Assembly: GCA_017303795.1 (NCBI GenBank)
Contig: JAFLBR010000011.1
Span: 30,166-94,165, forward strand
Direction: 5' to 3'
Length of the DNA: 64,000 nucleotides
Source: Cytophagales bacterium
GTDB taxonomy: Bacteria; Bacteroidota; Bacteroidia; Cytophagales; Cyclobacteriaceae
Part shown: piece by piece, positions 1 to 64,000 of the stretch
Position numbering within the stretch: position 1 is the first letter of the stretch
How the letters are laid out: every line of letters begins with the position of its first letter
Translations under genes and position numbers: made by a program
Notes under the pieces: generated by a model
Database searches by the model: none
The model's input: only the letters and a program-made list of their open reading frames with translations
What the model was told of the DNA's origin: nothing

Positions 1-244
1 CAGCTACCTGCACAAAGCCATCTAACACCAAAGCTGATGAGCCGCTGGGAAAAAGCCCTTGAAACCAATCGGGGTTTAGCATACCCAAAATGGTTGGCCC
101 AAGAATAATGCCCGCCAGTATTTCACCAATTACTGCTGGTTGTTTTAGTTTGCGCGCAGCTTCCGCAAACAAGCGCCCCATCAGCAGCATAACGCTGAGC
201 TGGATCAGCAAACTCATTACTTCATATTGACTGAGTTTGCTCAT
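1..244 (-). CDS. Cation:proton antiporter, N-terminal fragment (cut by window edge)
   Basis: Only the first 81 codons are present; the rest lies before base 1. The visible peptide starts MSKLSQYEVMSLL, then a hydrophobic helix, then KQPAVIGEILAGIILGPTIL. That phrase is characteristic of the first membrane segments of CPA2 (KefB/NhaS3-type) Na+(K+)/H+ antiporters in the inner membrane. Its ATG at 242-244 overlaps, through ATGA, the stop codon of the universal-stress-protein gene. Because both run on the minus strand, the stress-protein gene is upstream and translationally coupled. Usp domains next to or fused with CPA2 antiporters are a recurring arrangement and suggest nucleotide-dependent control of transport. 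The family call rests on the N-terminus alone; the transported ion cannot be told. Confidence 0.8.
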   Translation of the reverse strand, partial: MSKLSQYEVMSLLIQLSVMLLMGRLFAEAARKLKQPAVIGEILAGIILGPTILGMLNPDWFQGLFPSGSSALVLDGFVQVA

Positions 245-1089
245 TTTGATTTACGGGGTTGAACCATCAATACATTGCAAGGCAAGTCGTTAAAAATATA
301 CTCCTGATCGTGCGGAAAAACACGCGTAAAAAAAGAAAACTTTCGGGGTGGTGCGCCCAACACCAGTAGGTCTGCTTCTTTTCTTTCTGCAAATCTTGCT
401 AGCTCAAATCCCGCCTTACCCGAAACAATTTTGATATTGATCTTATGCTTCTGATCGGAGATGCCTTTCAACTTTTGCTCTACCACATCTATTTCCTGTT
501 GCAGCATCTGTTGTTTGCGTTGCTCATATTCTTGTTCGTTACATTGTTCGTTGGCGGCAAGTGCAAGTCCCAGTAATTTTAGTTCACGTACAATATGTAT
601 CCACGAAGATTCTGAACTGTTCCAATGGCAGGCTGCCCATATGGCATGATCAATATAGGGACTATCTTCTGCGTTTACTACTATGTTCTTTACAGTAGTT
701 TCGTCTAAAGATGGCCGGGTAATCATAAGTAAAGAACAATCGGCTTTATGTAAAATTTTGCGGGCAATGGTGCCGAGATAATGATTCACCAAGTTTTCTT
801 TCTTTAGCGCACCGGCAATCAGCAAATCAATCTTTTCACTTTTGCAAGCGGCCAGAATTTGTTTTACGGGGTCGCCCGATTTCCATAGTACTGTAACAAC
901 GCTTTCGTTCAGGCCAGAATCCGCAATTAAAGTCTTCATTTTTGCTTCCTCGTCTGCACCATGCTCACCCACATGAATCAATACCAACTTAGACTGAAAA
1001 TAAATAAAAAGCCTGCGGGCTTCTGCCAGCATGGCCGGGGCAGTAGGGGAAAAGGCAATGGCAAGCCCGATAGTTTTAAACTCAATCAT
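241..1089 (-). CDS. Tandem universal stress protein (two UspA domains)
   Basis: The 282-residue protein reads as two UspA units. The first is about residues 4-125 and ends in a GTIARKIL segment followed by the strand CSLLMI. The second is about 133-278 and begins with VVNAEDSPYIDHAIWAA. Usp proteins are small cytoplasmic alpha/beta proteins that often bind ATP through a G-x2-G-x9-G(S/T) motif. Neither copy shows that motif cleanly: the first keeps only the trailing G-T and the second has GAPPRKFSFF in its place, so nucleotide binding is doubtful for at least one half. The gene starts at ATG 1087-1089 and overlaps the downstream antiporter by four bases, implying a regulatory partnership. Confidence 0.88.
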   Translation of the reverse strand: MIEFKTIGLAIAFSPTAPAMLAEARRLFIYFQSKLVLIHVGEHGADEEAKMKTLIADSGLNESVVTVLWKSGDPVKQILAACKSEKIDLLIAGALKKENLVNHYLGTIARKILHKADCSLLMITRPSLDETTVKNIVVNAEDSPYIDHAIWAACHWNSSESSWIHIVRELKLLGLALAANEQCNEQEYEQRKQQMLQQEIDVVEQKLKGISDQKHKINIKIVSGKAGFELARFAERKEADLLVLGAPPRKFSFFTRVFPHDQEYIFNDLPCNVLMVQPRKSK

Positions 1090-1169
1090 GCGCGGGAAAA
1101 ATAGTGATTCTGATTATGTTTTATCTGGTAATTTAAAAATACATTGGCATAGAATTTTCAAACAACCCC

Positions 1170-2447
1170 ATGTTTGGTAGGCGTTTCAGAAATCTGATTA
1201 TTGGTAAGCAGAACTACATTGAATCGTGGCTCGATTATAAAAATGCAGTTTTAAGGGGTAACCTGCTTATGCTTTCCATTTTTGTAGGAGCTGTTTACCT
1301 GTTGGCAGATTGGGCCAACGATATAACAGGTAACGAACTCTATTATTTTTCCGCAATACTTATTGGGGTTATTGCGCTTTACCTGAATCGTCTGGGCAAG
1401 CATAAACTCTCCAGCATTTCGTTTATGCTGTTAATAAACCTGCTGGTATTTTTGTTTGCTTCCAACGACCAATACCGGAGTGGCGTATACATATTCTTTG
1501 TGGTTACGGCCATGTCGTCCATTGCTATTTTTGGACATCGGTATAAATATTGGGCTTTTGCATTTGTCTGTTTGTCGATAGCGCTATTCTTTATTTCGTA
1601 TTGGGGCGGTATCTCCATACAACCCAAGCGAAACTATTCTGAGGCCTATATTAATTTGAACTTCGCTATTAACTTTTTGATTGCCATGCTATCGGTAATA
1701 GCACAGTTGTATTTTTTAATTGCGATTAACACTAAAACCGAAAAAGAAATTATGGCCAAGAATGAACTGCTGGCCAAAACCAATACCGAACTCGATCGGT
1801 TTGTATATAGTGCTTCGCACGATCTGCGGGCTCCCCTGCGTTCATTACTCGGCCTTATAGAAGTAACTCAAAAAACAACTAGCCCCGATGAAATACAAGA
1901 GTGCCTGATGATGATGAAAGACCGGGTGCATAATATGGACTTATTCATTAAAGAGATTATAGATTTTTCGCGCAATGCCCGGCAGGCACTTCGTTACGAA
2001 CCAATTAACGTGCGGGCAATGGTGCAAGAGGTAATCAACGATTTAAAATTTGCCGAGGGAATGGAGCAGATTTATGTTAGGTTGGATATTTCCAGTGACT
2101 TTACAATTCTTACCGATAAGTCGCGCCTAAGTGTTGTGCTGCACAATCTGATAGGAAATGCATTTAAGTACCATGATCCTCAAAAAGAAAATCAGGAAGT
2201 GACAGTAAAAGTAACAGGCGATAACGAATATGCCCGAATAGAAATTTCGGATAATGGTATTGGGATAGCTCCCGAACATCAGGAAAAAATTTTTGAAATG
2301 TTTTATAGAGCCTCTGAACAATCTAATGGTTCTGGTCTTGGCTTATATATTGTGCGCGAAACCATAACAAAACTGAAGGGGGGTATTCAGGTGAGTTCCA
2401 CACCCGGCCTTGGGTCGGCATTTGCAATAACCCTACCCAAAGGTTAA
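1170..2447 (+). CDS. Membrane-integral sensor histidine kinase
   Basis: The 425-residue protein has about six hydrophobic helices in residues 31-186 with almost no periplasmic domain. A short coiled coil follows (ELLAKTNTELDRFVYSAS), then the HisKA helix with phospho-accepting His217 (SASHDLRAPL). The HATPase domain shows NAFKYHD (N box), DNGIGI (G1) and GSGLGLYIV (G2). It should autophosphorylate in response to a membrane or intramembrane cue. No response regulator or output domain lies nearby, so its partner is encoded elsewhere. The next gene is a paralogue with the same layout, starting 73 bases downstream. Confidence 0.93.
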   Translation: MFGRRFRNLIIGKQNYIESWLDYKNAVLRGNLLMLSIFVGAVYLLADWANDITGNELYYFSAILIGVIALYLNRLGKHKLSSISFMLLINLLVFLFASNDQYRSGVYIFFVVTAMSSIAIFGHRYKYWAFAFVCLSIALFFISYWGGISIQPKRNYSEAYINLNFAINFLIAMLSVIAQLYFLIAINTKTEKEIMAKNELLAKTNTELDRFVYSASHDLRAPLRSLLGLIEVTQKTTSPDEIQECLMMMKDRVHNMDLFIKEIIDFSRNARQALRYEPINVRAMVQEVINDLKFAEGMEQIYVRLDISSDFTILTDKSRLSVVLHNLIGNAFKYHDPQKENQEVTVKVTGDNEYARIEISDNGIGIAPEHQEKIFEMFYRASEQSNGSGLGLYIVRETITKLKGGIQVSSTPGLGSAFAITLPKG

Positions 2448-2520
2448 TGATCCATTTGCTATTCGAACTATGCTTAAGACTATCTTTACCTTTTATTTGT
2501 AAATAGCTAAACCTAAGGAG

Positions 2521-3804
2521 TTGTTTAAACACCTGCTTATCGGAAAAACAGAACCGGAATCACGGGCTCACTTAAAGGTAGCGCTTTTGCGAAGCCAGCT
2601 TGGATTGCTGTGTTTTATCGTTGTTGCTATTTATATTATTTTCGATTCGCTACAAGGCATTTACATTCTGGTACCTGCCTATTGTGTTGTAGCTTTTTTT
2701 TCAATCTTAAGTATTTGGTTAAACCGGATTAATAAGGGGTTTGCATCCAGCCTTACTTTTTTATTGTTGATTGCTTTGATGACTTATTTCTTCGCGGTGA
2801 ATGACTCATCGCAGTCGGGTGTGTTTGTTTATTTTATTATGATAGCCTTAACCTCTATGGTTTTCTTTGGATACAGGTATAGGCTCTATGTAATTCTTTT
2901 TTGTATTCTTTTAGTATTTCTGTTTTTATCGGCTTACTTGTTTCCGCTGCCAGCATTTATGCTGTCGGGCGAAGACATGGATAAAATTAATGCACCAGAA
3001 TATCGCGAGATAAGCTTTATCATCAATTTCCTTGGCGGATTTTTTCTTTGCACAGCTATTGTCTATTTTTTAATGGATTTAAATTTTCATTCTGAAAAGG
3101 AAATTCTTCAGAAGAACGCGCTACTATCCAAGACTAATCATGAACTGGACCGATTTGTCTATAGTGCTTCGCATGAATTACGGGCTCCGCTTACCTCGTT
3201 GTTAGGTTTGCTGGATATTGCAGGCCGAACATCAGATCAAGATGAACTAAAGCAATGCCATAGCATGATGCACGAACGCATTCAGAATATGGATTTACTC
3301 ATAAAAGAAGTGATAGATTTTTCCAGAAATGCCCGGCAGGAAATCAGCAAAGAAAAGTTTGAATTGCGACCAGTGGTGCAAAAAATTCTGGACGATCTTA
3401 AATTTATGGGGCCTGTGGAAAAAATGGTACTTAAGCTTAGGATAAATCCAGATATGGAAGTTATCACTGACCCTGCTCGCCTTAAAATGCTGCTGAATAA
3501 CCTGATCAGTAATGCGTTTAAATATGCTGATCGGCAAAAAGATAAATGCGAAATAGAAGTTGGTGCCGCGGTTGAAAATCAATACGTAACGCTTTGGATA
3601 AAAGACAATGGCCAGGGTATAGCTCCAGATCAGCAACAAAAAATATTCAACATGTTTTACCGCGCCTCAGAAGACTCTAGCGGCTCGGGCCTTGGGCTTT
3701 ACATTGTGCGCGAAATTGTAACCCGCCTTAACGGCACCATTCAATTAAAATCAGCATTGGGGCAGGGCTCAACCTTTACACTTTGGTTGCCCAACCATCT
3801 GTAA
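2521..3804 (+). CDS. Membrane-integral sensor histidine kinase, tandem paralogue
   Basis: The 427-residue protein is colinear with the preceding kinase: six predicted helices, His218 in SASHELRAPL, N box NAFKYAD, DNGQGIAP and GSGLGLYIVREI. The start is TTG at 2521. The frame is closed by TAA at 2500-2502 and holds no ATG before the conserved FKHLLIGK segment, which aligns with FRNLIIGK of the paralogue. An AAGGAG lies directly against the TTG, too close for a normal ribosome binding site. The two kinases are clearly homologous but diverged, most in the membrane part, so they probably sense different signals or form heteromers. No response regulator is adjacent. Confidence 0.92.
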   Translation: MFKHLLIGKTEPESRAHLKVALLRSQLGLLCFIVVAIYIIFDSLQGIYILVPAYCVVAFFSILSIWLNRINKGFASSLTFLLLIALMTYFFAVNDSSQSGVFVYFIMIALTSMVFFGYRYRLYVILFCILLVFLFLSAYLFPLPAFMLSGEDMDKINAPEYREISFIINFLGGFFLCTAIVYFLMDLNFHSEKEILQKNALLSKTNHELDRFVYSASHELRAPLTSLLGLLDIAGRTSDQDELKQCHSMMHERIQNMDLLIKEVIDFSRNARQEISKEKFELRPVVQKILDDLKFMGPVEKMVLKLRINPDMEVITDPARLKMLLNNLISNAFKYADRQKDKCEIEVGAAVENQYVTLWIKDNGQGIAPDQQQKIFNMFYRASEDSSGSGLGLYIVREIVTRLNGTIQLKSALGQGSTFTLWLPNHL

Positions 3805-3831
3805 GCACAAAAAATTAAAAGTAGGCTCGTT

Positions 3832-3859
3832 TTGCAGCACCTTTCTATTTCTATCTTTG
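3832..3859 (+). promoter_or_regulatory. Bacteroidota-type promoter of glyS
   Basis: A perfect -7 box TATCTTTG (TAnnTTTG) lies at 3852-3859, with a TTG at 3832-3834 as a candidate -33 element, 17 bases upstream. The glyS ATG begins at 3866, only six bases after the box, so transcription would start at or next to the start codon and the mRNA would be essentially leaderless. The box is seen directly; activity is inferred from the family consensus. Confidence 0.6.
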
Positions 3860-3865
3860 CGCCTT

Positions 3866-5407
3866 ATGGCAAATACTGAAGACAATCTTTTTAAAAATGT
3901 GATTTCCCACTCAAAAGAGTATGGGTTTATTTTTCCGAGTAGTGAAATTTATGACGGCCTGAGTGCGGTTTACGACTACGGGCAAAACGGGGCCGAACTA
4001 AAAAACAATATCAAAGAATATTGGTGGAAATTCATGACCCTGTTGCACGACAACATTGTGGGCATTGATGCCGCCATTTTTATGCACCCCACCACGTGGA
4101 AAGCCAGTGGCCACGTAGATGCCTTTAACGATCCGATGATCGACAACAAAGATTCTAAAAAACGGTACAGGGCCGATCAGCTAATTGAAGGCGTAATTGA
4201 AAAGCTGGAAGAAAAGATTGAGAAGGAAGTAGAAAAAGCTGCGAAGCGTTTCGAAAACTTTGATCGCGCTATGTTTGTCAGCACCAATCCGCGTGTGGTT
4301 GAGTATCAGAAAAAGATTGATGAGATAAACACCCGTTTAAAAGATGCCATGGCCAACAACGATATGGCGGCCATGAAACAATTGATTGATGATCTTGAAA
4401 TTGCTGACCCTATTTCCGGAACTAAGAATTGGACAGATGTGCGCCAGTTTAATCTCATGTTCTCAACCGAAATGGGTTCGGTTGCCGATGATGCCAACAA
4501 AATTTACCTGCGCCCCGAAACCGCACAAGGTATTTTTGTAAACTTTTTAAATGTGCAGAAAACCGGACGCATGAAAATTCCTTTCGGGATTGCGCAGATC
4601 GGTAAAGCTTTTCGGAATGAAATTGTAGCCCGTCAGTTCATCTTTCGCATGCGCGAGTTTGAGCAAATGGAAATGCAATTTTTTGTAAAGCCAGGCGAAG
4701 AAATGAAATGGTACGAGTTCTGGAAAGCAAAACGGTTAAAGTGGCATCAGGCCCTTGGTTTGGGTACCGATAACTACCGCTATCACGATCATTTAAACCT
4801 GGCGCATTATGCCAACGCGGCATGCGATATTCAGTTTAACTTCCCGATGGGCTTTCGCGAGTTAGAAGGTATTCACAGTCGCACCGATTTTGATTTAAAG
4901 AGCCACGAAAAATTTTCAGGTAAAAAACTTCAGTACTTCGATTCGGAAGATAATCAGAACTACATTCCCTATGTGGTAGAAACTTCTGTAGGGTTAGATC
5001 GCATGTTCCTCTCGGTTTTGGCATCATCTTATAAAGAAGAAAAACTGGAAGATGGCAGCGAACGCGTAGTGCTAAAAATTCCGGCTCCATTGGCGCCAAA
5101 TAAGGTTGCTATACTTCCTTTAATGAAAAAAGACGGTTTGCCTGAAAAAGCACATGAAATTATGAACTTGCTTAAGTTCGATTTCCGGTGTTTCTATGAA
5201 GAGAAAGATGCGATTGGAAAACGTTACCGCAGGCAAGATGCTATCGGTACTCCGTATTGTATAACAGTAGATCATCAGACATTACAAGACAACACGGTAA
5301 CCATTCGTAACCGCGATACCATGAAGCAGGAACGTGTGGCGATAAGTGAAGTGAAAGCAATAATTTCAGAATCTGTTTCGATGGCCGAACTTTTGAAGAC
5401 TATATAA
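3866..5407 (+). CDS. glyS: Glycyl-tRNA synthetase, homodimeric type
   Basis: This class II synthetase charges tRNA-Gly with glycine in the cytoplasm. Class II signatures are visible: YLRPETAQGIFVNF, GIAQIGKAFRNEI (motif 2) with FRMREFEQMEMQFF, and VETSVGLDRMFLSVL (motif 3). The C-terminus is the usual anticodon-binding domain (LAPNKVAILPLMKKDGL). The length of 514 residues fits the single-chain alpha2 (eukaryote-like) form rather than the GlyQ/GlyS form. A charged insertion near residues 110-130 (EEKIEKEVEKAAKRF) is predicted coiled coil. The ATG at 3866 is preferred over an in-frame TTG at 3857 because the TTG lies inside the promoter box. Confidence 0.97.
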   Translation: MANTEDNLFKNVISHSKEYGFIFPSSEIYDGLSAVYDYGQNGAELKNNIKEYWWKFMTLLHDNIVGIDAAIFMHPTTWKASGHVDAFNDPMIDNKDSKKRYRADQLIEGVIEKLEEKIEKEVEKAAKRFENFDRAMFVSTNPRVVEYQKKIDEINTRLKDAMANNDMAAMKQLIDDLEIADPISGTKNWTDVRQFNLMFSTEMGSVADDANKIYLRPETAQGIFVNFLNVQKTGRMKIPFGIAQIGKAFRNEIVARQFIFRMREFEQMEMQFFVKPGEEMKWYEFWKAKRLKWHQALGLGTDNYRYHDHLNLAHYANAACDIQFNFPMGFRELEGIHSRTDFDLKSHEKFSGKKLQYFDSEDNQNYIPYVVETSVGLDRMFLSVLASSYKEEKLEDGSERVVLKIPAPLAPNKVAILPLMKKDGLPEKAHEIMNLLKFDFRCFYEEKDAIGKRYRRQDAIGTPYCITVDHQTLQDNTVTIRNRDTMKQERVAISEVKAIISESVSMAELLKTI

Positions 5408-5408
5408 A

Positions 5409-6191
5409 ATGAAATTTGCCTTGTTTGCAGGGCTGGCGCGACTTCTGTATCTGGTATATCAGGAGTTGCGCTTTCGTTTTTATTATGGACCAATTTTTCA
5501 TCGCTTCCTGAATCATAAGTATGCGTACTACACCGCATTACCCTGGGCGCATAAAATAAAATTCCTCAAGCTGGCCCGCGATCATTACGAATACTTTGAA
5601 TTTATTCCACGCGACCGTATTAAGTTAACCCGCGCTATGAAGGCCATTATTTCATGCGCGGCTGCGCAACTGCTTTTGTTTCTTCCGGCTAACACTAAAG
5701 GTTTAACTTATTTTAAGCGCATCATTGTGTATCCGGATTATTATAATTCGCGCATAACACAACGCAGGCATAAAGGCGAAGTAAACCCGGCTTTGCAAAC
5801 CATTGTATTTAGCTGGCGAGGTATTGCCGAAGGGCTTAAGTACGATGATGATGGTATTAACCTGTTGTTGCACGAGTTTGCGCATGCGTTATGGTTGGAA
5901 CACAAAGCCGTTGACTATGAAGTGATGGATAGCGACCTGGTGCTGGCTGTTGAGCGATATGCCGAAAGCGAAATGGCCAATCTGCAAGCCAATCAGGATC
6001 ATTTTTTCAGAAAGTATGCCTTCGATAATATGGAAGAATTTTTTGCCGTGGCAGTCGAAAATTTTTTCGAGCGACCTAAACCTTTTCAGCAGGCGCAACC
6101 TCAACTTTATAGTATCTTAGCTAAACTATTTAAACAAGACCCCGTAACACTTTATGCACCCGACCCTAAACAGAAACCTTTATTTCGTTAA
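5409..6191 (+). CDS. MtfA-like zinc metallopeptidase (M90 family)
   Basis: The 260-residue protein carries the zinc site LLLHEFAHALWLEH at residues 152-165 (HExxH at 155-159). A downstream segment, MEEFFAVAVENFFERP, resembles the region of MtfA that supplies the third metal ligand. Two preceding hydrophobic stretches are short. In Escherichia coli MtfA interacts with the repressor Mlc and controls glucose phosphotransferase expression; this organism shows no such system here, so the substrate is unknown. It starts one base after the glyS stop codon and overlaps the next gene by 38 bases, so the three genes are probably cotranscribed. Confidence 0.85.
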   Translation: MKFALFAGLARLLYLVYQELRFRFYYGPIFHRFLNHKYAYYTALPWAHKIKFLKLARDHYEYFEFIPRDRIKLTRAMKAIISCAAAQLLLFLPANTKGLTYFKRIIVYPDYYNSRITQRRHKGEVNPALQTIVFSWRGIAEGLKYDDDGINLLLHEFAHALWLEHKAVDYEVMDSDLVLAVERYAESEMANLQANQDHFFRKYAFDNMEEFFAVAVENFFERPKPFQQAQPQLYSILAKLFKQDPVTLYAPDPKQKPLFR

Positions 6192-6744
6192 AGAACACGT
6201 AAAAGTTTTTAAAGCCGCCAATAGTTTTGATATCTACGATCCGGATACTAAACAAATAATCCTGCAAGCCCGCGAAGAGCGGTTAGGCTTCTTCACCAAA
6301 ATGTTTCGCTTTACCGACTACAAGCGGATGACGCCTTTTGAAATTGACATTAAAACTCCGGAAGGCAATACGATTATTACTGTTAAGCGTGGCGTTTCCT
6401 TATTTCTATCTACCGTAGAGGTTACAGACGAACGCGGTACGGTGATTGGAAAGTTCAAACAGAAATTTTTTAGCATTGGTGGAAAGTTTGAAGTACTGGA
6501 TGCCAGCGAGCGGCCATTGTGTATGCTGAAAGGAAAATGGACCAGTTGGGATTTTCGCTTCGTTTCCAATGACGGTAAAGAGTTTGCGTTGGTTACTAAA
6601 AAGTGGAGTGGTTTGGGCAAAGAACTTTTCACCTCAGCCGACAATTATGTTCTCCAGATTAGCAACGATGTGCCAGCCGATAATCCATTGCGTATGCTGA
6701 TTATGGCAGCTGTAATGTGTATTGATTTGGTGTTGAAGGAGTAG
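6154..6744 (+). CDS. LURP-one/phospholipid scramblase-like protein
   Basis: The 196-residue protein matches the tubby/scramblase-like beta-barrel fold. Evidence is the opening hydrophobic strand (NLYFVKEHVKVFKAANSFDI), repeated strand pairs such as GTVIGKFKQKFFSIGGKFEV and WTSWDFRFVSNDGKEFALV, and a C-terminal buried helix PLRMLIMAAVMCIDLVL. Bacterial members are cytoplasmic or membrane-associated and have no proven reaction; lipid or nucleotide binding is usually proposed. The ATG at 6154 lies inside the 3' end of the MtfA-like gene, giving a 38-base overlap in another frame and suggesting translational coupling. The family assignment is fairly firm; function is unknown. Confidence 0.75.
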   Translation: MHPTLNRNLYFVKEHVKVFKAANSFDIYDPDTKQIILQAREERLGFFTKMFRFTDYKRMTPFEIDIKTPEGNTIITVKRGVSLFLSTVEVTDERGTVIGKFKQKFFSIGGKFEVLDASERPLCMLKGKWTSWDFRFVSNDGKEFALVTKKWSGLGKELFTSADNYVLQISNDVPADNPLRMLIMAAVMCIDLVLKE

Positions 6745-6789
6745 AGGTTAACGATTTAGGGGCTTTGCATTTTGTTAGGCAACATTTTA

Positions 6790-7185
6790 TCAGTTGGAGT
6801 CAAGAAAAATATTTCGATTTTTCCCGATAGCTGAAACTGATAGTCCAGATATAATTAATTCTTTTGCTGTATTAGGGTTGTCAGCAAATCCGGTTAAATG
6901 ATGCCATGGATTCTCTTGGGCTGCGGTTATTTTATAATGTTGCTTTTTATCTATCTCAATTATTTGTACTAAAACCTGCCAATCTTTGTAGTCGTCTTTA
7001 TGGGTAAATAGTAATTCAGCATGAGATGTAAAAACCCATACTGGTTCGTGGTCAATTGATTCAAGTATCTTGATTAATTGACACATCATTTCAGGCATTT
7101 TACCCCATTGAGACGGCCAGTTGTTGGGGTCATAAAACTCAAATAAAGTTTCACCTTGCTGTCCCGATATTCGTTTTAATTCCAT
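6790..7185 (-). CDS. Hypothetical protein, 131 residues
   Basis: I do not recognise this protein. It has no signal peptide or membrane helix. The sequence mixes acidic and aromatic residues (FEFYDPNNWPSQWGKMPEMM, then HYKITAAQENPWHHL), suggesting a small globular cytoplasmic domain. It lies in an AT-rich patch with two other minus-strand genes, bounded by conserved housekeeping genes, and is separated from its upstream neighbour by a palindromic repeat. This looks like a horizontally acquired cargo gene. An immunity or accessory role beside the GIY-YIG gene is possible but nothing in the sequence proves it. Confidence 0.6.
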   Translation of the reverse strand: MELKRISGQQGETLFEFYDPNNWPSQWGKMPEMMCQLIKILESIDHEPVWVFTSHAELLFTHKDDYKDWQVLVQIIEIDKKQHYKITAAQENPWHHLTGFADNPNTAKELIISGLSVSAIGKNRNIFLDSN

Positions 7186-7207
7186 ACAGACTATTTTCTC
7201 TGTTACA

Positions 7208-7301
7208 CGCGGAGTCTCGCTTCGGACTCCGCGATTAGTATCAGAAACTAAAATATAAAAATTCTATCTTATTTGTAACTGCATTAGCGAAGACTCCGCT
7301 A
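7208..7301. repeat. Palindromic repeat pair between accessory genes
   Basis: A perfect 9-base stem, CGCGGAGTC at 7208-7216 with GACTCCGCG at 7225-7233, encloses the loop TCGCTTCG. About 50 bases on, TAGCGAAGACTCCGCTA (7285-7301) repeats the same words (GACTCCGC and AGCGAAG) as a second imperfect palindrome. Both lie between two minus-strand accessory genes. They look like REP-like elements; the first could also act as a transcript-stabilising hairpin, but it has no following T tract. Confidence 0.55.
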
Positions 7302-7344
7302 TGAAATAAAGTGAGGCTAACATTTTTGCTAGCGGTTGGCCCCT

Positions 7345-8064
7345 TCAGAAAATATTATTCGCTATACGCCAGTCGTCACTCAATATATTAATACAATCGT
7401 TGTCGGTCAAGAAGAACCACTCACCAGTCTTTCTTTTGGCGTCAAACTTTTCGTGAATAGCCTTTTCTGTCCGATGTGAACTCGCTCGGAAAAAGCCTAC
7501 TATGTCCAAAGGCTCAGGGTTTCCAGTTTGTAGTCCTGAAATTCTGTTTTCCACGCACTGCTTGTCGGTTAGTCCGGGCTTTTTCTCTGTCCAACCGACT
7601 TTGAAGTTATTCGAATTACGCTGGCGGATTAAATATATTAACCCACCAGTAATGCTGTCATCAAACAGTTTATAAATGTGAGTTTGTAATTTGTCGTAGT
7701 TTTTGTAAGCATAAAGCCATTCATCAAAGATTTCTTTTTTTGATTCTGCCCTTTGAAGGTCGTCCGATTCGGACTCCTTTAAAATTCTTAAAACGTCAAC
7801 CTGTTTCATAAACCCCCTCTCAAGATTCCCTTTATTCATTTGGAGAAACTTAGTTTGGTCGCGTTCAACAATACAAACCCAGTCTGTTTGAGTAAAGTAA
7901 GCAATCTCGACTTTGATGCTAGGAATTGATATTGGCCAATAGTCACCAAAATGAATTACGCGATCTAAGGATTTACTCAAGAATGGATTTCTTAGAAATT
8001 TTGGAGGTAAACAATTAATGTATTTAAAGAGACCTCCTCGTATAAATTTTGGGAATGATCGCAC
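7345..8064 (-). CDS. GIY-YIG nuclease-superfamily protein with T5orf172 domain
   Basis: Residues about 140-230 match the T5orf172/MUG113 branch of the GIY-YIG superfamily: GLIYLIRQRNSNNFKVGWT stands for the GIY...YIG strands, followed by CVENRISGLQTGNPEPL and the helix containing EKAIHEKF. It ends with GEWFFLT, usual for the family. Members occur in phages, plasmids and defence loci, as nicking or structural domains. The N-terminal 130 residues have no recognised domain. The only start is GTG at 8064, directly after an in-frame TGA, and the first 73 bases overlap the upstream gene in another frame. The piece may therefore be the 3' part of a longer gene broken or recoded by a -1 shift. Confidence 0.7.
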   Translation of the reverse strand: MRSFPKFIRGGLFKYINCLPPKFLRNPFLSKSLDRVIHFGDYWPISIPSIKVEIAYFTQTDWVCIVERDQTKFLQMNKGNLERGFMKQVDVLRILKESESDDLQRAESKKEIFDEWLYAYKNYDKLQTHIYKLFDDSITGGLIYLIRQRNSNNFKVGWTEKKPGLTDKQCVENRISGLQTGNPEPLDIVGFFRASSHRTEKAIHEKFDAKRKTGEWFFLTDNDCINILSDDWRIANNIF

Positions 8065-8489
8065 GATTCATTGATGTCCACTTTGTAGTAATTTTTAACA
8101 ATATTTTTTACTTCATTAAGAACCACTCCATAGATTTCATTTTCAAAAAAATCCTTTCTGTCGTGATTAGATAGGTAAACAGCAGCAGTCCAATTTATTA
8201 TTTGTTTCTGAATAGTCTGAATGCTGTTGTTTTTAAACCAGTCGTAAAACTCATTTTTGATTTTAAATGCAAATAGTCGATCGGAGAAATTGAAGTTGAA
8301 AACTCGCTTGTTTATTGCTTCATGTAAACTAGTAAGGAAGTCCCACTGGTAAGAATCCCCAATTAGAAATTCTGAAACAAAGTCACGTGTCCTTAAATAC
8401 TGGACGTTTTTTATTCTGTCAAGAAATATGCCCTTCTTTAGTTTCGCGTCTTGGTGAATAAATGGATTAATTAAAGTCAACTTGTCCAT
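7992..8489 (-). CDS. Hypothetical protein overlapping the GIY-YIG gene; possible 5' half of one split gene
   Basis: This 165-residue open frame starts at ATG 8489 and ends at 7992, well inside the next minus-strand gene. The protein is charged and aromatic-rich (DRLFAFKIKNEFYDWFKNN, then TAAVYLSNHDRKDFFENE) with no recognised domain or signal. Moving from this frame to the GIY-YIG frame needs a -1 shift anywhere within about 25 codons. Two heptamers of the X XXY YYZ kind lie in that stretch in the correct phase: A AAT TTA and, immediately before the stop, A AAT TTC. It may be an independent gene, the 5' half of a frameshifted pseudogene, or part of a programmed fusion; sequence alone does not decide. 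Confidence 0.55.
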   Translation of the reverse strand: MDKLTLINPFIHQDAKLKKGIFLDRIKNVQYLRTRDFVSEFLIGDSYQWDFLTSLHEAINKRVFNFNFSDRLFAFKIKNEFYDWFKNNSIQTIQKQIINWTAAVYLSNHDRKDFFENEIYGVVLNEVKNIVKNYYKVDINESCDHSQNLYEEVSLNTLIVYLQNF

Positions 8490-8656
8490 AAGTCTAATTT
8501 TTTTCAGGATTGCCGCTAACTTCTAAATATACACAATACTGATTTATTTATCTCTGGTATTGGCCACCTTCAAAGCCTTGATAAGTGTGATGGATTGCTA
8601 TTTTCCAATATACCTGATATTAAAAGACCCTAAATGTTTATAGCCGATTTGTTTTT

Positions 8657-8664
8657 TATTTTTG
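8657..8664 (+). promoter_or_regulatory. TAnnTTTG promoter box of dgt
   Basis: A perfect TATTTTTG lies seven bases upstream of the dgt ATG (8672). As at glyS, the predicted transcription start is at the start codon, implying a leaderless mRNA. No clear TTG -33 element is seen at the expected distance. Confidence 0.55.
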
Positions 8665-8671
8665 CCCCACC

Positions 8672-9997
8672 ATGAATTGGAAACATTTACTTTCCGCGCA
8701 ACGCAGCGGGCAAAAGCAACAACTTTCTACCGAAGCATCGCGCAGCGCATTCGAGCAAGATTATGATCGGATAATTTTTTCACACCCGTTTCGCAAACTG
8801 CAAGACAAAACACAAGTACACCCGTTGCCCGAGCACGACTTTGTACATACCCGCCTTACACACAGTTTAGAAGTAAGCAGCGTGGGCCGGTCGCTGGGCA
8901 GGCGCGTGGGCGAAATTATTTTGCAACGCCATCCGGAATTGCGTACCGATTTTTCATTATTCGATTTTGGCGCCATTGTTTCGGCAGCTTCGCTTACGCA
9001 CGATGTAGGCAACCCTCCGTTTGGCCATGCCGGTGAAGATGCCATCTCCGATTTCTTTAACCATCATCCAACAGGAAAATCTTTGCAACAACATGTAAGC
9101 GATGCCGAATGGGCCGATCTCATTACGTTCGAAGGCAATGCGCAAGGCTTTCGGATTCTCAACAAGAATCAGTATGGTTTAAAACTTACGTTTGCCACGT
9201 TGGGTGCGTTTACAAAATATCCATGCCCGGCTTTGTTTCCTGATCGCGATAAGAGGAAACGCAGCCAGAAAAAGTTTGGCTACTTCCAATCGGAGAAAAC
9301 AATCTTTAATGAAGTAACCAGCACCTTGCAATTACCCAACGTGGCGAATGGTGTATGTGAGCGCCATCCGTTAACGTATCTGGTAGAAGCCGCAGATGAT
9401 ATTTGTTACAGCATAATCGATCTGGAAGATGCGTGCAGCCTGGGCCTGGTGCGGTACGAGGAAGCCAAAACACTTTTTGAAAACATCATCACCAAAAGTA
9501 AATCCAAGTTAGGCAAACTCGATCAGCTTGCCAGCCGGCAGGAGAAGATTGGATTTTTACGCGCACTGGCTATTGGCGATTTAATGGATGAATGCGCTAC
9601 GTTGTTTCTGGATAGCGAACCTGAAATTTTAGCTGGTAAGTTTAATCACGCTTTGGCGGATTTATGTCCATCCAAAGATGCCTTGAAGGCAATCATTTCA
9701 CTTTCGGTAGAGCAGATTTACAGGGCGCGGCAAGTGGTAGAGATTGAAGCGGCTGGCCACCAGGTGTTGCCGGGGTTGCTGGAAGAATTTTTAACCACAG
9801 GCATTCATACACTCGAAAACAAAAAATCGCGCAAGCATGGTAACCTTGCGTTGCTGTTGCCGGAAGATATCCGGTTAAACATTCGCCAGGCTACCGATCA
9901 TTACACGATGGCACGTTACGTTGTAGATTTTGTTTCGGGGCTAACCGACCGATACGCCATAAGTTTGTATAAAAAGATAAAAGGCTTTGCTGTTTAA
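8672..9997 (+). CDS. dgt: Deoxyguanosine triphosphate triphosphohydrolase (dGTPase)
   Basis: The 441-residue protein is a cytoplasmic HD-superfamily hydrolase that cleaves dNTPs, typically dGTP, to the deoxynucleoside and triphosphate. Metal-binding residues are visible: His64 in HTRLTHSLEVS, His110-Asp111 in SLTHDVGNPPFGHAGE, and a later Asp in EAADDICYSIIDLED. The opening ASRSAFEQDYDRIIFSHPFRKLQDKTQV is typical of the dGTPase family. dGTPases trim nucleotide pools and in some bacteria act in phage defence by depleting dNTPs. The neighbour downstream starts two bases after the stop, so they may share a transcript. Confidence 0.95.
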   Translation: MNWKHLLSAQRSGQKQQLSTEASRSAFEQDYDRIIFSHPFRKLQDKTQVHPLPEHDFVHTRLTHSLEVSSVGRSLGRRVGEIILQRHPELRTDFSLFDFGAIVSAASLTHDVGNPPFGHAGEDAISDFFNHHPTGKSLQQHVSDAEWADLITFEGNAQGFRILNKNQYGLKLTFATLGAFTKYPCPALFPDRDKRKRSQKKFGYFQSEKTIFNEVTSTLQLPNVANGVCERHPLTYLVEAADDICYSIIDLEDACSLGLVRYEEAKTLFENIITKSKSKLGKLDQLASRQEKIGFLRALAIGDLMDECATLFLDSEPEILAGKFNHALADLCPSKDALKAIISLSVEQIYRARQVVEIEAAGHQVLPGLLEEFLTTGIHTLENKKSRKHGNLALLLPEDIRLNIRQATDHYTMARYVVDFVSGLTDRYAISLYKKIKGFAV

Positions 9998-9999
9998 GT

Positions 10000-10326
10000 A
10001 TGAACTGGCTCATCCTCATTATTGCAGGTTTGTTTGAAGTAGGCTTTGCTTCCTGCCTGGGTAAAGCAAAAGAAACCACGGGTGTTACTTCGTGGTATTG
10101 GCTCGGTGGATTTTTTGTTTGCCTTACCATCAGCATGGTACTATTATACAAGGCTGCACAAACCTTACCCATTGGTACTGCCTATGCCGTATGGACGGGT
10201 ATTGGCGCGGTGGGTACAGTTTTAATTGGCATTTTCTTTTTCAAAGAGCCAGCCGATTTCTGGCGTATATTCTTTATCAGCACGCTAATAATTTCCATAG
10301 TCGGCTTAAAGGTGGTTTCGCATTGA
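10000..10326 (+). CDS. sugE: SMR-family exporter, SugE/Gdx type
   Basis: The 108-residue protein has the four-helix architecture of small multidrug resistance transporters. The conserved Glu13 lies in helix 1 (GLFEVGFASCLGKAKETTG), helix 3 carries GTAYAVWTGIGAVGTVLIG, and helix 4 is ISTLIISIVGLKVV. The W-x-G-I-G-A-x-G-T phrase and short length place it with SugE/Gdx, whose members export guanidinium with proton antiport; some export quaternary ammonium compounds. It should form dual-topology dimers in the inner membrane. It begins two bases after dgt, an unusual partnership, and no guanidine riboswitch is possible in that gap. Confidence 0.88.
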   Translation: MNWLILIIAGLFEVGFASCLGKAKETTGVTSWYWLGGFFVCLTISMVLLYKAAQTLPIGTAYAVWTGIGAVGTVLIGIFFFKEPADFWRIFFISTLIISIVGLKVVSH

Positions 10327-10387
10327 TGGTTAAGCTTTTCGCTGACAAGAACACGATTCAAAAAGCCGATTCTTAATCAAAATTCCT

Positions 10388-10395
10388 TAGTTTTG
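10388..10395 (+). promoter_or_regulatory. TAnnTTTG promoter box upstream of the RND exporter
   Basis: A perfect TAGTTTTG lies in the 111-base gap after the SugE-type gene. With a start about seven bases downstream, the transcript would have a leader of about 35 bases before the ATG at 10438. No convincing -33 TTG is visible. Confidence 0.45.
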
Positions 10396-10437
10396 GCCAC
10401 CTAAAACTAAACTGATCAACAACTTCAGCAATGGCGC

Positions 10438-12888
10438 ATGTGGTCTAAGATAGCCCTCTTAATTATCCGGTACAGAATTTCATTAATTGCGCTGATTGGT
10501 GCAATTACTGTGGTGATGGGCTATTACGCTGCGCAGGTGCAAATGAGTTACGACTTTGCCCGCACGGTGCCGCTGGAAGATCCGGAGATGATATTCTTCA
10601 ACCGCTTCAAACAACAGTTTGGTGAAGATGGCAACATGATGGCGTTGGGTATTAAAGACAGCGCCATGTATAAGCTCGAAAACTTTCAGAAGCTGAAAGA
10701 GCTGAGCAATGAGCTGCGCCAGATTGAAGGCGTAACCGAAGTGCTTTCATTGCCACAATTAAAAATAATTGAAAAAGATACGGTAGAGAAGCGGTTTAAA
10801 CTCGTACCGCTGTTTCCCGATACGCTTACCTCGCAACACCAGTTAGATAGTTTACTTGCAATTGCATTAGATCAGAAATTTTACATGGGCCAGTTGGTGA
10901 ATACTACCAATGGCGCAACCATGTTATTGGCTCCGTTAAATAAAGAGTATGCCAATTCGGCCAAGCGTATAGACATTACCAACAATCTTATCCGCCTAGG
11001 CGAAGCGTTTACGGCACAAACAAATATAAAAATTCATTATGCCGGATTGCCCTTTGTGCGTTCGGTAATGGCCGAGCAAGTGCGCAAAGAACTTTCATTC
11101 TTCCTGTATCTATCGGCTATTGTTACGGGTGTAATCATGTTGTTGTTCTTCCGCTCGGTGCGCGCAGTTATTTTCTCTATGATTATGATTGGCATTGTAG
11201 TGGTGTGGACCATCGGCACCATTGCTTTGTTTGGATTTAAAATCAGTTTACTCAGCGGACTGATTCCACCTGTAATTGTAACCATTGGAATTACCAATGC
11301 CATTTACCTACTCAACAAATACCATGTAGAGTATGTAAATCGTAAAAATAAAATGGAAGCCATACAGGTTGTGGTGAAGAAGATGGGGTTAGCTACTTTT
11401 CTTACCAACCTTACTGTGGCCATTGGATTTCTTACGCTGTTAACAACTGACATTCTGGTGCTGCGCGAGTTTGGTATTGTGGCTGGCGTTAACATTATCG
11501 CGTTGTTTGTTGTAAGCCTGATTATGATACCCGGCATACTTTCGTGGATGCCAGAGCCCAACCAAAAACACCTCAAGCATCTCGACTTTAAAATTCTGGG
11601 TGGCTTTGTAAAGCTTATTGATCTGATGGTGCATCGCCATCGCATAACTATTTATGTTGCCACATTGGTTATAACCGCACTGGCTGTTTTTGGCATGTCT
11701 AAATTGTATTCGGTGTCGTACATGGTAGATGATATTCCGGAAGACAGCGCCATTAAACGCGACTTGAAATTTGTGGAAGAAAACTTCAGTGGCATTATGC
11801 CGCTGGAAATAGAAGTTGATTTACAGACCAAACGCAGGCGTCCGTTGCAAAACCTGCGCATTGCCCGCGAGATTGATAAGTTCGAGAGTTCACTTGATTC
11901 CATTGAAGTAACATCGCGCCCGCTTTCTATCCTTAGCTTAATCAAAGCATCGCGGCAAGCGTATTATAATAATAACCCCGATCGCTATGCATTGCCGGTA
12001 TCTGATATTGAAGCCAAGTTTGTATTGGATTACTTGAAAGGCCAGAGCGATAACAGCGGGTTATTCAAATCGTTCGTAGATACCACCTATACCAAAATGC
12101 GCATTTCCATGCAGATGGCCGATATCGGTTCCATTAAAATGGATTCGTTGGTGCATCAGGTTATTGAGCCTAAGGCCGATTCGCTTGTGGCTGATCTTAA
12201 AAAAATTCTGAAAGCTGAAAGCGATTCGGTAACCGTTACCGTTACCGGGTCTTCTAAAATTTTTATTAAGGGCAACAAGTTCCTCATCGAAAATTTAACC
12301 GAGAGTTTGATTCTAGCTGGCATACTGATTACACTTTCTATGGCAATTTTGTTTGCCAATGCACGCATGATTATCATTTCGCTAATTCCCAATCTAATTG
12401 CCCTCATGATAACTGCTGGCTTAATGGGTTATTTTCATATTCCGCTTAAAGCGAGTACAGCCTTAATCTTTAGCATTACGTTTGGCATTTCGGTAGACAA
12501 CTCGATTCGGTTCTTAGCCAAGTACCGCCAAGAACTTTTGTCCAGTGGTTTTTTTGTACCCCGTTCTGTAAGCGAAAGTATTTTAGAAACCGGTAAGAGT
12601 ATTATTTATACCTCGGTTGTATTGTTTGCCGGGTTTATCATTTTTGCTTTCAGCGATTTTGGAGGCACCGTAGCGTTGGGCTTACTTACTTCTACTACGC
12701 TTATCATTTCCATGTTTACCAACCTGATTTTACTACCGGCATTAATCATGACGTTCGACAAGCCGCGCAAGAGTAAAGACCGTTTGCCCATTGATGATTT
12801 TGATAGCTCGTTCTATGGTGAGCAAGACGATGAAGCGATTGATCTGAACAAGATTAAGATTCACGATCGTAAGGGAATTTCAGAATGA
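10438..12888 (+). CDS. RND/MMPL-family exporter
   Basis: The 816-residue inner-membrane protein has the duplicated RND layout: one helix (IRYRISLIALIGAITVVMGYY), a periplasmic domain of about 190 residues, five helices (about 215-370), a cytoplasmic link with another helix near 400, a second periplasmic domain, and five helices (about 620-790). Motif-like segments GLIPPVIVTIGITNAIYLLNKYH and SITFGISVDNSIRFLAKYR occupy equivalent places in each half. It is shorter than AcrB-type pumps and fits the predicted RND exporters related to MmpL and hopanoid transporters. No membrane fusion protein or TolC partner is adjacent, so lipid or hydrophobic cargo is more likely than drug efflux, though the substrate is unknown. 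Confidence 0.9.
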   Translation: MWSKIALLIIRYRISLIALIGAITVVMGYYAAQVQMSYDFARTVPLEDPEMIFFNRFKQQFGEDGNMMALGIKDSAMYKLENFQKLKELSNELRQIEGVTEVLSLPQLKIIEKDTVEKRFKLVPLFPDTLTSQHQLDSLLAIALDQKFYMGQLVNTTNGATMLLAPLNKEYANSAKRIDITNNLIRLGEAFTAQTNIKIHYAGLPFVRSVMAEQVRKELSFFLYLSAIVTGVIMLLFFRSVRAVIFSMIMIGIVVVWTIGTIALFGFKISLLSGLIPPVIVTIGITNAIYLLNKYHVEYVNRKNKMEAIQVVVKKMGLATFLTNLTVAIGFLTLLTTDILVLREFGIVAGVNIIALFVVSLIMIPGILSWMPEPNQKHLKHLDFKILGGFVKLIDLMVHRHRITIYVATLVITALAVFGMSKLYSVSYMVDDIPEDSAIKRDLKFVEENFSGIMPLEIEVDLQTKRRRPLQNLRIAREIDKFESSLDSIEVTSRPLSILSLIKASRQAYYNNNPDRYALPVSDIEAKFVLDYLKGQSDNSGLFKSFVDTTYTKMRISMQMADIGSIKMDSLVHQVIEPKADSLVADLKKILKAESDSVTVTVTGSSKIFIKGNKFLIENLTESLILAGILITLSMAILFANARMIIISLIPNLIALMITAGLMGYFHIPLKASTALIFSITFGISVDNSIRFLAKYRQELLSSGFFVPRSVSESILETGKSIIYTSVVLFAGFIIFAFSDFGGTVALGLLTSTTLIISMFTNLILLPALIMTFDKPRKSKDRLPIDDFDSSFYGEQDDEAIDLNKIKIHDRKGISE

Positions 12889-12953
12889 AACAAAGTACAA
12901 GCTGGTAGCAAAATAAAAATATAAGCGGCTGAACCTCCATTTTTTTAAATAGT

Positions 12954-12961
12954 TATCTTTA
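12954..12961 (+). promoter_or_regulatory. Possible promoter box of the TPR kinase gene
   Basis: TATCTTTA matches TAnnTTTG in seven of eight positions. It lies 54 bases upstream of the ATG at 13016, in the 127-base gap after the RND gene. Weak evidence, because one base deviates and no -33 element is clear. Confidence 0.3.
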
Positions 12962-13015
12962 GGCGCTTTTTGAAAAACTCCCAATTTCAGATCGGCTCTC
13001 AAACTATCCTAACAG

Positions 13016-14779
13016 ATGTTACGTAGTATTTTTCTGGTTCTGACTGTTCTTGCCTCTTTTTCGGCAGTTGCTCAGGATTATTTTAGCGATAAGAAGCTTA
13101 CGGTAGAGGCATGTCTGGAGCAAGCGAAGCATTATCAGGAAACAGGTGATTTAAAAGAAGCTACCCGCTACCTGAACACTGCCGCCATGCAAGTGTGGGA
13201 AGAGCGGAAATACAACGAAGCTATTTCATTCTTTCAACAGTCTATTGACCTTAATCAGCAATTAAAAAACGAGAGCGGTATTGCTAAACTGCATAGCAAC
13301 CTGGCAATGATTTATTCAGACATGTTCGAGTTTGAAAAGTCGTTAGAATATTTTCAGCTTGCTTTGGAGTATCGGTTAAAGTATGGCGAACGCAACGAAA
13401 TAATTTCAACCCATATTAATAAGGCAGTTGTTCAAAATAACCTTAAGCGCTATAATGATGCAACCAAAAGCCTAGAGGAGGCACTTCTTTTAGCGACTGA
13501 GATAGCAGATGAATCGCAAATGAAGAGTTGTTACGGAATGTTATCCGAAACGTATGAGAAAGCGGGGAACCATAAAAAGGCAATTGAATACTTTCATTTG
13601 TATAAAACATTTCACGAGCGGGAGCAGCGCGAGCGGGTAAAATCAGTACAACGCGATGCGGAACAAGCCAAGCTAAATGCATTGCAACTAGAATTGGAAA
13701 AGAAAGAACAGGAGCTGATGCTGTTAGATGCTTCGCGCGATTTGAAAGAAGCCGAAACAGAACTGGAGCATGTGAGCTCGGATTTCAGGGCATTGTATGA
13801 TAGCAGTAGCAAACGTGACATTTTTATACAAATGCTGCAACGCGAATTAGAACTGGATGAGGCAAAGATTGCAGAGGTAGAAACAAAAAATCAGACTCAA
13901 AAACTAGTAACTGGAATCTCCGTTCTAGGTTTTATACTGATGTCATTTTCTGGAATCTTATTGTTTCGCAACTATCGTTACAAAAAGAAGACCAATGAAA
14001 AACTTAATGCCCAGAATGAGTCCATTAAACAGTTAAACGAAAGTCTGGAAGAAAAAGTAGAGAAGCGAACAGCAGAACTGCGTCAAACGCTTCATCGTTT
14101 GGAAAAAAGGAACCGTGAGCTCGATCAATTTTCGCATGTTATTTCGCATAACCTGCGTGGGCCTGTTGCCCGCATTCTGGGTTTAGGCAAGTTGATAAAC
14201 CGCGAGCAACCAGCCGATCCATTAAATCTTGAAGTATTCGATCGAACCGTACAAGCCACTAACAATCTTGATAGTGTGGTGAAAGATTTATCTATAATTC
14301 TTCAGGCCCACGATAATCAAACTATGCCCAGAGAAACAGTGGCTTTGGCGCCCTTGCTCGAATCTACCAAGGAACTATTAAAGAGCGAATTGGAGACAAC
14401 AAAAGCCACCATAACCTTCACTTGTAAAAATTCTTTAACGGTAACGGTTGTAAAGCCATACATAGAAAGCATTTTTTACAACCTGCTCTCCAACGCAATC
14501 AAATATCATTCACCCGATCGCTTGTTGCAAATACAAATTGCAGCTAAAGTGGAAGAGGGTAAATTTTTTCTTTCGATAGCCGATAATGGAAATGGGATTG
14601 AAGAGGAAAATCTTGAAAAAATATTTGAGCCCTATAAACGGCTCACCATTGATGGCGATGGTAAAGGCCTTGGTTTATATCTTGTGCGCACACATGTTGA
14701 AGCAATGGGCGGTATAATTTCCGTAACCAGCACCTTAAACAAGGGCACAACATTTACAATTGAAATACCCCAGCATTAA
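13016..14779 (+). CDS. TPR-containing sensor histidine kinase
   Basis: The 587-residue protein starts with a signal peptide (MLRSIFLVLTVLASFSAVAQ). Periplasmic tetratricopeptide repeats span about residues 28-200 (for example AISFFQQSIDLNQQLKN and SLEYFQLALEYRLKYG). A coiled coil, one transmembrane helix near 298-318 (GISVLGFILMSFSGILLF) and a second coiled coil follow. His378 sits in the atypical HisKA phrase SHVISHNLRGPVARILG. The ATPase domain shows NLLSNAIKYHS, DNGNGI and GKGLGLYLVRTH. This is the common Bacteroidota kinase type sensing extracellular or periplasmic cues through TPRs. The next gene, 13 bases on, encodes a surface-type protein and may be its input or target. No regulator gene is adjacent. 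Confidence 0.93.
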   Translation: MLRSIFLVLTVLASFSAVAQDYFSDKKLTVEACLEQAKHYQETGDLKEATRYLNTAAMQVWEERKYNEAISFFQQSIDLNQQLKNESGIAKLHSNLAMIYSDMFEFEKSLEYFQLALEYRLKYGERNEIISTHINKAVVQNNLKRYNDATKSLEEALLLATEIADESQMKSCYGMLSETYEKAGNHKKAIEYFHLYKTFHEREQRERVKSVQRDAEQAKLNALQLELEKKEQELMLLDASRDLKEAETELEHVSSDFRALYDSSSKRDIFIQMLQRELELDEAKIAEVETKNQTQKLVTGISVLGFILMSFSGILLFRNYRYKKKTNEKLNAQNESIKQLNESLEEKVEKRTAELRQTLHRLEKRNRELDQFSHVISHNLRGPVARILGLGKLINREQPADPLNLEVFDRTVQATNNLDSVVKDLSIILQAHDNQTMPRETVALAPLLESTKELLKSELETTKATITFTCKNSLTVTVVKPYIESIFYNLLSNAIKYHSPDRLLQIQIAAKVEEGKFFLSIADNGNGIEEENLEKIFEPYKRLTIDGDGKGLGLYLVRTHVEAMGGIISVTSTLNKGTTFTIEIPQH

Positions 14780-14792
14780 TTCTTAGTATTTT

Positions 14793-16457
14793 ATGAAAAT
14801 CGTTTTCTTTTTTTTGGGCATGATAAGCCTTACACAGTTGGCGTGGGCTCAACCCACGCAACCCGAGCATACAAAAAAAACGCACGTAGATAGTGCAGGC
14901 AGATATTACCAGCAAGCCGCATTACCCGTTCTATTGTTCGTGGCGCCTTCGGCCGAGGCAAAACCTGTTCAACTGAAATCAGCCGATGGTAAGCCAATTT
15001 TTCTGGAAGGGCATGGTGTGCATACGCTCCGGCATCACGATGTGGTTACCAATAGTGTTGATGCTTATTATTTGTATGCCGATGGAATAGCCCCGGTTAC
15101 ATCCATTCAACTTACAGACTCGCTCGCACAAACCAATCTCAAAACTTTGTTTAAAAATAAAGTTGCGGTTTCGCTTAAGGCAACTGATGAAATGTCGGGT
15201 GTAGAAGCAATTTATTATTCGGTTAATAGTAGTGCCTACCAACCATACCAACCTATTGTATTAGGCGAAGGCAATTACAGCTACTATTATTATTCTGTTG
15301 ACAAGACAGGCAATGCAGAAAAACCTCAGGTTCAAACTTTTAAGGTCGATGCCTCGGCACCTAAAACATTCCATAATATTGTGGGAATATCTTCGCAGAA
15401 GGTAATCTCAACCGCTTCTACTATTTACTTAACCGCTACCGATTCTATGGGAGGGGTGGCTCAAACGTTTTATAAAATCGATAAAGAAAAATTCAAATTA
15501 TATCCGGGCGGAAATATCGCGTTTCAACAATTGACAGATGGTGAGCATACGCTAACGTATTACTCGGTTGATAATGTGGGCCACAAAGAAGCTGAAAAGT
15601 CGGTAAGTTTTTATTTTGATAAAACCGCACCCATTATGTCGGCTGACGTGTTGGGTGATAAATTTTTAGTAGGAGAACGCGTCTATTTTTCTGGCCGAAC
15701 CAAATTAAAACTCACAGCCATAGATAATAAATCTGGAATAAAAGAAGTAATGTATTCGATGAATAACGAGCCCTATCAGACTTATGCAGATCCCTTCTAT
15801 CTGCCTAACAGATCGGGCATACATAATGTAAGGTACTATGCCATTGATAACACCAACAATAAAGCAAACGACAACTTCGCACAGAGTATAGGTGTAATCT
15901 ATCTTGATTTAACTGGCCCCGCTTTGGCTCACAGTTTTACAGGCCCAACATTTGTAAAAGCCGACACGGTATTGGTTAGTCAACAAACCAAAATTACGCT
16001 AACAGCAACCGATCCGGAATCGGGACTAAAGAAAATTGCTTACAGTTTTGATAACGACCAAAATGAAACTCCCTATACAAACAAGCCACTGGAAGTTAAG
16101 CGGCACGGCCTTCATACATTAACCATTTTTGGTTATGATAATGTGAATAATAAGAATATGAAATCGGTAATCTTCTTTTCAGATTCGCACGGCCCCGAAA
16201 TTCATGAGCGATTTACAGTGGCCGCTGGTGCTGAAGGCAAGTATCCATCATACACCAACATTTATTTATCGGCCACCGATGCTGAGGTTGGCGCAGGTGA
16301 AATCTGGTATACCGTTAATGGTGGTAAGTCGCAACTGTATGCGGCTCCAATTAAAGGCTTTGATAAGAACAAACATTACACGCTTAAAATAAAAGCACTC
16401 GATCTGCTTGGTAATGTTTCAGAGAAAACGGTGGAGTTTAAAACGGATCGGTACTAG
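14793..16457 (+). CDS. Exported protein with repeated Ig-like (OmpL47-type) domains
   Basis: The 554-residue protein has a signal peptide (MKIVFFFLGMISLTQLAWAQ). After about 110 residues come four to five imperfect repeats of 90-100 residues. Each contains a phrase such as LTATDSMGGVAQTFYKID and ends with YYSVDNVGHKEA, YYAIDNTNNKA or FGYDNVNNKN before a short DKTAP/DLTGP linker. This matches OmpL47-type beta-sandwich domains of bacterial surface proteins. No sorting domain, lipobox or membrane anchor is visible at the C-terminus, so it is probably periplasmic or secreted. It follows the TPR kinase by 13 bases, so both probably belong to one operon. Ligand unknown. Confidence 0.8.
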   Translation: MKIVFFFLGMISLTQLAWAQPTQPEHTKKTHVDSAGRYYQQAALPVLLFVAPSAEAKPVQLKSADGKPIFLEGHGVHTLRHHDVVTNSVDAYYLYADGIAPVTSIQLTDSLAQTNLKTLFKNKVAVSLKATDEMSGVEAIYYSVNSSAYQPYQPIVLGEGNYSYYYYSVDKTGNAEKPQVQTFKVDASAPKTFHNIVGISSQKVISTASTIYLTATDSMGGVAQTFYKIDKEKFKLYPGGNIAFQQLTDGEHTLTYYSVDNVGHKEAEKSVSFYFDKTAPIMSADVLGDKFLVGERVYFSGRTKLKLTAIDNKSGIKEVMYSMNNEPYQTYADPFYLPNRSGIHNVRYYAIDNTNNKANDNFAQSIGVIYLDLTGPALAHSFTGPTFVKADTVLVSQQTKITLTATDPESGLKKIAYSFDNDQNETPYTNKPLEVKRHGLHTLTIFGYDNVNNKNMKSVIFFSDSHGPEIHERFTVAAGAEGKYPSYTNIYLSATDAEVGAGEIWYTVNGGKSQLYAAPIKGFDKNKHYTLKIKALDLLGNVSEKTVEFKTDRY

Positions 16458-16463
16458 CAAAGC

Positions 16464-17084
16464 TCAAAGCCGCACGTAATTGCTCTCATCTTCTTGTTCG
16501 GGTAACTCAAACACCTCGGTTAAATCTATGGTTAGTCCGGGTAAAGTTTTAGGCTGTACATTATCAGTCCGTACATAAGGTTTTAGAATGCCTTCGTATT
16601 TTCCCATATCGTTTAGCGTGTAAACCAAAACGGTTTGCTCGCCAGGGTGTACCACCCAATATTCATTTACTCCGGCTTCTTCGTAAACTTCAAATTTTTC
16701 GTTCAGGTCTTTTGCCGAAGTGTGCTTCGATAGAATTTCAATTACCCAATCGGGCGCACCCAAACAACCACGCTTATCAATTTTGGTTGGGTCGCAAATC
16801 ACACAAATGTCGGGTTGTACTACAGTTATAATATCTTCATTGGCTTTGCTCTTTCGGGGAAGGCGAACATCAAAGGGGGCTGAGAATACTTCGCATTTTT
16901 TCTTCTTCAGAAAATATTTGATGAAGCCGAATAAATTGCCGGAAATTCTTTGATGCCTTGACGTAGGCGCTGGAGACATTTTATAAATCTTGCCCCGGAT
17001 TAACTCTACCATTTCGGGCAAATCCCATTTCAAATAATCGGCATACGTGTAACTAAGACTTAAATCCGGCTCCTCTGCTTTCAT
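16464..17084 (-). CDS. Uma2-family (DUF820) PD-(D/E)XK nuclease-like protein
   Basis: The 206-residue protein has the Uma2 order of motifs: YLKWDLPEMVELIRGKIYKM near the N-terminus, HQRISGNLFGFI, VVQPDICVICDPTKIDKRGC with the catalytic-type Asp, and GAPDWVIEILSKHTSAKDL with the Glu of the PD-(D/E)XK site, then KFEVYEEAGVNEYWVV. These proteins are abundant in some bacteria, often in many copies, and their target is unknown. It is convergent with the Ig-like gene (six bases apart) and divergent from ileS, with a 7-base-periodic repeat in the shared upstream gap. Confidence 0.85.
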   Translation of the reverse strand: MKAEEPDLSLSYTYADYLKWDLPEMVELIRGKIYKMSPAPTSRHQRISGNLFGFIKYFLKKKKCEVFSAPFDVRLPRKSKANEDIITVVQPDICVICDPTKIDKRGCLGAPDWVIEILSKHTSAKDLNEKFEVYEEAGVNEYWVVHPGEQTVLVYTLNDMGKYEGILKPYVRTDNVQPKTLPGLTIDLTEVFELPEQEDESNYVRL

Positions 17085-17107
17085 ACATTAAAATTAACAC
17101 ACCTCTT

Positions 17108-17181
17108 CCAATCCTCAATGCCAATTACCCAATGCCTGATACCCCAATCCCTAATGCCTAATTCCCTTCTTCCCAATCCCC
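17108..17181. repeat. Degenerate 7-base tandem repeat between Uma2 gene and ileS
   Basis: Reading in steps of seven gives units such as CCAATCC, TCAATGC, CAATTAC, CCAATGC, then CTGATAC, CCCAATC, CCTAATG, CCTAATT. About ten units are related to a (C/T)CAATNC word. The repeat fills most of the gap between the two divergent genes and ends about 20 bases before the probable ileS promoter. It contains no open frame of interest. The same 7-base period recurs elsewhere in this window. Confidence 0.65.
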
Positions 17182-17217
17182 AAAATGTCCTAAATTGCGG
17201 CCTTATTTTGGGTAACC

Positions 17218-20200
17218 GTGAGTAAATACAGAGAAACAAAAGACCTTAATCTGGCCCTTGTGGCCACTGAAATACTCGAATTCTGGAAAAAAGAGAAAAT
17301 TTTTGAGAAGTCGGTAAGCGTGCGCGAAGGTGCCGAGACTTTTACCTTCTATGAAGGCCCGCCATCGGCCAACGGAACACCAGGTATTCACCACGTAATG
17401 GCCCGCACGGTAAAAGATATTTTCTGCCGCTTTAAAACGTTGCAAGGCTACCAGGTAAAACGCAAAGGTGGCTGGGATACACACGGCCTGCCGGTAGAGC
17501 TACAAGTTGAAAAGGAGCTCGGCATTACCAAAGACGATATCGGTAAGAAAATCTCTATTGAAGACTATAACAAGAAGTGCCGCGAAACGGTGATGAAGTA
17601 TAAGGATCAATGGGATGACCTGACCACTAAAATGGGGTATTGGGTTGACCTTGAAAATCCGTACATCACATACAAGAAAGAATACATTGAATCGCTGTGG
17701 TGGATATTGAAGCAATTGTACGATAAACAATTGTTGTATAAAGGTTATACTATTCAACCATACTCACCGGCAGCGGGCACCGGGTTAAGTTCGCACGAGT
17801 TGAATTTACCCGGCACTTACAAAGATGTAAAAGATACCACCGTTGTAGCGCAGTTTAAAGTGAAGCGCGATGCGAAGTCGGAGTTTTTATCAAATACAGA
17901 CAAAGAAACATTTATTCTTGCCTGGACAACTACCCCGTGGACGCTTCCATCGAACACGGCTTTAGCAGTTGGTGAGAAGATTAAATATGTTCAGGTTAAT
18001 ACGTTTAATCCTTATACTCTCCAGCCAGTTAGTGTAGTGTTGGCTAAAGACCTTCTTGGCAAATATTTTTCCGACAAGAATAAAGATTTGAAGCTGGAAG
18101 ATTATAAAGCGGGTGATAAAGCAATTCCATTCGCAATTGTGCAGGAGTTTACCGGTAAACAATTGCTGGGTATAAGCTACGAACAACTAATGCCATACAT
18201 TCAACCGTTCTACGATGCTGACAAAGCGTTTCAGGTAATTGCCGGAGATTTTGTTACTACCGAAGATGGAACGGGTGTGGTGCACATTTCGCCAACCTTT
18301 GGTGCCGATGACTTTCGTGCGGCTAAACAAAATGGAGTACCCGCACTTACTATTAAAGACGAAGGCGGCAATGAAGTACCAACCGTTGACCGCAAAGGAA
18401 AATTTATTAACCAGATTGGTGAAGGTTTAAAAGCCGGTGTGGCCAAGTACAACATCAAAACACACAAGTCGCTTGGTGCAGATGATTTTTACGTAAAGAA
18501 TTATACTAACGAAGATGAGAGCCACGCGGATTATAAAAATACCGATGTCATCATCTCTATTATTCTGAAAGAAGAAAACAAAGCTTTTAAAGTAGAGAAG
18601 TACGAACATACTTATCCGCATTGCTGGCGTACCGATAAGCCCGTGTTGTATTATCCGCTGGATAGTTGGTTCATCAAAACTACCGCGTTGAAAGACAAAA
18701 TGGTTGCGCTGAACAAAACCATTAACTGGAAACCGGAAAGTACGGGCACCGGTCGTTTTGGTAACTGGTTAGAAAATCTGGTGGACTGGAACTTGTCGCG
18801 CTCGCGCTATTGGGGAACACCACTTCCAATCTGGCGCACTAAAGATGGTAAAGAGGAAATTTGTATTGGTTCGCAGGCTGAGCTTAAAGCAGAAGTAGAG
18901 AAGTCGGTGAAGGCGGGTCTTATGCAAGCAGCAATGGTCCATGGTCCATGGTCCATGGACTTGCACCGCCCGTATGTTGATGAAATTATTCTGGTAAGCA
19001 GCAAAGGCGAACCGATGTATCGCGAAGCTGACCTGATTGATGTGTGGTTCGATAGTGGCGCCATGCCGTATGCACAGTGGCATTTTCCATTCGAGAATAA
19101 AGATATTTTTGAAAAGAGTTACCCGGCTGATTTTATTGCCGAAGGTGTGGATCAAACCCGTGGTTGGTTTTTTACTTTGCACGCCATTGCAGTGATGCTA
19201 AGCGAAAGCAGTGACGAAATAAAAGCGGTTAACAAGAGAGTGGGTAATGGTGGAGTTTCATTTAAAAATGTAATCTCCAATGGCTTGGTGCTTGATAAGA
19301 GCGGTAACAAAATGAGCAAGAGCAAAGGCAACGTAGTAAATCCATTCGATGCCCTTGCTAAATATGGCCCCGATGTAGTGCGATGGTATATGATGGAGAA
19401 CGCACCACCGTGGGATAACCTTAAGTTCGATTTTGCCGGAGTAGAGGAAACACAACGCAGGTTCTTCGGAACTCTCATCAATACGTATTCATTCTTTGTG
19501 TTGTATGCCAACATTGATGGTTTTGTAAAAGATGAAATGAACAATGTTCCGTTCGATGAATTGTCTCCACTTGATAAATGGATCATCACCAAAGAGCAAT
19601 CGCTTATTGAAGAAGTGATTGCTGCGTATGCGGATTATGAACCTACCAAAGCTGCGCGCGCTATTCAGGAATTTGTAAACGATCATTTATCCAACTGGTA
19701 TGTTCGCTTAAATCGCAAACGTTTCTGGCAACCATCCTCCGCTAAAGCTTCGGATGGCAAGCCAGCATCCGCTAAAGTTTTTGATGGCGCGCCTGTTGAA
19801 CTTTCGTTAGATAAAAAAGCGGCTTACGAAACTTTGTACGAATGTTTGATGGTAACGGCCCAGTTAATGGCGCCTATCGCTCCATTCTTCAGCGAGTGGT
19901 TGTACAAAAACTTAACAGATAATATTCGCCAGAAGGCAAAACAGTTTAATACCCCTTTAAAGTACGAATCTGTTCATCACACACTGTTAACAAAACCTGA
20001 AGGAAACCGCAAGGATGAAGAGTTAGAGAAGTCGATGGACTATGCGCAACGCATTTGTTCTTTGGTACACTCGCTTCGCAAAAACAGTAAAGTAAAAGTG
20101 CGCACCCCGCTGCAAAAGGTATTGTTGCCGGTGTTGGACGAAAAATTTGCAGCGCGTGTAAAAAGTGTGGAGGCGATTATCAAAGCAGAAGTAAACGTAA

Positions 20201-20751
20201 AAGAGATTCAGTACATAGACGATGCTTCGGGGCTGTTGGTAAAAAAAGTAAAACCCAACTTTGCCAAACTGGGTAAACAGTACGGTTCTAAAATGAAAGA
20301 GGTTTCGGCTGTGATCAATACTTTTAATCAAGCCGATATTCAAGCAATTGAAAAGCAAGGGAAACTAAGCAAAGATGGATTTGATCTGGTGTTAGATGAT
20401 GTTCTTATTTCTTCAGAAGACATTCCAGGTTGGTCGGTAGCCTCTGAAAATGGTTTAACCGTTGCATTGGATATTACGTTAACGGATGAGTTGAAGCGCG
20501 AAGGCATTGCCCGCGATTTTGTAAACCGCGTACAAAACCTGCGTAAGGATATGGGCCTTGAAGTATTGGATAAAATTTCGATTGAGGTTGAGAATAATGG
20601 TGAGTTTGTTACTGCCGCTTTGGCAGAACATCAAGCCTACATCCAAACCGAGACGCAGGCACTTTTCATGGAGTTGAAAGAAAAAGTATCTGATTCCACG
20701 GAAGTGGAAATGGACGAGTACAATATTAAGTTGAAGATTTCAGTAAACTGA
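17218..20751 (+). CDS. ileS: Isoleucyl-tRNA synthetase, eukaryote-like (IleRS2-type)
   Basis: The 1177-residue class I synthetase charges tRNA-Ile and edits valine. The HIGH signature is written as GTPGIHHVMAR with GIHH at residues 56-59, the swapped G-x-H-H form known from IleRS2, the group linked to mupirocin resistance. NKMSKSKGN is at 697-705. The editing domain lies about 220-450 (TTPWTLPSNTALAV; GTGVVHISPTFGADD). The anticodon-binding region follows about residue 740. The start is GTG at 17218; no upstream ATG fits. Two stretches interrupt conserved blocks and are absent from typical family members: MVHGPWSMD at 573-581, from a 7-base repeat, and a segment near 839-860 from another repeat. 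lspA follows 15 bases downstream. Confidence 0.97.
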   Translation: MSKYRETKDLNLALVATEILEFWKKEKIFEKSVSVREGAETFTFYEGPPSANGTPGIHHVMARTVKDIFCRFKTLQGYQVKRKGGWDTHGLPVELQVEKELGITKDDIGKKISIEDYNKKCRETVMKYKDQWDDLTTKMGYWVDLENPYITYKKEYIESLWWILKQLYDKQLLYKGYTIQPYSPAAGTGLSSHELNLPGTYKDVKDTTVVAQFKVKRDAKSEFLSNTDKETFILAWTTTPWTLPSNTALAVGEKIKYVQVNTFNPYTLQPVSVVLAKDLLGKYFSDKNKDLKLEDYKAGDKAIPFAIVQEFTGKQLLGISYEQLMPYIQPFYDADKAFQVIAGDFVTTEDGTGVVHISPTFGADDFRAAKQNGVPALTIKDEGGNEVPTVDRKGKFINQIGEGLKAGVAKYNIKTHKSLGADDFYVKNYTNEDESHADYKNTDVIISIILKEENKAFKVEKYEHTYPHCWRTDKPVLYYPLDSWFIKTTALKDKMVALNKTINWKPESTGTGRFGNWLENLVDWNLSRSRYWGTPLPIWRTKDGKEEICIGSQAELKAEVEKSVKAGLMQAAMVHGPWSMDLHRPYVDEIILVSSKGEPMYREADLIDVWFDSGAMPYAQWHFPFENKDIFEKSYPADFIAEGVDQTRGWFFTLHAIAVMLSESSDEIKAVNKRVGNGGVSFKNVISNGLVLDKSGNKMSKSKGNVVNPFDALAKYGPDVVRWYMMENAPPWDNLKFDFAGVEETQRRFFGTLINTYSFFVLYANIDGFVKDEMNNVPFDELSPLDKWIITKEQSLIEEVIAAYADYEPTKAARAIQEFVNDHLSNWYVRLNRKRFWQPSSAKASDGKPASAKVFDGAPVELSLDKKAAYETLYECLMVTAQLMAPIAPFFSEWLYKNLTDNIRQKAKQFNTPLKYESVHHTLLTKPEGNRKDEELEKSMDYAQRICSLVHSLRKNSKVKVRTPLQKVLLPVLDEKFAARVKSVEAIIKAEVNVKEIQYIDDASGLLVKKVKPNFAKLGKQYGSKMKEVSAVINTFNQADIQAIEKQGKLSKDGFDLVLDDVLISSEDIPGWSVASENGLTVALDITLTDELKREGIARDFVNRVQNLRKDMGLEVLDKISIEVENNGEFVTAALAEHQAYIQTETQALFMELKEKVSDSTEVEMDEYNIKLKISVN
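18934..18960 (+). repeat. Exact 7-base tandem repeat inside ileS
   Basis: Three perfect copies of ATGGTCC (18934-18954) are followed by a partial fourth, ATGGAC. Translated in frame it gives MVHGPWSMD just before the conserved LHRPYVDEI. The unit is nearly self-complementary (CCATGG cores). Three units equal 21 bases, so gain or loss of three keeps the ileS frame while other changes break it. Confidence 0.8.
19732..19787 (+). repeat. Repeat-like in-frame insertion in ileS (two related units)
   Basis: Two related units lie side by side. The first runs CCATCC (19732) through TCCGCTAAAGCTTCGG to GGATGG (ending 19757). The second is CATCCGCTAAAG...GATGG (19766-19786). Their shared core is TCCGCTAAAG(C/T)TT and the first unit has complementary ends, CCATCC/GGATGG. 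Both translate in frame as SAKASDG and SAKVFDG in a surface region between RFWQPS and the helix LDKKAAYETLYECL, where typical synthetases have only a few residues. It resembles an in-frame palindromic element. Confidence 0.65.
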
Positions 20752-20766
20752 CGAGAAAAGATTCTG

Positions 20767-21435
20767 ATGAAGTACGCAAAGTATTTTTTAATTGCACTGG
20801 TGGTAATAGCCATTGATCAAACCAGTAAGTTGTTGGTGTACCATAATATGTATATCCACCAGGAAATAAATGTGCTGGGTACCTGGTTCCGCTTGCATTA
20901 TTTACTAAACCCCGGAATGGCGTTTGGCATTAGGTGGGAGAGTGAGTTTGGTAAACTGGCGCTAACTATTTTTCGGATTTGCGCCATGGTTGGGATTAGT
21001 TACTACATGGTGAAGATGGTACAGAAAAGTGCGCACACCGGTTTTCTGATTTGTCTTGCGCTGATTCTGGGTGGCGCAATCGGTAATGTAATTGACAGTA
21101 CTTTTTATGGTGTGTATTTAAACAACGCACCATTAGGTGTACCTACTCCTTGGTTTCATGGGCAGGTTATTGATATGTTATATTTCCCCTTGTTCCATTT
21201 TCAATGGCCCGCGTGGGTGCCGGGTGTGGGTGGCAATTACTTTGAGTTTTTTAGCCCGGTGTTTAACATTGCCGATTCGTCTATATTTATTGGCGTAGTG
21301 ATTATTCTGTTTTCGCAGAAACGATTTTTCAAAGAAGAGTTGAAGGAAACCGAACCAACTTCAGGACCTAATCAGATTCTGACTTCGGAGCCTGCTGCAA
21401 CTGGTACGGAGAATTCTTCAGCACCGGTTGAATAA
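20767..21435 (+). CDS. lspA: Lipoprotein signal peptidase II
   Basis: The 222-residue inner-membrane aspartic protease cleaves signal peptides from diacylated prolipoproteins; this window encodes at least five lipoprotein substrates. Visible motifs are IDQTSKLLV in helix 1, LLNPGMAFG, GGAIGNVIDS, and the two catalytic aspartates in VIDML (Asp136) and FNIADSSIF (Asp170). The spacing between the catalytic Asp residues is about 33 instead of the usual near-20; an insertion rich in Trp/Phe (FHFQWPAWVPGVGGNYFEFF) fills it, as in other Bacteroidota. A hydrophilic tail of about 35 residues follows the last helix. It lies 15 bases after ileS, the order common in many bacteria. Confidence 0.96.
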   Translation: MKYAKYFLIALVVIAIDQTSKLLVYHNMYIHQEINVLGTWFRLHYLLNPGMAFGIRWESEFGKLALTIFRICAMVGISYYMVKMVQKSAHTGFLICLALILGGAIGNVIDSTFYGVYLNNAPLGVPTPWFHGQVIDMLYFPLFHFQWPAWVPGVGGNYFEFFSPVFNIADSSIFIGVVIILFSQKRFFKEELKETEPTSGPNQILTSEPAATGTENSSAPVE

Positions 21436-21508
21436 TTTTTATGCCGATGGCAGATGGTAATTATGCCAATGGGTTGTTATTGTGCGCAGATAAAACGACC
21501 TTTTCTCT

Positions 21509-23035
21509 ATGAAGAAAGCATCAGCCAAACGTATTCCGAAAGAGATTCTCGATTTGATTCGCGAGCAACTTGCACGCACTGGTTTTCACGAATCGGTTGG
21601 TACCGGACGCTGGAGTTTTATCCATGGCTTGCAGAAGGCAGTTAAAGATTTTGTAAAAAGTACTTCTTCACTCGATCCGCAACTATCACTGGCTTATCCG
21701 CAAGGGCCATCAGAAGATTTGTTGCGCAGAGCATTTAATTTAAAGAGTCCGCCAGGAGCAACCCAATCGCTACGCAATTTACTGGCCCTGTTTGCCACAC
21801 AAAATCAGCACGACTGGAACACTTTGATTAATGATCGCTTTGCAGATAAATTCAAAACCCTGTTGGATGCTGGCGATGAAGATGCTGTAGAGCAAGAACC
21901 CGCAAAAGCAATTGACACCGATAATGTAGATTCGTTTGCTGCGAAAATAGCTAATGTGCTGTTGGAAAAACTCTCGAAGAAAGAGTTAGACCTGATCAAA
22001 GAGCAGATGGATGATGAGCAGGCTCGCACCAACGAAGATATGATTGACGGATTGTATGTGCCTTCACTCAACGATCCATCCAAACCTGAATTTCCTCCGC
22101 GTCCGTTTTATGAACCACGCTTTCCGGCATCCAATACGTTCAGAATTGATGTTCCGGGGTTCACCAATGTTTGGTTGAAAGATGAAAGCACCAATCCAAC
22201 AGGTACACACAAAGCCCGCATGGCATGGGAGGTCTTGATTAAATCGAAACGGTATAACATCAAAGAAGTATCCATTATTTCATCGGGAAGTGCTGCAGCA
22301 GCCATTCAACATTTTTTCAATTTGTATAAGGTAAATACCAAATTGAAAGTGTTGATGGATAATCGCATCAGCGCAAACATTAAGGAATCGTTGCGGCAAA
22401 TGGGTTGCGAGGTGTATGAAACAGATTTAAGTGCTCAATCCCTTACGGGGAAAGAAATTAAAGAACTAACCAACAACAAGGAAGGTATTGATATTACGTA
22501 TCGCGAAATTCTGGATCGGTTTAATGATAATTATTATGACTGGCTTTCGTACGAAGTGCTGAATGAAAATCCGGCTTATTGTTTTGTGCCTTTTGGTACA
22601 GGCGATTTGTTTGTGAATATTTTAATTATTGCCGAACGTGAATTCAACAACAGTATTTACAAACACGATCCACGTTTTCTGGGTGACATTAAAAAAATTA
22701 ACGACTGTAATTTTTTAGGGGCTACTACCCGCGATGCCAACTCACGATTAGATAAACTGTTTTCGTATTACCTGCCTTCACTCGATGATTATCAGTTTTA
22801 TATTAATTCACTCATTCAGAACGAACGCATCGGCAACCTTTCAGGGATATTGGATGTGGATGAAAATTTTGTGGAGGAAGCCTTGGAGATAGCAAAGAAA
22901 CATTCTATTCGTTGCGAGCCTTCGGGTGTGGCCGGGCTTGCCTTGTTATTGCAGATGCGTGATGAAGTTCCAAAAGATGAAAAAATTCTGATCATCAATA
23001 CGGGGTCAACGATTTATCCGGGGAAGATTGGTTAG
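21509..23035 (+). CDS. Fold-type II PLP-dependent enzyme with N-terminal extension
   Basis: Residues about 195-505 form a tryptophan-synthase-beta/threonine-synthase-like domain. The PLP lysine is in VWLKDESTNPTGTHKARMAW, the phosphate loop is SSGSAAAAIQHFF, and GTGDLFVN and INTGSTIYPGK occupy the usual later positions. The first 190 residues are unfamiliar, mostly helical and acidic. Threonine synthase, threonine dehydratase and cysteine synthase are relatives, but the loop differs (SGSAAAA, not SGNAA) and no biosynthetic neighbours are present, so the reaction is not assigned. The 73-base gap after lspA makes cotranscription possible. Confidence 0.75.
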   Translation: MKKASAKRIPKEILDLIREQLARTGFHESVGTGRWSFIHGLQKAVKDFVKSTSSLDPQLSLAYPQGPSEDLLRRAFNLKSPPGATQSLRNLLALFATQNQHDWNTLINDRFADKFKTLLDAGDEDAVEQEPAKAIDTDNVDSFAAKIANVLLEKLSKKELDLIKEQMDDEQARTNEDMIDGLYVPSLNDPSKPEFPPRPFYEPRFPASNTFRIDVPGFTNVWLKDESTNPTGTHKARMAWEVLIKSKRYNIKEVSIISSGSAAAAIQHFFNLYKVNTKLKVLMDNRISANIKESLRQMGCEVYETDLSAQSLTGKEIKELTNNKEGIDITYREILDRFNDNYYDWLSYEVLNENPAYCFVPFGTGDLFVNILIIAEREFNNSIYKHDPRFLGDIKKINDCNFLGATTRDANSRLDKLFSYYLPSLDDYQFYINSLIQNERIGNLSGILDVDENFVEEALEIAKKHSIRCEPSGVAGLALLLQMRDEVPKDEKILIINTGSTIYPGKIG

Positions 23036-23087
23036 ACTATCTCAAAAACTAAGAGTGATTGTCATGAAGGTCTCGCATAAGGCGGGA

Positions 23088-24905
23088 TCACGGATCATAC
23101 ACCGTAGCCGGTGCCGTTATCAAACTGGTTGGATATTTTATTCGCAGGTTAGCTCTGAATTCAAATCGCCACGGCTCTAATCCTTCCACTGTGGTGGGAT
23201 AATAATATGCCCGCGCTTCTATCGTATTAAAAATCAGGTTTTCATTTCGCGCACGTAGCGCAGCAGAAAAACCCGAATAGAAATTTTGTTTCTGAAACAA
23301 CGCAACATTCTCTTTGGCAAGATACGCCAGATCAATCCGGCCAACGGGCGCAAAATGAAACCCGGCTAGCTTCCACGGTGTAAACACCACCGTTTCGGTA
23401 CGAAAGAATAAGCGCTGCGCACCCCACAAACTATCTGGCCTGAAACCCTGAATGCCATTGGCATCGCGTATGTCCAACAATCTTTTCTGCCCGCGATTCA
23501 CCTGTGTGGCAAAATTAATTTCGGCCTGATGCCTGATTTTTGTTTTGCCCAGAAAATAAAGTCGGCTGTAGCGACTAACACCAAATTGTGCTAACCCATC
23601 TTCAATCAGTTCTTCGCTCCAGTAGTTGCCAAGTTTTACGGTGTACGTATAAAATGTTCCGGTTTCGTTTACCGTGCTCAGGTTAAGTTCAGCGCCCGTA
23701 TAAATTCTTTTTTTATCCAATTCATTTTCCCAGCCACCTGTAAACGAAAGCCGGTAACCATAAGGCACATCTTCCGTTCGGCCAAAGCCTAACACGTAAT
23801 TTGTTTTATAAAAATCTTGCTTAAAAAAAGTTAGCTGCGTTAAAAATGTTGTACGATTGGAATACACTAACCGATCGTTATCCGAAATGATGTCTGGTTT
23901 TTTCAAAAAGCGTTCCTCAAACGCTCGCATGGCAATAAACCTTCGATTACGATTTTCCGCCAGTGCGTTCGGCAGCTTTTTAAATCCAAACGAATAGCCG
24001 ACCCATGCATCGTGTATCAGGTATTCATACTTTGCAAAATCAGAACCTTCTTTGTTCATCGTGTTGGTTGACCAGTTGCGACTGATTTCCGCAGCACCCG
24101 CCCAACGCACAAACGGATGAAACAACGGTCGGTCTAACCGAAAAAAATACGCACTTTCATTTTCGTTGCCTACGCTGCGGCCCGTGTTTATTTCTGTATA
24201 ACCCGCAGACGCGTTTACAAAACTTCCAAACAAATTGGTTTTACCATACAGGTATTCATAACCCGCTGTGGGGTTTCGTTCTGCATCATACACACCCGAA
24301 ACCTGCAGCCGCTGGCCCATGCCTCCCAGGTTGGCTTCTTGTATGCGAAACCGATGCTCTGTAATTCCGCGTGGCGAAACCGATGCGCCCAAACTAAACA
24401 CATCGCGTGTCATTACCAGCAAGTCAATCGAGTCGCTGTCTTCCGAAATCGGAGCTACAAAAATTTTAGAGTCGAGAATAAAATCAAGGTCGCGCAGGTA
24501 GCGTTCGTTATCGGCTGCGCGATACGGATTAAACGGTTTGCCTTCGCGTAAAAAAATATTTTCGCGCACCACCCACTCTTTGGTGTTGTTGTGTAGCCGG
24601 TTGGCAAGCCGCGCAACTGACGAGCGGAACCTGCGCGTAGTATCTTGCACGGTGCGGTCGAAGCCAATCCGGTTTACAATAATATGACGGATAATTTTTC
24701 CTTCGTAAGGCAAAAACGCGTCTTCACTTTTTATGGTAACAACGGTATCGGCTTTTGGCGTGCGCCTAATTGCCCCCACCACCTGCTTTGTTACTTTGTT
24801 TTGTTTTAGCTGATCAATTTTTTTAGTGCGGGTGGTATCCTGCCCAAAGAGCATTATGGGTAGCCACAGAAAAAACACAAATCCAATCCGCACACCCATT
24901 TCCAT
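23088..24905 (-). CDS. Omp85-like outer-membrane barrel protein with N-terminal POTRA-like domain
   Basis: The 605-residue protein has a signal peptide (VRIGFVFFLWLPIMLFGQ). A POTRA-like unit at about 65-165 follows (GKIIRHIIVNRIGFDRTVQ, then the typical REGKPFNPYRAADNERYLRD and a strand ending LLVMTRDVFS). About 430 residues of alternating aromatic/polar strands fitting a barrel come next, ending in LRIKYPTSL. Relatives are BamA/TamA-like surface antigens. It is too short in POTRA count to be BamA itself; a lipid or protein secretion role is only inferred. It runs towards the PLP-enzyme gene, with 52 bases between stop codons. Confidence 0.78.
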   Translation of the reverse strand: MEMGVRIGFVFFLWLPIMLFGQDTTRTKKIDQLKQNKVTKQVVGAIRRTPKADTVVTIKSEDAFLPYEGKIIRHIIVNRIGFDRTVQDTTRRFRSSVARLANRLHNNTKEWVVRENIFLREGKPFNPYRAADNERYLRDLDFILDSKIFVAPISEDSDSIDLLVMTRDVFSLGASVSPRGITEHRFRIQEANLGGMGQRLQVSGVYDAERNPTAGYEYLYGKTNLFGSFVNASAGYTEINTGRSVGNENESAYFFRLDRPLFHPFVRWAGAAEISRNWSTNTMNKEGSDFAKYEYLIHDAWVGYSFGFKKLPNALAENRNRRFIAMRAFEERFLKKPDIISDNDRLVYSNRTTFLTQLTFFKQDFYKTNYVLGFGRTEDVPYGYRLSFTGGWENELDKKRIYTGAELNLSTVNETGTFYTYTVKLGNYWSEELIEDGLAQFGVSRYSRLYFLGKTKIRHQAEINFATQVNRGQKRLLDIRDANGIQGFRPDSLWGAQRLFFRTETVVFTPWKLAGFHFAPVGRIDLAYLAKENVALFQKQNFYSGFSAALRARNENLIFNTIEARAYYYPTTVEGLEPWRFEFRANLRIKYPTSLITAPATVYDP

Positions 24906-24910
24906 AAGCT

Positions 24911-24918
24911 GAAAAATA
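24911..24918 (-). promoter_or_regulatory. Likely promoter box of the barrel-protein gene
   Basis: On the minus strand TATTTTTC (one mismatch to TAnnTTTG) ends six bases before the ATG at 24905. This is the near-leaderless spacing also seen at glyS and dgt. Confidence 0.4.
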
Positions 24919-24956
24919 GGGATTTTTACTTTTCAAACTGAAGTTAAAATAAATGG

Positions 24957-25078
24957 GCGGCCCCCCGATGCGCACAAGCCAACGCACATGCCTCGGGGCC
25001 GGGCTTTCCGTTGCAAGTCCGGCCACGCGCGAAATGCCTACACGCTTCGGACTTTCCACTGCAATCCCTGGCCGGGGC
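24957..25078. repeat. GC-rich structured intergenic repeat
   Basis: This strongly GC-rich stretch sits between AT-rich flanks. It contains a hairpin CCGGGCTT (24999-25006) / AAGTCCGG (25015-25022). It also contains two direct copies of a 20-base word 48 bases apart, GGGCTTTCCGTTGCAAGTCC at 25001 and GGACTTTCCACTGCAATCCC at 25049, identical in 15 positions. A further pair, GGCCCC at 24959 and GGGGCC at 24995, closes the left side. It carries no plausible gene and separates the barrel-protein gene from an AT-rich accessory gene. Confidence 0.65.
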
Positions 25079-25179
25079 ATTGTTGTTTTAAACTGCCATT
25101 GAGTTTTGGATTACACAAAGCAATAGTTTATACTTATTTTTAATAGTCATAGTTTTAATTTCAGAGGTTTTGTCTATAG

Positions 25180-26019
25180 GTGAAGAGAAATATGAAGAAC
25201 GATATTATTTCAATTGATAATATTAAAGATGCCCTTTTGAGGTCCGGGTACTTGATGGAGAATCGTGTTTTGAATTTTTTCCAAGCAGCGGGATTAAATT
25301 CGATAACAAATCATCATTTCCCAGGGGATGAGGAAGGAAAGTTTAGAGAGATTGACATTATCGCTTCAATGAATTTTGGTAATATTCCTCTTGACAAGAG
25401 TTTAAAAGGAGTAAGCATTCATGTTCATTTTGTTGCCGAATGCATCAATGCCCTTCAACCGATCGGTGTTTTTGAAAACTTAGCAAGCCCTGAGTTTAAC
25501 CGAGAAGCCCTACTTTTCACATTGGTGAATGGAGATGAGGATTTAAGAGAACGAAGTTCACTTTTATGGAGTGAGGCATTAGATAGGCTTACCTCTAGTA
25601 AAGCACCGGCTAAGCAATACTGCGGGTTTATTCAAAAAAATCAAAAGGGAGCTGAGTGGATGGCAAGCCATCGCGAAGATTTTCATAGAACCCTTACAAA
25701 GCTGACTCAATTTGTTAAATATGATTTGAAGCAGATTGAATCAAATTGGTCAGGGAGACGTCCTCAAAATTGTAGAATTGAGATTATAATTCCGCTAATA
25801 ATACTGCAATGTGAAATTCTTGAGATAAAAAACAATACAGAGTTAGAACTTGTAAAAGTTCCATATTACAACTTTAATGCTCCATATGACGAATATACCT
25901 CTGTATCAATTGGCTTAGTTAACGAAGAATATTTAAAGGATTACTTCGAAAATATTGAAACCAAGTTAAAAATGAGTTTCGAATTCCTTAAAAGAGAATT
26001 ATTGTATTATTATAAGTGA
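25180..26019 (+). CDS. Accessory protein with degenerate PD-(D/E)XK-like N-terminus
   Basis: The first 100 of 279 residues follow the restriction-endonuclease-like pattern: a helix with Glu28 (SGYLMENRVLNFFQ), the strand EGKFREIDIIAS with Asp59, then VHFVAECINALQPIGVF with Glu87. In active relatives the last motif is E-C-K; here Ile89 replaces Lys. The remaining 180 residues are unrecognised and AT-rich in codon choice. The start may be GTG 25180 or ATG 25192. No methyltransferase or helicase is adjacent. Position between a GC-rich repeat and a repeat array suggests acquisition by transfer. It could be a binding or decoy domain rather than a nuclease. Confidence 0.5.
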   Translation: MKRNMKNDIISIDNIKDALLRSGYLMENRVLNFFQAAGLNSITNHHFPGDEEGKFREIDIIASMNFGNIPLDKSLKGVSIHVHFVAECINALQPIGVFENLASPEFNREALLFTLVNGDEDLRERSSLLWSEALDRLTSSKAPAKQYCGFIQKNQKGAEWMASHREDFHRTLTKLTQFVKYDLKQIESNWSGRRPQNCRIEIIIPLIILQCEILEIKNNTELELVKVPYYNFNAPYDEYTSVSIGLVNEEYLKDYFENIETKLKMSFEFLKRELLYYYK

Positions 26020-26060
26020 AAGCTATAAACACCAAACAAAATAATCATAACTCTGACTCC

Positions 26061-26459
26061 ATGAAAACAAAACTCTTCCTCCTCTTTGCCCTCACACTTC
26101 TGTTCAGTTGCCAACAACCTGTTGATAGCAACAAAATAAAAAAGGGCATGATTAAAGTTGCCATTCTCTATCCCAATGGCGAGGATAAAACCTTTGATAT
26201 GGAGTATTACTCCACCAAGCACATGCCGTTGGCCGCCAGTTTATTTGGCGAGTCGCTGGTAACGATGGCTATTGATAAAGGTCTGGCCAGTACCACACCC
26301 GGTGTGCCTGCTCCGTACCTCGCTATCGGCTACTTCTATTTTGAAAACCTGGAGACTATGAAAAGTACCATGGGTGCCCACAGCGAAAAACTCCGGGCCG
26401 ATGTAGCTAACTATACCAACATTCAACCCGTTCTTTTGGTGAGTGAAGTGGTGCAGTAG
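26061..26459 (+). CDS. EthD-domain lipoprotein
   Basis: The 132-residue protein begins MKTKLFLLFALTLLFSCQQ, a lipoprotein signal with Cys17 in the lipobox, followed by an EthD-type alpha/beta-barrel domain (VAILYPNGEDKTFDMEYYSTKHMPL, with the family HMP motif, and the C-terminal strand IQPVLLVSEVV). EthD proteins are small dimeric proteins originally tied to ether degradation but mostly of unknown role. Export as a lipoprotein is less usual. The ATG at 26061 is chosen because it directly precedes the lipid signal; an in-frame start at 26016 would put 15 polar residues before it. Confidence 0.8.
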   Translation: MKTKLFLLFALTLLFSCQQPVDSNKIKKGMIKVAILYPNGEDKTFDMEYYSTKHMPLAASLFGESLVTMAIDKGLASTTPGVPAPYLAIGYFYFENLETMKSTMGAHSEKLRADVANYTNIQPVLLVSEVVQ

Positions 26460-26547
26460 CGTTTGCATTCAGGCGTCATGACGGCTGTTTGCTAAGCTTT
26501 AAAGCCGTCTTTCCATTCATAATACCAAACCCTACTTAAGCGCAAAC

Positions 26548-26743
26548 AATCCTGAGCGGGTGTTGACCATAGTCCTCAACCGGAGTTTGAATAATTGATC
26601 TTCTATTGAAAAGAAAAAGCAAGCGAAGGATCTCATTCGGGTTTCGAATAAGCAGATACTCCGCTCTTAGGATTTTGGATTGAAAACCGGTTAGCACTAC
26701 TGATTAGTTTTGATTTAGACTCGTTACACGGTTGCTCAGGATT
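26548..26743. repeat. MITE-like repeat, copy 1
   Basis: First of three tandem copies, period about 267 bases counting the linker. It is framed by AATCCTGAGC (26548-26557) and the complementary GCTCAGGATT (26734-26743). Inside are a degraded hairpin starting AGCGAAGGATCTC and, in its loop, ATTCG/CGAAT. No gene lies in 26460-27500; the region consists of these copies, their 65-70-base linkers and two small palindromes. Confidence 0.75.
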
Positions 26744-26812
26744 GCGGTTAGAGTTTTAGTTTGGAGTAGTTTAGAGTTTTTTGCCCGAAGCCAAATTCTA
26801 CCCAAGCGCAAG

Positions 26813-27015
26813 CAATCCTGAGCGGGTGTTGACTATAGTCCTCAACCGGAGTTTGAATAATTGATCTTCTATTGAAAAGAAAAAGCAAGCGAAGGATCTC
26901 ATTCGGGTTTCTAATAAGGAGATCCTTCGCTCTGAGTATTTTGGATTGAAAACCGGTTTAGCACAACCCTTACTAGTTTTGATTTGGATTCGTTACACGG
27001 GTCGCTCAGGATTGC
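26813..27015. repeat. MITE-like repeat, copy 2 (best preserved)
   Basis: The ends are perfect 13-base inverted repeats: GCAATCCTGAGCG at 26813-26825 and CGCTCAGGATTGC at 27003-27015. An internal perfect 13-base stem, AGCGAAGGATCTC (26888-26900) with GAGATCCTTCGCT (26919-26931), would fold into a hairpin with an 18-base loop. Total length is 203 bases, with no coding capacity. It is nearly identical to copy 1 over long runs. Confidence 0.75.
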
Positions 27016-27081
27016 GGTTAGAGTTTTAGTTTGGAATAGTTTAGAGTTTTTTGCCCGAAGCCAAATTCTACCCAAGCGTAA

Positions 27082-27230
27082 GCAATCCTGAGCGGTGTTG
27101 GCTTTGAACTTCAAACCGCAGTTTGAATAATTGAATTTCTTTTGAAAAGAAAACCAAGCGAAGGATCTCATTCGGGTTTCGAATAAGGGGATTCTTCGCA
27201 CTTCACACAGCCTGCCCCGGCTCAGGATCG
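27082..27230. repeat. MITE-like repeat, copy 3 (internally shortened)
   Basis: It begins with the same 13-base end GCAATCCTGAGCG (27082-27094), keeps the AGCGAAGGATCTC stem region with GATTCTTCGC opposite, then loses the second half of the unit. It ends at GGCTCAGGATCG (27219-27230), an imperfect right end. Length is 149 bases. Confidence 0.65.
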
Positions 27231-27268
27231 GTTTTAAGGTGTGGTTTAAAACCACCCCACCGGGTGGT
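27230..27268. repeat. Two adjoining small palindromes
   Basis: GGTTTTAA (27230-27237) pairs with TTAAAACC (27246-27253). Directly overlapping it, ACCACCC (27251-27257) pairs with GGGTGGT (27262-27268) around the loop CACC. They sit at the downstream edge of the repeat array. A run of T and A follows, so the second could work as a weak terminator on the plus strand. Confidence 0.45.
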
Positions 27269-27458
27269 CATTTATACTTTTAAAAAATCAGTAAAATCCG
27301 CCAAAAGGCCTTTTTGCCAGCACCAGATCAGAAACAATCTGCAGCTATAAATCAACCTGCAAACGTTAAAGTATGGCGGTTTACCTGTTTATCAAATTGT
27401 TAATAAAATGTTCGAAAGATTTAAAACGGAGGCTACGTTTTTTAAAAGGTAAAAGGGA

Positions 27459-27466
27459 TATTTTTG
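27459..27466 (+). promoter_or_regulatory. TAnnTTTG promoter box of the TonB-receptor operon
   Basis: A perfect TATTTTTG lies 34 bases upstream of the ATG at 27501, giving a leader of roughly 28 bases. A T-rich run at 27438-27443 is at -33 distance but lacks the G. Confidence 0.5.
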
Positions 27467-27500
27467 CTGCCTGAAAATCCAATCAATTAAACCCAATTTT

Positions 27501-30500
27501 ATGAGGAAAATTTTACTGCTTGTAATACTCATGGCAGCGTCTGTAGCGCTATGGGCGCAAGGAGTTACCAGCGCCAGCATGAGTGGTAAGGTGACAGATC
27601 AGAACAAGGCTGAAATTCCGGGAGCCAACATAGTGGCTATACATCAGCCATCAGGTACACAATACGGTAATGCTTCCCGTGCGGACGGTTTTTACAATAT
27701 CCAAGGTATGCGAGTTGGAGGCCCTTACACAATTAAGGTGTCCTTTATTGGCTACAAAGAGCAGGTTAAGGAGAATATCTACCTGCAACTTGGACAAAAC
27801 CTGGTAGTAGATTTTTCATTGGTTGATGAAGCTACTCAGTTAGAGGAAATTGTAATTTCAGGTGCCACCGATCCAATTCTTAATTCAGATAAAATTGGGG
27901 CCTCTTCTAACTTTGCAGTAAGTCAAATTCAGAGACTTCCTTCAATTGGTAGAGATTTCAGAGATTTTTCAAGTTTAACGCCACAAGCAGGTGGTAATTT
28001 TAGTTTTGGTGGAAGAAGTAACTTATACAACAATCTTACGATTGACGGAGCAACTCAAAACAACGTTTTTGGTTTGAGCCCGATCCCTGCTGGTCAGTCC
28101 AATACCACGCCTTTTAGTTTGGATGCAATTCAAGAAGTAACAATTCAACTGTCTCCTTATGATTTAAGACAAGGAAACTTTACAGGGGCAGGTGTTAGTG
28201 CGGTTACCCGAAGTGGAACCAATGAACTTAGTGGTTCAGCTTATTACTTCGCCCGAAACGAAAGTCTTGCCGGGAAAAAGGTTGATGGAATAGAAACTCC
28301 CATCCCAAGTTTTGATTTCAAGAATTTTGGTTTCCGCTTAGGGGGACCAATCATTAAGAACAAGCTATTCTTTTTTGTAAACGCTGAGTTTGAAAAACGC
28401 ACCGATCCGGCTTACACATTTACTGTAAGACCTGCCGGGAGTACTAGCCAGGCAGCAAATCAATCTCAGGCAACAGATGATGATGATCCACTAACAGGAC
28501 TGGCCGGACTAAGACAATTTTTGATTGATAATTATAATTATGACCCTGGGGTTTATAAAGATTTTAGTCGTGCAACTGAGAGTCAACGCTATGTAGCTCG
28601 TTTTGATTATAACATCAATAAGAATCACAAACTGACAGTTCGCGGTAATATTACCAATGCCTTTCAGGATGTACCCCCTAGTACTTCAGGTGGCTTTGTA
28701 GGAGGTCCTCCGGGTGGTCGTGGAAATAATAACAATGTGTTGTCATTCTCTTCGTCTTATTACAGAATCAACAATAATCAGTCTTCTGTGACAGCTGAGC
28801 TTAACTCTTCTTTTCGTAACGGATTGTTTACAAATAATCTAGTAGTAGGTTATAGCTCGTTTAGAGATTATCGTCAGGATGCAGGGGGAATAAATACTCC
28901 TAACATTCCATTGGTTGATATTTTAGGACCTAATGGTCAGATGTTAACCTCTTTCGGTCCAGACCCATTTACGCCAAACAACAAGTTGGATCAGAATGTA
29001 TTTCAAATTAATGATTTCTTCTCTGCTTATTTGAAAAATCATACAATTACCGTTGGAACAGCTAACGAGTTATATACCTTCAACAACGTATTTACCCAAA
29101 TTGTAAATGGTGTGTATCGGTATAACAGTCTTGCTGATTTTTATGGCGATGCTACTCCTTCCCAAACCGCAAATTTCCGTCCGGCACAATACACAGTACA
29201 ATATGTAGGTGTTCCTGGTGGTCCATCAGCTACTGCTGCCAAATGGTCGGCTTTACAATTGGGTTTCTTTGCTCAGGATGAATATACAGCTATCCAAAAC
29301 GTAAAAATAACCGCAGGTATTCGCGTTGACATTCCTACTTACCTAACCGATCTTCCTCAAAACAGATATGTTAACTCTTTAAATCTTAACGGTGAACAAC
29401 TGCGCGTGGGCGGCTGGCCTACGGTTAGACCATTATACTCACCGCGCGTAGGTGTCAACTGGGATGTGAAGGGCGATCGTACCACTCAAGTAAGAGGTGG
29501 TACTGGGTTGCTGACGGGTAGAATACCATTTGTGTGGTTGTCTAATGCAGTAAGCAATAACGGTCTGTTTTTTGGTCAGTTTAATTCAACAGCTGTACCT
29601 TTTGATGTTACTGGAGATGGATTCCCGTACAACTATAGCCAAACTCCCTACACTGCTAATTCGGAGTTATTCTCCAACCTAGCATCTGGCACACCTCAAC
29701 TGATCACTAATCCATTGGATCCGAACTTTGGTCGCCCAGCAGTTACTGCGGGTATTAATGCAGTTGCCAAAGATTTCAGATTTCCTCAAGTATGGAGAAC
29801 CAACCTAGCAGTAGATCAAAAACTACCTGGTGGTATCGTAGGAACGTTAGAATGGATTTTCACGAAAGATATTAATGCTGTATTGATGCGTGATGCAAAC
29901 TTGCGCCCTGCCGTAGGAACTTTGCAAGGTGATGGCCGCCCTTTATATGGAGCCGTAGGTGCTAACCGAACCATTATTGCCAATGATCGCAGATTAAGTG
30001 GCGACATAACACAAGCGTTAGTACTCGATAATACCGATAAAGGTTATCAGTGGAGCGTAACAGCTCAATTCGCAAAAACATTCAACGAGAATTTCCAGCT
30101 AACCGCTGCATACACCTATACCGACTCCAGAGAAGTTAATCCGCAAAGTGGTTCTACTGCTGGTGGTATTTTCTCATCTCAGGCGAACGTGTTAGGTCCA
30201 AATAATTCAGGTCAGTCTTTTGCAGCTACGTTGGTTCCACATCGCATAGTAGCCTATGGTACTTACAGAAAAGAATACCTAAGGCATTTTGCAACCACAG
30301 TAGGATTTACCTATATCGGTAATTCAGGTAACAATTTCTCTTATACCTATAATGGTGATCCTAATAGTGATGGAACAAATGGAAACGATTTGATTTATAT
30401 CCCAAGAACAAGAGAGGAGATTCTGCTTACTACTACCAATGCAAACGACAACCGTAGTTTAGATGAAATCTGGAATCAATTAGACAGTTACATTGAACAA

Positions 30501-30947
30501 GATCCATACCTGAGCAAACGCAGAGGTAAATTTGCTGAACGTAATGGAGCGTATGCCCCGTGGGTAAACAGATTGAATCTAAGCTTGTTGCAAGATTTTT
30601 ATATGGATGTGAAAGGCAAACGCCAAACCATTCAACTTTCGTTGAACTTAGAGAATGCGTTGAACCTTTTCGATTCAGGAGCGGGTCTAATAAAAAATGC
30701 AGCCAGACCACAGTTACTAAACTTTGTTGGTTATGAACAACCTCATACTGCAGGTTCACTTGGGCAACCTGTTGCAAACGCGGGTCCAGCTAGTACTTTA
30801 GGATTACCTTGGGCAGCCACTACCGGCAGACCAATCTACACATTCAATACCAATGCGGATGGTACAGCTTTGTCAAATTCGTTCATAAACAATACCGGGG
30901 TTGCTGGTCGTTGGCAGTTACAATTTGGTGTTCGTTATATCTTCTAA
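27501..30947 (+). CDS. Oar-type TonB-dependent outer-membrane receptor
   Basis: The 1148-residue protein has a signal peptide (MRKILLLVILMAASVALWAQ). A carboxypeptidase-regulatory-like domain spans about 25-110 (MSGKVTDQNKAEIPGANIVA, DGFYNIQGMRVGGPYTIKVS). A plug follows (LSPYDLRQGNFTGAGVSAVT, SGTNELSGSAYYFARNE), then a long beta-barrel ending in an aromatic residue (QLQFGVRYIF), the usual barrel end. It matches the Oar/OmpA-related TonB receptors of Bacteroidota, not SusC: no SusD partner follows. Oar proteins move peptides or proteins across the outer membrane. Two lipoprotein genes follow at 13- and 24-base gaps and probably form a surface complex with it. A terminator closes the operon. 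Confidence 0.93.
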   Translation: MRKILLLVILMAASVALWAQGVTSASMSGKVTDQNKAEIPGANIVAIHQPSGTQYGNASRADGFYNIQGMRVGGPYTIKVSFIGYKEQVKENIYLQLGQNLVVDFSLVDEATQLEEIVISGATDPILNSDKIGASSNFAVSQIQRLPSIGRDFRDFSSLTPQAGGNFSFGGRSNLYNNLTIDGATQNNVFGLSPIPAGQSNTTPFSLDAIQEVTIQLSPYDLRQGNFTGAGVSAVTRSGTNELSGSAYYFARNESLAGKKVDGIETPIPSFDFKNFGFRLGGPIIKNKLFFFVNAEFEKRTDPAYTFTVRPAGSTSQAANQSQATDDDDPLTGLAGLRQFLIDNYNYDPGVYKDFSRATESQRYVARFDYNINKNHKLTVRGNITNAFQDVPPSTSGGFVGGPPGGRGNNNNVLSFSSSYYRINNNQSSVTAELNSSFRNGLFTNNLVVGYSSFRDYRQDAGGINTPNIPLVDILGPNGQMLTSFGPDPFTPNNKLDQNVFQINDFFSAYLKNHTITVGTANELYTFNNVFTQIVNGVYRYNSLADFYGDATPSQTANFRPAQYTVQYVGVPGGPSATAAKWSALQLGFFAQDEYTAIQNVKITAGIRVDIPTYLTDLPQNRYVNSLNLNGEQLRVGGWPTVRPLYSPRVGVNWDVKGDRTTQVRGGTGLLTGRIPFVWLSNAVSNNGLFFGQFNSTAVPFDVTGDGFPYNYSQTPYTANSELFSNLASGTPQLITNPLDPNFGRPAVTAGINAVAKDFRFPQVWRTNLAVDQKLPGGIVGTLEWIFTKDINAVLMRDANLRPAVGTLQGDGRPLYGAVGANRTIIANDRRLSGDITQALVLDNTDKGYQWSVTAQFAKTFNENFQLTAAYTYTDSREVNPQSGSTAGGIFSSQANVLGPNNSGQSFAATLVPHRIVAYGTYRKEYLRHFATTVGFTYIGNSGNNFSYTYNGDPNSDGTNGNDLIYIPRTREEILLTTTNANDNRSLDEIWNQLDSYIEQDPYLSKRRGKFAERNGAYAPWVNRLNLSLLQDFYMDVKGKRQTIQLSLNLENALNLFDSGAGLIKNAARPQLLNFVGYEQPHTAGSLGQPVANAGPASTLGLPWAATTGRPIYTFNTNADGTALSNSFINNTGVAGRWQLQFGVRYIF

Positions 30948-30960
30948 ATCAAGAAACAAT

Positions 30961-32019
30961 ATGAAATCTTTATATAAAATTTCAGTCTTACTTCTGGCCC
31001 TTGGCCTGCTCTCGTGCGAAGAGAATGATGGTATACCAGAAGCGGTTCCATCAACTTCGTTACCAACAAATACAGCTAATTTTTTAATGATTAATGCTGT
31101 GCCTGGTGGTCCAAGTTTAGATTTTTACGTGAATGGAGTAAAAACCGGAGCTAGTTTAACTTCTGCTCAGGGCCAGCAAGGTTATAGCGCTGTTACCATT
31201 ACAACCCCTGGTGCCATTGCCAATACCAGCATCCGCGCAAAAGCCACTACAGGTTCTATTGGTGGTGTACTAGGCAGCAGAGATGCAATCTATCGGGCAG
31301 GTAATACGAATGTAAATAACCTGGTAGCTTCACCCAATGCCCGCTATACATTTATCGTATTAGACTCTATCACCAGACCTGCACCAGTGCGTACCTTCAG
31401 TTTAAATGCGTTGAATGTATTGGCAGCTGATCAAACTTATCTTGTGCGGGCAACCGGCCAGCAAATTACGCGCGACCAGTGGCTGGCACTTGCCTCTGAT
31501 GCGGATCGCAACAAAGCAGCATCGTTAGGAACAGTACCTGCGGGTAGTACAGATTTGGGTGGTGTACGTTTCTTATTGCTGACTGATACCTATCCCACTT
31601 TTGCGGGAGGTAACACAACGCAATCAGCCATCCGGTTTGTTAATGCTGTGCCCAACGCCTATTCGTTACCAACAAATACTCGCATTTCAGTAAGATTAAA
31701 ACCGACATCGACTGGCTCCAATATTACGCTGGCAACTAATGCTGAGTACATTATGAGTACAGCAGGCGGTCATAATCCAACAGTAGGTTCAAGAGCAACT
31801 ACAGTTGCATTTCCCCTGCGCACAACTGCTACGGGAGTTCTTGAAAGTGAACAAATTGAGTATGTAATTGAAGTTAGCACCGATGCTTTTACCACCATTG
31901 CTTACACTTCATCTCCCGTTAAGTTTGCCGTGGGTAAAATTTATACAATTGTGGCCACGGGTTTAGCAGGGGGGACAGGCGCTAATGCATTAAGCGCAGC
32001 CGTTGTTCAGCACAATTAA
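30961..32019 (+). CDS. DUF4397 lipoprotein
   Basis: The 352-residue protein starts MKSLYKISVLLLALGLLSCEE with a lipobox Cys19. DUF4397-type beta-sandwich phrases follow: NFLMINAVPGGPSLDFYVNGV, the paired IRFVNAVPNAYSLPTNTRISV later, and YTFIVLD strands. These are typical of two Ig-like domains in surface lipoproteins; the ligand is unknown. The true start is the ATG at 30961, 13 bases after the receptor gene, since an upstream in-frame start would lie inside that gene. It belongs to the receptor operon. Confidence 0.87.
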   Translation: MKSLYKISVLLLALGLLSCEENDGIPEAVPSTSLPTNTANFLMINAVPGGPSLDFYVNGVKTGASLTSAQGQQGYSAVTITTPGAIANTSIRAKATTGSIGGVLGSRDAIYRAGNTNVNNLVASPNARYTFIVLDSITRPAPVRTFSLNALNVLAADQTYLVRATGQQITRDQWLALASDADRNKAASLGTVPAGSTDLGGVRFLLLTDTYPTFAGGNTTQSAIRFVNAVPNAYSLPTNTRISVRLKPTSTGSNITLATNAEYIMSTAGGHNPTVGSRATTVAFPLRTTATGVLESEQIEYVIEVSTDAFTTIAYTSSPVKFAVGKIYTIVATGLAGGTGANALSAAVVQHN

Positions 32020-32043
32020 TTTTAAATCATTAATCAGAATCAA

Positions 32044-33180
32044 ATGAAAAATAAGTTTATTAAAGATCTGGCTGTAGGAGTGGCATTAAGTTTGGCCATC
32101 TTCAGTTGTGCAGATAAATTTGAAGAGACGCCACTTCCAACCGGGCAAACACTTGTGGAGGTTGCTGTCGCAAATGATAATTTCGACATTTTGGCTGCGG
32201 CATTAACCAAAACGGGATTAGTCACAAGTTTAAATAACCCAAACTCGGGTACGTTTACAGTTTTTGCACCCACTGATGCAGCCTTTATCAATTATTGGAA
32301 TTCGATAAGAGGTGCAGGGCATACTGAGCAAAATGTGTTGGATACGATTGCTAACCTTAAGCCAACAGGTGTATCTAATCCAACAATAGCCGCATTGGCA
32401 GGAGTTCTGAATTATCATATTGTTAGTTCAAAAATCCCGTCAAGCGAGATAACAGGCAAGGCAGTTTTTGCAACGCTGCAAGGCGCGCGATTGACTATAT
32501 CTAAACAAGGCTCAAATGTTATTCTTAATGCGAACAACGCAGGTGCTGGTGCAGGTAATGGGGCTAATGTAACGGTAGTGGATGTGAATGCTTTAAATGG
32601 AGTTATTCATAGCATTGATAAAGTTTTGATACCAGTATCAGTAGCCACTATTGGAAATACATTGGGGTTTGCGGTAAGTTACACAACCAATCCACCTACG
32701 GTTACAGCAGGAACTACAGCCGGAAATAACTACGATATACTTTCAGCGGCAATTCGTAAGACTGGCTTGGCACCTACTTTATTGCCAAATAGAAGTCCAT
32801 TACCTGATTTTACCGTGTTTGCCCCTAATGATGCAGCTTTTGTTGACTATCTAAATGCGATTGATCCCTCAATTACCACAGAAGGTCAAGCGCTTACGGC
32901 AATCAATGCCTTAACGGAATTAACTAATCCTAAGCTTTCGGAAGTGACTGAAATCTTAAAATATCACGTAGTAGCAGGAAGGGTAGTTTCTACTGACTTA
33001 ACTGCAAGCTTATCTGTTACAACATTACTAACCGGTAAGAATTTTACCATATCTACGTTAGGTCCACCTGTTACGCTCACCGATGCTGCGTCAGCAGATG
33101 CTACTGTTGTGAATGCAAATATTTTAACCAATGCTGGTGTTGTACATGGAATCGGTGCCGTATTAAATCCTAACCCATAA
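32044..33180 (+). CDS. Lipoprotein with two FAS1 (fasciclin) domains
   Basis: The 378-residue protein has a lipoprotein signal with Cys22 (ALSLAIFSCAD). FAS1 domain 1 is at about 38-195 (GTFTVFAPTDAAFINYW, then LNYHIVSSKI and NGVIHSIDKVLIP). Domain 2 is at about 225-378 (DFTVFAPNDAAFVDYL, LKYHVVAGRV, NAGVVHGIGAVL). FAS1 domains mediate protein-protein or protein-glycan contacts at cell surfaces. It is the third gene of the receptor operon and is followed directly by a strong terminator. Confidence 0.94.
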   Translation: MKNKFIKDLAVGVALSLAIFSCADKFEETPLPTGQTLVEVAVANDNFDILAAALTKTGLVTSLNNPNSGTFTVFAPTDAAFINYWNSIRGAGHTEQNVLDTIANLKPTGVSNPTIAALAGVLNYHIVSSKIPSSEITGKAVFATLQGARLTISKQGSNVILNANNAGAGAGNGANVTVVDVNALNGVIHSIDKVLIPVSVATIGNTLGFAVSYTTNPPTVTAGTTAGNNYDILSAAIRKTGLAPTLLPNRSPLPDFTVFAPNDAAFVDYLNAIDPSITTEGQALTAINALTELTNPKLSEVTEILKYHVVAGRVVSTDLTASLSVTTLLTGKNFTISTLGPPVTLTDAASADATVVNANILTNAGVVHGIGAVLNPNP

Positions 33181-33203
33181 AATTTATTGAAAGAATCAAC
33201 CAG

Positions 33204-33230
33204 AAAGGCCTCTTCCGAGGCCTTTTTTTA
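33204..33230 (+). terminator. Rho-independent terminator of the receptor operon
   Basis: A perfect 8-base stem AAGGCCTC (33205-33212) / GAGGCCTT (33217-33224) with loop TTCC leads straight into a run of T. It lies 24 bases after the FAS1 stop codon. Confidence 0.9.
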
Positions 33231-33258
33231 TTTACCGGTTAGCCGTACCTTCCTAACT

Positions 33259-34686
33259 ATGTTCTGGCGGCAATCGTTGTTTTTACTCTTTATTGCATTC
33301 TTTTCGTGTAAGCCGCCAGGCTACGAACGAAATTTTGCCACCGAACCTGAAGTAGAATTTGATCTGGAAGCCATTCGCAAACGCGGCTCGTTGGTTGCCT
33401 TGCTGGATAACAACTCCATTAGCTACTTCATCTACAAAGGCCAGCCCATGGGCTACGAGTATGAATTACTAAAGCAACTTGCCAAATCGTTAAAAGTAGA
33501 TTTGAAGATTAGATTGGTTACCGGAATAGAGCAAGCCATTGATCTGCTCAACAAAGGCGAAGGCGATGTGCTGGCATTTCCGTTAACCATTACAGCCGAA
33601 CGAAAACAATATGTAACGTTTACCAATCCACACTTCGATACACACCAGGTGTTAGTGCAAAAGAAACCCGCTAACTGGCGCATGCAGGCACCCGAAATGC
33701 TGGAGAAAAAATTAATCCGCCAACCCGAGCAACTCGCGGGCCAGCACGTGTACGTAATGAAAGGCTCTGCTTTTCGCGATAGGTTGCTTGAGCTAAATAC
33801 ACAACTCGCAGCACCCATTCTTATTAAAGAAGACAGCGCTACAGCCGAAACGGAATCGCTCATTCAAAAAGTAGCTACCGGAGAAATCAAGTTCACGGTA
33901 ACGGATGAAGTGATTGCAAACATCAATACACTTTATTATTCAAACCTCGATATCAATACGGTTTTAAGCGAGCCGCAACAAATTGCCTGGGCTGTGCGAA
34001 CAAACTCACCCGAACTTCATACCGAGATCAATACATGGTTAGCCAAAGTAAAAAAGTCGGGTGTGTTTAAAGTAATCTACGAGAAGTACTTTAAAAGTAG
34101 TCGCCTGGCGCTGGCGCGGATTAAAGACGATTATTCTTCGCTAACAGGTGGGCAACTTTCGCCATTCGATGAACAACTAAAAAAAGGTGCCGAACAAATT
34201 GGGTGGGATTGGCGATTGGTAGCCTCGGTGGTCTATCAGGAATCAAATTTTAATCCGCGCGTAAAATCGTGGGCCGGTGCTATTGGCTTAATGCAGATTA
34301 TGCCCGAAACCGGTGAATACTTTGGCGCCAGTAATTTATGGGATCCCTCACAAAATATTAATGTGGGCATACGCTTCTTAAAATTTCTGGATAAGCATTG
34401 GGCAAAAACAGTGGCCGATCCTGAAGAACGAATGAAGTTTGTATTGGCTTCGTATAACGTAGGACTTTCGCATGTTATAGATGCGCAGAAGTTAACCCGC
34501 AAGTATGGTAAAGACCCTACGCTGTGGGAAGACAATGTTGAATATTATCTCTTGCAAAAACGCGATCCAAAATATTTTCGCGATCCGGTTGCCGTAGTAG
34601 GTTATTGCCGCTGCGATGGCCCGGTGCGGTATGTAAAGGAAGTATTGCAGCGATACGATGAGTATCGACTTCGCATCGCTGCATGA
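33259..34686 (+). CDS. MltF-like membrane-bound lytic murein transglycosylase
   Basis: The 475-residue lipoprotein (SLFLLFIAFFSC, Cys17) first has a solute-binding-protein-3-like domain at about 35-275 (RGSLVALLDNNSISYFIYKG, GYEYELLKQLAKSL). A lytic transglycosylase (SLT) domain at about 300-450 follows, with catalytic Glu328 in YQESNFNPR and GAIGLMQIMPETGEYFGA. It should cleave peptidoglycan glycan strands to anhydro-muropeptides, with the binding domain acting as a regulator. The ATG at 33259 is chosen because a longer in-frame start (33187) would put the upstream operon's terminator inside the coding region. The lipid anchor position also fits. Confidence 0.92.
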   Translation: MFWRQSLFLLFIAFFSCKPPGYERNFATEPEVEFDLEAIRKRGSLVALLDNNSISYFIYKGQPMGYEYELLKQLAKSLKVDLKIRLVTGIEQAIDLLNKGEGDVLAFPLTITAERKQYVTFTNPHFDTHQVLVQKKPANWRMQAPEMLEKKLIRQPEQLAGQHVYVMKGSAFRDRLLELNTQLAAPILIKEDSATAETESLIQKVATGEIKFTVTDEVIANINTLYYSNLDINTVLSEPQQIAWAVRTNSPELHTEINTWLAKVKKSGVFKVIYEKYFKSSRLALARIKDDYSSLTGGQLSPFDEQLKKGAEQIGWDWRLVASVVYQESNFNPRVKSWAGAIGLMQIMPETGEYFGASNLWDPSQNINVGIRFLKFLDKHWAKTVADPEERMKFVLASYNVGLSHVIDAQKLTRKYGKDPTLWEDNVEYYLLQKRDPKYFRDPVAVVGYCRCDGPVRYVKEVLQRYDEYRLRIAA

Positions 34687-34699
34687 GATAGTTACTGGT

Positions 34700-36169
34700 T
34701 TATTTCTTCTTCGGTTCCAGTTCAGGAAGTTTAAATTTTTGAAGTGGGCTGGGTTGCTTCATCATTGCTTCGATGTCTGCTACTGTTCGGGGTGCATAAC
34801 CAGAAAGCAATTCGCAGCCTTCTTTAGTGATCAGATAATCATCTTCAATACGAACCGCAATGCCCCACCATTTAGGGTCGGTAGCACTGTTATCGGGAAT
34901 ATAAACTCCCGGCTCTATGGTGATAGCCATATTAGGTTCAAGTACACGGTGGCCTTTGTCGTGTACATCTAACCCGATGTGATGCGATACACCGTGTGGA
35001 AAAAATAAATGTTTTTCAGTTTCGGTTTTGATAATACCTAACTCCACTAATCCCTTATTCACTACATCGCGCGATACAACGGTAAGGTGCGACAATTCAA
35101 CACCGGGTTTACAGGCTTTCATAGAAGCCTCTTGCGCACTAAGCACGAGTTCATATATTTTCTTTTGCTCAGGCGAAAACTTTCCGTTTACGGGAATAGT
35201 GCGGGTAATGTCGGCAGTGTAGCCATGAAACTCCGCTCCCAAATCCATTAAAATCAATTCTTTGTTGTCCAGAGAAGGTTTGTAATTATCAGTATAATGA
35301 AGAATACAACCGTTGTGGCCACCACCCACAATGGAAGGATAGCCTAAGTCTTCGGCCTGATATTTTTTAAATACATATTCATGAATGCCTTGAATTTCGC
35401 GCTCGCTCATACCGGGTTCAATAGCTTTCATAACTTCTACTTGCCCTACGCACGAAATCATAACCGCTTTGCGCAGCAGTTCTATTTCTTCTGTTGTTTT
35501 AACGCCCCGCAAACTGGCCATCAGCGAATGTAATCCGCGCATGTTCAGATTATTTTTAGGTTGTTCTTTTAAAACGGTAAGGCTGTTGTCCTTTTTGGGG
35601 TAATTCACTTTTTCTTTGAATTGTTCAATCAGGCTGTACAAGTCGGTTGAGTCACGTGGATTATCGCGCACATCATTCTGAAAATCGTAAAATAGAATTT
35701 CTGAAAACTTAGAAAACTCAACATTGTATTTCTTAAACTGACTTCCATTAAAAGCTTGTTCAAAGCCCAGTAAATTTTTGGTGCCTTCAGCACCAATTCT
35801 ACGCCCGGTCCACATTTCGCGCATGGCGTTACGCTCTTGCACAAAAATTATTTCGTTATAAACTGTTCCGTTGGCTGCTGTCTGATTGTCTTTAAAGATC
35901 AGCAATACAGCTTCGGGCTCGCGATAGCCGGTGAGGTAAAAAAAGTCAGGATCCTGATGGTAAACATAATCCACATCGTTAGACCGGTTACGCACCGCAT
36001 TCGCAAAAAATATGGCTACCGAGTTTGCGGGCATACTTTCGCGCAACTTTTGCCTGCGCTCTTTGTGCCATTCTTTACTTAAAAAATCGTTGGGTAAATC
36101 CGGACTCTGACCAAAGGAAGAGCAGAACGTGAATAGTAAAAGAGTAAACGCAATTAGCTTATGTTTCAT
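34700..36169 (-). CDS. Exported aminopeptidase P (Xaa-Pro aminopeptidase)
   Basis: The 489-residue M24 metallopeptidase carries a signal peptide (MKHKLIAFTLLLFTFCSSFGQ). An N-terminal creatinase-like domain covers about 25-200 and the pita-bread domain about 205-460. Metal ligands can be placed in LILMDLGAEFHGYTADITRT (two Asp), HGVSHHIGLDVHD (His) and ITIEPGVYIP plus IAVRIEDDYLIT (two Glu). It removes N-terminal residues ahead of proline, here probably in the periplasm. The proline-rich C-terminal tail (KLPELEPKKK) is not conserved. It is convergent with the transglycosylase gene, 13 bases apart. Confidence 0.93.
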   Translation of the reverse strand: MKHKLIAFTLLLFTFCSSFGQSPDLPNDFLSKEWHKERRQKLRESMPANSVAIFFANAVRNRSNDVDYVYHQDPDFFYLTGYREPEAVLLIFKDNQTAANGTVYNEIIFVQERNAMREMWTGRRIGAEGTKNLLGFEQAFNGSQFKKYNVEFSKFSEILFYDFQNDVRDNPRDSTDLYSLIEQFKEKVNYPKKDNSLTVLKEQPKNNLNMRGLHSLMASLRGVKTTEEIELLRKAVMISCVGQVEVMKAIEPGMSEREIQGIHEYVFKKYQAEDLGYPSIVGGGHNGCILHYTDNYKPSLDNKELILMDLGAEFHGYTADITRTIPVNGKFSPEQKKIYELVLSAQEASMKACKPGVELSHLTVVSRDVVNKGLVELGIIKTETEKHLFFPHGVSHHIGLDVHDKGHRVLEPNMAITIEPGVYIPDNSATDPKWWGIAVRIEDDYLITKEGCELLSGYAPRTVADIEAMMKQPSPLQKFKLPELEPKKK

Positions 36170-36393
36170 GATGAGGTAGAATTTCGCCCGTTAAAATAGC
36201 TAAAAGGAACGAACCGGAAAGAACAGCGTGATGGTTGGTTAAGAAGTGTAGTGGGTGGTGAATTTATTTATCCTTAAGGTTATAGCCTTTTCTTTTACCA
36301 CCCGATACTATTGACGCCAGAGATTATGTTGATTCACCAAAGTTGTTTAGTGAAGACACGTAACAAGGCAACGAATTCAGGGAGTAAATGCAG

Positions 36394-38988
36394 CTATTCG
36401 CTCTTCAAAGTAACCACCGGATTCTCTTTCACTACCCGATACAACTGTGACGCTACCGTAATCAGCACCGAAGCAATCATCAGCGCAAGCGTGATCAATA
36501 CCGGCCATTGCGGTAGCGGCATCGGATCGGGATATACGGCCACATGAAGTTGGGCCATGAAACAATAACCGAGTGCAGAGCCAATCATAAAAGAAATGGC
36601 AACTACAAGAATGTATTCCTGGCTCATTAACCGAAAGATGTTGAATGTTTTTGCACCAAAAATTTTGCGAATGCTAAACTCTTTTAACCTGCGCGACAAG
36701 TTGTACGACACCAAACCGAATAATCCCATACACGCCAATGTCAATGCGATGATGGAAATGAAGTACATGATTTTGCTATCGGATTGTGTGCCACGATAAA
36801 AGCTGCCAAAAACTTCCTGCTGATTGTTACCGAGGTAAGCATCATCGGGCGCTATAGAGAGCCACGAGTTTTTAACTAACGCAACTACATTTTCAATCTC
36901 ACCCGGTGCGCTCTTCACCACAAAATAAGTGAACTCGTTTTCGGGCACGAGGTGCATCAGCGCAGGCTGCATAACCTTATCAAAGTCTTCGAAATAAAAA
37001 TCTTGCACCACACCAATCACTTCAAACTCACTTCCGTGGAAAGAAACGGATTGTCCTAAAGCATCTGCCCAACCCATTTTTTTAACCAAGGCTTCGTTTA
37101 CTACAATAGCCGTCCTGGCATCAGCCTCCGATTCACTTGTAAACAGTCGGCCTTCTTTTATTCGGAGGTTCATCGTTTCCGCATAGGCAACGCCTACGGG
37201 GAAACGTGTAGCCTGCATTTCTTTTTCACCACTTTGTATGCTGGTGAGTTCATCTTCATCGCCCACATGGCTGGCTGATCCGGCATAACTCAGCACATCT
37301 TTTTGTTGCGATACAAGGTTACTTAATGCAAGGTATTGTTCTTTTCCATGAATGGGGAAGTAAGCAATGTCGCGATAATCATAGCCCCAATCTTTGGTCT
37401 CAAAATAGTCGCGGTTACTTACCGAAAGCAAGGAGAAAATGATGGTGGCAAACGAAATGGTGAATTGAAAACCCAGCATGGTTTTACTGAACAAGCTTTT
37501 ACTTCCAAAATTTTCATTGCCTTTTAAAATACGAATGGCGTTGAAGGATGAAACATAGAGTGACGGATACGCACCAGAAATGATTGCGATAATGAACAAC
37601 ATTCCGCCAAAGAATAGCAGCATGGTGCTGGTGGAGGAAAATGAAAACGGAACGGTGATGGGGTATAATGAATTAAAGGCAGGCACTAGAAAGAAATAGG
37701 CGAGTGCTGTTCCGGCTATCAACGCAATAGAACACAACACCAGATTCTCTACCATGTATTGCAGAACTGCCTGACCTTTGCTGCCGCCAATCACTTTGCG
37801 AATCCCGATCTCTTTTAATCGTAACGATACCGAGGCGATTGACACATTCATATAATTGAAGCAAGCGAGTAACAACAAGAACACGACAATGGTGCTGATC
37901 ACGATTATGGTTGCCGGATGCAAATCCCACGAAAGGCAATCCACAATATCGTAACTGTTTGCGGCAACTGCTGCAAGCTGAAGCCATTCAACTTCACGAA
38001 CCTGAAAATTTTCGTTGGCAGCATTTTGCAAGGTTTGATAAGCCGATAAAGTTTTATTAAGCACAGAAGGATGTTGACCTTCTTTCATCACAACAAAAGT
38101 TGAGCGCGACCACATGCCCCAACTGGCATATTGTTCACCACGATAGCTTTCCCAAAACTCCATCGGAATTAAGAAAGTAAATCGCATACTGGACTCATTC
38201 ACTTTGTTATCAGCCACAGCGCTTACGCGGAAAACAATGGGCTGACTATCATTAAACTTAACGGAAAGTTCTTTCCCAATAGGGTTATCGTAAGCAAAGT
38301 ATTGAATTGCTTTTTCTTCACTGATTACGATGCTGTACTTGTCGTTGAGTGGTTGACGCGCACCATTTACAATCGGATAACTGAATACATCAAAGAATGT
38401 GCTATCAACACACCACAGGGTTTCGTTAAACACATGCGTTTCGTAGCGTACACTCAGGTCGCCCAGTTTTTGAATGCGGGTCATTGTTTCAACGGCACTG
38501 TGTTCGGCCATCAACGCTGGCCCCATCAGGTAAGGCGATCGCGCCCAGCGCTCGGTATCATCACCTGCTTTCACATGACTCACCGCAAGGTATGTGCGAT
38601 CACCTTTCTGATGAAAACTGTCGAGATCATAAAAGGAATCAATTAATAAAAAAATACTGATGCAACACCCAATGGCCAAAGCTAGTCCGGCAATGTTGAT
38701 AGATGAATGCGAGAGATGACGCGTGATATTACGAAGGCCAGATCGGAAATAACTTTTTAACATACTGATATTGTTAGTAGCATATTGAATTCTTTTTCTT
38801 TGCATGTTGCGTAAACGAAAGAAGCGCAACACATTCCAGATAAATAAAAGATCAGCTTTGCGTTTACTCTTTGTAGCGGTTCGTTCGTACAATTCATACA
38901 CATCGCCCTGAATTTCTTCGAGCAAATCCGCACGGCAATACCATGCGAGAAATTTATCGGCCCATTTGGGTGGAGTGCGTTTGTTCAT
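36394..38988 (-). CDS. FtsX/MacB-type permease with N-terminal prefix domain (second of pair)
   Basis: The 864-residue inner-membrane protein starts with the permease-prefix domain (PPKWADKFLAWYCRADLLEE, about residues 1-70). Two FtsX modules follow, each with one helix, a periplasmic MacB-like domain and three helices; LKEIGIRKVIGGSKGQ and LKEFSIRKIFGAK are the cytoplasmic coupling segments of each half. Such permeases need a LolD/MacB-type ATPase; none is adjacent, so it is encoded elsewhere. They are commonly involved in stress response or peptide export. The gene follows its paralogue by 26 bases, and both probably form one operon with the PadR gene. Its first 190 bases are almost identical to those of the paralogue. 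Confidence 0.92.
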   Translation of the reverse strand: MNKRTPPKWADKFLAWYCRADLLEEIQGDVYELYERTATKSKRKADLLFIWNVLRFFRLRNMQRKRIQYATNNISMLKSYFRSGLRNITRHLSHSSINIAGLALAIGCCISIFLLIDSFYDLDSFHQKGDRTYLAVSHVKAGDDTERWARSPYLMGPALMAEHSAVETMTRIQKLGDLSVRYETHVFNETLWCVDSTFFDVFSYPIVNGARQPLNDKYSIVISEEKAIQYFAYDNPIGKELSVKFNDSQPIVFRVSAVADNKVNESSMRFTFLIPMEFWESYRGEQYASWGMWSRSTFVVMKEGQHPSVLNKTLSAYQTLQNAANENFQVREVEWLQLAAVAANSYDIVDCLSWDLHPATIIVISTIVVFLLLLACFNYMNVSIASVSLRLKEIGIRKVIGGSKGQAVLQYMVENLVLCSIALIAGTALAYFFLVPAFNSLYPITVPFSFSSTSTMLLFFGGMLFIIAIISGAYPSLYVSSFNAIRILKGNENFGSKSLFSKTMLGFQFTISFATIIFSLLSVSNRDYFETKDWGYDYRDIAYFPIHGKEQYLALSNLVSQQKDVLSYAGSASHVGDEDELTSIQSGEKEMQATRFPVGVAYAETMNLRIKEGRLFTSESEADARTAIVVNEALVKKMGWADALGQSVSFHGSEFEVIGVVQDFYFEDFDKVMQPALMHLVPENEFTYFVVKSAPGEIENVVALVKNSWLSIAPDDAYLGNNQQEVFGSFYRGTQSDSKIMYFISIIALTLACMGLFGLVSYNLSRRLKEFSIRKIFGAKTFNIFRLMSQEYILVVAISFMIGSALGYCFMAQLHVAVYPDPMPLPQWPVLITLALMIASVLITVASQLYRVVKENPVVTLKSE

Positions 38989-39014
38989 TCGTTAAATTCT
39001 AATACTTAATTACA

Positions 39015-41591
39015 TTATTCAATTTTTAAAGTTTCGGTTGGGTTTTCCTGAGTTATCCGTTTCATTTGGATACCTACGGTACTTGTCACTATCGCAATCA
39101 GAACAATAAGTGTATAGAAAAAGGGAGCCAAGCCAGAGAATGGAACGGCTACGTAGATTTCATTAATAAACATATTGATAAGCAGATAGCCGGCCGGGCA
39201 GCCAATCAGAAAGGAGACAACAGCTATTCTTACATACTCTTTGCTCATCAAACGGAAGATATGGATCATGTTGGCTCCAAATATTTTCCTGATGCTGAAT
39301 TCTTTTAGCCTTCGCGTAATATTAAATGAGACTAGTCCGTATAGTCCCAGGCCACTGAGCAGCACAGCCACGCATGCTACAAAAATTAATAGCTGAGTGT
39401 TAATGCTGAGATCTTCATTAAAACCTCTGAAGACTTCTTCTTGTTGAAATCCTTCAAAAGGATCGTCTGGAGTGATGGCATTCCAATCATTCTTTGCATC
39501 CTGTATGGTAGCTTCAGATGAACCTGTTTTAACAGATGCACAGATGTAGTTAAATGTTTCTTTCGGAGTAATGGTGAAAAAGGCAGGGGCTGATGAATGA
39601 TAAGCATCGTGGAGAAAATCCTGAACAACCCCTACCACAACATATTTGTTGCTATCTGCTACAAAGGTTTGATTGAGTGGGGCATCCCAACTTAGTAAGT
39701 CTGCAAACGACTGGGTTACGATAGCCGATTCAATTTTGTCTGATTCAATTTGGCTGTCAAAATATCTTCCTACAATAAGTTTTGTATTGATAGTTTCAAG
39801 ATAGTTGAAGCCTGTGCGGTAATGCATGGCATCATAGTTTGTGTGCTGAGCAGTAATGGTTCTCCAGTTGTAGTCCATACCTACATGATCTGTTGTTCCG
39901 GCAAGACTTTTTATTTTTGTATTTGCCTGAAGCTTGTGGTTGAGATAAGCATACTGAGCTGGGGTAGTTGCAAATAGTGCGATTACATCCTGGTGGACGT
40001 ATCCCCAATCTCTGTTTTTAAGATTTAAGGCGTTCTGCACGAAGATAAACGAAGAGACCACAGTAGTTATAGCAAGTATAAACTGCAGGGTGAGTAAGCC
40101 TTTGCTTAATAAGGAGTGATGGCCAAATTGTTGTTTGCCTTTTAGAATCTGTGCGGGAGCAAACGCAGCTACATACAAAGCAGGGTACAAGCCGGATACG
40201 ATACCAACAAAAACAATAAGCCCAAAGAAAAACACCACGCCACTCATCCAACTGCTAAACTGAAACGGCACTTCGATGGGAGTAAGGTTTCTAAAGGCTG
40301 GCAGAAAAAATGCGTATGCCAAAAGTACGCCTGCTACTGTGGCAAGCGTGCAGATAACCAGGTTTTCGGTTAGGAACTGTTGAACGATCTCTCTTTTACT
40401 ACCGCCAATTACTTTTCTGATAGCGATTTCGCGTAACCTCACCGACACTGTTGAAATAGCCACGTTCACGTAGTTAAGGCATGAAACAACAAGAAGTAGA
40501 ATAGAAATAACGCCTAATGCAATAAGGCCAGCCGGATGTGCTCCATGCGAAATCGAATTATTGATTTGCTTGCTGTTTGTGGCAAGTTCAGTGAGTGGCC
40601 TTAGGTTGAACTGATCTACTTTCCAGTTTGGTGAGCTTAGGTTTTGCATATCCTTGTATTTTGCTAGCGACAAGGTCAGATCAGAAGCAGCGTATTGATC
40701 GCCAAGCAGAATAAACGTAGCGGTAGTATTTTTTTGCCAGGCGGGTGCTTCAGCAGTTTGCAGGTGTAAGAAGGAAATAATGAGACCAAAATAAATGGAA
40801 GAGTTAATAGGTTCATTAAATACGGCAATTACTATGAATTCGTCTTTCATGCCGGAACCAAATTTTAATGAGAGTGTTTGGCCTATTGGGTTTTGATCAC
40901 CAAAATATTTTTCGGCTTGTTGCTGGTTTAAGGCAACTGTATTTTTTGATTTGATTTGAGCCAGGTCTCCGCTCACCAAGGCTAACGTAAACAATTGAGC
41001 AAACTCAGGATCAACCAATGAAACCTGTTCATAAAAGGCATCTCCGTTTTTAAAACGAGCCGAAACCATGTCGGAGTGAACACGTGTCATTCCAACAATA
41101 CTTGTTTCTGCTTCTCGCAATGTTGATCCAAGCAAAGATGGTGTATCTCCCCATTCCTGAAGTTCATCGCCTGTTTTTACCAGGCTGGTTATCTGAAAGA
41201 CCCGGTCAGCATTTTTTTGATAGGAGAATGAGTTGAATTGATTTTCAATAAACAAAGCTGATGTAAGCACGATACCGATAGCCACAGCTAATCCAATTAC
41301 ATTGATTGTACTGTTCAGCCTGTGCCGGTTTGCATTCCTTATGCCTGCAAGCAGATAACTATTAACAAGGGTAATATAGCTGGATGCAAAGACCGGTGTT
41401 TTTCTTTGCATGTTGCGTAAACGAAAGAAGCGCAACACATTCCAGATAAATAAAAGATCAGCTTTGCGTTTACTCTTTTTAGCGGTTCGTTCGTACAATT
41501 CATATGCATCCCCCTGAATTTCTTCAAGCAAATCCGCACGGCAATACCACGTCAAGAATTTATCGGCCCATTTGGGAGGAGTATGCTTCAT
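39015..41591 (-). CDS. FtsX/MacB-type permease with N-terminal prefix domain (first of pair)
   Basis: The 858-residue paralogue of the downstream permease has the same layout: prefix domain, two FtsX modules, coupling segments LREIAIRKVIGGSKRE and LKEFSIRKIFGAN, and a final TVGIQMKRITQENPTETLKIE tail. Apart from the prefix domain the two proteins are only moderately similar, mainly in the helices. The ATG shares one base with the PadR stop codon (TAATG), so translation is coupled. The PadR protein probably represses this operon. No ATPase gene is adjacent. A two-permease heterodimer is a reasonable inference. Confidence 0.92.
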   Translation of the reverse strand: MKHTPPKWADKFLTWYCRADLLEEIQGDAYELYERTAKKSKRKADLLFIWNVLRFFRLRNMQRKTPVFASSYITLVNSYLLAGIRNANRHRLNSTINVIGLAVAIGIVLTSALFIENQFNSFSYQKNADRVFQITSLVKTGDELQEWGDTPSLLGSTLREAETSIVGMTRVHSDMVSARFKNGDAFYEQVSLVDPEFAQLFTLALVSGDLAQIKSKNTVALNQQQAEKYFGDQNPIGQTLSLKFGSGMKDEFIVIAVFNEPINSSIYFGLIISFLHLQTAEAPAWQKNTTATFILLGDQYAASDLTLSLAKYKDMQNLSSPNWKVDQFNLRPLTELATNSKQINNSISHGAHPAGLIALGVISILLLVVSCLNYVNVAISTVSVRLREIAIRKVIGGSKREIVQQFLTENLVICTLATVAGVLLAYAFFLPAFRNLTPIEVPFQFSSWMSGVVFFFGLIVFVGIVSGLYPALYVAAFAPAQILKGKQQFGHHSLLSKGLLTLQFILAITTVVSSFIFVQNALNLKNRDWGYVHQDVIALFATTPAQYAYLNHKLQANTKIKSLAGTTDHVGMDYNWRTITAQHTNYDAMHYRTGFNYLETINTKLIVGRYFDSQIESDKIESAIVTQSFADLLSWDAPLNQTFVADSNKYVVVGVVQDFLHDAYHSSAPAFFTITPKETFNYICASVKTGSSEATIQDAKNDWNAITPDDPFEGFQQEEVFRGFNEDLSINTQLLIFVACVAVLLSGLGLYGLVSFNITRRLKEFSIRKIFGANMIHIFRLMSKEYVRIAVVSFLIGCPAGYLLINMFINEIYVAVPFSGLAPFFYTLIVLIAIVTSTVGIQMKRITQENPTETLKIE

Positions 41592-41929
41592 TAGATGTGT
41601 TGAAACTGTAATGCAATACGCGGAATCTGTTTAAACAATGTGTTACGCATTTCGTTGGCTTCTTCCAGCGCACGTTTGCCGGCAGCAGTTAACAGAAAAA
41701 TTCGCTTTCTGCGGCCACCGCGTTCTTCCGTAGGTTCACTCATTTTTGATTTGAGAAACCCTTTTTCTTCTAATCGGGTAAGCACCGCATGTACGGCACT
41801 AATGTTCAGGCTGCGATTAGTTTGTTTTTCAATTTCATCCATTACACCAACTCCGTATGCCTCGGGATATAAAATCCCGACTGTGAGTAATACGAGTTCT
41901 TCCAATTCGCCCAGGTATGTTCCTTTCAT
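41591..41929 (-). CDS. PadR-family transcriptional regulator
   Basis: The 112-residue protein has a winged-helix fold: GELEELVLLTVGILYPEAYGVGVMDEI, then the recognition region NISAVHAVLTRLEEKGFLKS, a wing EERGGRRKRIFLLTAAGKRAL and a C-terminal dimerisation helix. PadR proteins repress adjacent transporter genes and respond to small molecules. It overlaps the first permease start by one base and is the first gene of a PadR-permease-permease operon, a layout often seen with prefix-domain permeases in Bacteroidota and Acidobacteriota. The TAnnTTTG signal upstream is not clear. Confidence 0.92.
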   Translation of the reverse strand: MKGTYLGELEELVLLTVGILYPEAYGVGVMDEIEKQTNRSLNISAVHAVLTRLEEKGFLKSKMSEPTEERGGRRKRIFLLTAAGKRALEEANEMRNTLFKQIPRIALQFQHI

Positions 41930-42037
41930 AGTGATTCAATTACTTCTACAAACGTGAAATTAATCAATATGTTTCATTTTTGTAGAAATAATATAAAAAC
42001 AGTATAAGGGGCACACAACAGTGCGTTTAGCAAGTTC

Positions 42038-43387
42038 CTACAATTGATTTACAATCGCACCAAAATCAAGTGATTGCCAGGTGTTTTCGAGGTTGGATGT
42101 TTTCATCACCGTATCCATAATTTGTTTTTGTTTCTGGCCAATGCGCAGGGCATCGGAGTAACGCATGGTATCCATAAATGTAACCATGGGGTAGAGTGGA
42201 ATCCACTTATCAGGGAATAGCTCGTAAAGTTTGCCTTCAATTTTTTTACGCAACAAAAAATCTGTATCGGCAACCAGATCTCGCATCTCAATAAAATTAT
42301 CAAGCGCTAACTGTGCAATGGCATCGGTATCGGGTTTGCGCAAGGCTTGAAACTCCGGGAGCACCTTGTTCCAGTTATCGTTATGTTGATTTAGTAAATC
42401 GTTTAAGATGCGACAATCTTCAAAGCCTGCATTCATGCCTTGCCCATAAAAGGGAACAATACCATGAGCCGCATCGCCAATCAATAATGTTTTGTTGCGT
42501 ACCCACGGATAACATTTTATTGTTACAAGAGAAGAAGTTGGATTGGTAGCAAAGTCTTCTAACAATTCGGGCATTAGGTGTTGGGCATCGGGGAATGTTT
42601 CCGAGAAAAATTTTTCAACATCTTGTTTGGTCTTTATTGTATTGAAGGATGGATTGCCTTCAAATGGAAAGAACAACGTGCAGGTAAAACTTCCATCCGG
42701 ATTGGGCAACGCAATCATCATAAAACTTTCGCGTGGCCAGATGTGAAGGTGATTTTTTTCTAATTGAAATGAACCTCCCGCTCCGGGCGGAATGTGTAAT
42801 TCTTTATAACCATGATCAATATAATCCTGCTCGTAATCGAAACGATCGGTAAATTGAAATGCGGTGCGCACAGCCGAGAAGGCGCCATCTGCACCGATGA
42901 TGTAATCGAACGAATAGTTACCAGTTTCCGGTTTCTGATTTCTTGTTACTGGCAACTGGTAACTGGCAACCTCTAACGAAGTCTTCTCCAGATCAACTTT
43001 CGTAATACGTTGCTCAAACCGAAACCCAACACCCAATCGCTCCGCTTCATTCATTAACACTACATTCAAACCACTACGCGAAACGGAATTGATAAACTGT
43101 CCTTCTTTTCCATAAGCGAATGAAGAGAGATTGCCTTGCTTATCGTGCATCATGCGCCCGTGCATGGGAATGGCAACTTTTTTTAATTCATCGGCCAGGC
43201 CAACTTCTTTTAATGCACGAATACCGCGGTTGCTTAACGCGAGGTTAATAGAGCGCCCGGCTTCCGCACCTTTTTTGCGCATATCGTTTCTGCGCTCGAA
43301 TACGGTAACGGAATAGCCTCGTTTCTTTAAGTAGATGGATAACAACGAACCAACAAGTCCCGCCCCAACAATGGCTATGTTCTGCAT
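42038..43387 (-). CDS. kmo: Kynurenine 3-monooxygenase
   Basis: The 449-residue FAD enzyme hydroxylates L-kynurenine to 3-hydroxykynurenine with NADPH and O2. FAD motifs are visible: GAGLVGSLLSIYLKKRGYSV at 8-27, GADGAFSAVR near 165-174 and GDAAHGIVPFYGQGMNAGFEDC. AEAGRSINLALSNRG is a signature of the Kmo family. The C-terminus (PDKWIPLYPMVTFMDTMRYSDA) also fits. Residues about 139-159 (VASYQLPVTRNQKPETGN) come from a 7-base-periodic repeat inserted in frame before FDYIIGADG, absent from typical homologues. kynU lies upstream, 185 bases away, with a palindromic repeat between. Confidence 0.95.
   Translation of the reverse strand: MQNIAIVGAGLVGSLLSIYLKKRGYSVTVFERRNDMRKKGAEAGRSINLALSNRGIRALKEVGLADELKKVAIPMHGRMMHDKQGNLSSFAYGKEGQFINSVSRSGLNVVLMNEAERLGVGFRFEQRITKVDLEKTSLEVASYQLPVTRNQKPETGNYSFDYIIGADGAFSAVRTAFQFTDRFDYEQDYIDHGYKELHIPPGAGGSFQLEKNHLHIWPRESFMMIALPNPDGSFTCTLFFPFEGNPSFNTIKTKQDVEKFFSETFPDAQHLMPELLEDFATNPTSSLVTIKCYPWVRNKTLLIGDAAHGIVPFYGQGMNAGFEDCRILNDLLNQHNDNWNKVLPEFQALRKPDTDAIAQLALDNFIEMRDLVADTDFLLRKKIEGKLYELFPDKWIPLYPMVTFMDTMRYSDALRIGQKQKQIMDTVMKTSNLENTWQSLDFGAIVNQL
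42916..42978. repeat. 7-base-periodic repeat inserted in kmo
   Basis: Nine consecutive 7-base steps on the plus strand read AGTTACC, AGTTTCC, GGTTTCT, then GATTTCT, TGTTACT, GGCAACT, and GGTAACT, GGCAACC, TCTAACG. Nine units are 63 bases, or 21 codons, so the reading frame of kmo is preserved. On the coding strand it gives a polar peptide rich in Gln, Pro, Thr and Asn. Confidence 0.75.
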
Positions 43388-43472
43388 AAAAGAATCTTTT
43401 AACTAAAGCTCGAAATTAGGAGTTTTTGGAATGAGCAAGACATTGTCGGAGGTTAAAATTACGACTGTTACG

Positions 43473-43531
43473 TTACGAAGATTACGTTACGAAGTTTACG
43501 TTACGAAGTTTACGTAACGTAATCTTCGTAA
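43473..43531. repeat. 14-base direct repeats with a perfect 19-base inverted repeat between kynU and kmo
   Basis: The word GTTACGAAG(A/T)TTAC, 14 bases, recurs from 43472 in tandem (GTTACGA at 43472, 43486, 43500). The outer parts form a perfect inverted repeat: the arm 43473-43491, containing ACGAAGATTACGTTACG, is the exact complement of 43513-43531, with a 21-base loop. Because kynU is upstream of kmo on the minus strand, the hairpin lies in their shared transcript, as a possible attenuator, terminator or RNA-stability element. It also has the 7-base period seen in other repeats here. Confidence 0.8.
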
Positions 43532-43572
43532 TAGCTGCATGTTCCTTAACATCGTTAAAGGGTGAATGAATT

Positions 43573-44844
43573 TTACCTTATTAAGGCATTCTTAAAAATC
43601 TCCACAAACCGAAAAACATCTTCAAAAGTATTATACAGCGGCACGGGCGCAACACGAATCACATTAGGTTCGCGCCAGTCGGCAATTACACCCGCTTTGG
43701 TTAACGCATCAAAAACTTTTTTGCCTTTCTGTTTCATAAAAATAGAAAGCTGGCAACCGCGCGCGCGTTTGTCTGAAGGAGTGAGGATTGCAAATTTTTC
43801 TTCAGCTGCATCAATCTGGCTGAGCAGGTATTTCAGATAACCGGTTAACAACAAACTTTTAGCGTGAAGATTTTTTAATCCGGCTTGTTGAAATATTTCT
43901 AATGAAGCCAACAAGGCAGCGGCCGGTAGTACCGGATGATTTGATAATTGCCAACTATCAATTCCAGCCATAGCTATAAAACCTTTCTTCATTTGAAACC
44001 GATCTTTTTCATGATGCCCCCACCAGCCAGCAAAGCGAGGTAAAGACGCATCGTTCGCGAACCGTTCGTGTACAAAGGCCCCGGCTATGGCACCGGGCCC
44101 GGCATTCAGATATTTATAACTGCACCATACGGCAAAGTCAACATTATCTTTATGCAGATTCAGTTTCACGTTGCCAATGGCATGTGCTAAATCAAATCCC
44201 ACATACGCTCCGGCTGCGTGTGCGGCTTGAGTAATTTTTTTTATATCGAAAAACTGACCGGTGTAATATTGAACGCCACCGAAGATAATCAGTGCCAACT
44301 CATCTTTATGTTTTTCAATAGTGGCCAGAATATCTTCTGTGCGTAAGGTGTGTTCACCCTCGCGAGGTTTTATTTCTACTAAAGTCTTATTGGGATCGAG
44401 TTTGTGATATTTTATCTGCGATTCAAATGCATATTGATCGGAAGAAAATGCACCGGCTTCGGTAATAATCTTAAATCGTTTTTTTGTGGGGCGATAAAAT
44501 GAAACCATCAGCAAATGCAGATTCACCGTAAGGTGATTCATGGCTACTACTTCGGTAGATTTTGCTCCCGTAAGTAAGGCTAATCCTTTCTTCGTGAATT
44601 TATGATAATACAACCACGGCCGTTTTGCATGCACGTGACCTTCTACACCCAATGCAGCCCAATCGTTTAATTCTTCGCTAATAAAATTCTTAGTGGTTTT
44701 AGGTTGAAGCCCCAATGAATTTCCAGTAAAGTAAATGGCGGTTTTGCCTTTTACTTTTGGGAGATGAAATAACGTTCGGAAATTTTTTAAGGGATCGATG
44801 CGATCAAGTTTGCGGGCAAAGGCAAGCGTGGTTTCAAATTGCAT
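43573..44844 (-). CDS. kynU: Kynureninase
   Basis: The 423-residue fold-type I PLP enzyme hydrolyses kynurenine or 3-hydroxykynurenine to anthranilate or 3-hydroxyanthranilate plus alanine. Family features are YFTGNSLGLQPK, HLTVNLHLLMVSF, VGFDLAHAIGNVKLNL (Asp218, His221) and WCSYKYLNAGPGAIAGAF with the PLP lysine Lys244, then RFAGWWGHHEKDRFQM. The length is normal. It follows the methyltransferase gene by 21 bases and precedes kmo, so it belongs to the minus-strand kynurenine operon. With Kmo and HaaO it would yield ring-opened 3-hydroxyanthranilate. Confidence 0.97.
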   Translation of the reverse strand: MQFETTLAFARKLDRIDPLKNFRTLFHLPKVKGKTAIYFTGNSLGLQPKTTKNFISEELNDWAALGVEGHVHAKRPWLYYHKFTKKGLALLTGAKSTEVVAMNHLTVNLHLLMVSFYRPTKKRFKIITEAGAFSSDQYAFESQIKYHKLDPNKTLVEIKPREGEHTLRTEDILATIEKHKDELALIIFGGVQYYTGQFFDIKKITQAAHAAGAYVGFDLAHAIGNVKLNLHKDNVDFAVWCSYKYLNAGPGAIAGAFVHERFANDASLPRFAGWWGHHEKDRFQMKKGFIAMAGIDSWQLSNHPVLPAAALLASLEIFQQAGLKNLHAKSLLLTGYLKYLLSQIDAAEEKFAILTPSDKRARGCQLSIFMKQKGKKVFDALTKAGVIADWREPNVIRVAPVPLYNTFEDVFRFVEIFKNALIR

Positions 44845-44865
44845 GTCGGAAAATTAAGCTATTGT

Positions 44866-45354
44866 TCAGAACAACGAAAGTTGTTTTAACACCGCACCTT
44901 CATGTTCCAACAGCCACTGTTTGTTTTCAAGACCACCCCCATAGCCGGTTAGGTTTCCATTTTTGCCAATTACCCGATGGCAAGGTACTACAATGGCAAT
45001 CGGGTTTTGTCCATTGGCAAGACCCACGGCCCGAATGGATTTAATATCGCCTATGCGAACGGCAAGTTCCTCATACGAGATGGTTGTTCCGTAAGGAATA
45101 TTAATCAACTCGCGCCAAACTTTGTTTTGAAATTCCGTTCCGCGAAAACCAAGATTGAACGTAAAGAACTTGCGACCTTTTAAAAAGTATTCGTCTAACT
45201 CAAGTAAGCATTGTTCAATGGCGGGAGTTAAGTTTTCGGCCCCACAGGCTTCTTTCCAAAAACCAATGCGGGTAATGCTGTCGCCTTCTGATTCAATTAT
45301 CAAATTACCAACGTGCTGATGTTGATAATAGGCTATTCCTTTTTGGGTACTCAT
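44866..45354 (-). CDS. ogt: Methylated-DNA-[protein]-cysteine S-methyltransferase
   Basis: This repair protein takes methyl groups from O6-alkylguanine in DNA onto a cysteine. The active site is PIAIVVPCHRVIGKNGNLTG with the acceptor Cys in PCHRV; FQNKVWRELINIPYGTTISY and RAVGLANGQN complete the DNA-binding and active-site region. It is a single domain of 162 residues without an Ada activator part. A start at ATG 45378 is possible, but the extra MATANFKK would be encoded by the adjacent 7-base repeat, so 45354 (MSTQKG) is preferred. Its place between haaO and kynU is odd for a DNA-repair gene; cotranscription seems likely from the 21-base gap. Confidence 0.92.
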   Translation of the reverse strand: MSTQKGIAYYQHQHVGNLIIESEGDSITRIGFWKEACGAENLTPAIEQCLLELDEYFLKGRKFFTFNLGFRGTEFQNKVWRELINIPYGTTISYEELAVRIGDIKSIRAVGLANGQNPIAIVVPCHRVIGKNGNLTGYGGGLENKQWLLEHEGAVLKQLSLF

Positions 45355-45360
45355 TTTTTT

Positions 45361-45421
45361 GAAGTTGGCAGTAGCCATGTGGTATTTTTTAGCGGTACTG
45401 CTTACTGGTTACTGCCTACTT
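45361..45421. repeat. 7-base-periodic repeat between haaO and ogt
   Basis: Units in step of seven include AGTTGGC, AGTAGCC (45363-45376), then after a short interruption GGTACTG, CTTACTG, GTTACTG, CCTACTT (45394-45421). The words are variants of a TTACTGG-like heptamer also seen inside kmo. It lies just upstream of the ogt start on the minus strand. Confidence 0.6.
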
Positions 45422-45427
45422 TTACTA

Positions 45428-45958
45428 CTAAACAAACCGTGGGTCAGTCTCCATCACCGTACCACATTTTTTACAAGTGCGTAATTCCTTCGAACCATAA
45501 AAATCGCGGAAACGCGGTAAAAAATCTTTCTCAATATTTTCTAAATGGAATTTATACTCGTGTAGTTTGTTGTTGCAGTTATCGCAATACCAGATCAACC
45601 GGTCTTCAAAAGTTGGGTCTTCACGTTTGCATTCAATTACCAATCCAACGGTATTGGCCGGCCGCTCAGGCCGATGGGGCGTGTTGGCCGGTAACAAAAA
45701 CATTTCGCCTTCTTTAATCGGAATATCAACGGCCTGGCCATCTTCCTGAATGCGCACGTTAATGTTTCCCTCTAATTGATAAAATAATTCTTCCGTTTGG
45801 TTAAAGTGATAATCTTTGCGTGCGTTCGGCCCACCTACAATCATTACAATGTAATCGCCTGCAGCGGCATACAAATTTTTGTTTCCCACAGGTGGCTTTA
45901 GCAGATCACGATTTTCAGTAATCCATTGCTTTAGATTGAAAGGTTTACGAATGGCCAT
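45428..45958 (-). CDS. haaO: 3-Hydroxyanthranilate 3,4-dioxygenase
   Basis: The 176-residue cupin-fold ring-opening dioxygenase converts 3-hydroxyanthranilate to 2-amino-3-carboxymuconate semialdehyde. The iron site is visible in KDYHFNQTEELFYQLEG (His, Glu) and TPHRPERPANTVGLVIE (His). The C-terminal CDNCNNKLHEYKFH...CKKCGTVM is the second, rubredoxin-like metal site present in bacterial HaaO. The gene leads the minus-strand operon haaO-ogt-kynU-kmo. It starts 60 bases from the divergent SDR gene, so both may share a control region. The product either cyclises to quinolinate for NAD or is decarboxylated and oxidised. Confidence 0.96.
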   Translation of the reverse strand: MAIRKPFNLKQWITENRDLLKPPVGNKNLYAAAGDYIVMIVGGPNARKDYHFNQTEELFYQLEGNINVRIQEDGQAVDIPIKEGEMFLLPANTPHRPERPANTVGLVIECKREDPTFEDRLIWYCDNCNNKLHEYKFHLENIEKDFLPRFRDFYGSKELRTCKKCGTVMETDPRFV

Positions 45959-45977
45959 ACATAAGTTGATTAAGATG

Positions 45978-45985
45978 AAAAGTTA
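45978..45985 (-). promoter_or_regulatory. Possible promoter box of the kynurenine operon
   Basis: TAACTTTT on the minus strand matches TAnnTTTG in seven of eight positions, 19 bases upstream of the haaO ATG in the divergent 60-base gap. It is the only such match there. Weak evidence. Confidence 0.3.
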
Positions 45986-46018
45986 AGGTTCTTTTGTGGT
46001 TACTAAAAGTGCAATTTT

Positions 46019-46804
46019 ATGAATCTGAATCTGGAAGGCAAAAATGCTTTGGTCTGCGGCAGCACACAGGGCATTGGTAAAGCTTCGGCTATTGAATTAG
46101 CGGCTATGGGCGCTACGGTTATACTAGTGGCCCGCAACGAAGAAGTTTTACAGACTGCCCTCAAAGAACTTTCTAACCACGCCAATCAAAAACATACGTA
46201 TCTGGTTGCTGATTTTTCGCTGCCCGATCAGGTTAAGACTGTGATTCAGAATTTTGTTAGCGGTAAGCAAATTCATGTGTTAATCAATAATACTGGTGGT
46301 CCGCCAGCCGGGCTGGCAATAGATGCTGCACCCGAACAATTTATAGCTGCATTCAATAGTCATTTAATCTGCAACCAGATTTTAACGCAGGCCGTTGTGC
46401 CGGGCATGAAGCACGCAGGCTATGGCCGGATAATAAATATTATTTCTACATCCGTTAAAATTCCGCTTCGGGGTTTAGGTGTATCCAACACCATTCGTGG
46501 CGCGGTGGCAAATTGGTCTAAAACATTATCGGTAGAACTTGCTCCTTTTGGAATTACGGTAAACAACGTGTTGCCGGGAACAACCATGACGGGCCGCCTG
46601 GATTCACTGATTAAAAGCAAAGCCGAGAAAGCGGGCAAAACCTATGAGGAGATAAAACAGGAAATGATAGCCGAAGTACCGGCTGCAAGAATTTCAGAGC
46701 CACACGAAGTAGCGGCTGCGGTTGCGTTTCTGGCAAGCCCGGCAGCGGGTTACATTAACGGAATCAACCTTCCCGTTGATGGTGGTCGCACCGGAAGTTT
46801 GTAA
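46019..46804 (+). CDS. SDR-family protein lacking the catalytic Tyr and Lys
   Basis: The 261-residue Rossmann protein has the nucleotide motif CGSTQGIGKASA at 13-24, INNTGGPP at 89-96 and a conserved C-terminus (YINGINLPVDGGRTGSL). The active site departs from the family: Ser143 is present, but YxxxK is replaced by SNTIR, with Ser156 in the Tyr position and Arg160 in the Lys position. The glycine-rich loop is also changed to NTGGPP. It may be a reductase using another mechanism or a non-redox enzyme. It is divergent from haaO; location suggests a step in tryptophan or 2-aminomuconate metabolism, which is inference. Standard FabG activity seems unlikely. Confidence 0.8.
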   Translation: MNLNLEGKNALVCGSTQGIGKASAIELAAMGATVILVARNEEVLQTALKELSNHANQKHTYLVADFSLPDQVKTVIQNFVSGKQIHVLINNTGGPPAGLAIDAAPEQFIAAFNSHLICNQILTQAVVPGMKHAGYGRIINIISTSVKIPLRGLGVSNTIRGAVANWSKTLSVELAPFGITVNNVLPGTTMTGRLDSLIKSKAEKAGKTYEEIKQEMIAEVPAARISEPHEVAAAVAFLASPAAGYINGINLPVDGGRTGSL

Positions 46805-46815
46805 TTTGCACGTAC

Positions 46816-48894
46816 ATGAAGTTGTTGGCTTGGCTTTTATTCATTTCTGTAGCGGTGCAGGCGCAACCACCTGTTTTGCTGCGCGAAGATTTTTCTTCGA
46901 ATAAAGATGGACTCTGGTGGACAGGCAAAGGCGATAACTACATGATTAGCATGGAGCGTGGTAAATACATTCTTACCACTGTTCAAAAAGATAAAGGCCG
47001 CTTTATAACCATCAGTCCGTATATCGACAGTAAGAAAGACTTTACGATGGAGGCCACTTTTGTTCAAAAGTCAGGTACCGATAATCATGGTTATGGTTTT
47101 TTGTGGGGCGATAACGCAAATGGTAAGAATCATAGTTTTACAGTAACAACTACGGGTTATTTTCAAGTAATGAGCCCTGAGGAGAAACCAAAACTCAACG
47201 AATGGATTGTTACCGATAAAGTGAAGCCACTCGGCCAGGAAAATTTACTAAAGATAGAACAACGAAAATCGCGCTTATATTTTTTTATCAATAATCAACA
47301 AGTGCTGGAAACAGAAGCGCTGCCACTTTACGGAACCCGACTTGGGTTTATTACCTACACCAATATGGTGTTGGAAGTGGATAACTTTGTATTGCGCCAC
47401 GATTTGAAAATTAATCTGCCGCCCAATCTGGCCACTGGTTTGGTGAAAGAAAATCTGGGGCCACAGGTAAACTCACCGTACGATGACCTCGGGCCAATTA
47501 TTACTGCCGATGGGCGTACAATTTATTTTGGTCGTGAAAACTCACCAGAAAATATTGGCGGTAAAACTGATGGCGAAGACATTTACATCACCACCAGCAC
47601 CGATGGTGTTACCTGGAGTAAAAGTAAAAACCTTGGCCCACCCATTAACAATGCCGAGACTAACAACATGGCGGCCGTAAGTGCCGATAACAACATGTTG
47701 ATATTTTGTAAGTCGGATGGATTTCAAATCCGTAAACGCACCAAAGCTGGTTGGTCTGAACCTGAATACCTGAATGTGCGATTTAAGAATGAAGCCAAAA
47801 CAATGGAGGCTAATTTATCTTCGGATGGTAAAGCCATAGTGTTTACTTCCAAGCTTGCGCAGAATTTGTTTTACAGTACTGACAATGAGTTGAGTGAGAA
47901 AGATGTTTATGTAACACTTCAAGACGAGAAAGGAAACTGGGGCGCTCCAATCAATCTGGGCAAACAGATTAACACAAGTGGAGATGAACTTTCTCCTTTT
48001 TTGGCGGCCGATGGTCGCACATTATATTTTGCCACGAATGGTCGCCCCGGCTATGGCAGCTACGATATTTTTATGAGTAAGCGCACGGGCAACTCATGGA
48101 CTGATTGGACAGAGCCCGTAAACCTGGGGCCGGAAATAAACACCAATAGTTTTGATGCTTACTATACGCTTTCGGCTGCAGCCGATTATGCTATTATGGT
48201 AAGCGATCGAAATTCTATTGGTGCTTCCGATCTGGTGCGCATAAAATTACCCGAAGCCATAAAGCCCGATCCGGTTGTATTATTAATGGGCCGCACACTC
48301 AATGCAAAAACTAAACAACCTGTAAGTGCCGATATTTTTTTCGAAGACTTAACGGTTCGCAAAGAAGTAGGCGAAGCTATCTCCGACCCCAACACCGGTT
48401 CTTATCGTATTACACTTACCAAAGGGAAAAACTATGGCATCCGGGCCGAGGCAAAGGGCTACCTTTCGGTGAATGAAAATTTTGAATTGGCATCCGTTAC
48501 TGAATACAAAGAGATAAACAAAGACTTGTTGCTAATGCCAATTATAGTTGGCGAAAGCATAATGCTCAATAATCTTTTTTTTGAGCAAGGCCGGCCGGCA
48601 CTTAAATCACAATCTTTTCCAGAGCTTGATCGATTGGTGGAAATTATGCAGGAGAATCCCACTATAAAAATTGAATTGGGTGGCCATACCGATAACGTAG
48701 GGAATAAAGATGCACTGAAAACACTTTCAGAAAATCGGGTAAAGGCGGTGAAAGAATATCTTGTATCGAAAGGAATAAACAAAGATCGCATAACCGGAAA
48801 AGGCTATGGCGGCACTGTGCCGGTTGTACCCAATACCACCGAAGCCAATCGCCAGCGCAACCGCAGGGTTGAGTTTAAAATTGTGAAAAAGTAA
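46816..48894 (+). CDS. OmpA-family protein with PD40 repeats (paralogue 1)
   Basis: The 692-residue protein has a signal peptide (MKLLAWLLFISVAVQAQ). A lectin/DUF1080-like sandwich at about 25-200 follows, then WD40-like PD40 beta-propeller repeats at about 220-480 (ADGRTIYFGRENSPE, SADNNMLIFCKSDG, AADGRTLYFATNGRPGYGSYDIFMSK). A carboxypeptidase-regulatory domain comes next, and an OmpA-like peptidoglycan-binding domain at about 575-692 (GGHTDNVGNKDALKTLSENR, NRQRNRRVEFKI). It should bind peptidoglycan from the periplasm or outer membrane. A paralogue of identical length follows 85 bases downstream. Its start is 11 bases after the SDR gene. Confidence 0.92.
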   Translation: MKLLAWLLFISVAVQAQPPVLLREDFSSNKDGLWWTGKGDNYMISMERGKYILTTVQKDKGRFITISPYIDSKKDFTMEATFVQKSGTDNHGYGFLWGDNANGKNHSFTVTTTGYFQVMSPEEKPKLNEWIVTDKVKPLGQENLLKIEQRKSRLYFFINNQQVLETEALPLYGTRLGFITYTNMVLEVDNFVLRHDLKINLPPNLATGLVKENLGPQVNSPYDDLGPIITADGRTIYFGRENSPENIGGKTDGEDIYITTSTDGVTWSKSKNLGPPINNAETNNMAAVSADNNMLIFCKSDGFQIRKRTKAGWSEPEYLNVRFKNEAKTMEANLSSDGKAIVFTSKLAQNLFYSTDNELSEKDVYVTLQDEKGNWGAPINLGKQINTSGDELSPFLAADGRTLYFATNGRPGYGSYDIFMSKRTGNSWTDWTEPVNLGPEINTNSFDAYYTLSAAADYAIMVSDRNSIGASDLVRIKLPEAIKPDPVVLLMGRTLNAKTKQPVSADIFFEDLTVRKEVGEAISDPNTGSYRITLTKGKNYGIRAEAKGYLSVNENFELASVTEYKEINKDLLLMPIIVGESIMLNNLFFEQGRPALKSQSFPELDRLVEIMQENPTIKIELGGHTDNVGNKDALKTLSENRVKAVKEYLVSKGINKDRITGKGYGGTVPVVPNTTEANRQRNRRVEFKIVKK

Positions 48895-48913
48895 TCCGTA
48901 CCAGTACGCAATT

Positions 48914-48941
48914 GGAAATACCTTCCGGCAGGTATTTTTCT
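48914..48941 (+). terminator. Hairpin terminator between the two OmpA paralogues
   Basis: The stem AAATACCT (48916-48923) / AGGTATTT (48930-48937) with loop TCCGGC, followed by a short T run ending in TTC. It lies 19 bases after the first OmpA-family stop codon. The U tract is short, so termination may be partial. Confidence 0.7.
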
Positions 48942-48979
48942 TTAAGTTTAGCCATCGTTAATTTCGATTTAATTCATTT

Positions 48980-51058
48980 ATGATCAGGATCGCAGTTCTA
49001 CTTTTTCTTATTTCGGGTTATGCCTATGCCCAACCCGTATTTATCAACGAAAGTTTTTCAGACAACTACAGGGCGTGGCCACTGGGCAAAGGCGATAATT
49101 ACACGCTTACCATTGAAGGTGGGAAATACATTGTTAATACCACGCAAGAAGGGAAGGGTCGTGTAATCCGCATCTATCCCTACTTTGAAAAACGAAAAGA
49201 CTTTTCGATTGAAGCAACATTTGTTCAAAAGTCGGGTAGCGTTAATAATGGTATCGGGTTGGTGTGGGGTGAAAACCCAGCAGGCATTAATTATGAATTT
49301 CTGATTACGACCAATGGGTATTATAAAATACGAGGTGCTGAAAAAGCCAAAGAGAATGACGAATGGATTAAGTATAAAAACATAAAACCCTTAGGTGAAC
49401 CTAACCACTTACGCATAGTTCAAAAAAATGCTGTTTGGACGTATTACATCAATGGTAAAAAAGTAAAGGAGATTGACGTTCAGAAACTAAGCAGCAATGC
49501 CATAGGCTTTACCAACTATACCAACATGGTGCTGGAAGTAGATGATTTTATTTTCAAGCACGATGTAAAAATTAATCTTCCTGATAAGATGACTACAGGA
49601 TTAGTAAAAGAAAATCTGGGCAATCAGGTTAATACTGCTTATGGAGACATCTCGCCAAAGATAGCTACCGATGGCCGCACCATTTATTTCGCTGTACGTG
49701 ATGATCCGGCCACACAAACTAAGCCCGATGAAGAAACATCTGATATCTGGATCACCACATCGACTGATGGTTTAGTCTGGAAAAAAAGTTATAAGCTGGG
49801 TAGTGAGATTAATACCAGCAGAACCAATAACCTGGCCGCTATCAGTGCTGATAACAATATGATGTTGTTTTGTAAAACAGAAGGTTTTCAGGTTCGTAAA
49901 AAAACGGCAACCGGATGGTCTGAGCCTGAATGGTTGAACGTAAAATTTAAGAACGAAGCTAATCACATGGAAGGTGCACTTTCGGCCGATGGTAAAGCAA
50001 TTGTTTTTGCGGTTAAGCTTCCTGACAATGTGGAGTACAATGCACAACAAAAATCGGAGGACAAAGATGTGTATGTAACCGTGCAGGATAAAAATGGAGT
50101 TTGGTCTAAACCTATTAACCTAGGCAAGAAGATCAATACAGGAGTAAACGAACTCTCACCCTTTCTGGCTGCTGATGGGCGAACACTTTATTTTGCATCA
50201 GAAGGCCACCCCGGCTATGGCGGTGCCGATATTTTTATGAGCAAACGAAAAGGCAACAGTTGGACCGATTGGACTGAGCCCATAAATCTTGGCCCCGAAA
50301 TCAACACACCATCATTCGATGCATACTACACCATTCCGGCTTCAGCCGATTATGCGTACATGAGTAGTTCTGCTAACCAAACTGGCAAGGCCGACCTTGT
50401 ACGGATAAAACTTCCGCAAGCCATTAAACCCGATCCGGTGTTGTTGGTATTAGGTCACACACTAAATGCAAAAACAAAAGAACCCGTTAAGGCCGATATT
50501 ATTTTTGAAGATCTGGCTACCAAAGACGAAGCAGGCGAAGCTATCTCCGATCCGTCCACCGGTGCATATCGTATTACCTTGGCCGATGGTAAGCACTATG
50601 GAATTCGTGCCGAAGCAAAAGGTTTTCTTTCTGTAAACGAAAACATGGAGTTGGCGCCTATCACCGAATACACTGAAGTGAAGAAGGATTTATTTCTGAT
50701 GCCGATTGAAGAAGGTGAAAGTATTTTGTTAAACAACGTATTCTTTGAACAAGGTAAACCCATTCTCAAATCACAATCCTTTCCGGAGTTAGATCGGCTT
50801 GCGCAGATTCTGGAAGAGAACCCAACCATTAAAATTGAAATTCAGGGGCATACCGATAATGTGGGCAATAAACTGGCATTGCAGGAACTTTCAGAAAACC
50901 GGGTTATGGCTGTGCGCGAATACCTGATCAACAAAGGAATTAAGAAAGACAGAATTACCGGTAAAGGTTTTGGCCCCAACAAGCCCATTGCACCAAACGA
51001 TACCGAGGAAAACCGGCAACGTAATCGTAGAGTAGAGTTTCAGATTATGAAGAAGTAA
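48980..51058 (+). CDS. OmpA-family protein with PD40 repeats (paralogue 2)
   Basis: Also 692 residues and colinear with the previous gene: signal peptide ending in GYAYAQ, DUF1080-like domain, PD40 repeats (AADGRTLYFASEGHPGYGGADIFMSK), regulatory domain (GEAISDPSTGAYRITLADGKHYGIRAE) and OmpA domain (QGHTDNVGNKLALQELSENR, NRQRNRRVEFQIMKK). Identity is high in the propeller and OmpA parts and lower in the first 200 residues. This is a recent tandem duplication. A terminator and its own promoter region in the 85-base gap point to separate expression. Confidence 0.92.
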   Translation: MIRIAVLLFLISGYAYAQPVFINESFSDNYRAWPLGKGDNYTLTIEGGKYIVNTTQEGKGRVIRIYPYFEKRKDFSIEATFVQKSGSVNNGIGLVWGENPAGINYEFLITTNGYYKIRGAEKAKENDEWIKYKNIKPLGEPNHLRIVQKNAVWTYYINGKKVKEIDVQKLSSNAIGFTNYTNMVLEVDDFIFKHDVKINLPDKMTTGLVKENLGNQVNTAYGDISPKIATDGRTIYFAVRDDPATQTKPDEETSDIWITTSTDGLVWKKSYKLGSEINTSRTNNLAAISADNNMMLFCKTEGFQVRKKTATGWSEPEWLNVKFKNEANHMEGALSADGKAIVFAVKLPDNVEYNAQQKSEDKDVYVTVQDKNGVWSKPINLGKKINTGVNELSPFLAADGRTLYFASEGHPGYGGADIFMSKRKGNSWTDWTEPINLGPEINTPSFDAYYTIPASADYAYMSSSANQTGKADLVRIKLPQAIKPDPVLLVLGHTLNAKTKEPVKADIIFEDLATKDEAGEAISDPSTGAYRITLADGKHYGIRAEAKGFLSVNENMELAPITEYTEVKKDLFLMPIEEGESILLNNVFFEQGKPILKSQSFPELDRLAQILEENPTIKIEIQGHTDNVGNKLALQELSENRVMAVREYLINKGIKKDRITGKGFGPNKPIAPNDTEENRQRNRRVEFQIMKK

Positions 51059-51100
51059 CTGTTTATTAAAGACGCCAACATTCCATAACATCTGTTAACT

Positions 51101-51119
51101 TGAGCCACATTCTGGCTCA
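51101..51119 (+). promoter_or_regulatory. Inverted repeat overlapping the ALDH start codon
   Basis: TGAGCCA (51101-51107) and its exact complement TGGCTCA (51113-51119) flank a 5-base spacer. The second arm ends in the A of the ATG at 51119. It could be an operator half-site pair for a dimeric regulator at a near-leaderless start, or an RNA hairpin that hides the start codon. Confidence 0.5.
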
Positions 51120-52558
51120 TGGAAAAGATACTGAATTACATTAATGGCGTTTTAACCGAACCGGTTAGCGGTAAATTTTTTAACAACATCAATCCGGCCG
51201 AAGGCAAACCATATAGCCTTGTGCCCGATTCGGGTGCTGAAGATGTTGCCAAAGCAACTGCCGCTGCACAGCATGCCTTTGCAAAGTGGAGTACTTCGGC
51301 AAAAGACCGGTCAGCAATTTTAGTTAAGATTGCTGAGTTGGTTGAACGCGATCTGGATAAGCTTGCTTTGGCAGAAAGTATCGATCAGGGCAAGCCGGTT
51401 ACACTGGCCAGGTCGTTGGATATTCCCCGTGCAGCTGCCAACATTCGGTTTTATGCAACGGCAATTCTCCACGAAAGTGCAACCGCACATTTTACCGATA
51501 ACGAAGCTATCAACTATACACAACATACCCCCATTGGTGTGGTGGGTTGTATCTCGCCCTGGAACTTACCCTTGTATTTGTTTACTTGGAAAATTGCGCC
51601 CGCGCTTGCTGCAGGTTGTACGGTGGTAGCCAAGCCTTCAGAGATTACACCCATGACAGCTTATCTGTTTTCTAAACTTTGTATAGAAGCTGGTTTACCT
51701 GCTGGCGTGTTAAACATTGTACACGGTGTTGGTGCCAGAGCCGGGCAGGCTATTATCGAGCATCCTGAAATTAAAGCCATCTCGTTTACCGGTGGAACTG
51801 TTACCGGCAAAACAATAGCCGCCACTGCTGCGCCCATGTTTAAAAAACTTTCGCTTGAGTTGGGTGGGAAAAATCCAAACATCATTTTTGCCGATTGCGA
51901 TTTTGAAAAAGCAATAAACACCAGCATTCAATCTTCGTTTGCTAACCAAGGCGAAATCTGTTTGTGTGGTTCGCGTATTTTTGTAGAGCGACCGCTTTAT
52001 GAAAAATTTGTAGCGGAGTTTACCGAGCGCACAAAAAAATTAATTGTAGGCGATCCGCTTGACGATGAAACAAACCTCGGGGCGATTGCATCAGAAGTAC
52101 ACCTGAATAAAGTGCTTGCTTACATAGAACTGGCTAAGCAAGAAGGCGGCACTGTAGTTCAGGGTGGTAAACAAGTAAAGCTTGCAGGTCGGTGTGCCGA
52201 TGGTTATTTTCTTGAGCCTACCATCATCACAGGGTTATCGCATACCTGTCGCACCAACCAGGAAGAAATTTTTGGACCGGTAGTTACCATTATGCCATTC
52301 GATAGTGAGGCGGAAGTGTTGGAGTATGCGAATAGCACAACGTATGGATTGGCTGCTACCATCTGGACCGAAAATTTAAAACGGGCGCATCGTATGGCGG
52401 CACTAGTAAAAAGTGGTATTGTTTGGGTAAACTGTTGGCTCCTCCGCGATTTGCGCACTCCGTTTGGTGGTATGAAACAAAGTGGTATCGGGCGCGAAGG
52501 TGGCTTTGAAGCCCTGAAGTTTTTTACGGATGAAAAGAATGTGTGTATTAAACTTTAG
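51119..52558 (+). CDS. Aldehyde dehydrogenase, 2-aminomuconate semialdehyde type
   Basis: The 479-residue NAD-dependent dehydrogenase has catalytic Cys in NQGEICLCGSRIFVE, the general-base Glu in LELGGKNP, and a Rossmann region with ISFTGGTVTGKTI. The C-terminal phrase NCWLLRDLRTPFGGMKQSGIGREGG is the signature of the ALDH8/2-hydroxymuconate and 2-aminomuconate semialdehyde group, not of betaine or succinate semialdehyde enzymes. Together with Kmo, KynU and HaaO it would oxidise decarboxylated 2-aminomuconate semialdehyde; the decarboxylase (ACMSD) is not in the window. pnuC follows after 20 bases. Confidence 0.9.
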   Translation: MEKILNYINGVLTEPVSGKFFNNINPAEGKPYSLVPDSGAEDVAKATAAAQHAFAKWSTSAKDRSAILVKIAELVERDLDKLALAESIDQGKPVTLARSLDIPRAAANIRFYATAILHESATAHFTDNEAINYTQHTPIGVVGCISPWNLPLYLFTWKIAPALAAGCTVVAKPSEITPMTAYLFSKLCIEAGLPAGVLNIVHGVGARAGQAIIEHPEIKAISFTGGTVTGKTIAATAAPMFKKLSLELGGKNPNIIFADCDFEKAINTSIQSSFANQGEICLCGSRIFVERPLYEKFVAEFTERTKKLIVGDPLDDETNLGAIASEVHLNKVLAYIELAKQEGGTVVQGGKQVKLAGRCADGYFLEPTIITGLSHTCRTNQEEIFGPVVTIMPFDSEAEVLEYANSTTYGLAATIWTENLKRAHRMAALVKSGIVWVNCWLLRDLRTPFGGMKQSGIGREGGFEALKFFTDEKNVCIKL

Positions 52559-52578
52559 TAGACCCTTCAGGACTTGAT

Positions 52579-53244
52579 ATGAATCTTTTTGACATCGATA
52601 CCATCCTTATTAAAACTCTGGGCTACCCCCTCAGCTACCTCGAATTTTTCGGAACACTTTCAGGAATTATTGCCGTTTGGTTTTCGGCACGCGCCAATGT
52701 GTGGAGCTGGCCAATTGGTTTAATCAATGTAGTGCTATCGTTTTTTCTTTTTTATCAGGTGCAGCTTTACCCCGATATGTTTCTTCAGGTATTTTTCTTC
52801 ATCACTAACCTTATTGGTTGGTGGCGTTGGAAAAACCCACGCATGGGTGAAGAAGATTTAAAAGCTGAATTGAAAATAAGTTGGATGAACACCCGGCAGA
52901 TGGCCCTTATTACGGCTGCAGGTGTAGCGGGGACATTACTACTTGGTTTCTTTGCGAGCAGGTTACATGAGTTTTTTCCATTGATATTTACAAAGCCCAG
53001 TGCTTCACCGTTTATAGATTCTTTTATTACGGTAATGAGTATTGTAGCTACGTATTACATGATTCAAAAGAAAATTGAATGTTGGATTATCTGGATACTG
53101 ATTGATGTGACGGCTACTTATCTATACTTTGTGCGCGACATTAAGTTTTATAGTTTACTTTATCTGGTACTTACATTTTTGGCTACTTTGGGTCTTTTAC
53201 ATTGGATGAAAGAATACAAGGCATACAGCACCAAACCGGTATGA
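52579..53244 (+). CDS. pnuC: Nicotinamide riboside/mononucleotide transporter PnuC
   Basis: The 221-residue inner-membrane protein has seven predicted helices. It contains the family phrases SGIIAVWFSARANVWSWPIGLIN and NLIGWWRWKNPR, whose tryptophans line the vitamin-binding site, then ECWIIWILIDVTATYLYF. PnuC moves nicotinamide riboside, and relatives move thiamine (PnuT) or riboflavin (PnuX). The next gene is nadR, sharing ATGA with the pnuC stop, which strongly supports nicotinamide riboside. The gene is cotranscribed with the dehydrogenase upstream (20-base gap). Confidence 0.93.
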   Translation: MNLFDIDTILIKTLGYPLSYLEFFGTLSGIIAVWFSARANVWSWPIGLINVVLSFFLFYQVQLYPDMFLQVFFFITNLIGWWRWKNPRMGEEDLKAELKISWMNTRQMALITAAGVAGTLLLGFFASRLHEFFPLIFTKPSASPFIDSFITVMSIVATYYMIQKKIECWIIWILIDVTATYLYFVRDIKFYSLLYLVLTFLATLGLLHWMKEYKAYSTKPV

Positions 53245-54212
53245 TACGTGCCTTGGTAATTGGTAAGTTCATGCCTGTTCATAACGGGCATGTTGCATTG
53301 ATAAAATTTGCTGCAGCCAAAGCCGATGAGGTAATCGTTTCGATGAGTTATACAGCTAACGATCCTATCAATCCTGAACTTCGTTTGGGTTGGATCAAAG
53401 AAATTTTCAAAAATCAAACAAGTATTATTCCCGCTAGCATTGAAGATAACTTTGACGATGACACGCTTGAATTGCCCGAACGAACAAAAATCTGGGCCGA
53501 TGTTATGCGTAAGGCTTATCCGAAGATTGATGTTGTTGTAAGTTCAGAAGTGTATGGCGAACCCTTTGCAGCTAACCTGAATGCACAACATATTTTATTC
53601 GATGCCGATAGAAAAGAAACTCCGGTAGCGGCTTCGCTTATTCACGCCAGGCCTTTTACCTATTGGGATTTTATTCCGCCCGTAGTGCGGCCATACTTTG
53701 TAAAGAAGATTTGCTTTTACGGATCGGAGAGTACGGGCAAATCGTTTATGGCGCAAAAAATGGCACACCTTTACAAAACAGAATTTGTACCTGAGGTGGC
53801 TCGTGAGTTAATAACCAGTAATGACTTCACCGAAGAAGATATTATTAAAATTGGTTACGCACAGCTTGATCGCATTTCTAAAAAAATGAAAACTGCCAAT
53901 AAGGTTTTGTTTTGCGACACCGATACCATCACCACACAAATTTATTCGCAACACTATTTAAAAACTGTGCCTCCTGTTTTGTTCGAGCTTGAAAAACAAG
54001 TTCACTATGATCACTATTTTCTGTTTGATATTGATGTGCCATGGGTGGCCGATCACCTGCGCGATTTGGGTGCTGAACGGGAGAAAATGTTTCAGGTGTT
54101 TAAAGCGGCATTGGATGAGCGAGGTATCGTGTACAAATTAGTACAGGGTGATTTCCAACAACGTGAAAATATTATTCAGGAAGAGATTAATAAAATTCTC
54201 GGGAGCAATTAA
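53241..54212 (+). CDS. nadR: NadR: NMN adenylyltransferase and ribosylnicotinamide kinase
   Basis: The 323-residue protein has an N-terminal nucleotidyltransferase with GKFMPVHNGHVALIKFA (HxGH) and a C-terminal kinase with the Walker A FYGSESTGKSFMAQKM; FCDTDTITTQIYSQ and DIDVPWVADHLRDLG are kinase positions. It phosphorylates imported nicotinamide riboside to NMN and adenylates it to NAD. There is no N-terminal DNA-binding domain as in enterobacterial NadR, so it should not be a repressor. The ATG at 53241 (MIRALVIGK) overlaps the PnuC stop; an earlier in-frame start would lie inside pnuC. Coupled with PnuC for salvage. Confidence 0.96.
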   Translation: MIRALVIGKFMPVHNGHVALIKFAAAKADEVIVSMSYTANDPINPELRLGWIKEIFKNQTSIIPASIEDNFDDDTLELPERTKIWADVMRKAYPKIDVVVSSEVYGEPFAANLNAQHILFDADRKETPVAASLIHARPFTYWDFIPPVVRPYFVKKICFYGSESTGKSFMAQKMAHLYKTEFVPEVARELITSNDFTEEDIIKIGYAQLDRISKKMKTANKVLFCDTDTITTQIYSQHYLKTVPPVLFELEKQVHYDHYFLFDIDVPWVADHLRDLGAEREKMFQVFKAALDERGIVYKLVQGDFQQRENIIQEEINKILGSN

Positions 54213-55144
54213 AATTTGAGCTCTTTCCCTTGCTTAGGAAAAACAAACTTTACCCCCAACACATTATTCTCTGTCAATTGTTTTTTGATAACAGATTCGC
54301 GATTGCCGAGCGGTTTCATGTGCGTAATTACTACGTTTAAATTTTTAAGCGTTCCGCTGCCGCTGATTTTTTCTAATGCCAATAATTCTTCCAGTAGCAA
54401 CGCTGGAGTAAGATGCCCGAACAAAGCGTTATCGGGTTGCTCGCTGGCAAATGAAACCTCAATAAAGATAGCTTTCAGTTTATTACTTTGAATCAAGGGT
54501 GCAATGGCATGCCAGAGTTGTTGCAACTTGTCGCTCTTTTCAATCCGGTCGCAGCCGGTATCGCCTAAATAAAGTAGATAGTTCTCACCACTTCGTACCA
54601 GAAAAGCCGTGCTCTCATTTGGCGAAACATGACTCAACACAAAAGACGTAACAAACATGGAGGTGTTGTGTAATGGTATTTCTTTACCGGGCACCAGTGT
54701 TTGATACGTGTATTTGTTAAGCGTTGGCGGCTCACCTTCATTTCCAAAATTGGCCCAACTCTTCCAGCTAAAATGTTTCTCTTTCAAAACCGATAAACAA
54801 CTTTCAATACCATAAATATATTTAGCCGAATCTTCGGGCGAGTTGGTAATTAGTCCGTTTACATGATCGAAGTGTGGATGCGAAATCAGATAACCTTTTA
54901 TATGCTTCCGCTGAAAAGCGGTGGCATCACCTTTCCAAACTTTATACTTTATAGCCTGACGGATACCTGCATAAATAGTACCGGCATCCAAGCAAACATA
55001 ATTCTGTGTTCCGCCAGTCGCTACTGCATAAGCCGATAAGTTACTTTCATCGCTGCCACCCTTAATCCCCAAAGGCACAACGGTAAAAGCTGGTTGTGCA
55101 AAACAAACCGTGGTGGTAAAGCAGAGAATAAAAAGTATTTTCAT
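54209..55144 (-). CDS. Exported class II 3',5'-cyclic-nucleotide phosphodiesterase
   Basis: The 311-residue protein has a signal peptide (MKILFILCFTTTVCFAQ) and a metallo-beta-lactamase fold with GYLISHPHFDHVNGLI (HxHxDH), a later His (FVLSHVSPNES), Asp (YLGDTGCDR) and FIEVSFASEQPDNALFGHLTP. This is the class II phosphodiesterase family (yeast PDE1, Vibrio CpdP), which hydrolyses cAMP or cGMP; CpdP is periplasmic, as expected here. A longer GTG start at 55162 is possible but gives a worse signal peptide. It is convergent with nadR and overlaps it by four bases. The substrate is inferred. Confidence 0.85.
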   Translation of the reverse strand: MKILFILCFTTTVCFAQPAFTVVPLGIKGGSDESNLSAYAVATGGTQNYVCLDAGTIYAGIRQAIKYKVWKGDATAFQRKHIKGYLISHPHFDHVNGLITNSPEDSAKYIYGIESCLSVLKEKHFSWKSWANFGNEGEPPTLNKYTYQTLVPGKEIPLHNTSMFVTSFVLSHVSPNESTAFLVRSGENYLLYLGDTGCDRIEKSDKLQQLWHAIAPLIQSNKLKAIFIEVSFASEQPDNALFGHLTPALLLEELLALEKISGSGTLKNLNVVITHMKPLGNRESVIKKQLTENNVLGVKFVFPKQGKELKF

Positions 55145-55173
55145 TTTTAAAAATATTCGCACACGCTAATTAG

Positions 55174-56430
55174 TTAAAGCTTTTCCAATTTCATATTCAG
55201 CAACTGAATTTCCGAAGCAGATTGTGTTAGTGAAATAGCTTTTTCGTAATGGAGCCGTGCTGCGGCTGGATTATTCAGTTTGATATAAAAATCGCCCAGC
55301 GCAGCATGGTAAATAGAATGGTTTTCTAATTCTTTTATTGTTTTTAGAAAAGCTAATCCGGCCTCGGCATTTTTTGCGAAGCCAATTGCAATGGCTTTGT
55401 TCAATTCAACTATCGGATCGGACTTTATTCCGGAAAGCAATTCATACAGCATGAGGATATGTTCCCAGTTAGTAGCTTCGAATGAAGTTGCGCGTGCATG
55501 CGTGCCGGCAATGGCAGCCTCCAGGTGATACTCGCTTAAGTTTTCACTGGTGGAGGCAATGTCCATGTACTCATTTCCTTTCTGAATAAGTGCCTGATTC
55601 CACTTTGCGCGATTTTGATTTTGCAGTAACACAATATTTCCAGCGTCATCCATGCGGCTCTCTGCCCGCGAAGCCTGGTAACACATCAGCGCAAGCAAAG
55701 CGTTTGTTTCAGCATTGTTTGTAATTGGGTTTCGAGTAAGTAACAAACACAGTCGCATAGCCTCTTCGCACAAATCATGACGAATCAATTTATCCGGATG
55801 CGTGGAGTTATAGCCTTCACTAAACAAAAGATAGAGTGTGTGCAAAACGGTGTTTTGCCGGTTGGTAATGTTTGCAACCGAAATTTGTTCCAGTTCAATA
55901 CCTTCAGTTCGTATTTTTTCGCGGGCGCGATAAAGACGTTTGGTTATGGTTTCATCCTGCGTTAGAAAACTATGGGCAATTTCGGAGATACTTAATCCGC
56001 AAAGCGTTTTTAAAACTAAGGCAATTTGCGATTCGTATGGAATGCTGGGGTGGCAACACGCAAACATCATACGCAGTTGACTGTCTTCAATCTCATGTTC
56101 AAATAATCTGTTGATGGTAGGCGCAAGTGTCCACTCCGAGCGAAAAGCTTTTGCCAACTCCGCTTCAATGTGCGCATGTGTGTTCCGTTGCCGGATTACA
56201 TCAATTGCTTTTCGTTTGGCTACGGTATAAAGCCAGGCCGTTGGGTTTTCCGGAATGCCTTTTATCTTCCAGACATGAAGTGCTTGCAAGAGCGTGTCTT
56301 GCACAAGGTCTTCGGCAAGCTGCAGTTCGCGTAAGCCAACCATGCGCGTAAGCACAGCAGCCATCTTTCCCGCCTCATGGCGAAAAAGATGGCTGACTAA
56401 TTGGTGAACACTTTGCTCAGGCATCTTCAA
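55174..56430 (-). CDS. ECF42-type RNA polymerase sigma factor with TPR-like C-terminus
   Basis: Residues 1-175 are sigma2 and sigma4 (DLVQDTLLQALHVW, NPTAWLYTVAKRKAIDVIRQR; LSISEIAHSFLTQDETITKRLYRAREKIR). A long C-terminal extension of helical pairs follows, as in the ECF42/SigJ-like COG4941 group (NTVLHTLYLLFSEGYNSTH, YHAALGDFYIKLNNPAAARLHYEKA). ECF42 factors lack an anti-sigma factor and are controlled through the extension and by neighbouring DGPF proteins. The DGPF gene is directly upstream, 33 bases away. No TPR-binding target is visible. Confidence 0.92.
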   Translation of the reverse strand: MKMPEQSVHQLVSHLFRHEAGKMAAVLTRMVGLRELQLAEDLVQDTLLQALHVWKIKGIPENPTAWLYTVAKRKAIDVIRQRNTHAHIEAELAKAFRSEWTLAPTINRLFEHEIEDSQLRMMFACCHPSIPYESQIALVLKTLCGLSISEIAHSFLTQDETITKRLYRAREKIRTEGIELEQISVANITNRQNTVLHTLYLLFSEGYNSTHPDKLIRHDLCEEAMRLCLLLTRNPITNNAETNALLALMCYQASRAESRMDDAGNIVLLQNQNRAKWNQALIQKGNEYMDIASTSENLSEYHLEAAIAGTHARATSFEATNWEHILMLYELLSGIKSDPIVELNKAIAIGFAKNAEAGLAFLKTIKELENHSIYHAALGDFYIKLNNPAAARLHYEKAISLTQSASEIQLLNMKLEKL

Positions 56431-56463
56431 AAATAGATTTAAAATGCCTTAAACGATAATAAA

Positions 56464-56808
56464 CTACATATTATCAAACTTGATTACCTCGCGGATTTCG
56501 ATGGTGCCACCCAACTCAAAGTCGGGGTAATCTTTGGCAAGTTCAGTGGCCTCGGCCAGGTCTTTGGCTTTAATTACAAAGTAGCCACCTACAATTTCTT
56601 TGCTTTCGGCAAATGGACCATCGGTAACTGTTTTTTTAATGCCGCTAATCTTTTTGCCACCAGGCAGCAAGGCTTCGCCAGAATCATAACGACCCTGACT
56701 CTGAAGTTTTTTTACCCACGCAAACCACTTTTCCATTCCGGCTTGTTGTTGCTCGGGCGAAAGATGGCTGGCATCGCCACCAATAAAGATGAACATGTAC
56801 TTTTCCAT
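56464..56808 (-). CDS. DGPF (YCII-related) partner protein of the sigma factor
   Basis: The 114-residue protein has a ferredoxin-like YCII fold: MEKYMFIFIGGDASHLS, the DGPF motif in KTVTDGPFAESKEIVGGYFVI, then DLAEATELAKDYPDFELGGTIEIREV. DGPF proteins are encoded beside ECF42 sigma factors, usually as members of the regulon. The start is ATG 56808; an open frame extending to 56931 would put a spurious 41-residue leader before it. It sits 33 bases upstream of the sigma gene and probably shares its promoter. Confidence 0.9.
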   Translation of the reverse strand: MEKYMFIFIGGDASHLSPEQQQAGMEKWFAWVKKLQSQGRYDSGEALLPGGKKISGIKKTVTDGPFAESKEIVGGYFVIKAKDLAEATELAKDYPDFELGGTIEIREVIKFDNM

Positions 56809-56905
56809 AATTTTTTGATTTTGGTTATTAATTATAGCGCTATGACGGGCGAGGGCAGCCAATCTGGACAAGCCCAGAATTTTTTTTAATGATCTGCCAG
56901 CAGAA

Positions 56906-57787
56906 TTACTTTCCGGCAAATTTGCTCTCAAAAACTTCTACACATTTGCGATCCTGCAACGTAACAAAACAGGTTTTCCCTTTTCGGCCACCAAAAGCAA
57001 TGTTGCTGGTTTTCTTGCCCTTGAACTGAACGGTGTGGGTTACCTCACCATTTGGATTCAGCACATCAACCTGCCCGGCACCGTAACGGGTAACATAAAG
57101 ATTTCCTTCGTTATCGCACTTCATGCCATCAAATCCGTGGTCGGGATATTCTTTAAACAACGTTTTGTTGGAGAGATTGCCAGCAGCATCAACATCAAAC
57201 TTCCAGATTTTACGCTGCACACTTTCGTTTACGTAAAGTATTTTTTCATCTGGGCTTAAGGTAATTCCATTAGTGGTGCCCATGCTATCGGCCACTATCT
57301 GGTGTTGACCATCCGCATCAATGCGCCAAACTTGTCCGGTGCTTGCTTTCCAGTTGGGGTCCGATGCAAAAATCTGATCGCGACTATTAATGCACAAATC
57401 ATTGGGCTGATTGAACAACGAATCATGTACAAAAACAGAAACTGCTTTTGTACTCATGTCCACCTTCAAAATATTGTGACCGGTGAAATCGGCCAAAAGC
57501 ATGTCGCCATTTGAATTAAACTGAATGGCATTAGCTGTGCTGCCTGCGGGTAGCGTAAGAAATAATTCTACGTTACCATCATCATCCACCACACCAATGG
57601 TTCCGTCTTTCTGAAAGTTCACTACATACAATTTCCCATCGTGATAGTTTGGGCCTTCGCAGTTTCCGGTAAACAGATTTTCCTGAGTAAAGTCTTTGGC
57701 TTTAAACTTTTTCTTTTTGGTAGTTGTGAAAACGACCAACAGCGAAATAAAAATCGGGATAAAAAAGATGGGAAACTTTTTGTTCAT
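56906..57787 (-). CDS. SMP-30/gluconolactonase-family protein, membrane-anchored
   Basis: The 293-residue protein begins with one uncleaved-looking hydrophobic helix (FPIFFIPIFISLLVVFTTT) and a lysine-rich stretch, so it is probably anchored with its beta-propeller in the periplasm. Metal-site residues fit the family: NCEGPNYHDGKLYVVN (Glu), QPNDLCINSRDQIFASDPNW (Asn, Asp), TNGITLSPDEKILYVNESV and FDGMKCDNEGNLYVT. It would hydrolyse sugar lactones. It overlaps the MFS transporter gene by ATGA on the minus strand, so uptake and oxidation of a sugar or uronate are likely linked. Confidence 0.88.
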   Translation of the reverse strand: MNKKFPIFFIPIFISLLVVFTTTKKKKFKAKDFTQENLFTGNCEGPNYHDGKLYVVNFQKDGTIGVVDDDGNVELFLTLPAGSTANAIQFNSNGDMLLADFTGHNILKVDMSTKAVSVFVHDSLFNQPNDLCINSRDQIFASDPNWKASTGQVWRIDADGQHQIVADSMGTTNGITLSPDEKILYVNESVQRKIWKFDVDAAGNLSNKTLFKEYPDHGFDGMKCDNEGNLYVTRYGAGQVDVLNPNGEVTHTVQFKGKKTSNIAFGGRKGKTCFVTLQDRKCVEVFESKFAGK

Positions 57788-59046
57788 ACTTTTCCAGCTT
57801 TATAACCCTTTAGTGAATAATATAAAATGTACAGGTACAAGGGCATCAACACCCAGTATCCTGTTTGCCGATTGGTTGCATCGGCAATAGCACCATATGC
57901 TAATGGTAACAATCCGCCACCTACAATACCCATAATCAACAAAGCAGAACCAATCTTGGTAAACTTGCCAAGGTTATTGATTGCCAATGGCCAAATGGAA
58001 GGCCACATTAATGAATTAGCGAAGCTCAAAAGAACCACAAAGCCTATCGAAACCCAACCGCTGGTTAGAATGGCCGCAACACCAAATACTAAACCCAGTA
58101 TAGCACTGATTACAAGCGCACTTCGCTGCGATAAATATTTTGGAATGGTTGCAATACCAAGTACATACCCCACGCTCAAAGCAATTAAACTATAAATGCT
58201 AAACATACCCGCAGTTTTAAGATCAAACCCCTGGTATTGGCCATACAAGCCAATAGTATCAATAGCAATTACTTCAACACCCACATACATAAAAATACAT
58301 ATAGCACCCAGTATCAGATAGGGAAATTGAAACACAGAGGTTTTATTTTTTGCACTGGATTGATCTTCTCCGGCAGCATCATCTTCCGGATTAACCTCCG
58401 GCAGGTTAGCCTTCAGAATTAATAAGGCGAGTATGCATAATACCACCGCCATAATGATATATGGCGTAACAACCCTTGAAGCCAGAATGTCTAATTCCAT
58501 TTCAAGTTCGGCACCTTGCAGGTTTTGAATTTTTGCAGAAAGTTCTTTGGTGTCGCTAAAGAGCAGTTCAACTAAAACAAATATGCCAATCATGCCCGCC
58601 ACCTTATTGCAAATGCCCAAAATGCTGATTCGCTTAGCAGCACTTTCTATTGGCCCTAGCATGGTTGCGTACGGGTTTGATGCGGTTTGAAGAAGCGCAA
58701 GCCCCGTGCTTTGAACAAAGAAGCCAAGCAGAAATATTGGGAAAGCTCTTGTGTTAGCAGCGGGTATAAAAATCAATGAGCCTATCGCCATTACAAATAA
58801 TCCCAGCGACATGCCTTTGGTAAAGCCAGTCTTTTTTAAGATCATAGAAGCGGGTATGGCCATAAAGAAATACGAACCATAGAACGCCACTGTAACATAG
58901 TATGCCTGAAAATCGGTTAGTTGGCACGCTTGCTTTAAGAATGGTATGAGTACGCTGTTCAGCCATGTAACAAAACCGAAAATGAAAAACAACGCACCAA
59001 TAATGGTTATCGACATTACATAATTAGACGAGCGGGCCTGGGTCAT
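57784..59046 (-). CDS. FucP-like MFS sugar:H+ symporter
   Basis: The 420-residue inner-membrane protein has twelve predicted helices. The opening FIFGFVTWLNSVLIPFLKQAC is the FucP/GluP family signature, and LLQTASNPYATMLGP is the conserved helix-4/5 phrase of that group (fucose, galactose, glucose or N-acetylglucosamine permeases). It ends with GYWVLMPLYLYILYYSLKGYK. Sugar specificity cannot be read from sequence. It is the first gene of the minus-strand set MFS-SMP30 and is divergent from the nucleotidyltransferase gene 82 bases away. Confidence 0.92.
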   Translation of the reverse strand: MTQARSSNYVMSITIIGALFFIFGFVTWLNSVLIPFLKQACQLTDFQAYYVTVAFYGSYFFMAIPASMILKKTGFTKGMSLGLFVMAIGSLIFIPAANTRAFPIFLLGFFVQSTGLALLQTASNPYATMLGPIESAAKRISILGICNKVAGMIGIFVLVELLFSDTKELSAKIQNLQGAELEMELDILASRVVTPYIIMAVVLCILALLILKANLPEVNPEDDAAGEDQSSAKNKTSVFQFPYLILGAICIFMYVGVEVIAIDTIGLYGQYQGFDLKTAGMFSIYSLIALSVGYVLGIATIPKYLSQRSALVISAILGLVFGVAAILTSGWVSIGFVVLLSFANSLMWPSIWPLAINNLGKFTKIGSALLIMGIVGGGLLPLAYGAIADATNRQTGYWVLMPLYLYILYYSLKGYKAGKV

Positions 59047-59080
59047 AGGGTAGAGGGTTAGACTTTAATAAGTAAACTTC

Positions 59081-59088
59081 TATTTTTG
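59081..59088 (+). promoter_or_regulatory. TAnnTTTG promoter box of the nucleotidyltransferase gene
   Basis: A perfect TATTTTTG in the 82-base gap between two divergent genes, 40 bases before the start at 59129. The minus-strand partner must use another element, which is not clear. Confidence 0.45.
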
Positions 59089-59128
59089 CACCTTGTAAAA
59101 CAATAGGCAACCTTTAATTCTTTAAATT

Positions 59129-60031
59129 TTGAAACAGCAAAAATTCTCTTTATTGGTGATGGCAGCCGGTATGGGTAGCCGGTATGGTGGCATTAAACAA
59201 ATAGATGGCTTTGGCCCCAATGGCGAAACCATTATGGAGTACTCGCTCTACGATGCCATTCGTGCGGGCTTTGGCCGGATTGTGTTTGTGGTGCGCGAAG
59301 AGATTAAAGAAACTGTTAAAGAAATTTTTCTGCCCAAGTTGCAAGGCAAAGCCGAAGTACATTTTGTGGTGCAGTCGCTGGAGAAGTTTGTGCCGGCAGA
59401 ATTTCAGCCGGTGGATAGAAAAAAACCGTGGGGCACAACACATGCCATGTTGTGCGGCAAAGAAGTGATTGACGGCCCGTTTGCGGTAATCAATGCCGAT
59501 GATTTTTATGGTCGCGAAGCATTTGAATCGCTGGCTGCATTCTTTCGTACGGCTGGGGCCGATCATCATGCCATGGTGGGTTATACTTTAAAAAATGTGT
59601 TGAGCGATCACGGCAGTGTTTCGCGCGGTGTGGCTACTGCCGATGCACAAGGGTTGCTAACCGGTATGCGCGAACTGACTACCATTGTGCGCGAAGGCGA
59701 TAAAATTATCTCCAAGACAAAGGAAGGCGATGAAGAGTTGAATTCTGTTGCACCTGTATCGATGAACTGCTGGGGCTTTCAACCTGGCGCTTTTGAATTA
59801 TCTGAAAAAATGTTTGCTGAGTTTGTGGCGAAAAATAGTCAAAACCCTTCGGCTGAGTTTTACATTGCCTTGATGGTAACGGAGCTGATCAGTCGTGGGT
59901 TGGGTAAAGTGCAGGTGCTGCCCGGTGGTAAAACCTGGTTTGGTGTAACGTATAAAGAAGACAAAGAAACGGTATCGCAAAAAATTAAGGACCTGGTACA
60001 ACAAGGCGTTTACCCGGCTAAGCTCTGGTAA
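59129..60031 (+). CDS. Sugar nucleotidyltransferase
   Basis: The 300-residue protein has the RfbA/GlmU-like NTP-binding fold: LLVMAAGMGSRYGGIKQIDGFG at the N-terminus (nucleotide loop with GxGxRxG and a nearby Lys), INADDFYG (metal-binding Asp), then GGKTWFGVTYKEDKETVSQ at the end. It should join a sugar 1-phosphate to a nucleotide. The start is TTG at 59129, the only one giving the complete first strand; the first ATG (59158) is inside the loop. The following gene, two bases on, encodes a kinase of the kind that makes sugar 1-phosphates, so together they form a salvage route. Confidence 0.9.
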   Translation: MKQQKFSLLVMAAGMGSRYGGIKQIDGFGPNGETIMEYSLYDAIRAGFGRIVFVVREEIKETVKEIFLPKLQGKAEVHFVVQSLEKFVPAEFQPVDRKKPWGTTHAMLCGKEVIDGPFAVINADDFYGREAFESLAAFFRTAGADHHAMVGYTLKNVLSDHGSVSRGVATADAQGLLTGMRELTTIVREGDKIISKTKEGDEELNSVAPVSMNCWGFQPGAFELSEKMFAEFVAKNSQNPSAEFYIALMVTELISRGLGKVQVLPGGKTWFGVTYKEDKETVSQKIKDLVQQGVYPAKLW

Positions 60032-60033
60032 AC

Positions 60034-61065
60034 ATGAAGCTGACGGTACCGCCTATGATTTTGAATGCTTTCGGATTTTCTCCGCAAGCAAAAATCAGTT
60101 CGCTGGGGTCAGGACATATTCATCAAACCTTGCTGGTTGAAGGCGATCGTAAATTTGTTTTGCAACGCATTAATAAAAATGTGTTCACCAAACCCGAAGT
60201 AATTGCACGCAACAATCGGTTAGCAGCTGCGTACTTATCAGCACATCATCCGGAATATTTGTTCCCTACAACTTTACCAGATCGTAACGGAAACGAATTG
60301 GTGTATGCCGAAGATGGATTTCCGTGGCGGGTATATCCGCTAATTGAAAATACACTTACAGTAGATTTTGTTACCTCATCCGCACAAGCCTTTGAAGCCG
60401 CAAAAGGATTTGGGTTGCTTACGCGAAACCTGCATGGCATTGATAGTTCAACCTTTGAGCCGACATTAGATCGTTTTCACGATTTGCAGTGGCGGTACGA
60501 ACAATTTGAATCTGCGCTAGCAAATGCTACGCCCACATTAATCAAACAGGCAGAAGGAGAAATTAAGCGCGCAAAAGAATTTCAGTTTCTCGTACATCAA
60601 TACAACGATTTAATTGCGGGTGGTTCATTGCTGATTCGGATTACACACAACGATACCAAGATCAATAATATTTTATTTGATAAACGTACAGGCAAGGCGG
60701 CCTGTGTAATTGATCTGGACACACTCATGCCCGGTTATTTTATTTATGATCTGGGCGATATGGTGCGCACGGGTGTAAGTCCTGTAAGCGAAGAAGAACA
60801 AGACATAACTCAAATTTCTTTCCGCAAAGAAATTTATGATGCGTTAGTTGAAGGCTACCTCTCTCAAATGAAAGATTATATGTCACCACAAGAGTTACAG
60901 GCAGTACCCTTTGCGGGAAAGATGATGACGTATATAATGGCTTTGCGCTTTCTGGCCGATTTTCTAAGGGGTAATACGTACTACACCATTCATTATCCTG
61001 AGCAAAATCTGGTGCGGGCAAGGAATCAGTTAAGATTGCTACAACTGTTGCATCAGCATACCTGA
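60034..61065 (+). CDS. Aminoglycoside-phosphotransferase-fold sugar kinase (NahK-like)
   Basis: The 343-residue kinase has the APH fold: ISSLGSGHIHQTLLVEGDRKFVLQRIN (N-lobe glycine loop and Lys), ITHNDTKINNILFD (catalytic Asp and Asn, variant of the Brenner motif) and CVIDLDTLMPGYFIYDLGDMVR (metal-binding Asp). The family includes N-acetylhexosamine 1-kinases, bacterial anomeric kinases with this HNDTKxNN motif. It would make a hexosamine or hexose 1-phosphate used by the nucleotidyltransferase just upstream (2-base gap). The sugar itself is not identified. Confidence 0.87.
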   Translation: MKLTVPPMILNAFGFSPQAKISSLGSGHIHQTLLVEGDRKFVLQRINKNVFTKPEVIARNNRLAAAYLSAHHPEYLFPTTLPDRNGNELVYAEDGFPWRVYPLIENTLTVDFVTSSAQAFEAAKGFGLLTRNLHGIDSSTFEPTLDRFHDLQWRYEQFESALANATPTLIKQAEGEIKRAKEFQFLVHQYNDLIAGGSLLIRITHNDTKINNILFDKRTGKAACVIDLDTLMPGYFIYDLGDMVRTGVSPVSEEEQDITQISFRKEIYDALVEGYLSQMKDYMSPQELQAVPFAGKMMTYIMALRFLADFLRGNTYYTIHYPEQNLVRARNQLRLLQLLHQHT

Positions 61066-61107
61066 GCCATTCATATTAATTCTCCTTCAACAGAACAAAA
61101 AAGCGGT

Positions 61108-61115
61108 TATATTTC
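61108..61115 (+). promoter_or_regulatory. Possible promoter box of the M28 peptidase gene
   Basis: TATATTTC matches TAnnTTTG in seven of eight positions, 56 bases upstream of the ATG at 61164, in the gap after the kinase gene. Confidence 0.3.
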
Positions 61116-61163
61116 GGCATTACCGTTAGTAGTTTCTGCGGTTTCAAAATCAAATTTATTCAC

Positions 61164-62651
61164 ATGAAGAAAATTCTCTTATTAGGATTATGGGCTACCA
61201 GCATTTTTGCTTTTGCCCAGCAAAATCCAACAGCCGTAAAATATGCGGCCACTATTACCGAAAAAAATCTGAAGGATGACCTCACCATCATTGCATCCGA
61301 TGCATTGGAGGGAAGAGAAACCGGAAAGCGCGGCCAGAAAATGGCAGCCGCGTTTATTGCAGCTTACTTTCAAGATCTGGGTTTGAAAGGTCCTGTTAAC
61401 GGAGGGTATTATCAACCGGTGCCTTTGTATGGTACTTCTGCACCCACCGTGGTTTTAAAAGCTGGTACCACCGAACTTAAATCAGAAGAATACATTTCTT
61501 TTGGCGGTAGCGATACAGGTGGGCTGGTGTCTGTGCCATTGGTTTATGCCGGAGCCGGAACTGCGGAAGAACTGGCTAAGATTGATGTGAAAGACAAAGC
61601 GGTTTTGGTATCACTTGATCCTACAGCATCTATGATGCGAAACCCTACGCTTGCGGCAGTGCGAGAGAAAGGCGCGAAAGCTGTGATTGCAGTAATTGAG
61701 AAAGCAGAAGACTTCCAACGCTTTTCCGGTATGTCCAGAAATTTTCGCGGTGGCGGATTAAGTTTAAAAAAACCAGCAGGCGGTGGTCCTAATTCATTTT
61801 TTGTTTCAACCGAAACAGCCGGAAAACTTTTTAATACTACATACGAGAAGCTTAAAAAATCGGCAGGCACTAAAGTTGCCAAAGTAAAACCAACATCTGT
61901 TTCATATTCAGTATCGGTATCGGCTTACGAAGTAAAATCTGAAAACATTTTAGGTTTTCTGGAAGGAACCGATAAAAAAGATGAAGTGGTAGTAATTACT
62001 GCACACTACGATCACGTAGGTATTTCAGCAAATGCAACTGGCGATAAAATCAATAACGGTGCCGATGATGATGGTTCCGGTACAGTAGGTGTGCTTGCCT
62101 TGGCTAAAGCCTTTGTGCAAGCCAAGCAAGAAGGTAATGGCCCGCGCAGAAGTATTTTGTTTATGACCGTTACCGGTGAAGAGAAAGGTTTGTTGGGGTC
62201 AGAGTATTATTCTGAAAATCCAATCTACGCATTAGATAAAACCGTGGTGAACCTGAACATTGATATGATTGGCCGCAGAGATCCGCAACATAAAGACAGC
62301 GCACCGTATGTGTATGTAATCGGGTCAGACAGACTTTCGTCTGAATTGCATACGCTTAGCGAGGCGACTAATAAAACGTACACCAATCTGGTCTTCGATT
62401 ACACCTACAATGCCGAAGATCATCCCGATCGCATTTATTATCGTTCCGATCATTGGAACTTCGCTAAGAAAAATATTCCAATCATTTTCTATTTCGATGG
62501 TATTCATGAAGATTACCACAAACCCAGCGATGAAGTTGATAAAATAGAATTTGATTTGTTGGCCAAGCGTACGCAAACTGTGTTTCACGTGGCGTGGGAA
62601 ATTGCCAATCGTGAAAACAAACTGAAAGTGGATAAAGGCGAAAAGAAATAA
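61164..62651 (+). CDS. Exported M28-family metallopeptidase
   Basis: The 495-residue protein has a signal peptide (MKKILLLGLWATSIFAFAQ), an inserted PA domain at about 125-235 (VPLVYAGAGTAEELAKIDVK), and the M28 zinc site: ITAHYDHVG (His, Asp), GADDDGSGTVGVLALAK (bridging Asp), TGEEKGLLGSEYY (Glu pair), NIDMIGRRDP and a C-terminal His in FDGIHEDYHKPSDEV. It should be an extracellular or periplasmic aminopeptidase. The complete ligand set implies activity. It is the first of three consecutive M28 genes. Confidence 0.93.
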   Translation: MKKILLLGLWATSIFAFAQQNPTAVKYAATITEKNLKDDLTIIASDALEGRETGKRGQKMAAAFIAAYFQDLGLKGPVNGGYYQPVPLYGTSAPTVVLKAGTTELKSEEYISFGGSDTGGLVSVPLVYAGAGTAEELAKIDVKDKAVLVSLDPTASMMRNPTLAAVREKGAKAVIAVIEKAEDFQRFSGMSRNFRGGGLSLKKPAGGGPNSFFVSTETAGKLFNTTYEKLKKSAGTKVAKVKPTSVSYSVSVSAYEVKSENILGFLEGTDKKDEVVVITAHYDHVGISANATGDKINNGADDDGSGTVGVLALAKAFVQAKQEGNGPRRSILFMTVTGEEKGLLGSEYYSENPIYALDKTVVNLNIDMIGRRDPQHKDSAPYVYVIGSDRLSSELHTLSEATNKTYTNLVFDYTYNAEDHPDRIYYRSDHWNFAKKNIPIIFYFDGIHEDYHKPSDEVDKIEFDLLAKRTQTVFHVAWEIANRENKLKVDKGEKK

Positions 62652-62694
62652 TTCAGCTTTAAGAGTAGAAATTGGCTAATGCCAGTTATTCTTT

Positions 62695-62730
62695 AAAACC
62701 GTCAGGTTATATTAGCCTGACGGTTTTTTT
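62695..62730 (+). terminator. Rho-independent terminator after the first M28 gene
   Basis: A perfect 12-base stem, AAAACCGTCAGG (62695-62706) / CCTGACGGTTTT (62716-62727), with a 9-base loop and a T tract to 62730. It is 44 bases after the stop codon. Confidence 0.9.
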
Positions 62731-62765
62731 AATTAAAGCCGATTAACTTTAAAAATCAGTACTAC

Positions 62766-63704
62766 ATGAAAATCAGGATTACACATCTGTTTTTGATAAG
62801 CATTTTATTTTTAGTGGGCTGTAAGTCCGCGCAAGTGGCTACAACCTCACAGTCCAAAATCGAAATTTCGCTTGCCGAAACAGAGCGTATTATTTCTGAA
62901 CTGTCGAGCGACAAAATGGAAGGTCGGGAATATGGTACTGAAGGTTATAACCGCGCAGCAGATTGGGTAGTAAAATATTTAACTGATTCGGGTGTTAAAC
63001 CTTTCTTTACGGCACATCAAGACACGCTGACTATTTCTGGAAAAAAGACCGCCAACATTGTCGGGTTGATTGGAAGCCGGGATGATTCCAAAGAATACAT
63101 TTTGTTAGGAGCACATTTAGATCATATCGGTAAAATAAAAAGCAAGACAGATTCTGTTTACAATGGCGCCAATGATAATGCCAGCGGAGTAACAGCGGTT
63201 TTACAATTAGCGCGGTACCTGCAAAAAACAAAACCTGATGCAAACGTAATTGTAGCCTTATTTACGGCTGAAGAAAGTGGTTTGATTGGCGCAGAGTATC
63301 TGGCGCGAAGAATGAAAAAGGCTGATATTAAAATCAGGTATATGCTAAACTTTGAAATGATTGGAAAAACGATGAGCATCGGAGAAGATAAGGTTTACAT
63401 TACCGGCTTTGATAAATCTGATTTTGCTCAGGTGGCCAACCAACTTTTAAGTACTCAGTTTGTTCATTATTTATCGCAAGAGGTTTCTTTTGATTTATTC
63501 AGACGGTCTGACAATTATCCATTCTATCAGGTGTATGGCGTTCCGTGCCACACAATTTCAACATTTGATTTTAATAACTACAACTATTATCACGAACTAA
63601 AAGATGAAGTAAAGGAGCTTGATCTTAAAAACATGAATGCGGTAATAAATACCTCAGCCACGCTGGTCGAAAGATTGATCCAGGCTGATGCGCGAATAAA
63701 ATGA
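62766..63704 (+). CDS. M28-family metallopeptidase lipoprotein
   Basis: The 312-residue protein has a lipoprotein signal with Cys19 (ISILFLVGCKSA) and a short M28 domain without a PA insertion: GAHLDHIG (His, Asp), GANDNASGVTAVLQLA, FTAEESGLIGAEYLARR, NFEMIGK and the last His in NYYHELKDE. It is probably tethered to the outer membrane. The first gene ends in a terminator, so this paralogue has its own promoter. The N-terminal half, SSDKMEGREYGTEGYNRAADW, is the same opening used by the other two. Confidence 0.93.
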   Translation: MKIRITHLFLISILFLVGCKSAQVATTSQSKIEISLAETERIISELSSDKMEGREYGTEGYNRAADWVVKYLTDSGVKPFFTAHQDTLTISGKKTANIVGLIGSRDDSKEYILLGAHLDHIGKIKSKTDSVYNGANDNASGVTAVLQLARYLQKTKPDANVIVALFTAEESGLIGAEYLARRMKKADIKIRYMLNFEMIGKTMSIGEDKVYITGFDKSDFAQVANQLLSTQFVHYLSQEVSFDLFRRSDNYPFYQVYGVPCHTISTFDFNNYNYYHELKDEVKELDLKNMNAVINTSATLVERLIQADARIK

Positions 63705-63777
63705 TTTATTAATTGGTCATCTTTTTTAGTACCAGCATTATTTTCATTTCCTTTACACACTTTTAAAAATTCCGATT

Positions 63778-64000
63778 ATGAATCTATTGAGCAAGTCTTT
63801 GCTGCTGATTTTTTTGGTTTTTCCGCTCGCACTTAAAGCACAATCGTTATTTAACGAGAAAGAACTAATTGCAAATCTTAAATTTCTTTCATCCGATTCG
63901 ATGAAAGGCCGCCAAACGGGCACTCCGGAAAATGCCATTGCTCGCAACTTTGTAATCGAAAAGTTTAAACAACTCAAGCTAACTCCTTTTGGAAGCGGAT
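63778..64000 (+). CDS. M28-family metallopeptidase, N-terminal fragment (cut by window edge)
   Basis: The visible 74 codons start at ATG 63778 with a signal peptide (LLLIFLVFPLALKAQ), then ELIANLKFLSSDSMKGRQTGTPENAIARNF. That is the same opening as the neighbouring M28 peptidases (SSDxMxGRxxGT). The frame is open to the window end. Active-site residues are not yet reached, so activity cannot be judged. Confidence 0.85.
   Translation, partial: MNLLSKSLLLIFLVFPLALKAQSLFNEKELIANLKFLSSDSMKGRQTGTPENAIARNFVIEKFKQLKLTPFGSG

Follow-up and report, generated by a model that had tools for sequence, protein, structure and literature searches.

Period-7 repeat tracts in a Cytophagales genome are associated, as inverted arms, with genes of the PF05635 family

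Introduction

Why do short tandem repeats in one bacterial genome keep a unit of seven bases while their words change from site to site? The question is raised by a stretch of 64,000 nt from a Cytophagales bacterium (GCA_017303795.1, contig JAFLBR010000011.1, 30,166-94,165 forward), referred to here as the window, in which a preliminary description had claimed five period-7 sites and proposed a mechanism fixing the spacing rather than an ordinary transposed repeat. Heptamer arrays have been described from cyanobacteria, Xanthomonas, Beggiatoaceae and Bacteroidetes, and we know of no agreed origin for them. MITE and REP elements are, like the tracts described here, short non-coding inverted repeats between genes, but the words of our tracts vary from copy to copy. 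The unexpected result of the present analysis was that the tracts are found as inverted arms around genes of the PF05635 (four-helix-bundle or 23S-rRNA-intervening-sequence) family.

Results

Repeat tracts in the window

The five sites and their neighbouring genes are presented in Table 1. Three of the sites were clear by a combined lag-7/14/21 score, which called 17106-17151, 18921-18975 and 42912-42983, while the other two did not stand as simple period-7 tracts: the site at 43459 has a 14-base unit (TTACGTTACGAAGA, 3.7 copies) and that at 45361, with 3.6 imperfect 7-base copies (score 36), is chiefly an inverted repeat. A strict single-lag test found two tracts in the window (the 18934-18960 and 42916-42978 sites) vs 0.06 expected. 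Folding z values against mononucleotide shuffles were -6.2 at 45355-45425, -5.3 at 43455-43540, -4.0 for the KMO tract and -2.6 for the IleRS tract; the 17106 tract gave no hairpin on folding. An Rfam search of the window gave no match at gathering scores.

Table 1. Repeat tracts of the window and adjacent genes (positions in the window).
Feature	Position	Strand	Context
Uma2-family gene	16464-17084	-	One neighbour of 17106 tract
Degenerate CCNAATN heptamer tract	17106-17181	.	Between Uma2-family gene and IleRS
Isoleucyl-tRNA synthetase (IleRS) gene	17218-20751	+	Other neighbour of 17106 tract
(ATGGTCC)3.6, in frame within IleRS	18924-18966	+	Protein loop
Kynurenine monooxygenase (KMO) gene	42038-43387	-	Host of 42912 tract
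Quasi-palindromic GTTACCA...CTGGTAAC heptamer tract, in frame in KMO	42912-42983	-	Precedes FDYIIGADG stretch
14-base (two-heptamer) tract, long hairpin	43459-43531	.	KMO/kynureninase spacer
O6-methylguanine methyltransferase gene	44866-45378	-	First codons overlapped by 45361-45421 tract
Inverted TTACTGG/CCAGTA-type tract	45361-45421	.	Spacer between two - strand genes
3-hydroxyanthranilate dioxygenase gene	45428-45958	-	Bounds 45361-45421 tract

The comparison with relatives that had been proposed revealed tracts at the same positions with different words. Other heptamer words occupy the IleRS loop in six relatives and the KMO loop at the same position in relatives, and similar words to those of the 17106 tract were present in the same spacer of L212, L215 and L217. 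Two near relatives (94.5% identity) each carried seven tracts, six of which could be aligned: three were unchanged, one was substituted, one was rewritten and one differed by a single unit (6-base gap, G013 vs G024). Change between near relatives is modest: the one unit is a candidate difference in copy number, and none of the six showed a gap of exactly 7.

Period 7 across the genome

The suggested genome-wide excess was confirmed in an 864-kb sample of the same genome, which contained 40 tracts vs 1.0 in simulations. When segments with at least 16/21 matches were counted at each lag, against an order-3 Markov simulation used in place of a codon-aware shuffle, we found 26 at lag 7 (1.7 expected), 22 at lag 14 (1.3), 10 at lag 21 (0.3) and 8 at lag 28 (1.7), with 0 to 7 segments at each of the remaining lags between 2 and 30. 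One period with many words recurs genome-wide, in line with the preliminary description, including in frame in conserved genes. By a simple gene caller, which called 89% of bases coding, 29 of the 40 tracts were intergenic and 2 were at gene edges, and many lie directly against a stop or start codon. Period-7 tracts were also present in several phyla.

By eye, neighbouring copies in a tract often have variants in common. Word similarity within the genome averaged 2.877 vs 2.724 (sd 0.009); sharing with Nostocales was slight (2.818 vs 2.770, sd 0.023) and with Kovacikia unsupported (2.511 vs 2.505, sd 0.008). A BLAST search of one array against plasmids gave no match, possibly owing to repeat filtering. 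Folding of the 40 tracts (G000) against column-preserving shuffles gave a mean z of -0.63, with 12% at p<=0.05; this mean shift is weak, so that only a subset of tracts are strong hairpins, and hairpin selection acting on all tracts was dropped. The idea that a heptamer with one stop triplet serves to place stops in three frames was also abandoned, as tracts occur in coding sequence. A composite unit of CTGG array, core and GATTACC array was observed at a few neighbouring junctions.

Association with PF05635 genes

All four PF05635 genes of the genome, none of them within the window, are located between inverted heptamer tracts of differing word families, with one arm weak; both arms exceeded the detector cut-off in three, and the 3' arm of L283 scored 39 vs the cut-off of 42. 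Counting as flanked any gene with a period-7 score of at least 42 within 200 nt, we found period-7 flanks at 26 of 33 PF05635 loci in the genus, 15 of 30 in Bacteroidota and 15 of 20 on plasmids (18 of these 20 loci being cyanobacterial), vs 63 of 733 control genes in this genome and 14 of 205 on cyanobacterial plasmids. The period was not as unvarying as first described, since period-8 flanks were present at 9 of the 30 Bacteroidota loci (24/30 with period 7 or 8) and one cyanobacterial case had 9 bases.

An inverted match together with period 7 or 8 was observed at 17/33 genus, 14/30 Bacteroidota and 10/20 plasmid loci, vs 3/733 and 2/205 controls (Fisher p 5e-23 for the genus and 1.5e-10 for plasmids), while a significant inverted match alone was found at only 19/33, 15/30 and 12/20. 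Arms belonging to a single element gave a median match of 26, vs 17 for cross-genome pairs at the same junction (39 own, 344 cross; p 8e-9), but the own pair outscored all cross pairs in only 11 of the 39, which weighs against an element origin. Four family members were met by chance in 3.56 Mb, with period-7 flanks at three and an inverted match at one. GxxExxY genes, whose arms read GCAGAGGAC, occurred at two places in 3.56 Mb, one of which had arms; DUF559, considered as further cargo, was rejected with one place in 3.56 Mb, without arms.

The PF05635 gene copies whose neighbours were inspected lie beside protein genes. The gene tree tracks the junction, with 10 changes vs a minimum of 8 and a mean of 29.4 after shuffling, and recent jumping was thus not seen. 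At the junction of 3-hydroxyacyl-CoA dehydrogenase and thiolase the states, judged by eye, form a series: the tract is absent in G016, G022, G023 and G056, arms without a gene are present in G045, G059 and G066, and arms with a gene in L281, L285, L288 and L302. In G024 a gene with an internal TAA is found beside thiolase.

Tracts without any PF05635 gene were common. None of the genome's four genes is in the 864-kb sample with its 40 tracts, a Kovacikia plasmid had nine tracts in 150 kb and no PF05635 match over its whole 1.2 Mb, and an Anabaena cylindrica plasmid had two tracts and no PF05635 match. A peptide at C1:205012-205240, considered as a gene remnant, was dropped when a PF05635 search found no match.

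Survey across genomes

Tracts with AGT every 7 bases were found in 127 of 198 Bacteroidota genomes, vs 13 with AGT every 6. They were present in 120 of the 155 genomes with a PF05635 gene vs 7 of the 43 without, and rose from 7/43 at zero genes to 39/42 at eight or more (Spearman 0.47), statistics that ignore kinship save for the comparison within one family (f28), where 22 of 31 genomes with the gene had them vs 1 of 12 without (p 3e-4). The 35 genomes with the gene and no AGT tracts, and the seven with tracts and no gene, one of which had 158 matches, speak against an element origin. In a set of 11 genomes gene count and tract density were not significantly correlated (rho 0.58, p 0.06), and G009 has five PF05635 genes but one tract per 100 kb. 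G016 had 0 tracts in 100 kb and no PF05635 match.

Discussion

The preliminary description had set aside a transposed repeat. Because the tracts stand as inverted arms on either side of a gene, the evidence leads instead to an element, and we consider it on balance probable that the tracts are arms of an IVS-like element at junctions of neighbouring protein genes, those of the window being gene-less copies. The order would be upstream stop codon, 5' heptamer arm, PF05635 gene, 3' arm (the reverse complement of words like those of the 5' arm) and next start codon. Once transcribed, the arms would form a long stem that encloses the small gene as its loop, and pairing would hold both arms of one element matched, while slippage and template switching in the periodic stem would preserve register in whole units only, so that words could diverge between elements under a constant period. 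An element that lost its gene would be reduced to an arm-only hairpin or a single arm, and remnants may persist in intergenic gaps and in protein loops tolerating whole-frame inserts. The 43459-43531 hairpin is read as such a gene-less element, and the 17106 tract lacks a second arm. The tracts, their inversion at many loci, the link with the gene, the matching of arms and the series of states at one junction are observations; pairing in RNA, processing by RNase III, the sequence of events and any mobility are what we infer.

The reverse order, in which heptamer hairpins arise in gaps by slippage and the four-helix-bundle gene or element then inserts into them as targets, in the way that IVSs take over rRNA tetraloops, seems to us possible but rather unlikely. 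It would account for tracts being far more numerous than genes, for junctions with arms only and for tracts in seven gene-less genomes and on the gene-less Kovacikia plasmid, but tract load climbs with gene count, f28 genomes without the gene are almost tract-free and G016 has neither. Slippage with no link to a gene is very improbable. A 7-base preference of polymerase (Mrazek 2007, as cited in PMC4679880 and PMC4692102) fits the variants common to adjacent copies, the one-unit difference between G013 and G024 and the spread over several phyla; it gives no reason to expect tracts beside PF05635 genes, inverted matches between arms separated by about 0.4 kb, or words shared within a genome.

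A regulatory role for the tracts, whether as binding sites or through RNA stems where a gene starts or two operon genes meet, is given still less credence. Translation control was proposed for TAACTGA by MacGregor 2015, most tracts here are intergenic with many touching stop or start codons, and several fold well; against this, the same gene has different words between species, tracts also lie within protein loops and relatives have tract-free junctions. Telomerase-like or retroelement templating is disfavoured in this genome because the PF00078 reverse transcriptase was not found (no match at E 1e-5) and copies differ within a tract. Diversity-generating retroelements need a reverse transcriptase; their accessory protein Avd is a remote PF05635 relative (NCBIfam E 2e-5, below its cut-off), a likeness stated in PMC10053308.

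Within the element reading, a more speculative idea, which we regard as improbable though less so than gene-free slippage, is that a ring-forming four-helix-bundle protein recognises the arms of its own element from the pitch of the repeats rather than from their sequence, one subunit per 7-base unit, in a general class of operon-junction elements. Two relatives of known structure, 2gsc and 2rld, each contain five chains, and the cargo might set the pitch, with four-helix-bundle genes at about 7 bases and GxxExxY genes, judging by a few cases, at about 9. Recognition by pitch would explain why spacing is conserved and words are free.

Intervening sequences (IVSs) of 23S rRNA take the place of rRNA tetraloops and are cut out by RNase III, after which the rRNA fragments are not rejoined. 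In PMC4990558 they carry an S23/four-helix-bundle ORF of the same protein family, described there without known function, and have complementary ends around it, recurrent insertion sites and sporadic presence, all as here. The present elements have the PF05635 ORF (in full elements, outside the window) and stem-capable complementary ends at the 19, 15 and 12 loci given above, but they lie between protein genes and not in an rRNA helix, and their arms, unlike those of IVSs, are tandem repeats of 7, sometimes 8 or 9, bases. The heptameric simple repeats or STRR known as TAACTGA (PMC4679880) and GGGAATC or GGGGA(C/T)T (PMC4692102) share with our tracts the 7-base unit, here in excess over chance, degenerate words, a mostly intergenic position and occurrence in Bacteroidetes and Cyanobacteria; the terms four helix, S23 and intervening are absent from both papers. 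Heptanucleotide repeats are also described for P6b of the Nostoc tRNA-Leu intron in PMC3488679, and the hairpin there and the inverted pairs of Xanthomonas repeats resemble our tracts.

The mirror-image tracts around a small orphan gene, which many bacteria carry between neighbouring genes, connect the old problem of the repeats with that of the gene. If the element reading is true, the uneven distribution of the arrays among lineages would be explained as that of the arms of the S23/IVS gene, many genes annotated only as 'four helix bundle protein' would belong to a single type of element, and the two problems could be tested jointly in common laboratory strains. Heptamer inserts that lie in frame in conserved enzymes may, on this reading, be remnants of elements and not adaptations.

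Heptamer tracts in the window and the genome

The window (C3:30166-94165) belongs to a 4.87-Mb genome of 24 contigs (G000), whose closest named relatives found by kynureninase are Cytophagales/Cyclobacteriaceae metagenome bins at 83% identity or less. Seven-base periodicity had been reported at five sites, which lie around the isoleucyl-tRNA synthetase (IleRS) gene and inside the kynurenine-pathway cluster. By the combined lag-7/14/21 score three of the five were upheld; at 43459 the repeat unit is 14 bases long, and the main feature of the 45361 site is an inverted repeat. A strict lag test gave two period-7 segments in the window versus 0.06 expected. The window also contains a 266-base unit in tandem (26538-27199, 2.5 copies, 90% matches) and, within IleRS, a 30-base in-frame repeat (19726-19788, SAKASDGKPASAKVFDG) which resembles a further in-frame insert.

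Genes at the five sites
Gene	Window position	Cluster
IleRS	17218-20751	
Kynurenine monooxygenase (KMO)	42038-43387	kynurenine pathway
Kynureninase	43573-44844	kynurenine pathway
O6-methylguanine methyltransferase	44866-45378	kynurenine pathway
3-hydroxyanthranilate dioxygenase	45428-45958	kynurenine pathway

Recurrence at period 7 extended beyond the window in an 864-kb sample of G000 (the window, C1 1-400 kb, C20 1-280 kb and C23 1-120 kb), where 26 lag-7 segments were found against 1.7 expected from order-3 Markov simulation. Lags 14, 21 and 28 were likewise in excess, and the top remaining lags were 6 and 17 with seven segments each (2.0 and 1.0 expected). By the combined score the sample held 40 tracts (threshold 48) versus 1.0 expected, and 400 kb of the related genome G008 held 17 versus 0. 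The repeated GGTNACTGG pattern occurred at 59 places compared with 10 for the reversed pattern when up to three mismatches were allowed, and with up to two in 10 of 39 genomes searched, G000 among them. At kynureninase loci of other Bacteroidota (L009-L088) period-8 tracts were as common as period-7 tracts (27 versus 24, threshold 48).

A simple gene caller placed 29 of the 40 tracts between genes, two at edges and nine within called genes, two of the nine resembling start-codon miscalls; the same caller scored 89% of the sample as coding. Many tracts start at a stop codon or finish at a start codon. The preliminary description had also held that tracts lie in frame in conserved genes and that words vary while the period stays, and relatives bear out the in-frame positions and the varying words: the KMO and IleRS loops are each occupied repeatedly. 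In the KMO loop before IIGADG the lag-7 match was at least 15/21 in 14 of the 28 genus genomes with the loop read, the maximum for all other lags in the same table being 13, and its words include CCAGTTA, CAACATT, CGAACCT and AGTCTTT. Different words stood at the window's IleRS site in G008, G009, G018, G020, G046 and G049 (30 loci scanned).

Genomes G013 and G024, 94.5% identical over 151 kb aligned, carry seven tracts each; of the six that aligned, three were unchanged, one was substituted, one differed by a unit (6-base gap) and one was rewritten. Word similarity within G000 was above chance (2.877 versus 2.724, sd 0.009) and extended to G008, G013 and G020 and barely to G055; the word comparison with Kovacikia gave no likeness above chance. 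Heptamer tracts with differing words occupy apparently one kynureninase site in L053 and L059. Three G000 junctions (C1:157950-158069, 164452-164575, 164982-165136) have a common layout of CTGG tract, core of about 25 bases and GATTACC tract. A relative's IleRS carries a DUF559-type endonuclease domain inserted in frame (L347, G001 C16:133280-133790; NF007294, E 1e-20, below the model cut-off; open frame 1300 aa).

PF05635 genes between inverted arms

A search for PF05635, the four-helix-bundle family of the 23S rRNA intervening-sequence protein, identified four genes in G000 and none in 14 control genomes; the family was present in 55 of 58 genus genomes. All four G000 genes are flanked by inverted heptamer tracts of differing word families, both arms exceeding the detector cut-off at three and one arm at L283, where the other scored 39 against 42. 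We then took all loci cut out for best matches, and weaker family members are under-sampled because loci were cut only for the strongest matches. The plasmid set was L314 plus 19 of 26 plasmid records, omitting H34 and H40 (taken as near-copies of H33 and H39) and H46-H50 (matching 39-56% of the query). Cyanobacteria account for 18 of these 20 loci, an Azospirillum and a Gemmatirosa for the other two.

Flanking features within 200 nt of PF05635 and control genes (period score at least 42)
Feature	Genus	Bacteroidota	Plasmids	G000 controls	Cyanobacterial plasmid controls
Period 7	26/33	15/30	15/20	63/733	14/205
Period 8	1/33	9/30	4/20	16/733	
Period 6	0/33	5/30	3/20	26/733	
Period 9	0/33	3/30	2/20		
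Period 7 or 8	27/33	24/30	18/20		
Significant inverted match	19/33	15/30	12/20	10/733	12/205
Inverted match combined with period 7 or 8	17/33	14/30	10/20		
Inverted match and/or period 7 or 8	29/33	25/30	20/20		

The analysis used 100 shuffles for PF05635 loci and 50 for control genes. An inverted match together with period 7 or 8 occurred at 3/733 and 2/205 control genes. An earlier tally with slightly different windows gave period-7 flanks at 0/27 KMO and 9/29 IleRS genes, the latter probably because of the IleRS gene's own upstream tract. Four family members met in 3.56 Mb taken mostly for other purposes had period-7 flanks in three cases, one also with an inverted match. Three cyanobacterial plasmid loci have four-helix-bundle genes amid CRISPR genes (L355, L361, L365; cas6/cas4 twice, cas10/cmr3). 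In other Bacteroidota (L322, L328, L333, L341) tract-flanked four-helix-bundle genes stand between what we take to be nuoC and nuoD, and before what is presumably a lipoamide dehydrogenase gene.

The two arms of one element belong together. For 39 elements at five recurrent junctions the median own-arm match was 26, versus 17 for 344 cross pairs in which one arm was taken from another genome's copy of that junction (p 8e-9); in 11 of the 39 the own match was better than all of the element's cross pairs. The 3-hydroxyacyl-CoA dehydrogenase/thiolase junction occurs in a series of states. There we read by eye seven spacers chosen for having no PF05635 match listed beside thiolase: four had no tract (G016, G022, G023, G056) and three had arms only (G045, G059, G066). 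Arms with gene are found there in L281, L285, L288 and L302, and in G024 a PF05635 copy with an internal TAA adjoins thiolase.

A quick gene tree was made from 57 proteins, of which 47 fell into nine junction groups (omitting L295, L314, two over-long rows and three unplaced rows). It tracked the junction with 10 changes, against a minimum of 8 and a shuffled mean of 29.4; parts of it are unsure, some rows being long-branched. The elements have therefore either occupied their sites for a long time or homed to them, and frequent jumping was not seen in this tree.

A GxxExxY gene (PD-(D/E)XK nuclease family), one of the three G000 control genes with both features, lies at a gene junction with inverted arms (C23:104476-104862), as do plasmid loci L374, L377 and L378, with words of roughly nine bases. 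Of seven GxxExxY plasmids found, five were examined. Inverted match scores reached at least 36 in these three, whereas the remaining two scored 22 and 16; L376 is without an arm match. The plasmid arm words resemble GCAGAGGAC at a step of about 9, and automatic period scores were below 42 except in L376 (45 at period 6, 42 at period 9). These few cases are a lead that GxxExxY may be a second cargo of such arms. A nine-base unit is also seen at the Aphanizomenonaceae PF05635 copy.

Interpretation

Five exact AGT words at seven-base steps were found in 127 of 198 Bacteroidota genomes, compared with 13 at six-base steps, and in 120/155 genomes with a PF05635 gene versus 7/43 without. By gene number (0, 1, 2-4, 5-7, at least 8) the counts were 7/43, 24/34, 31/45, 26/34 and 39/42, and within family f28 alone 22/31 versus 1/12. 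We lean towards reading the tracts as arms of operon-junction elements that work like intervening sequences (IVSs) of 23S rRNA, without classing them as such. That arrays arise first and a gene then enters them is the main rival, which we consider rather unlikely; it is favoured by the Kovacikia plasmid, with 9 tracts in 150 kb and no PF05635 match across its 1.2 Mb. Real exceptions to the association occur (G164, 158 AGT-every-7 matches and no PF05635 gene at E 1e-5), and in a separate 11-genome set gene count and tract density were not significantly correlated (rho 0.58, p 0.06).

The operon-junction elements resemble IVSs in having a PF05635 protein and complementary ends but differ in having no rRNA location. 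According to PMC4990558, IVSs are parasitic elements of stem-loop form; RNase III cuts several of them, some contain an S23 ORF, and the Xanthomonas structure is a pentameric ring. The solved relatives 2gsc and 2rld have five chains each. PF05635 is also said to resemble Avd in the text available of PMC10053308. Heptamer arrays themselves are already known, judging from the accessible parts of PMC4679880, PMC4692102 and PMC3488679 (Mrazek 2007 and Costa 2002 cited therein). Among the papers listed by full-text searches, with subscription journals mostly outside, none joined the family and the arrays in its title or the opening of its abstract, and priority is not proven.

If the arms of these operon-junction elements must pair and change only by whole units, spacing would be fixed while the words stay free. 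In a stronger form, the ring protein itself may read the repeat pitch.
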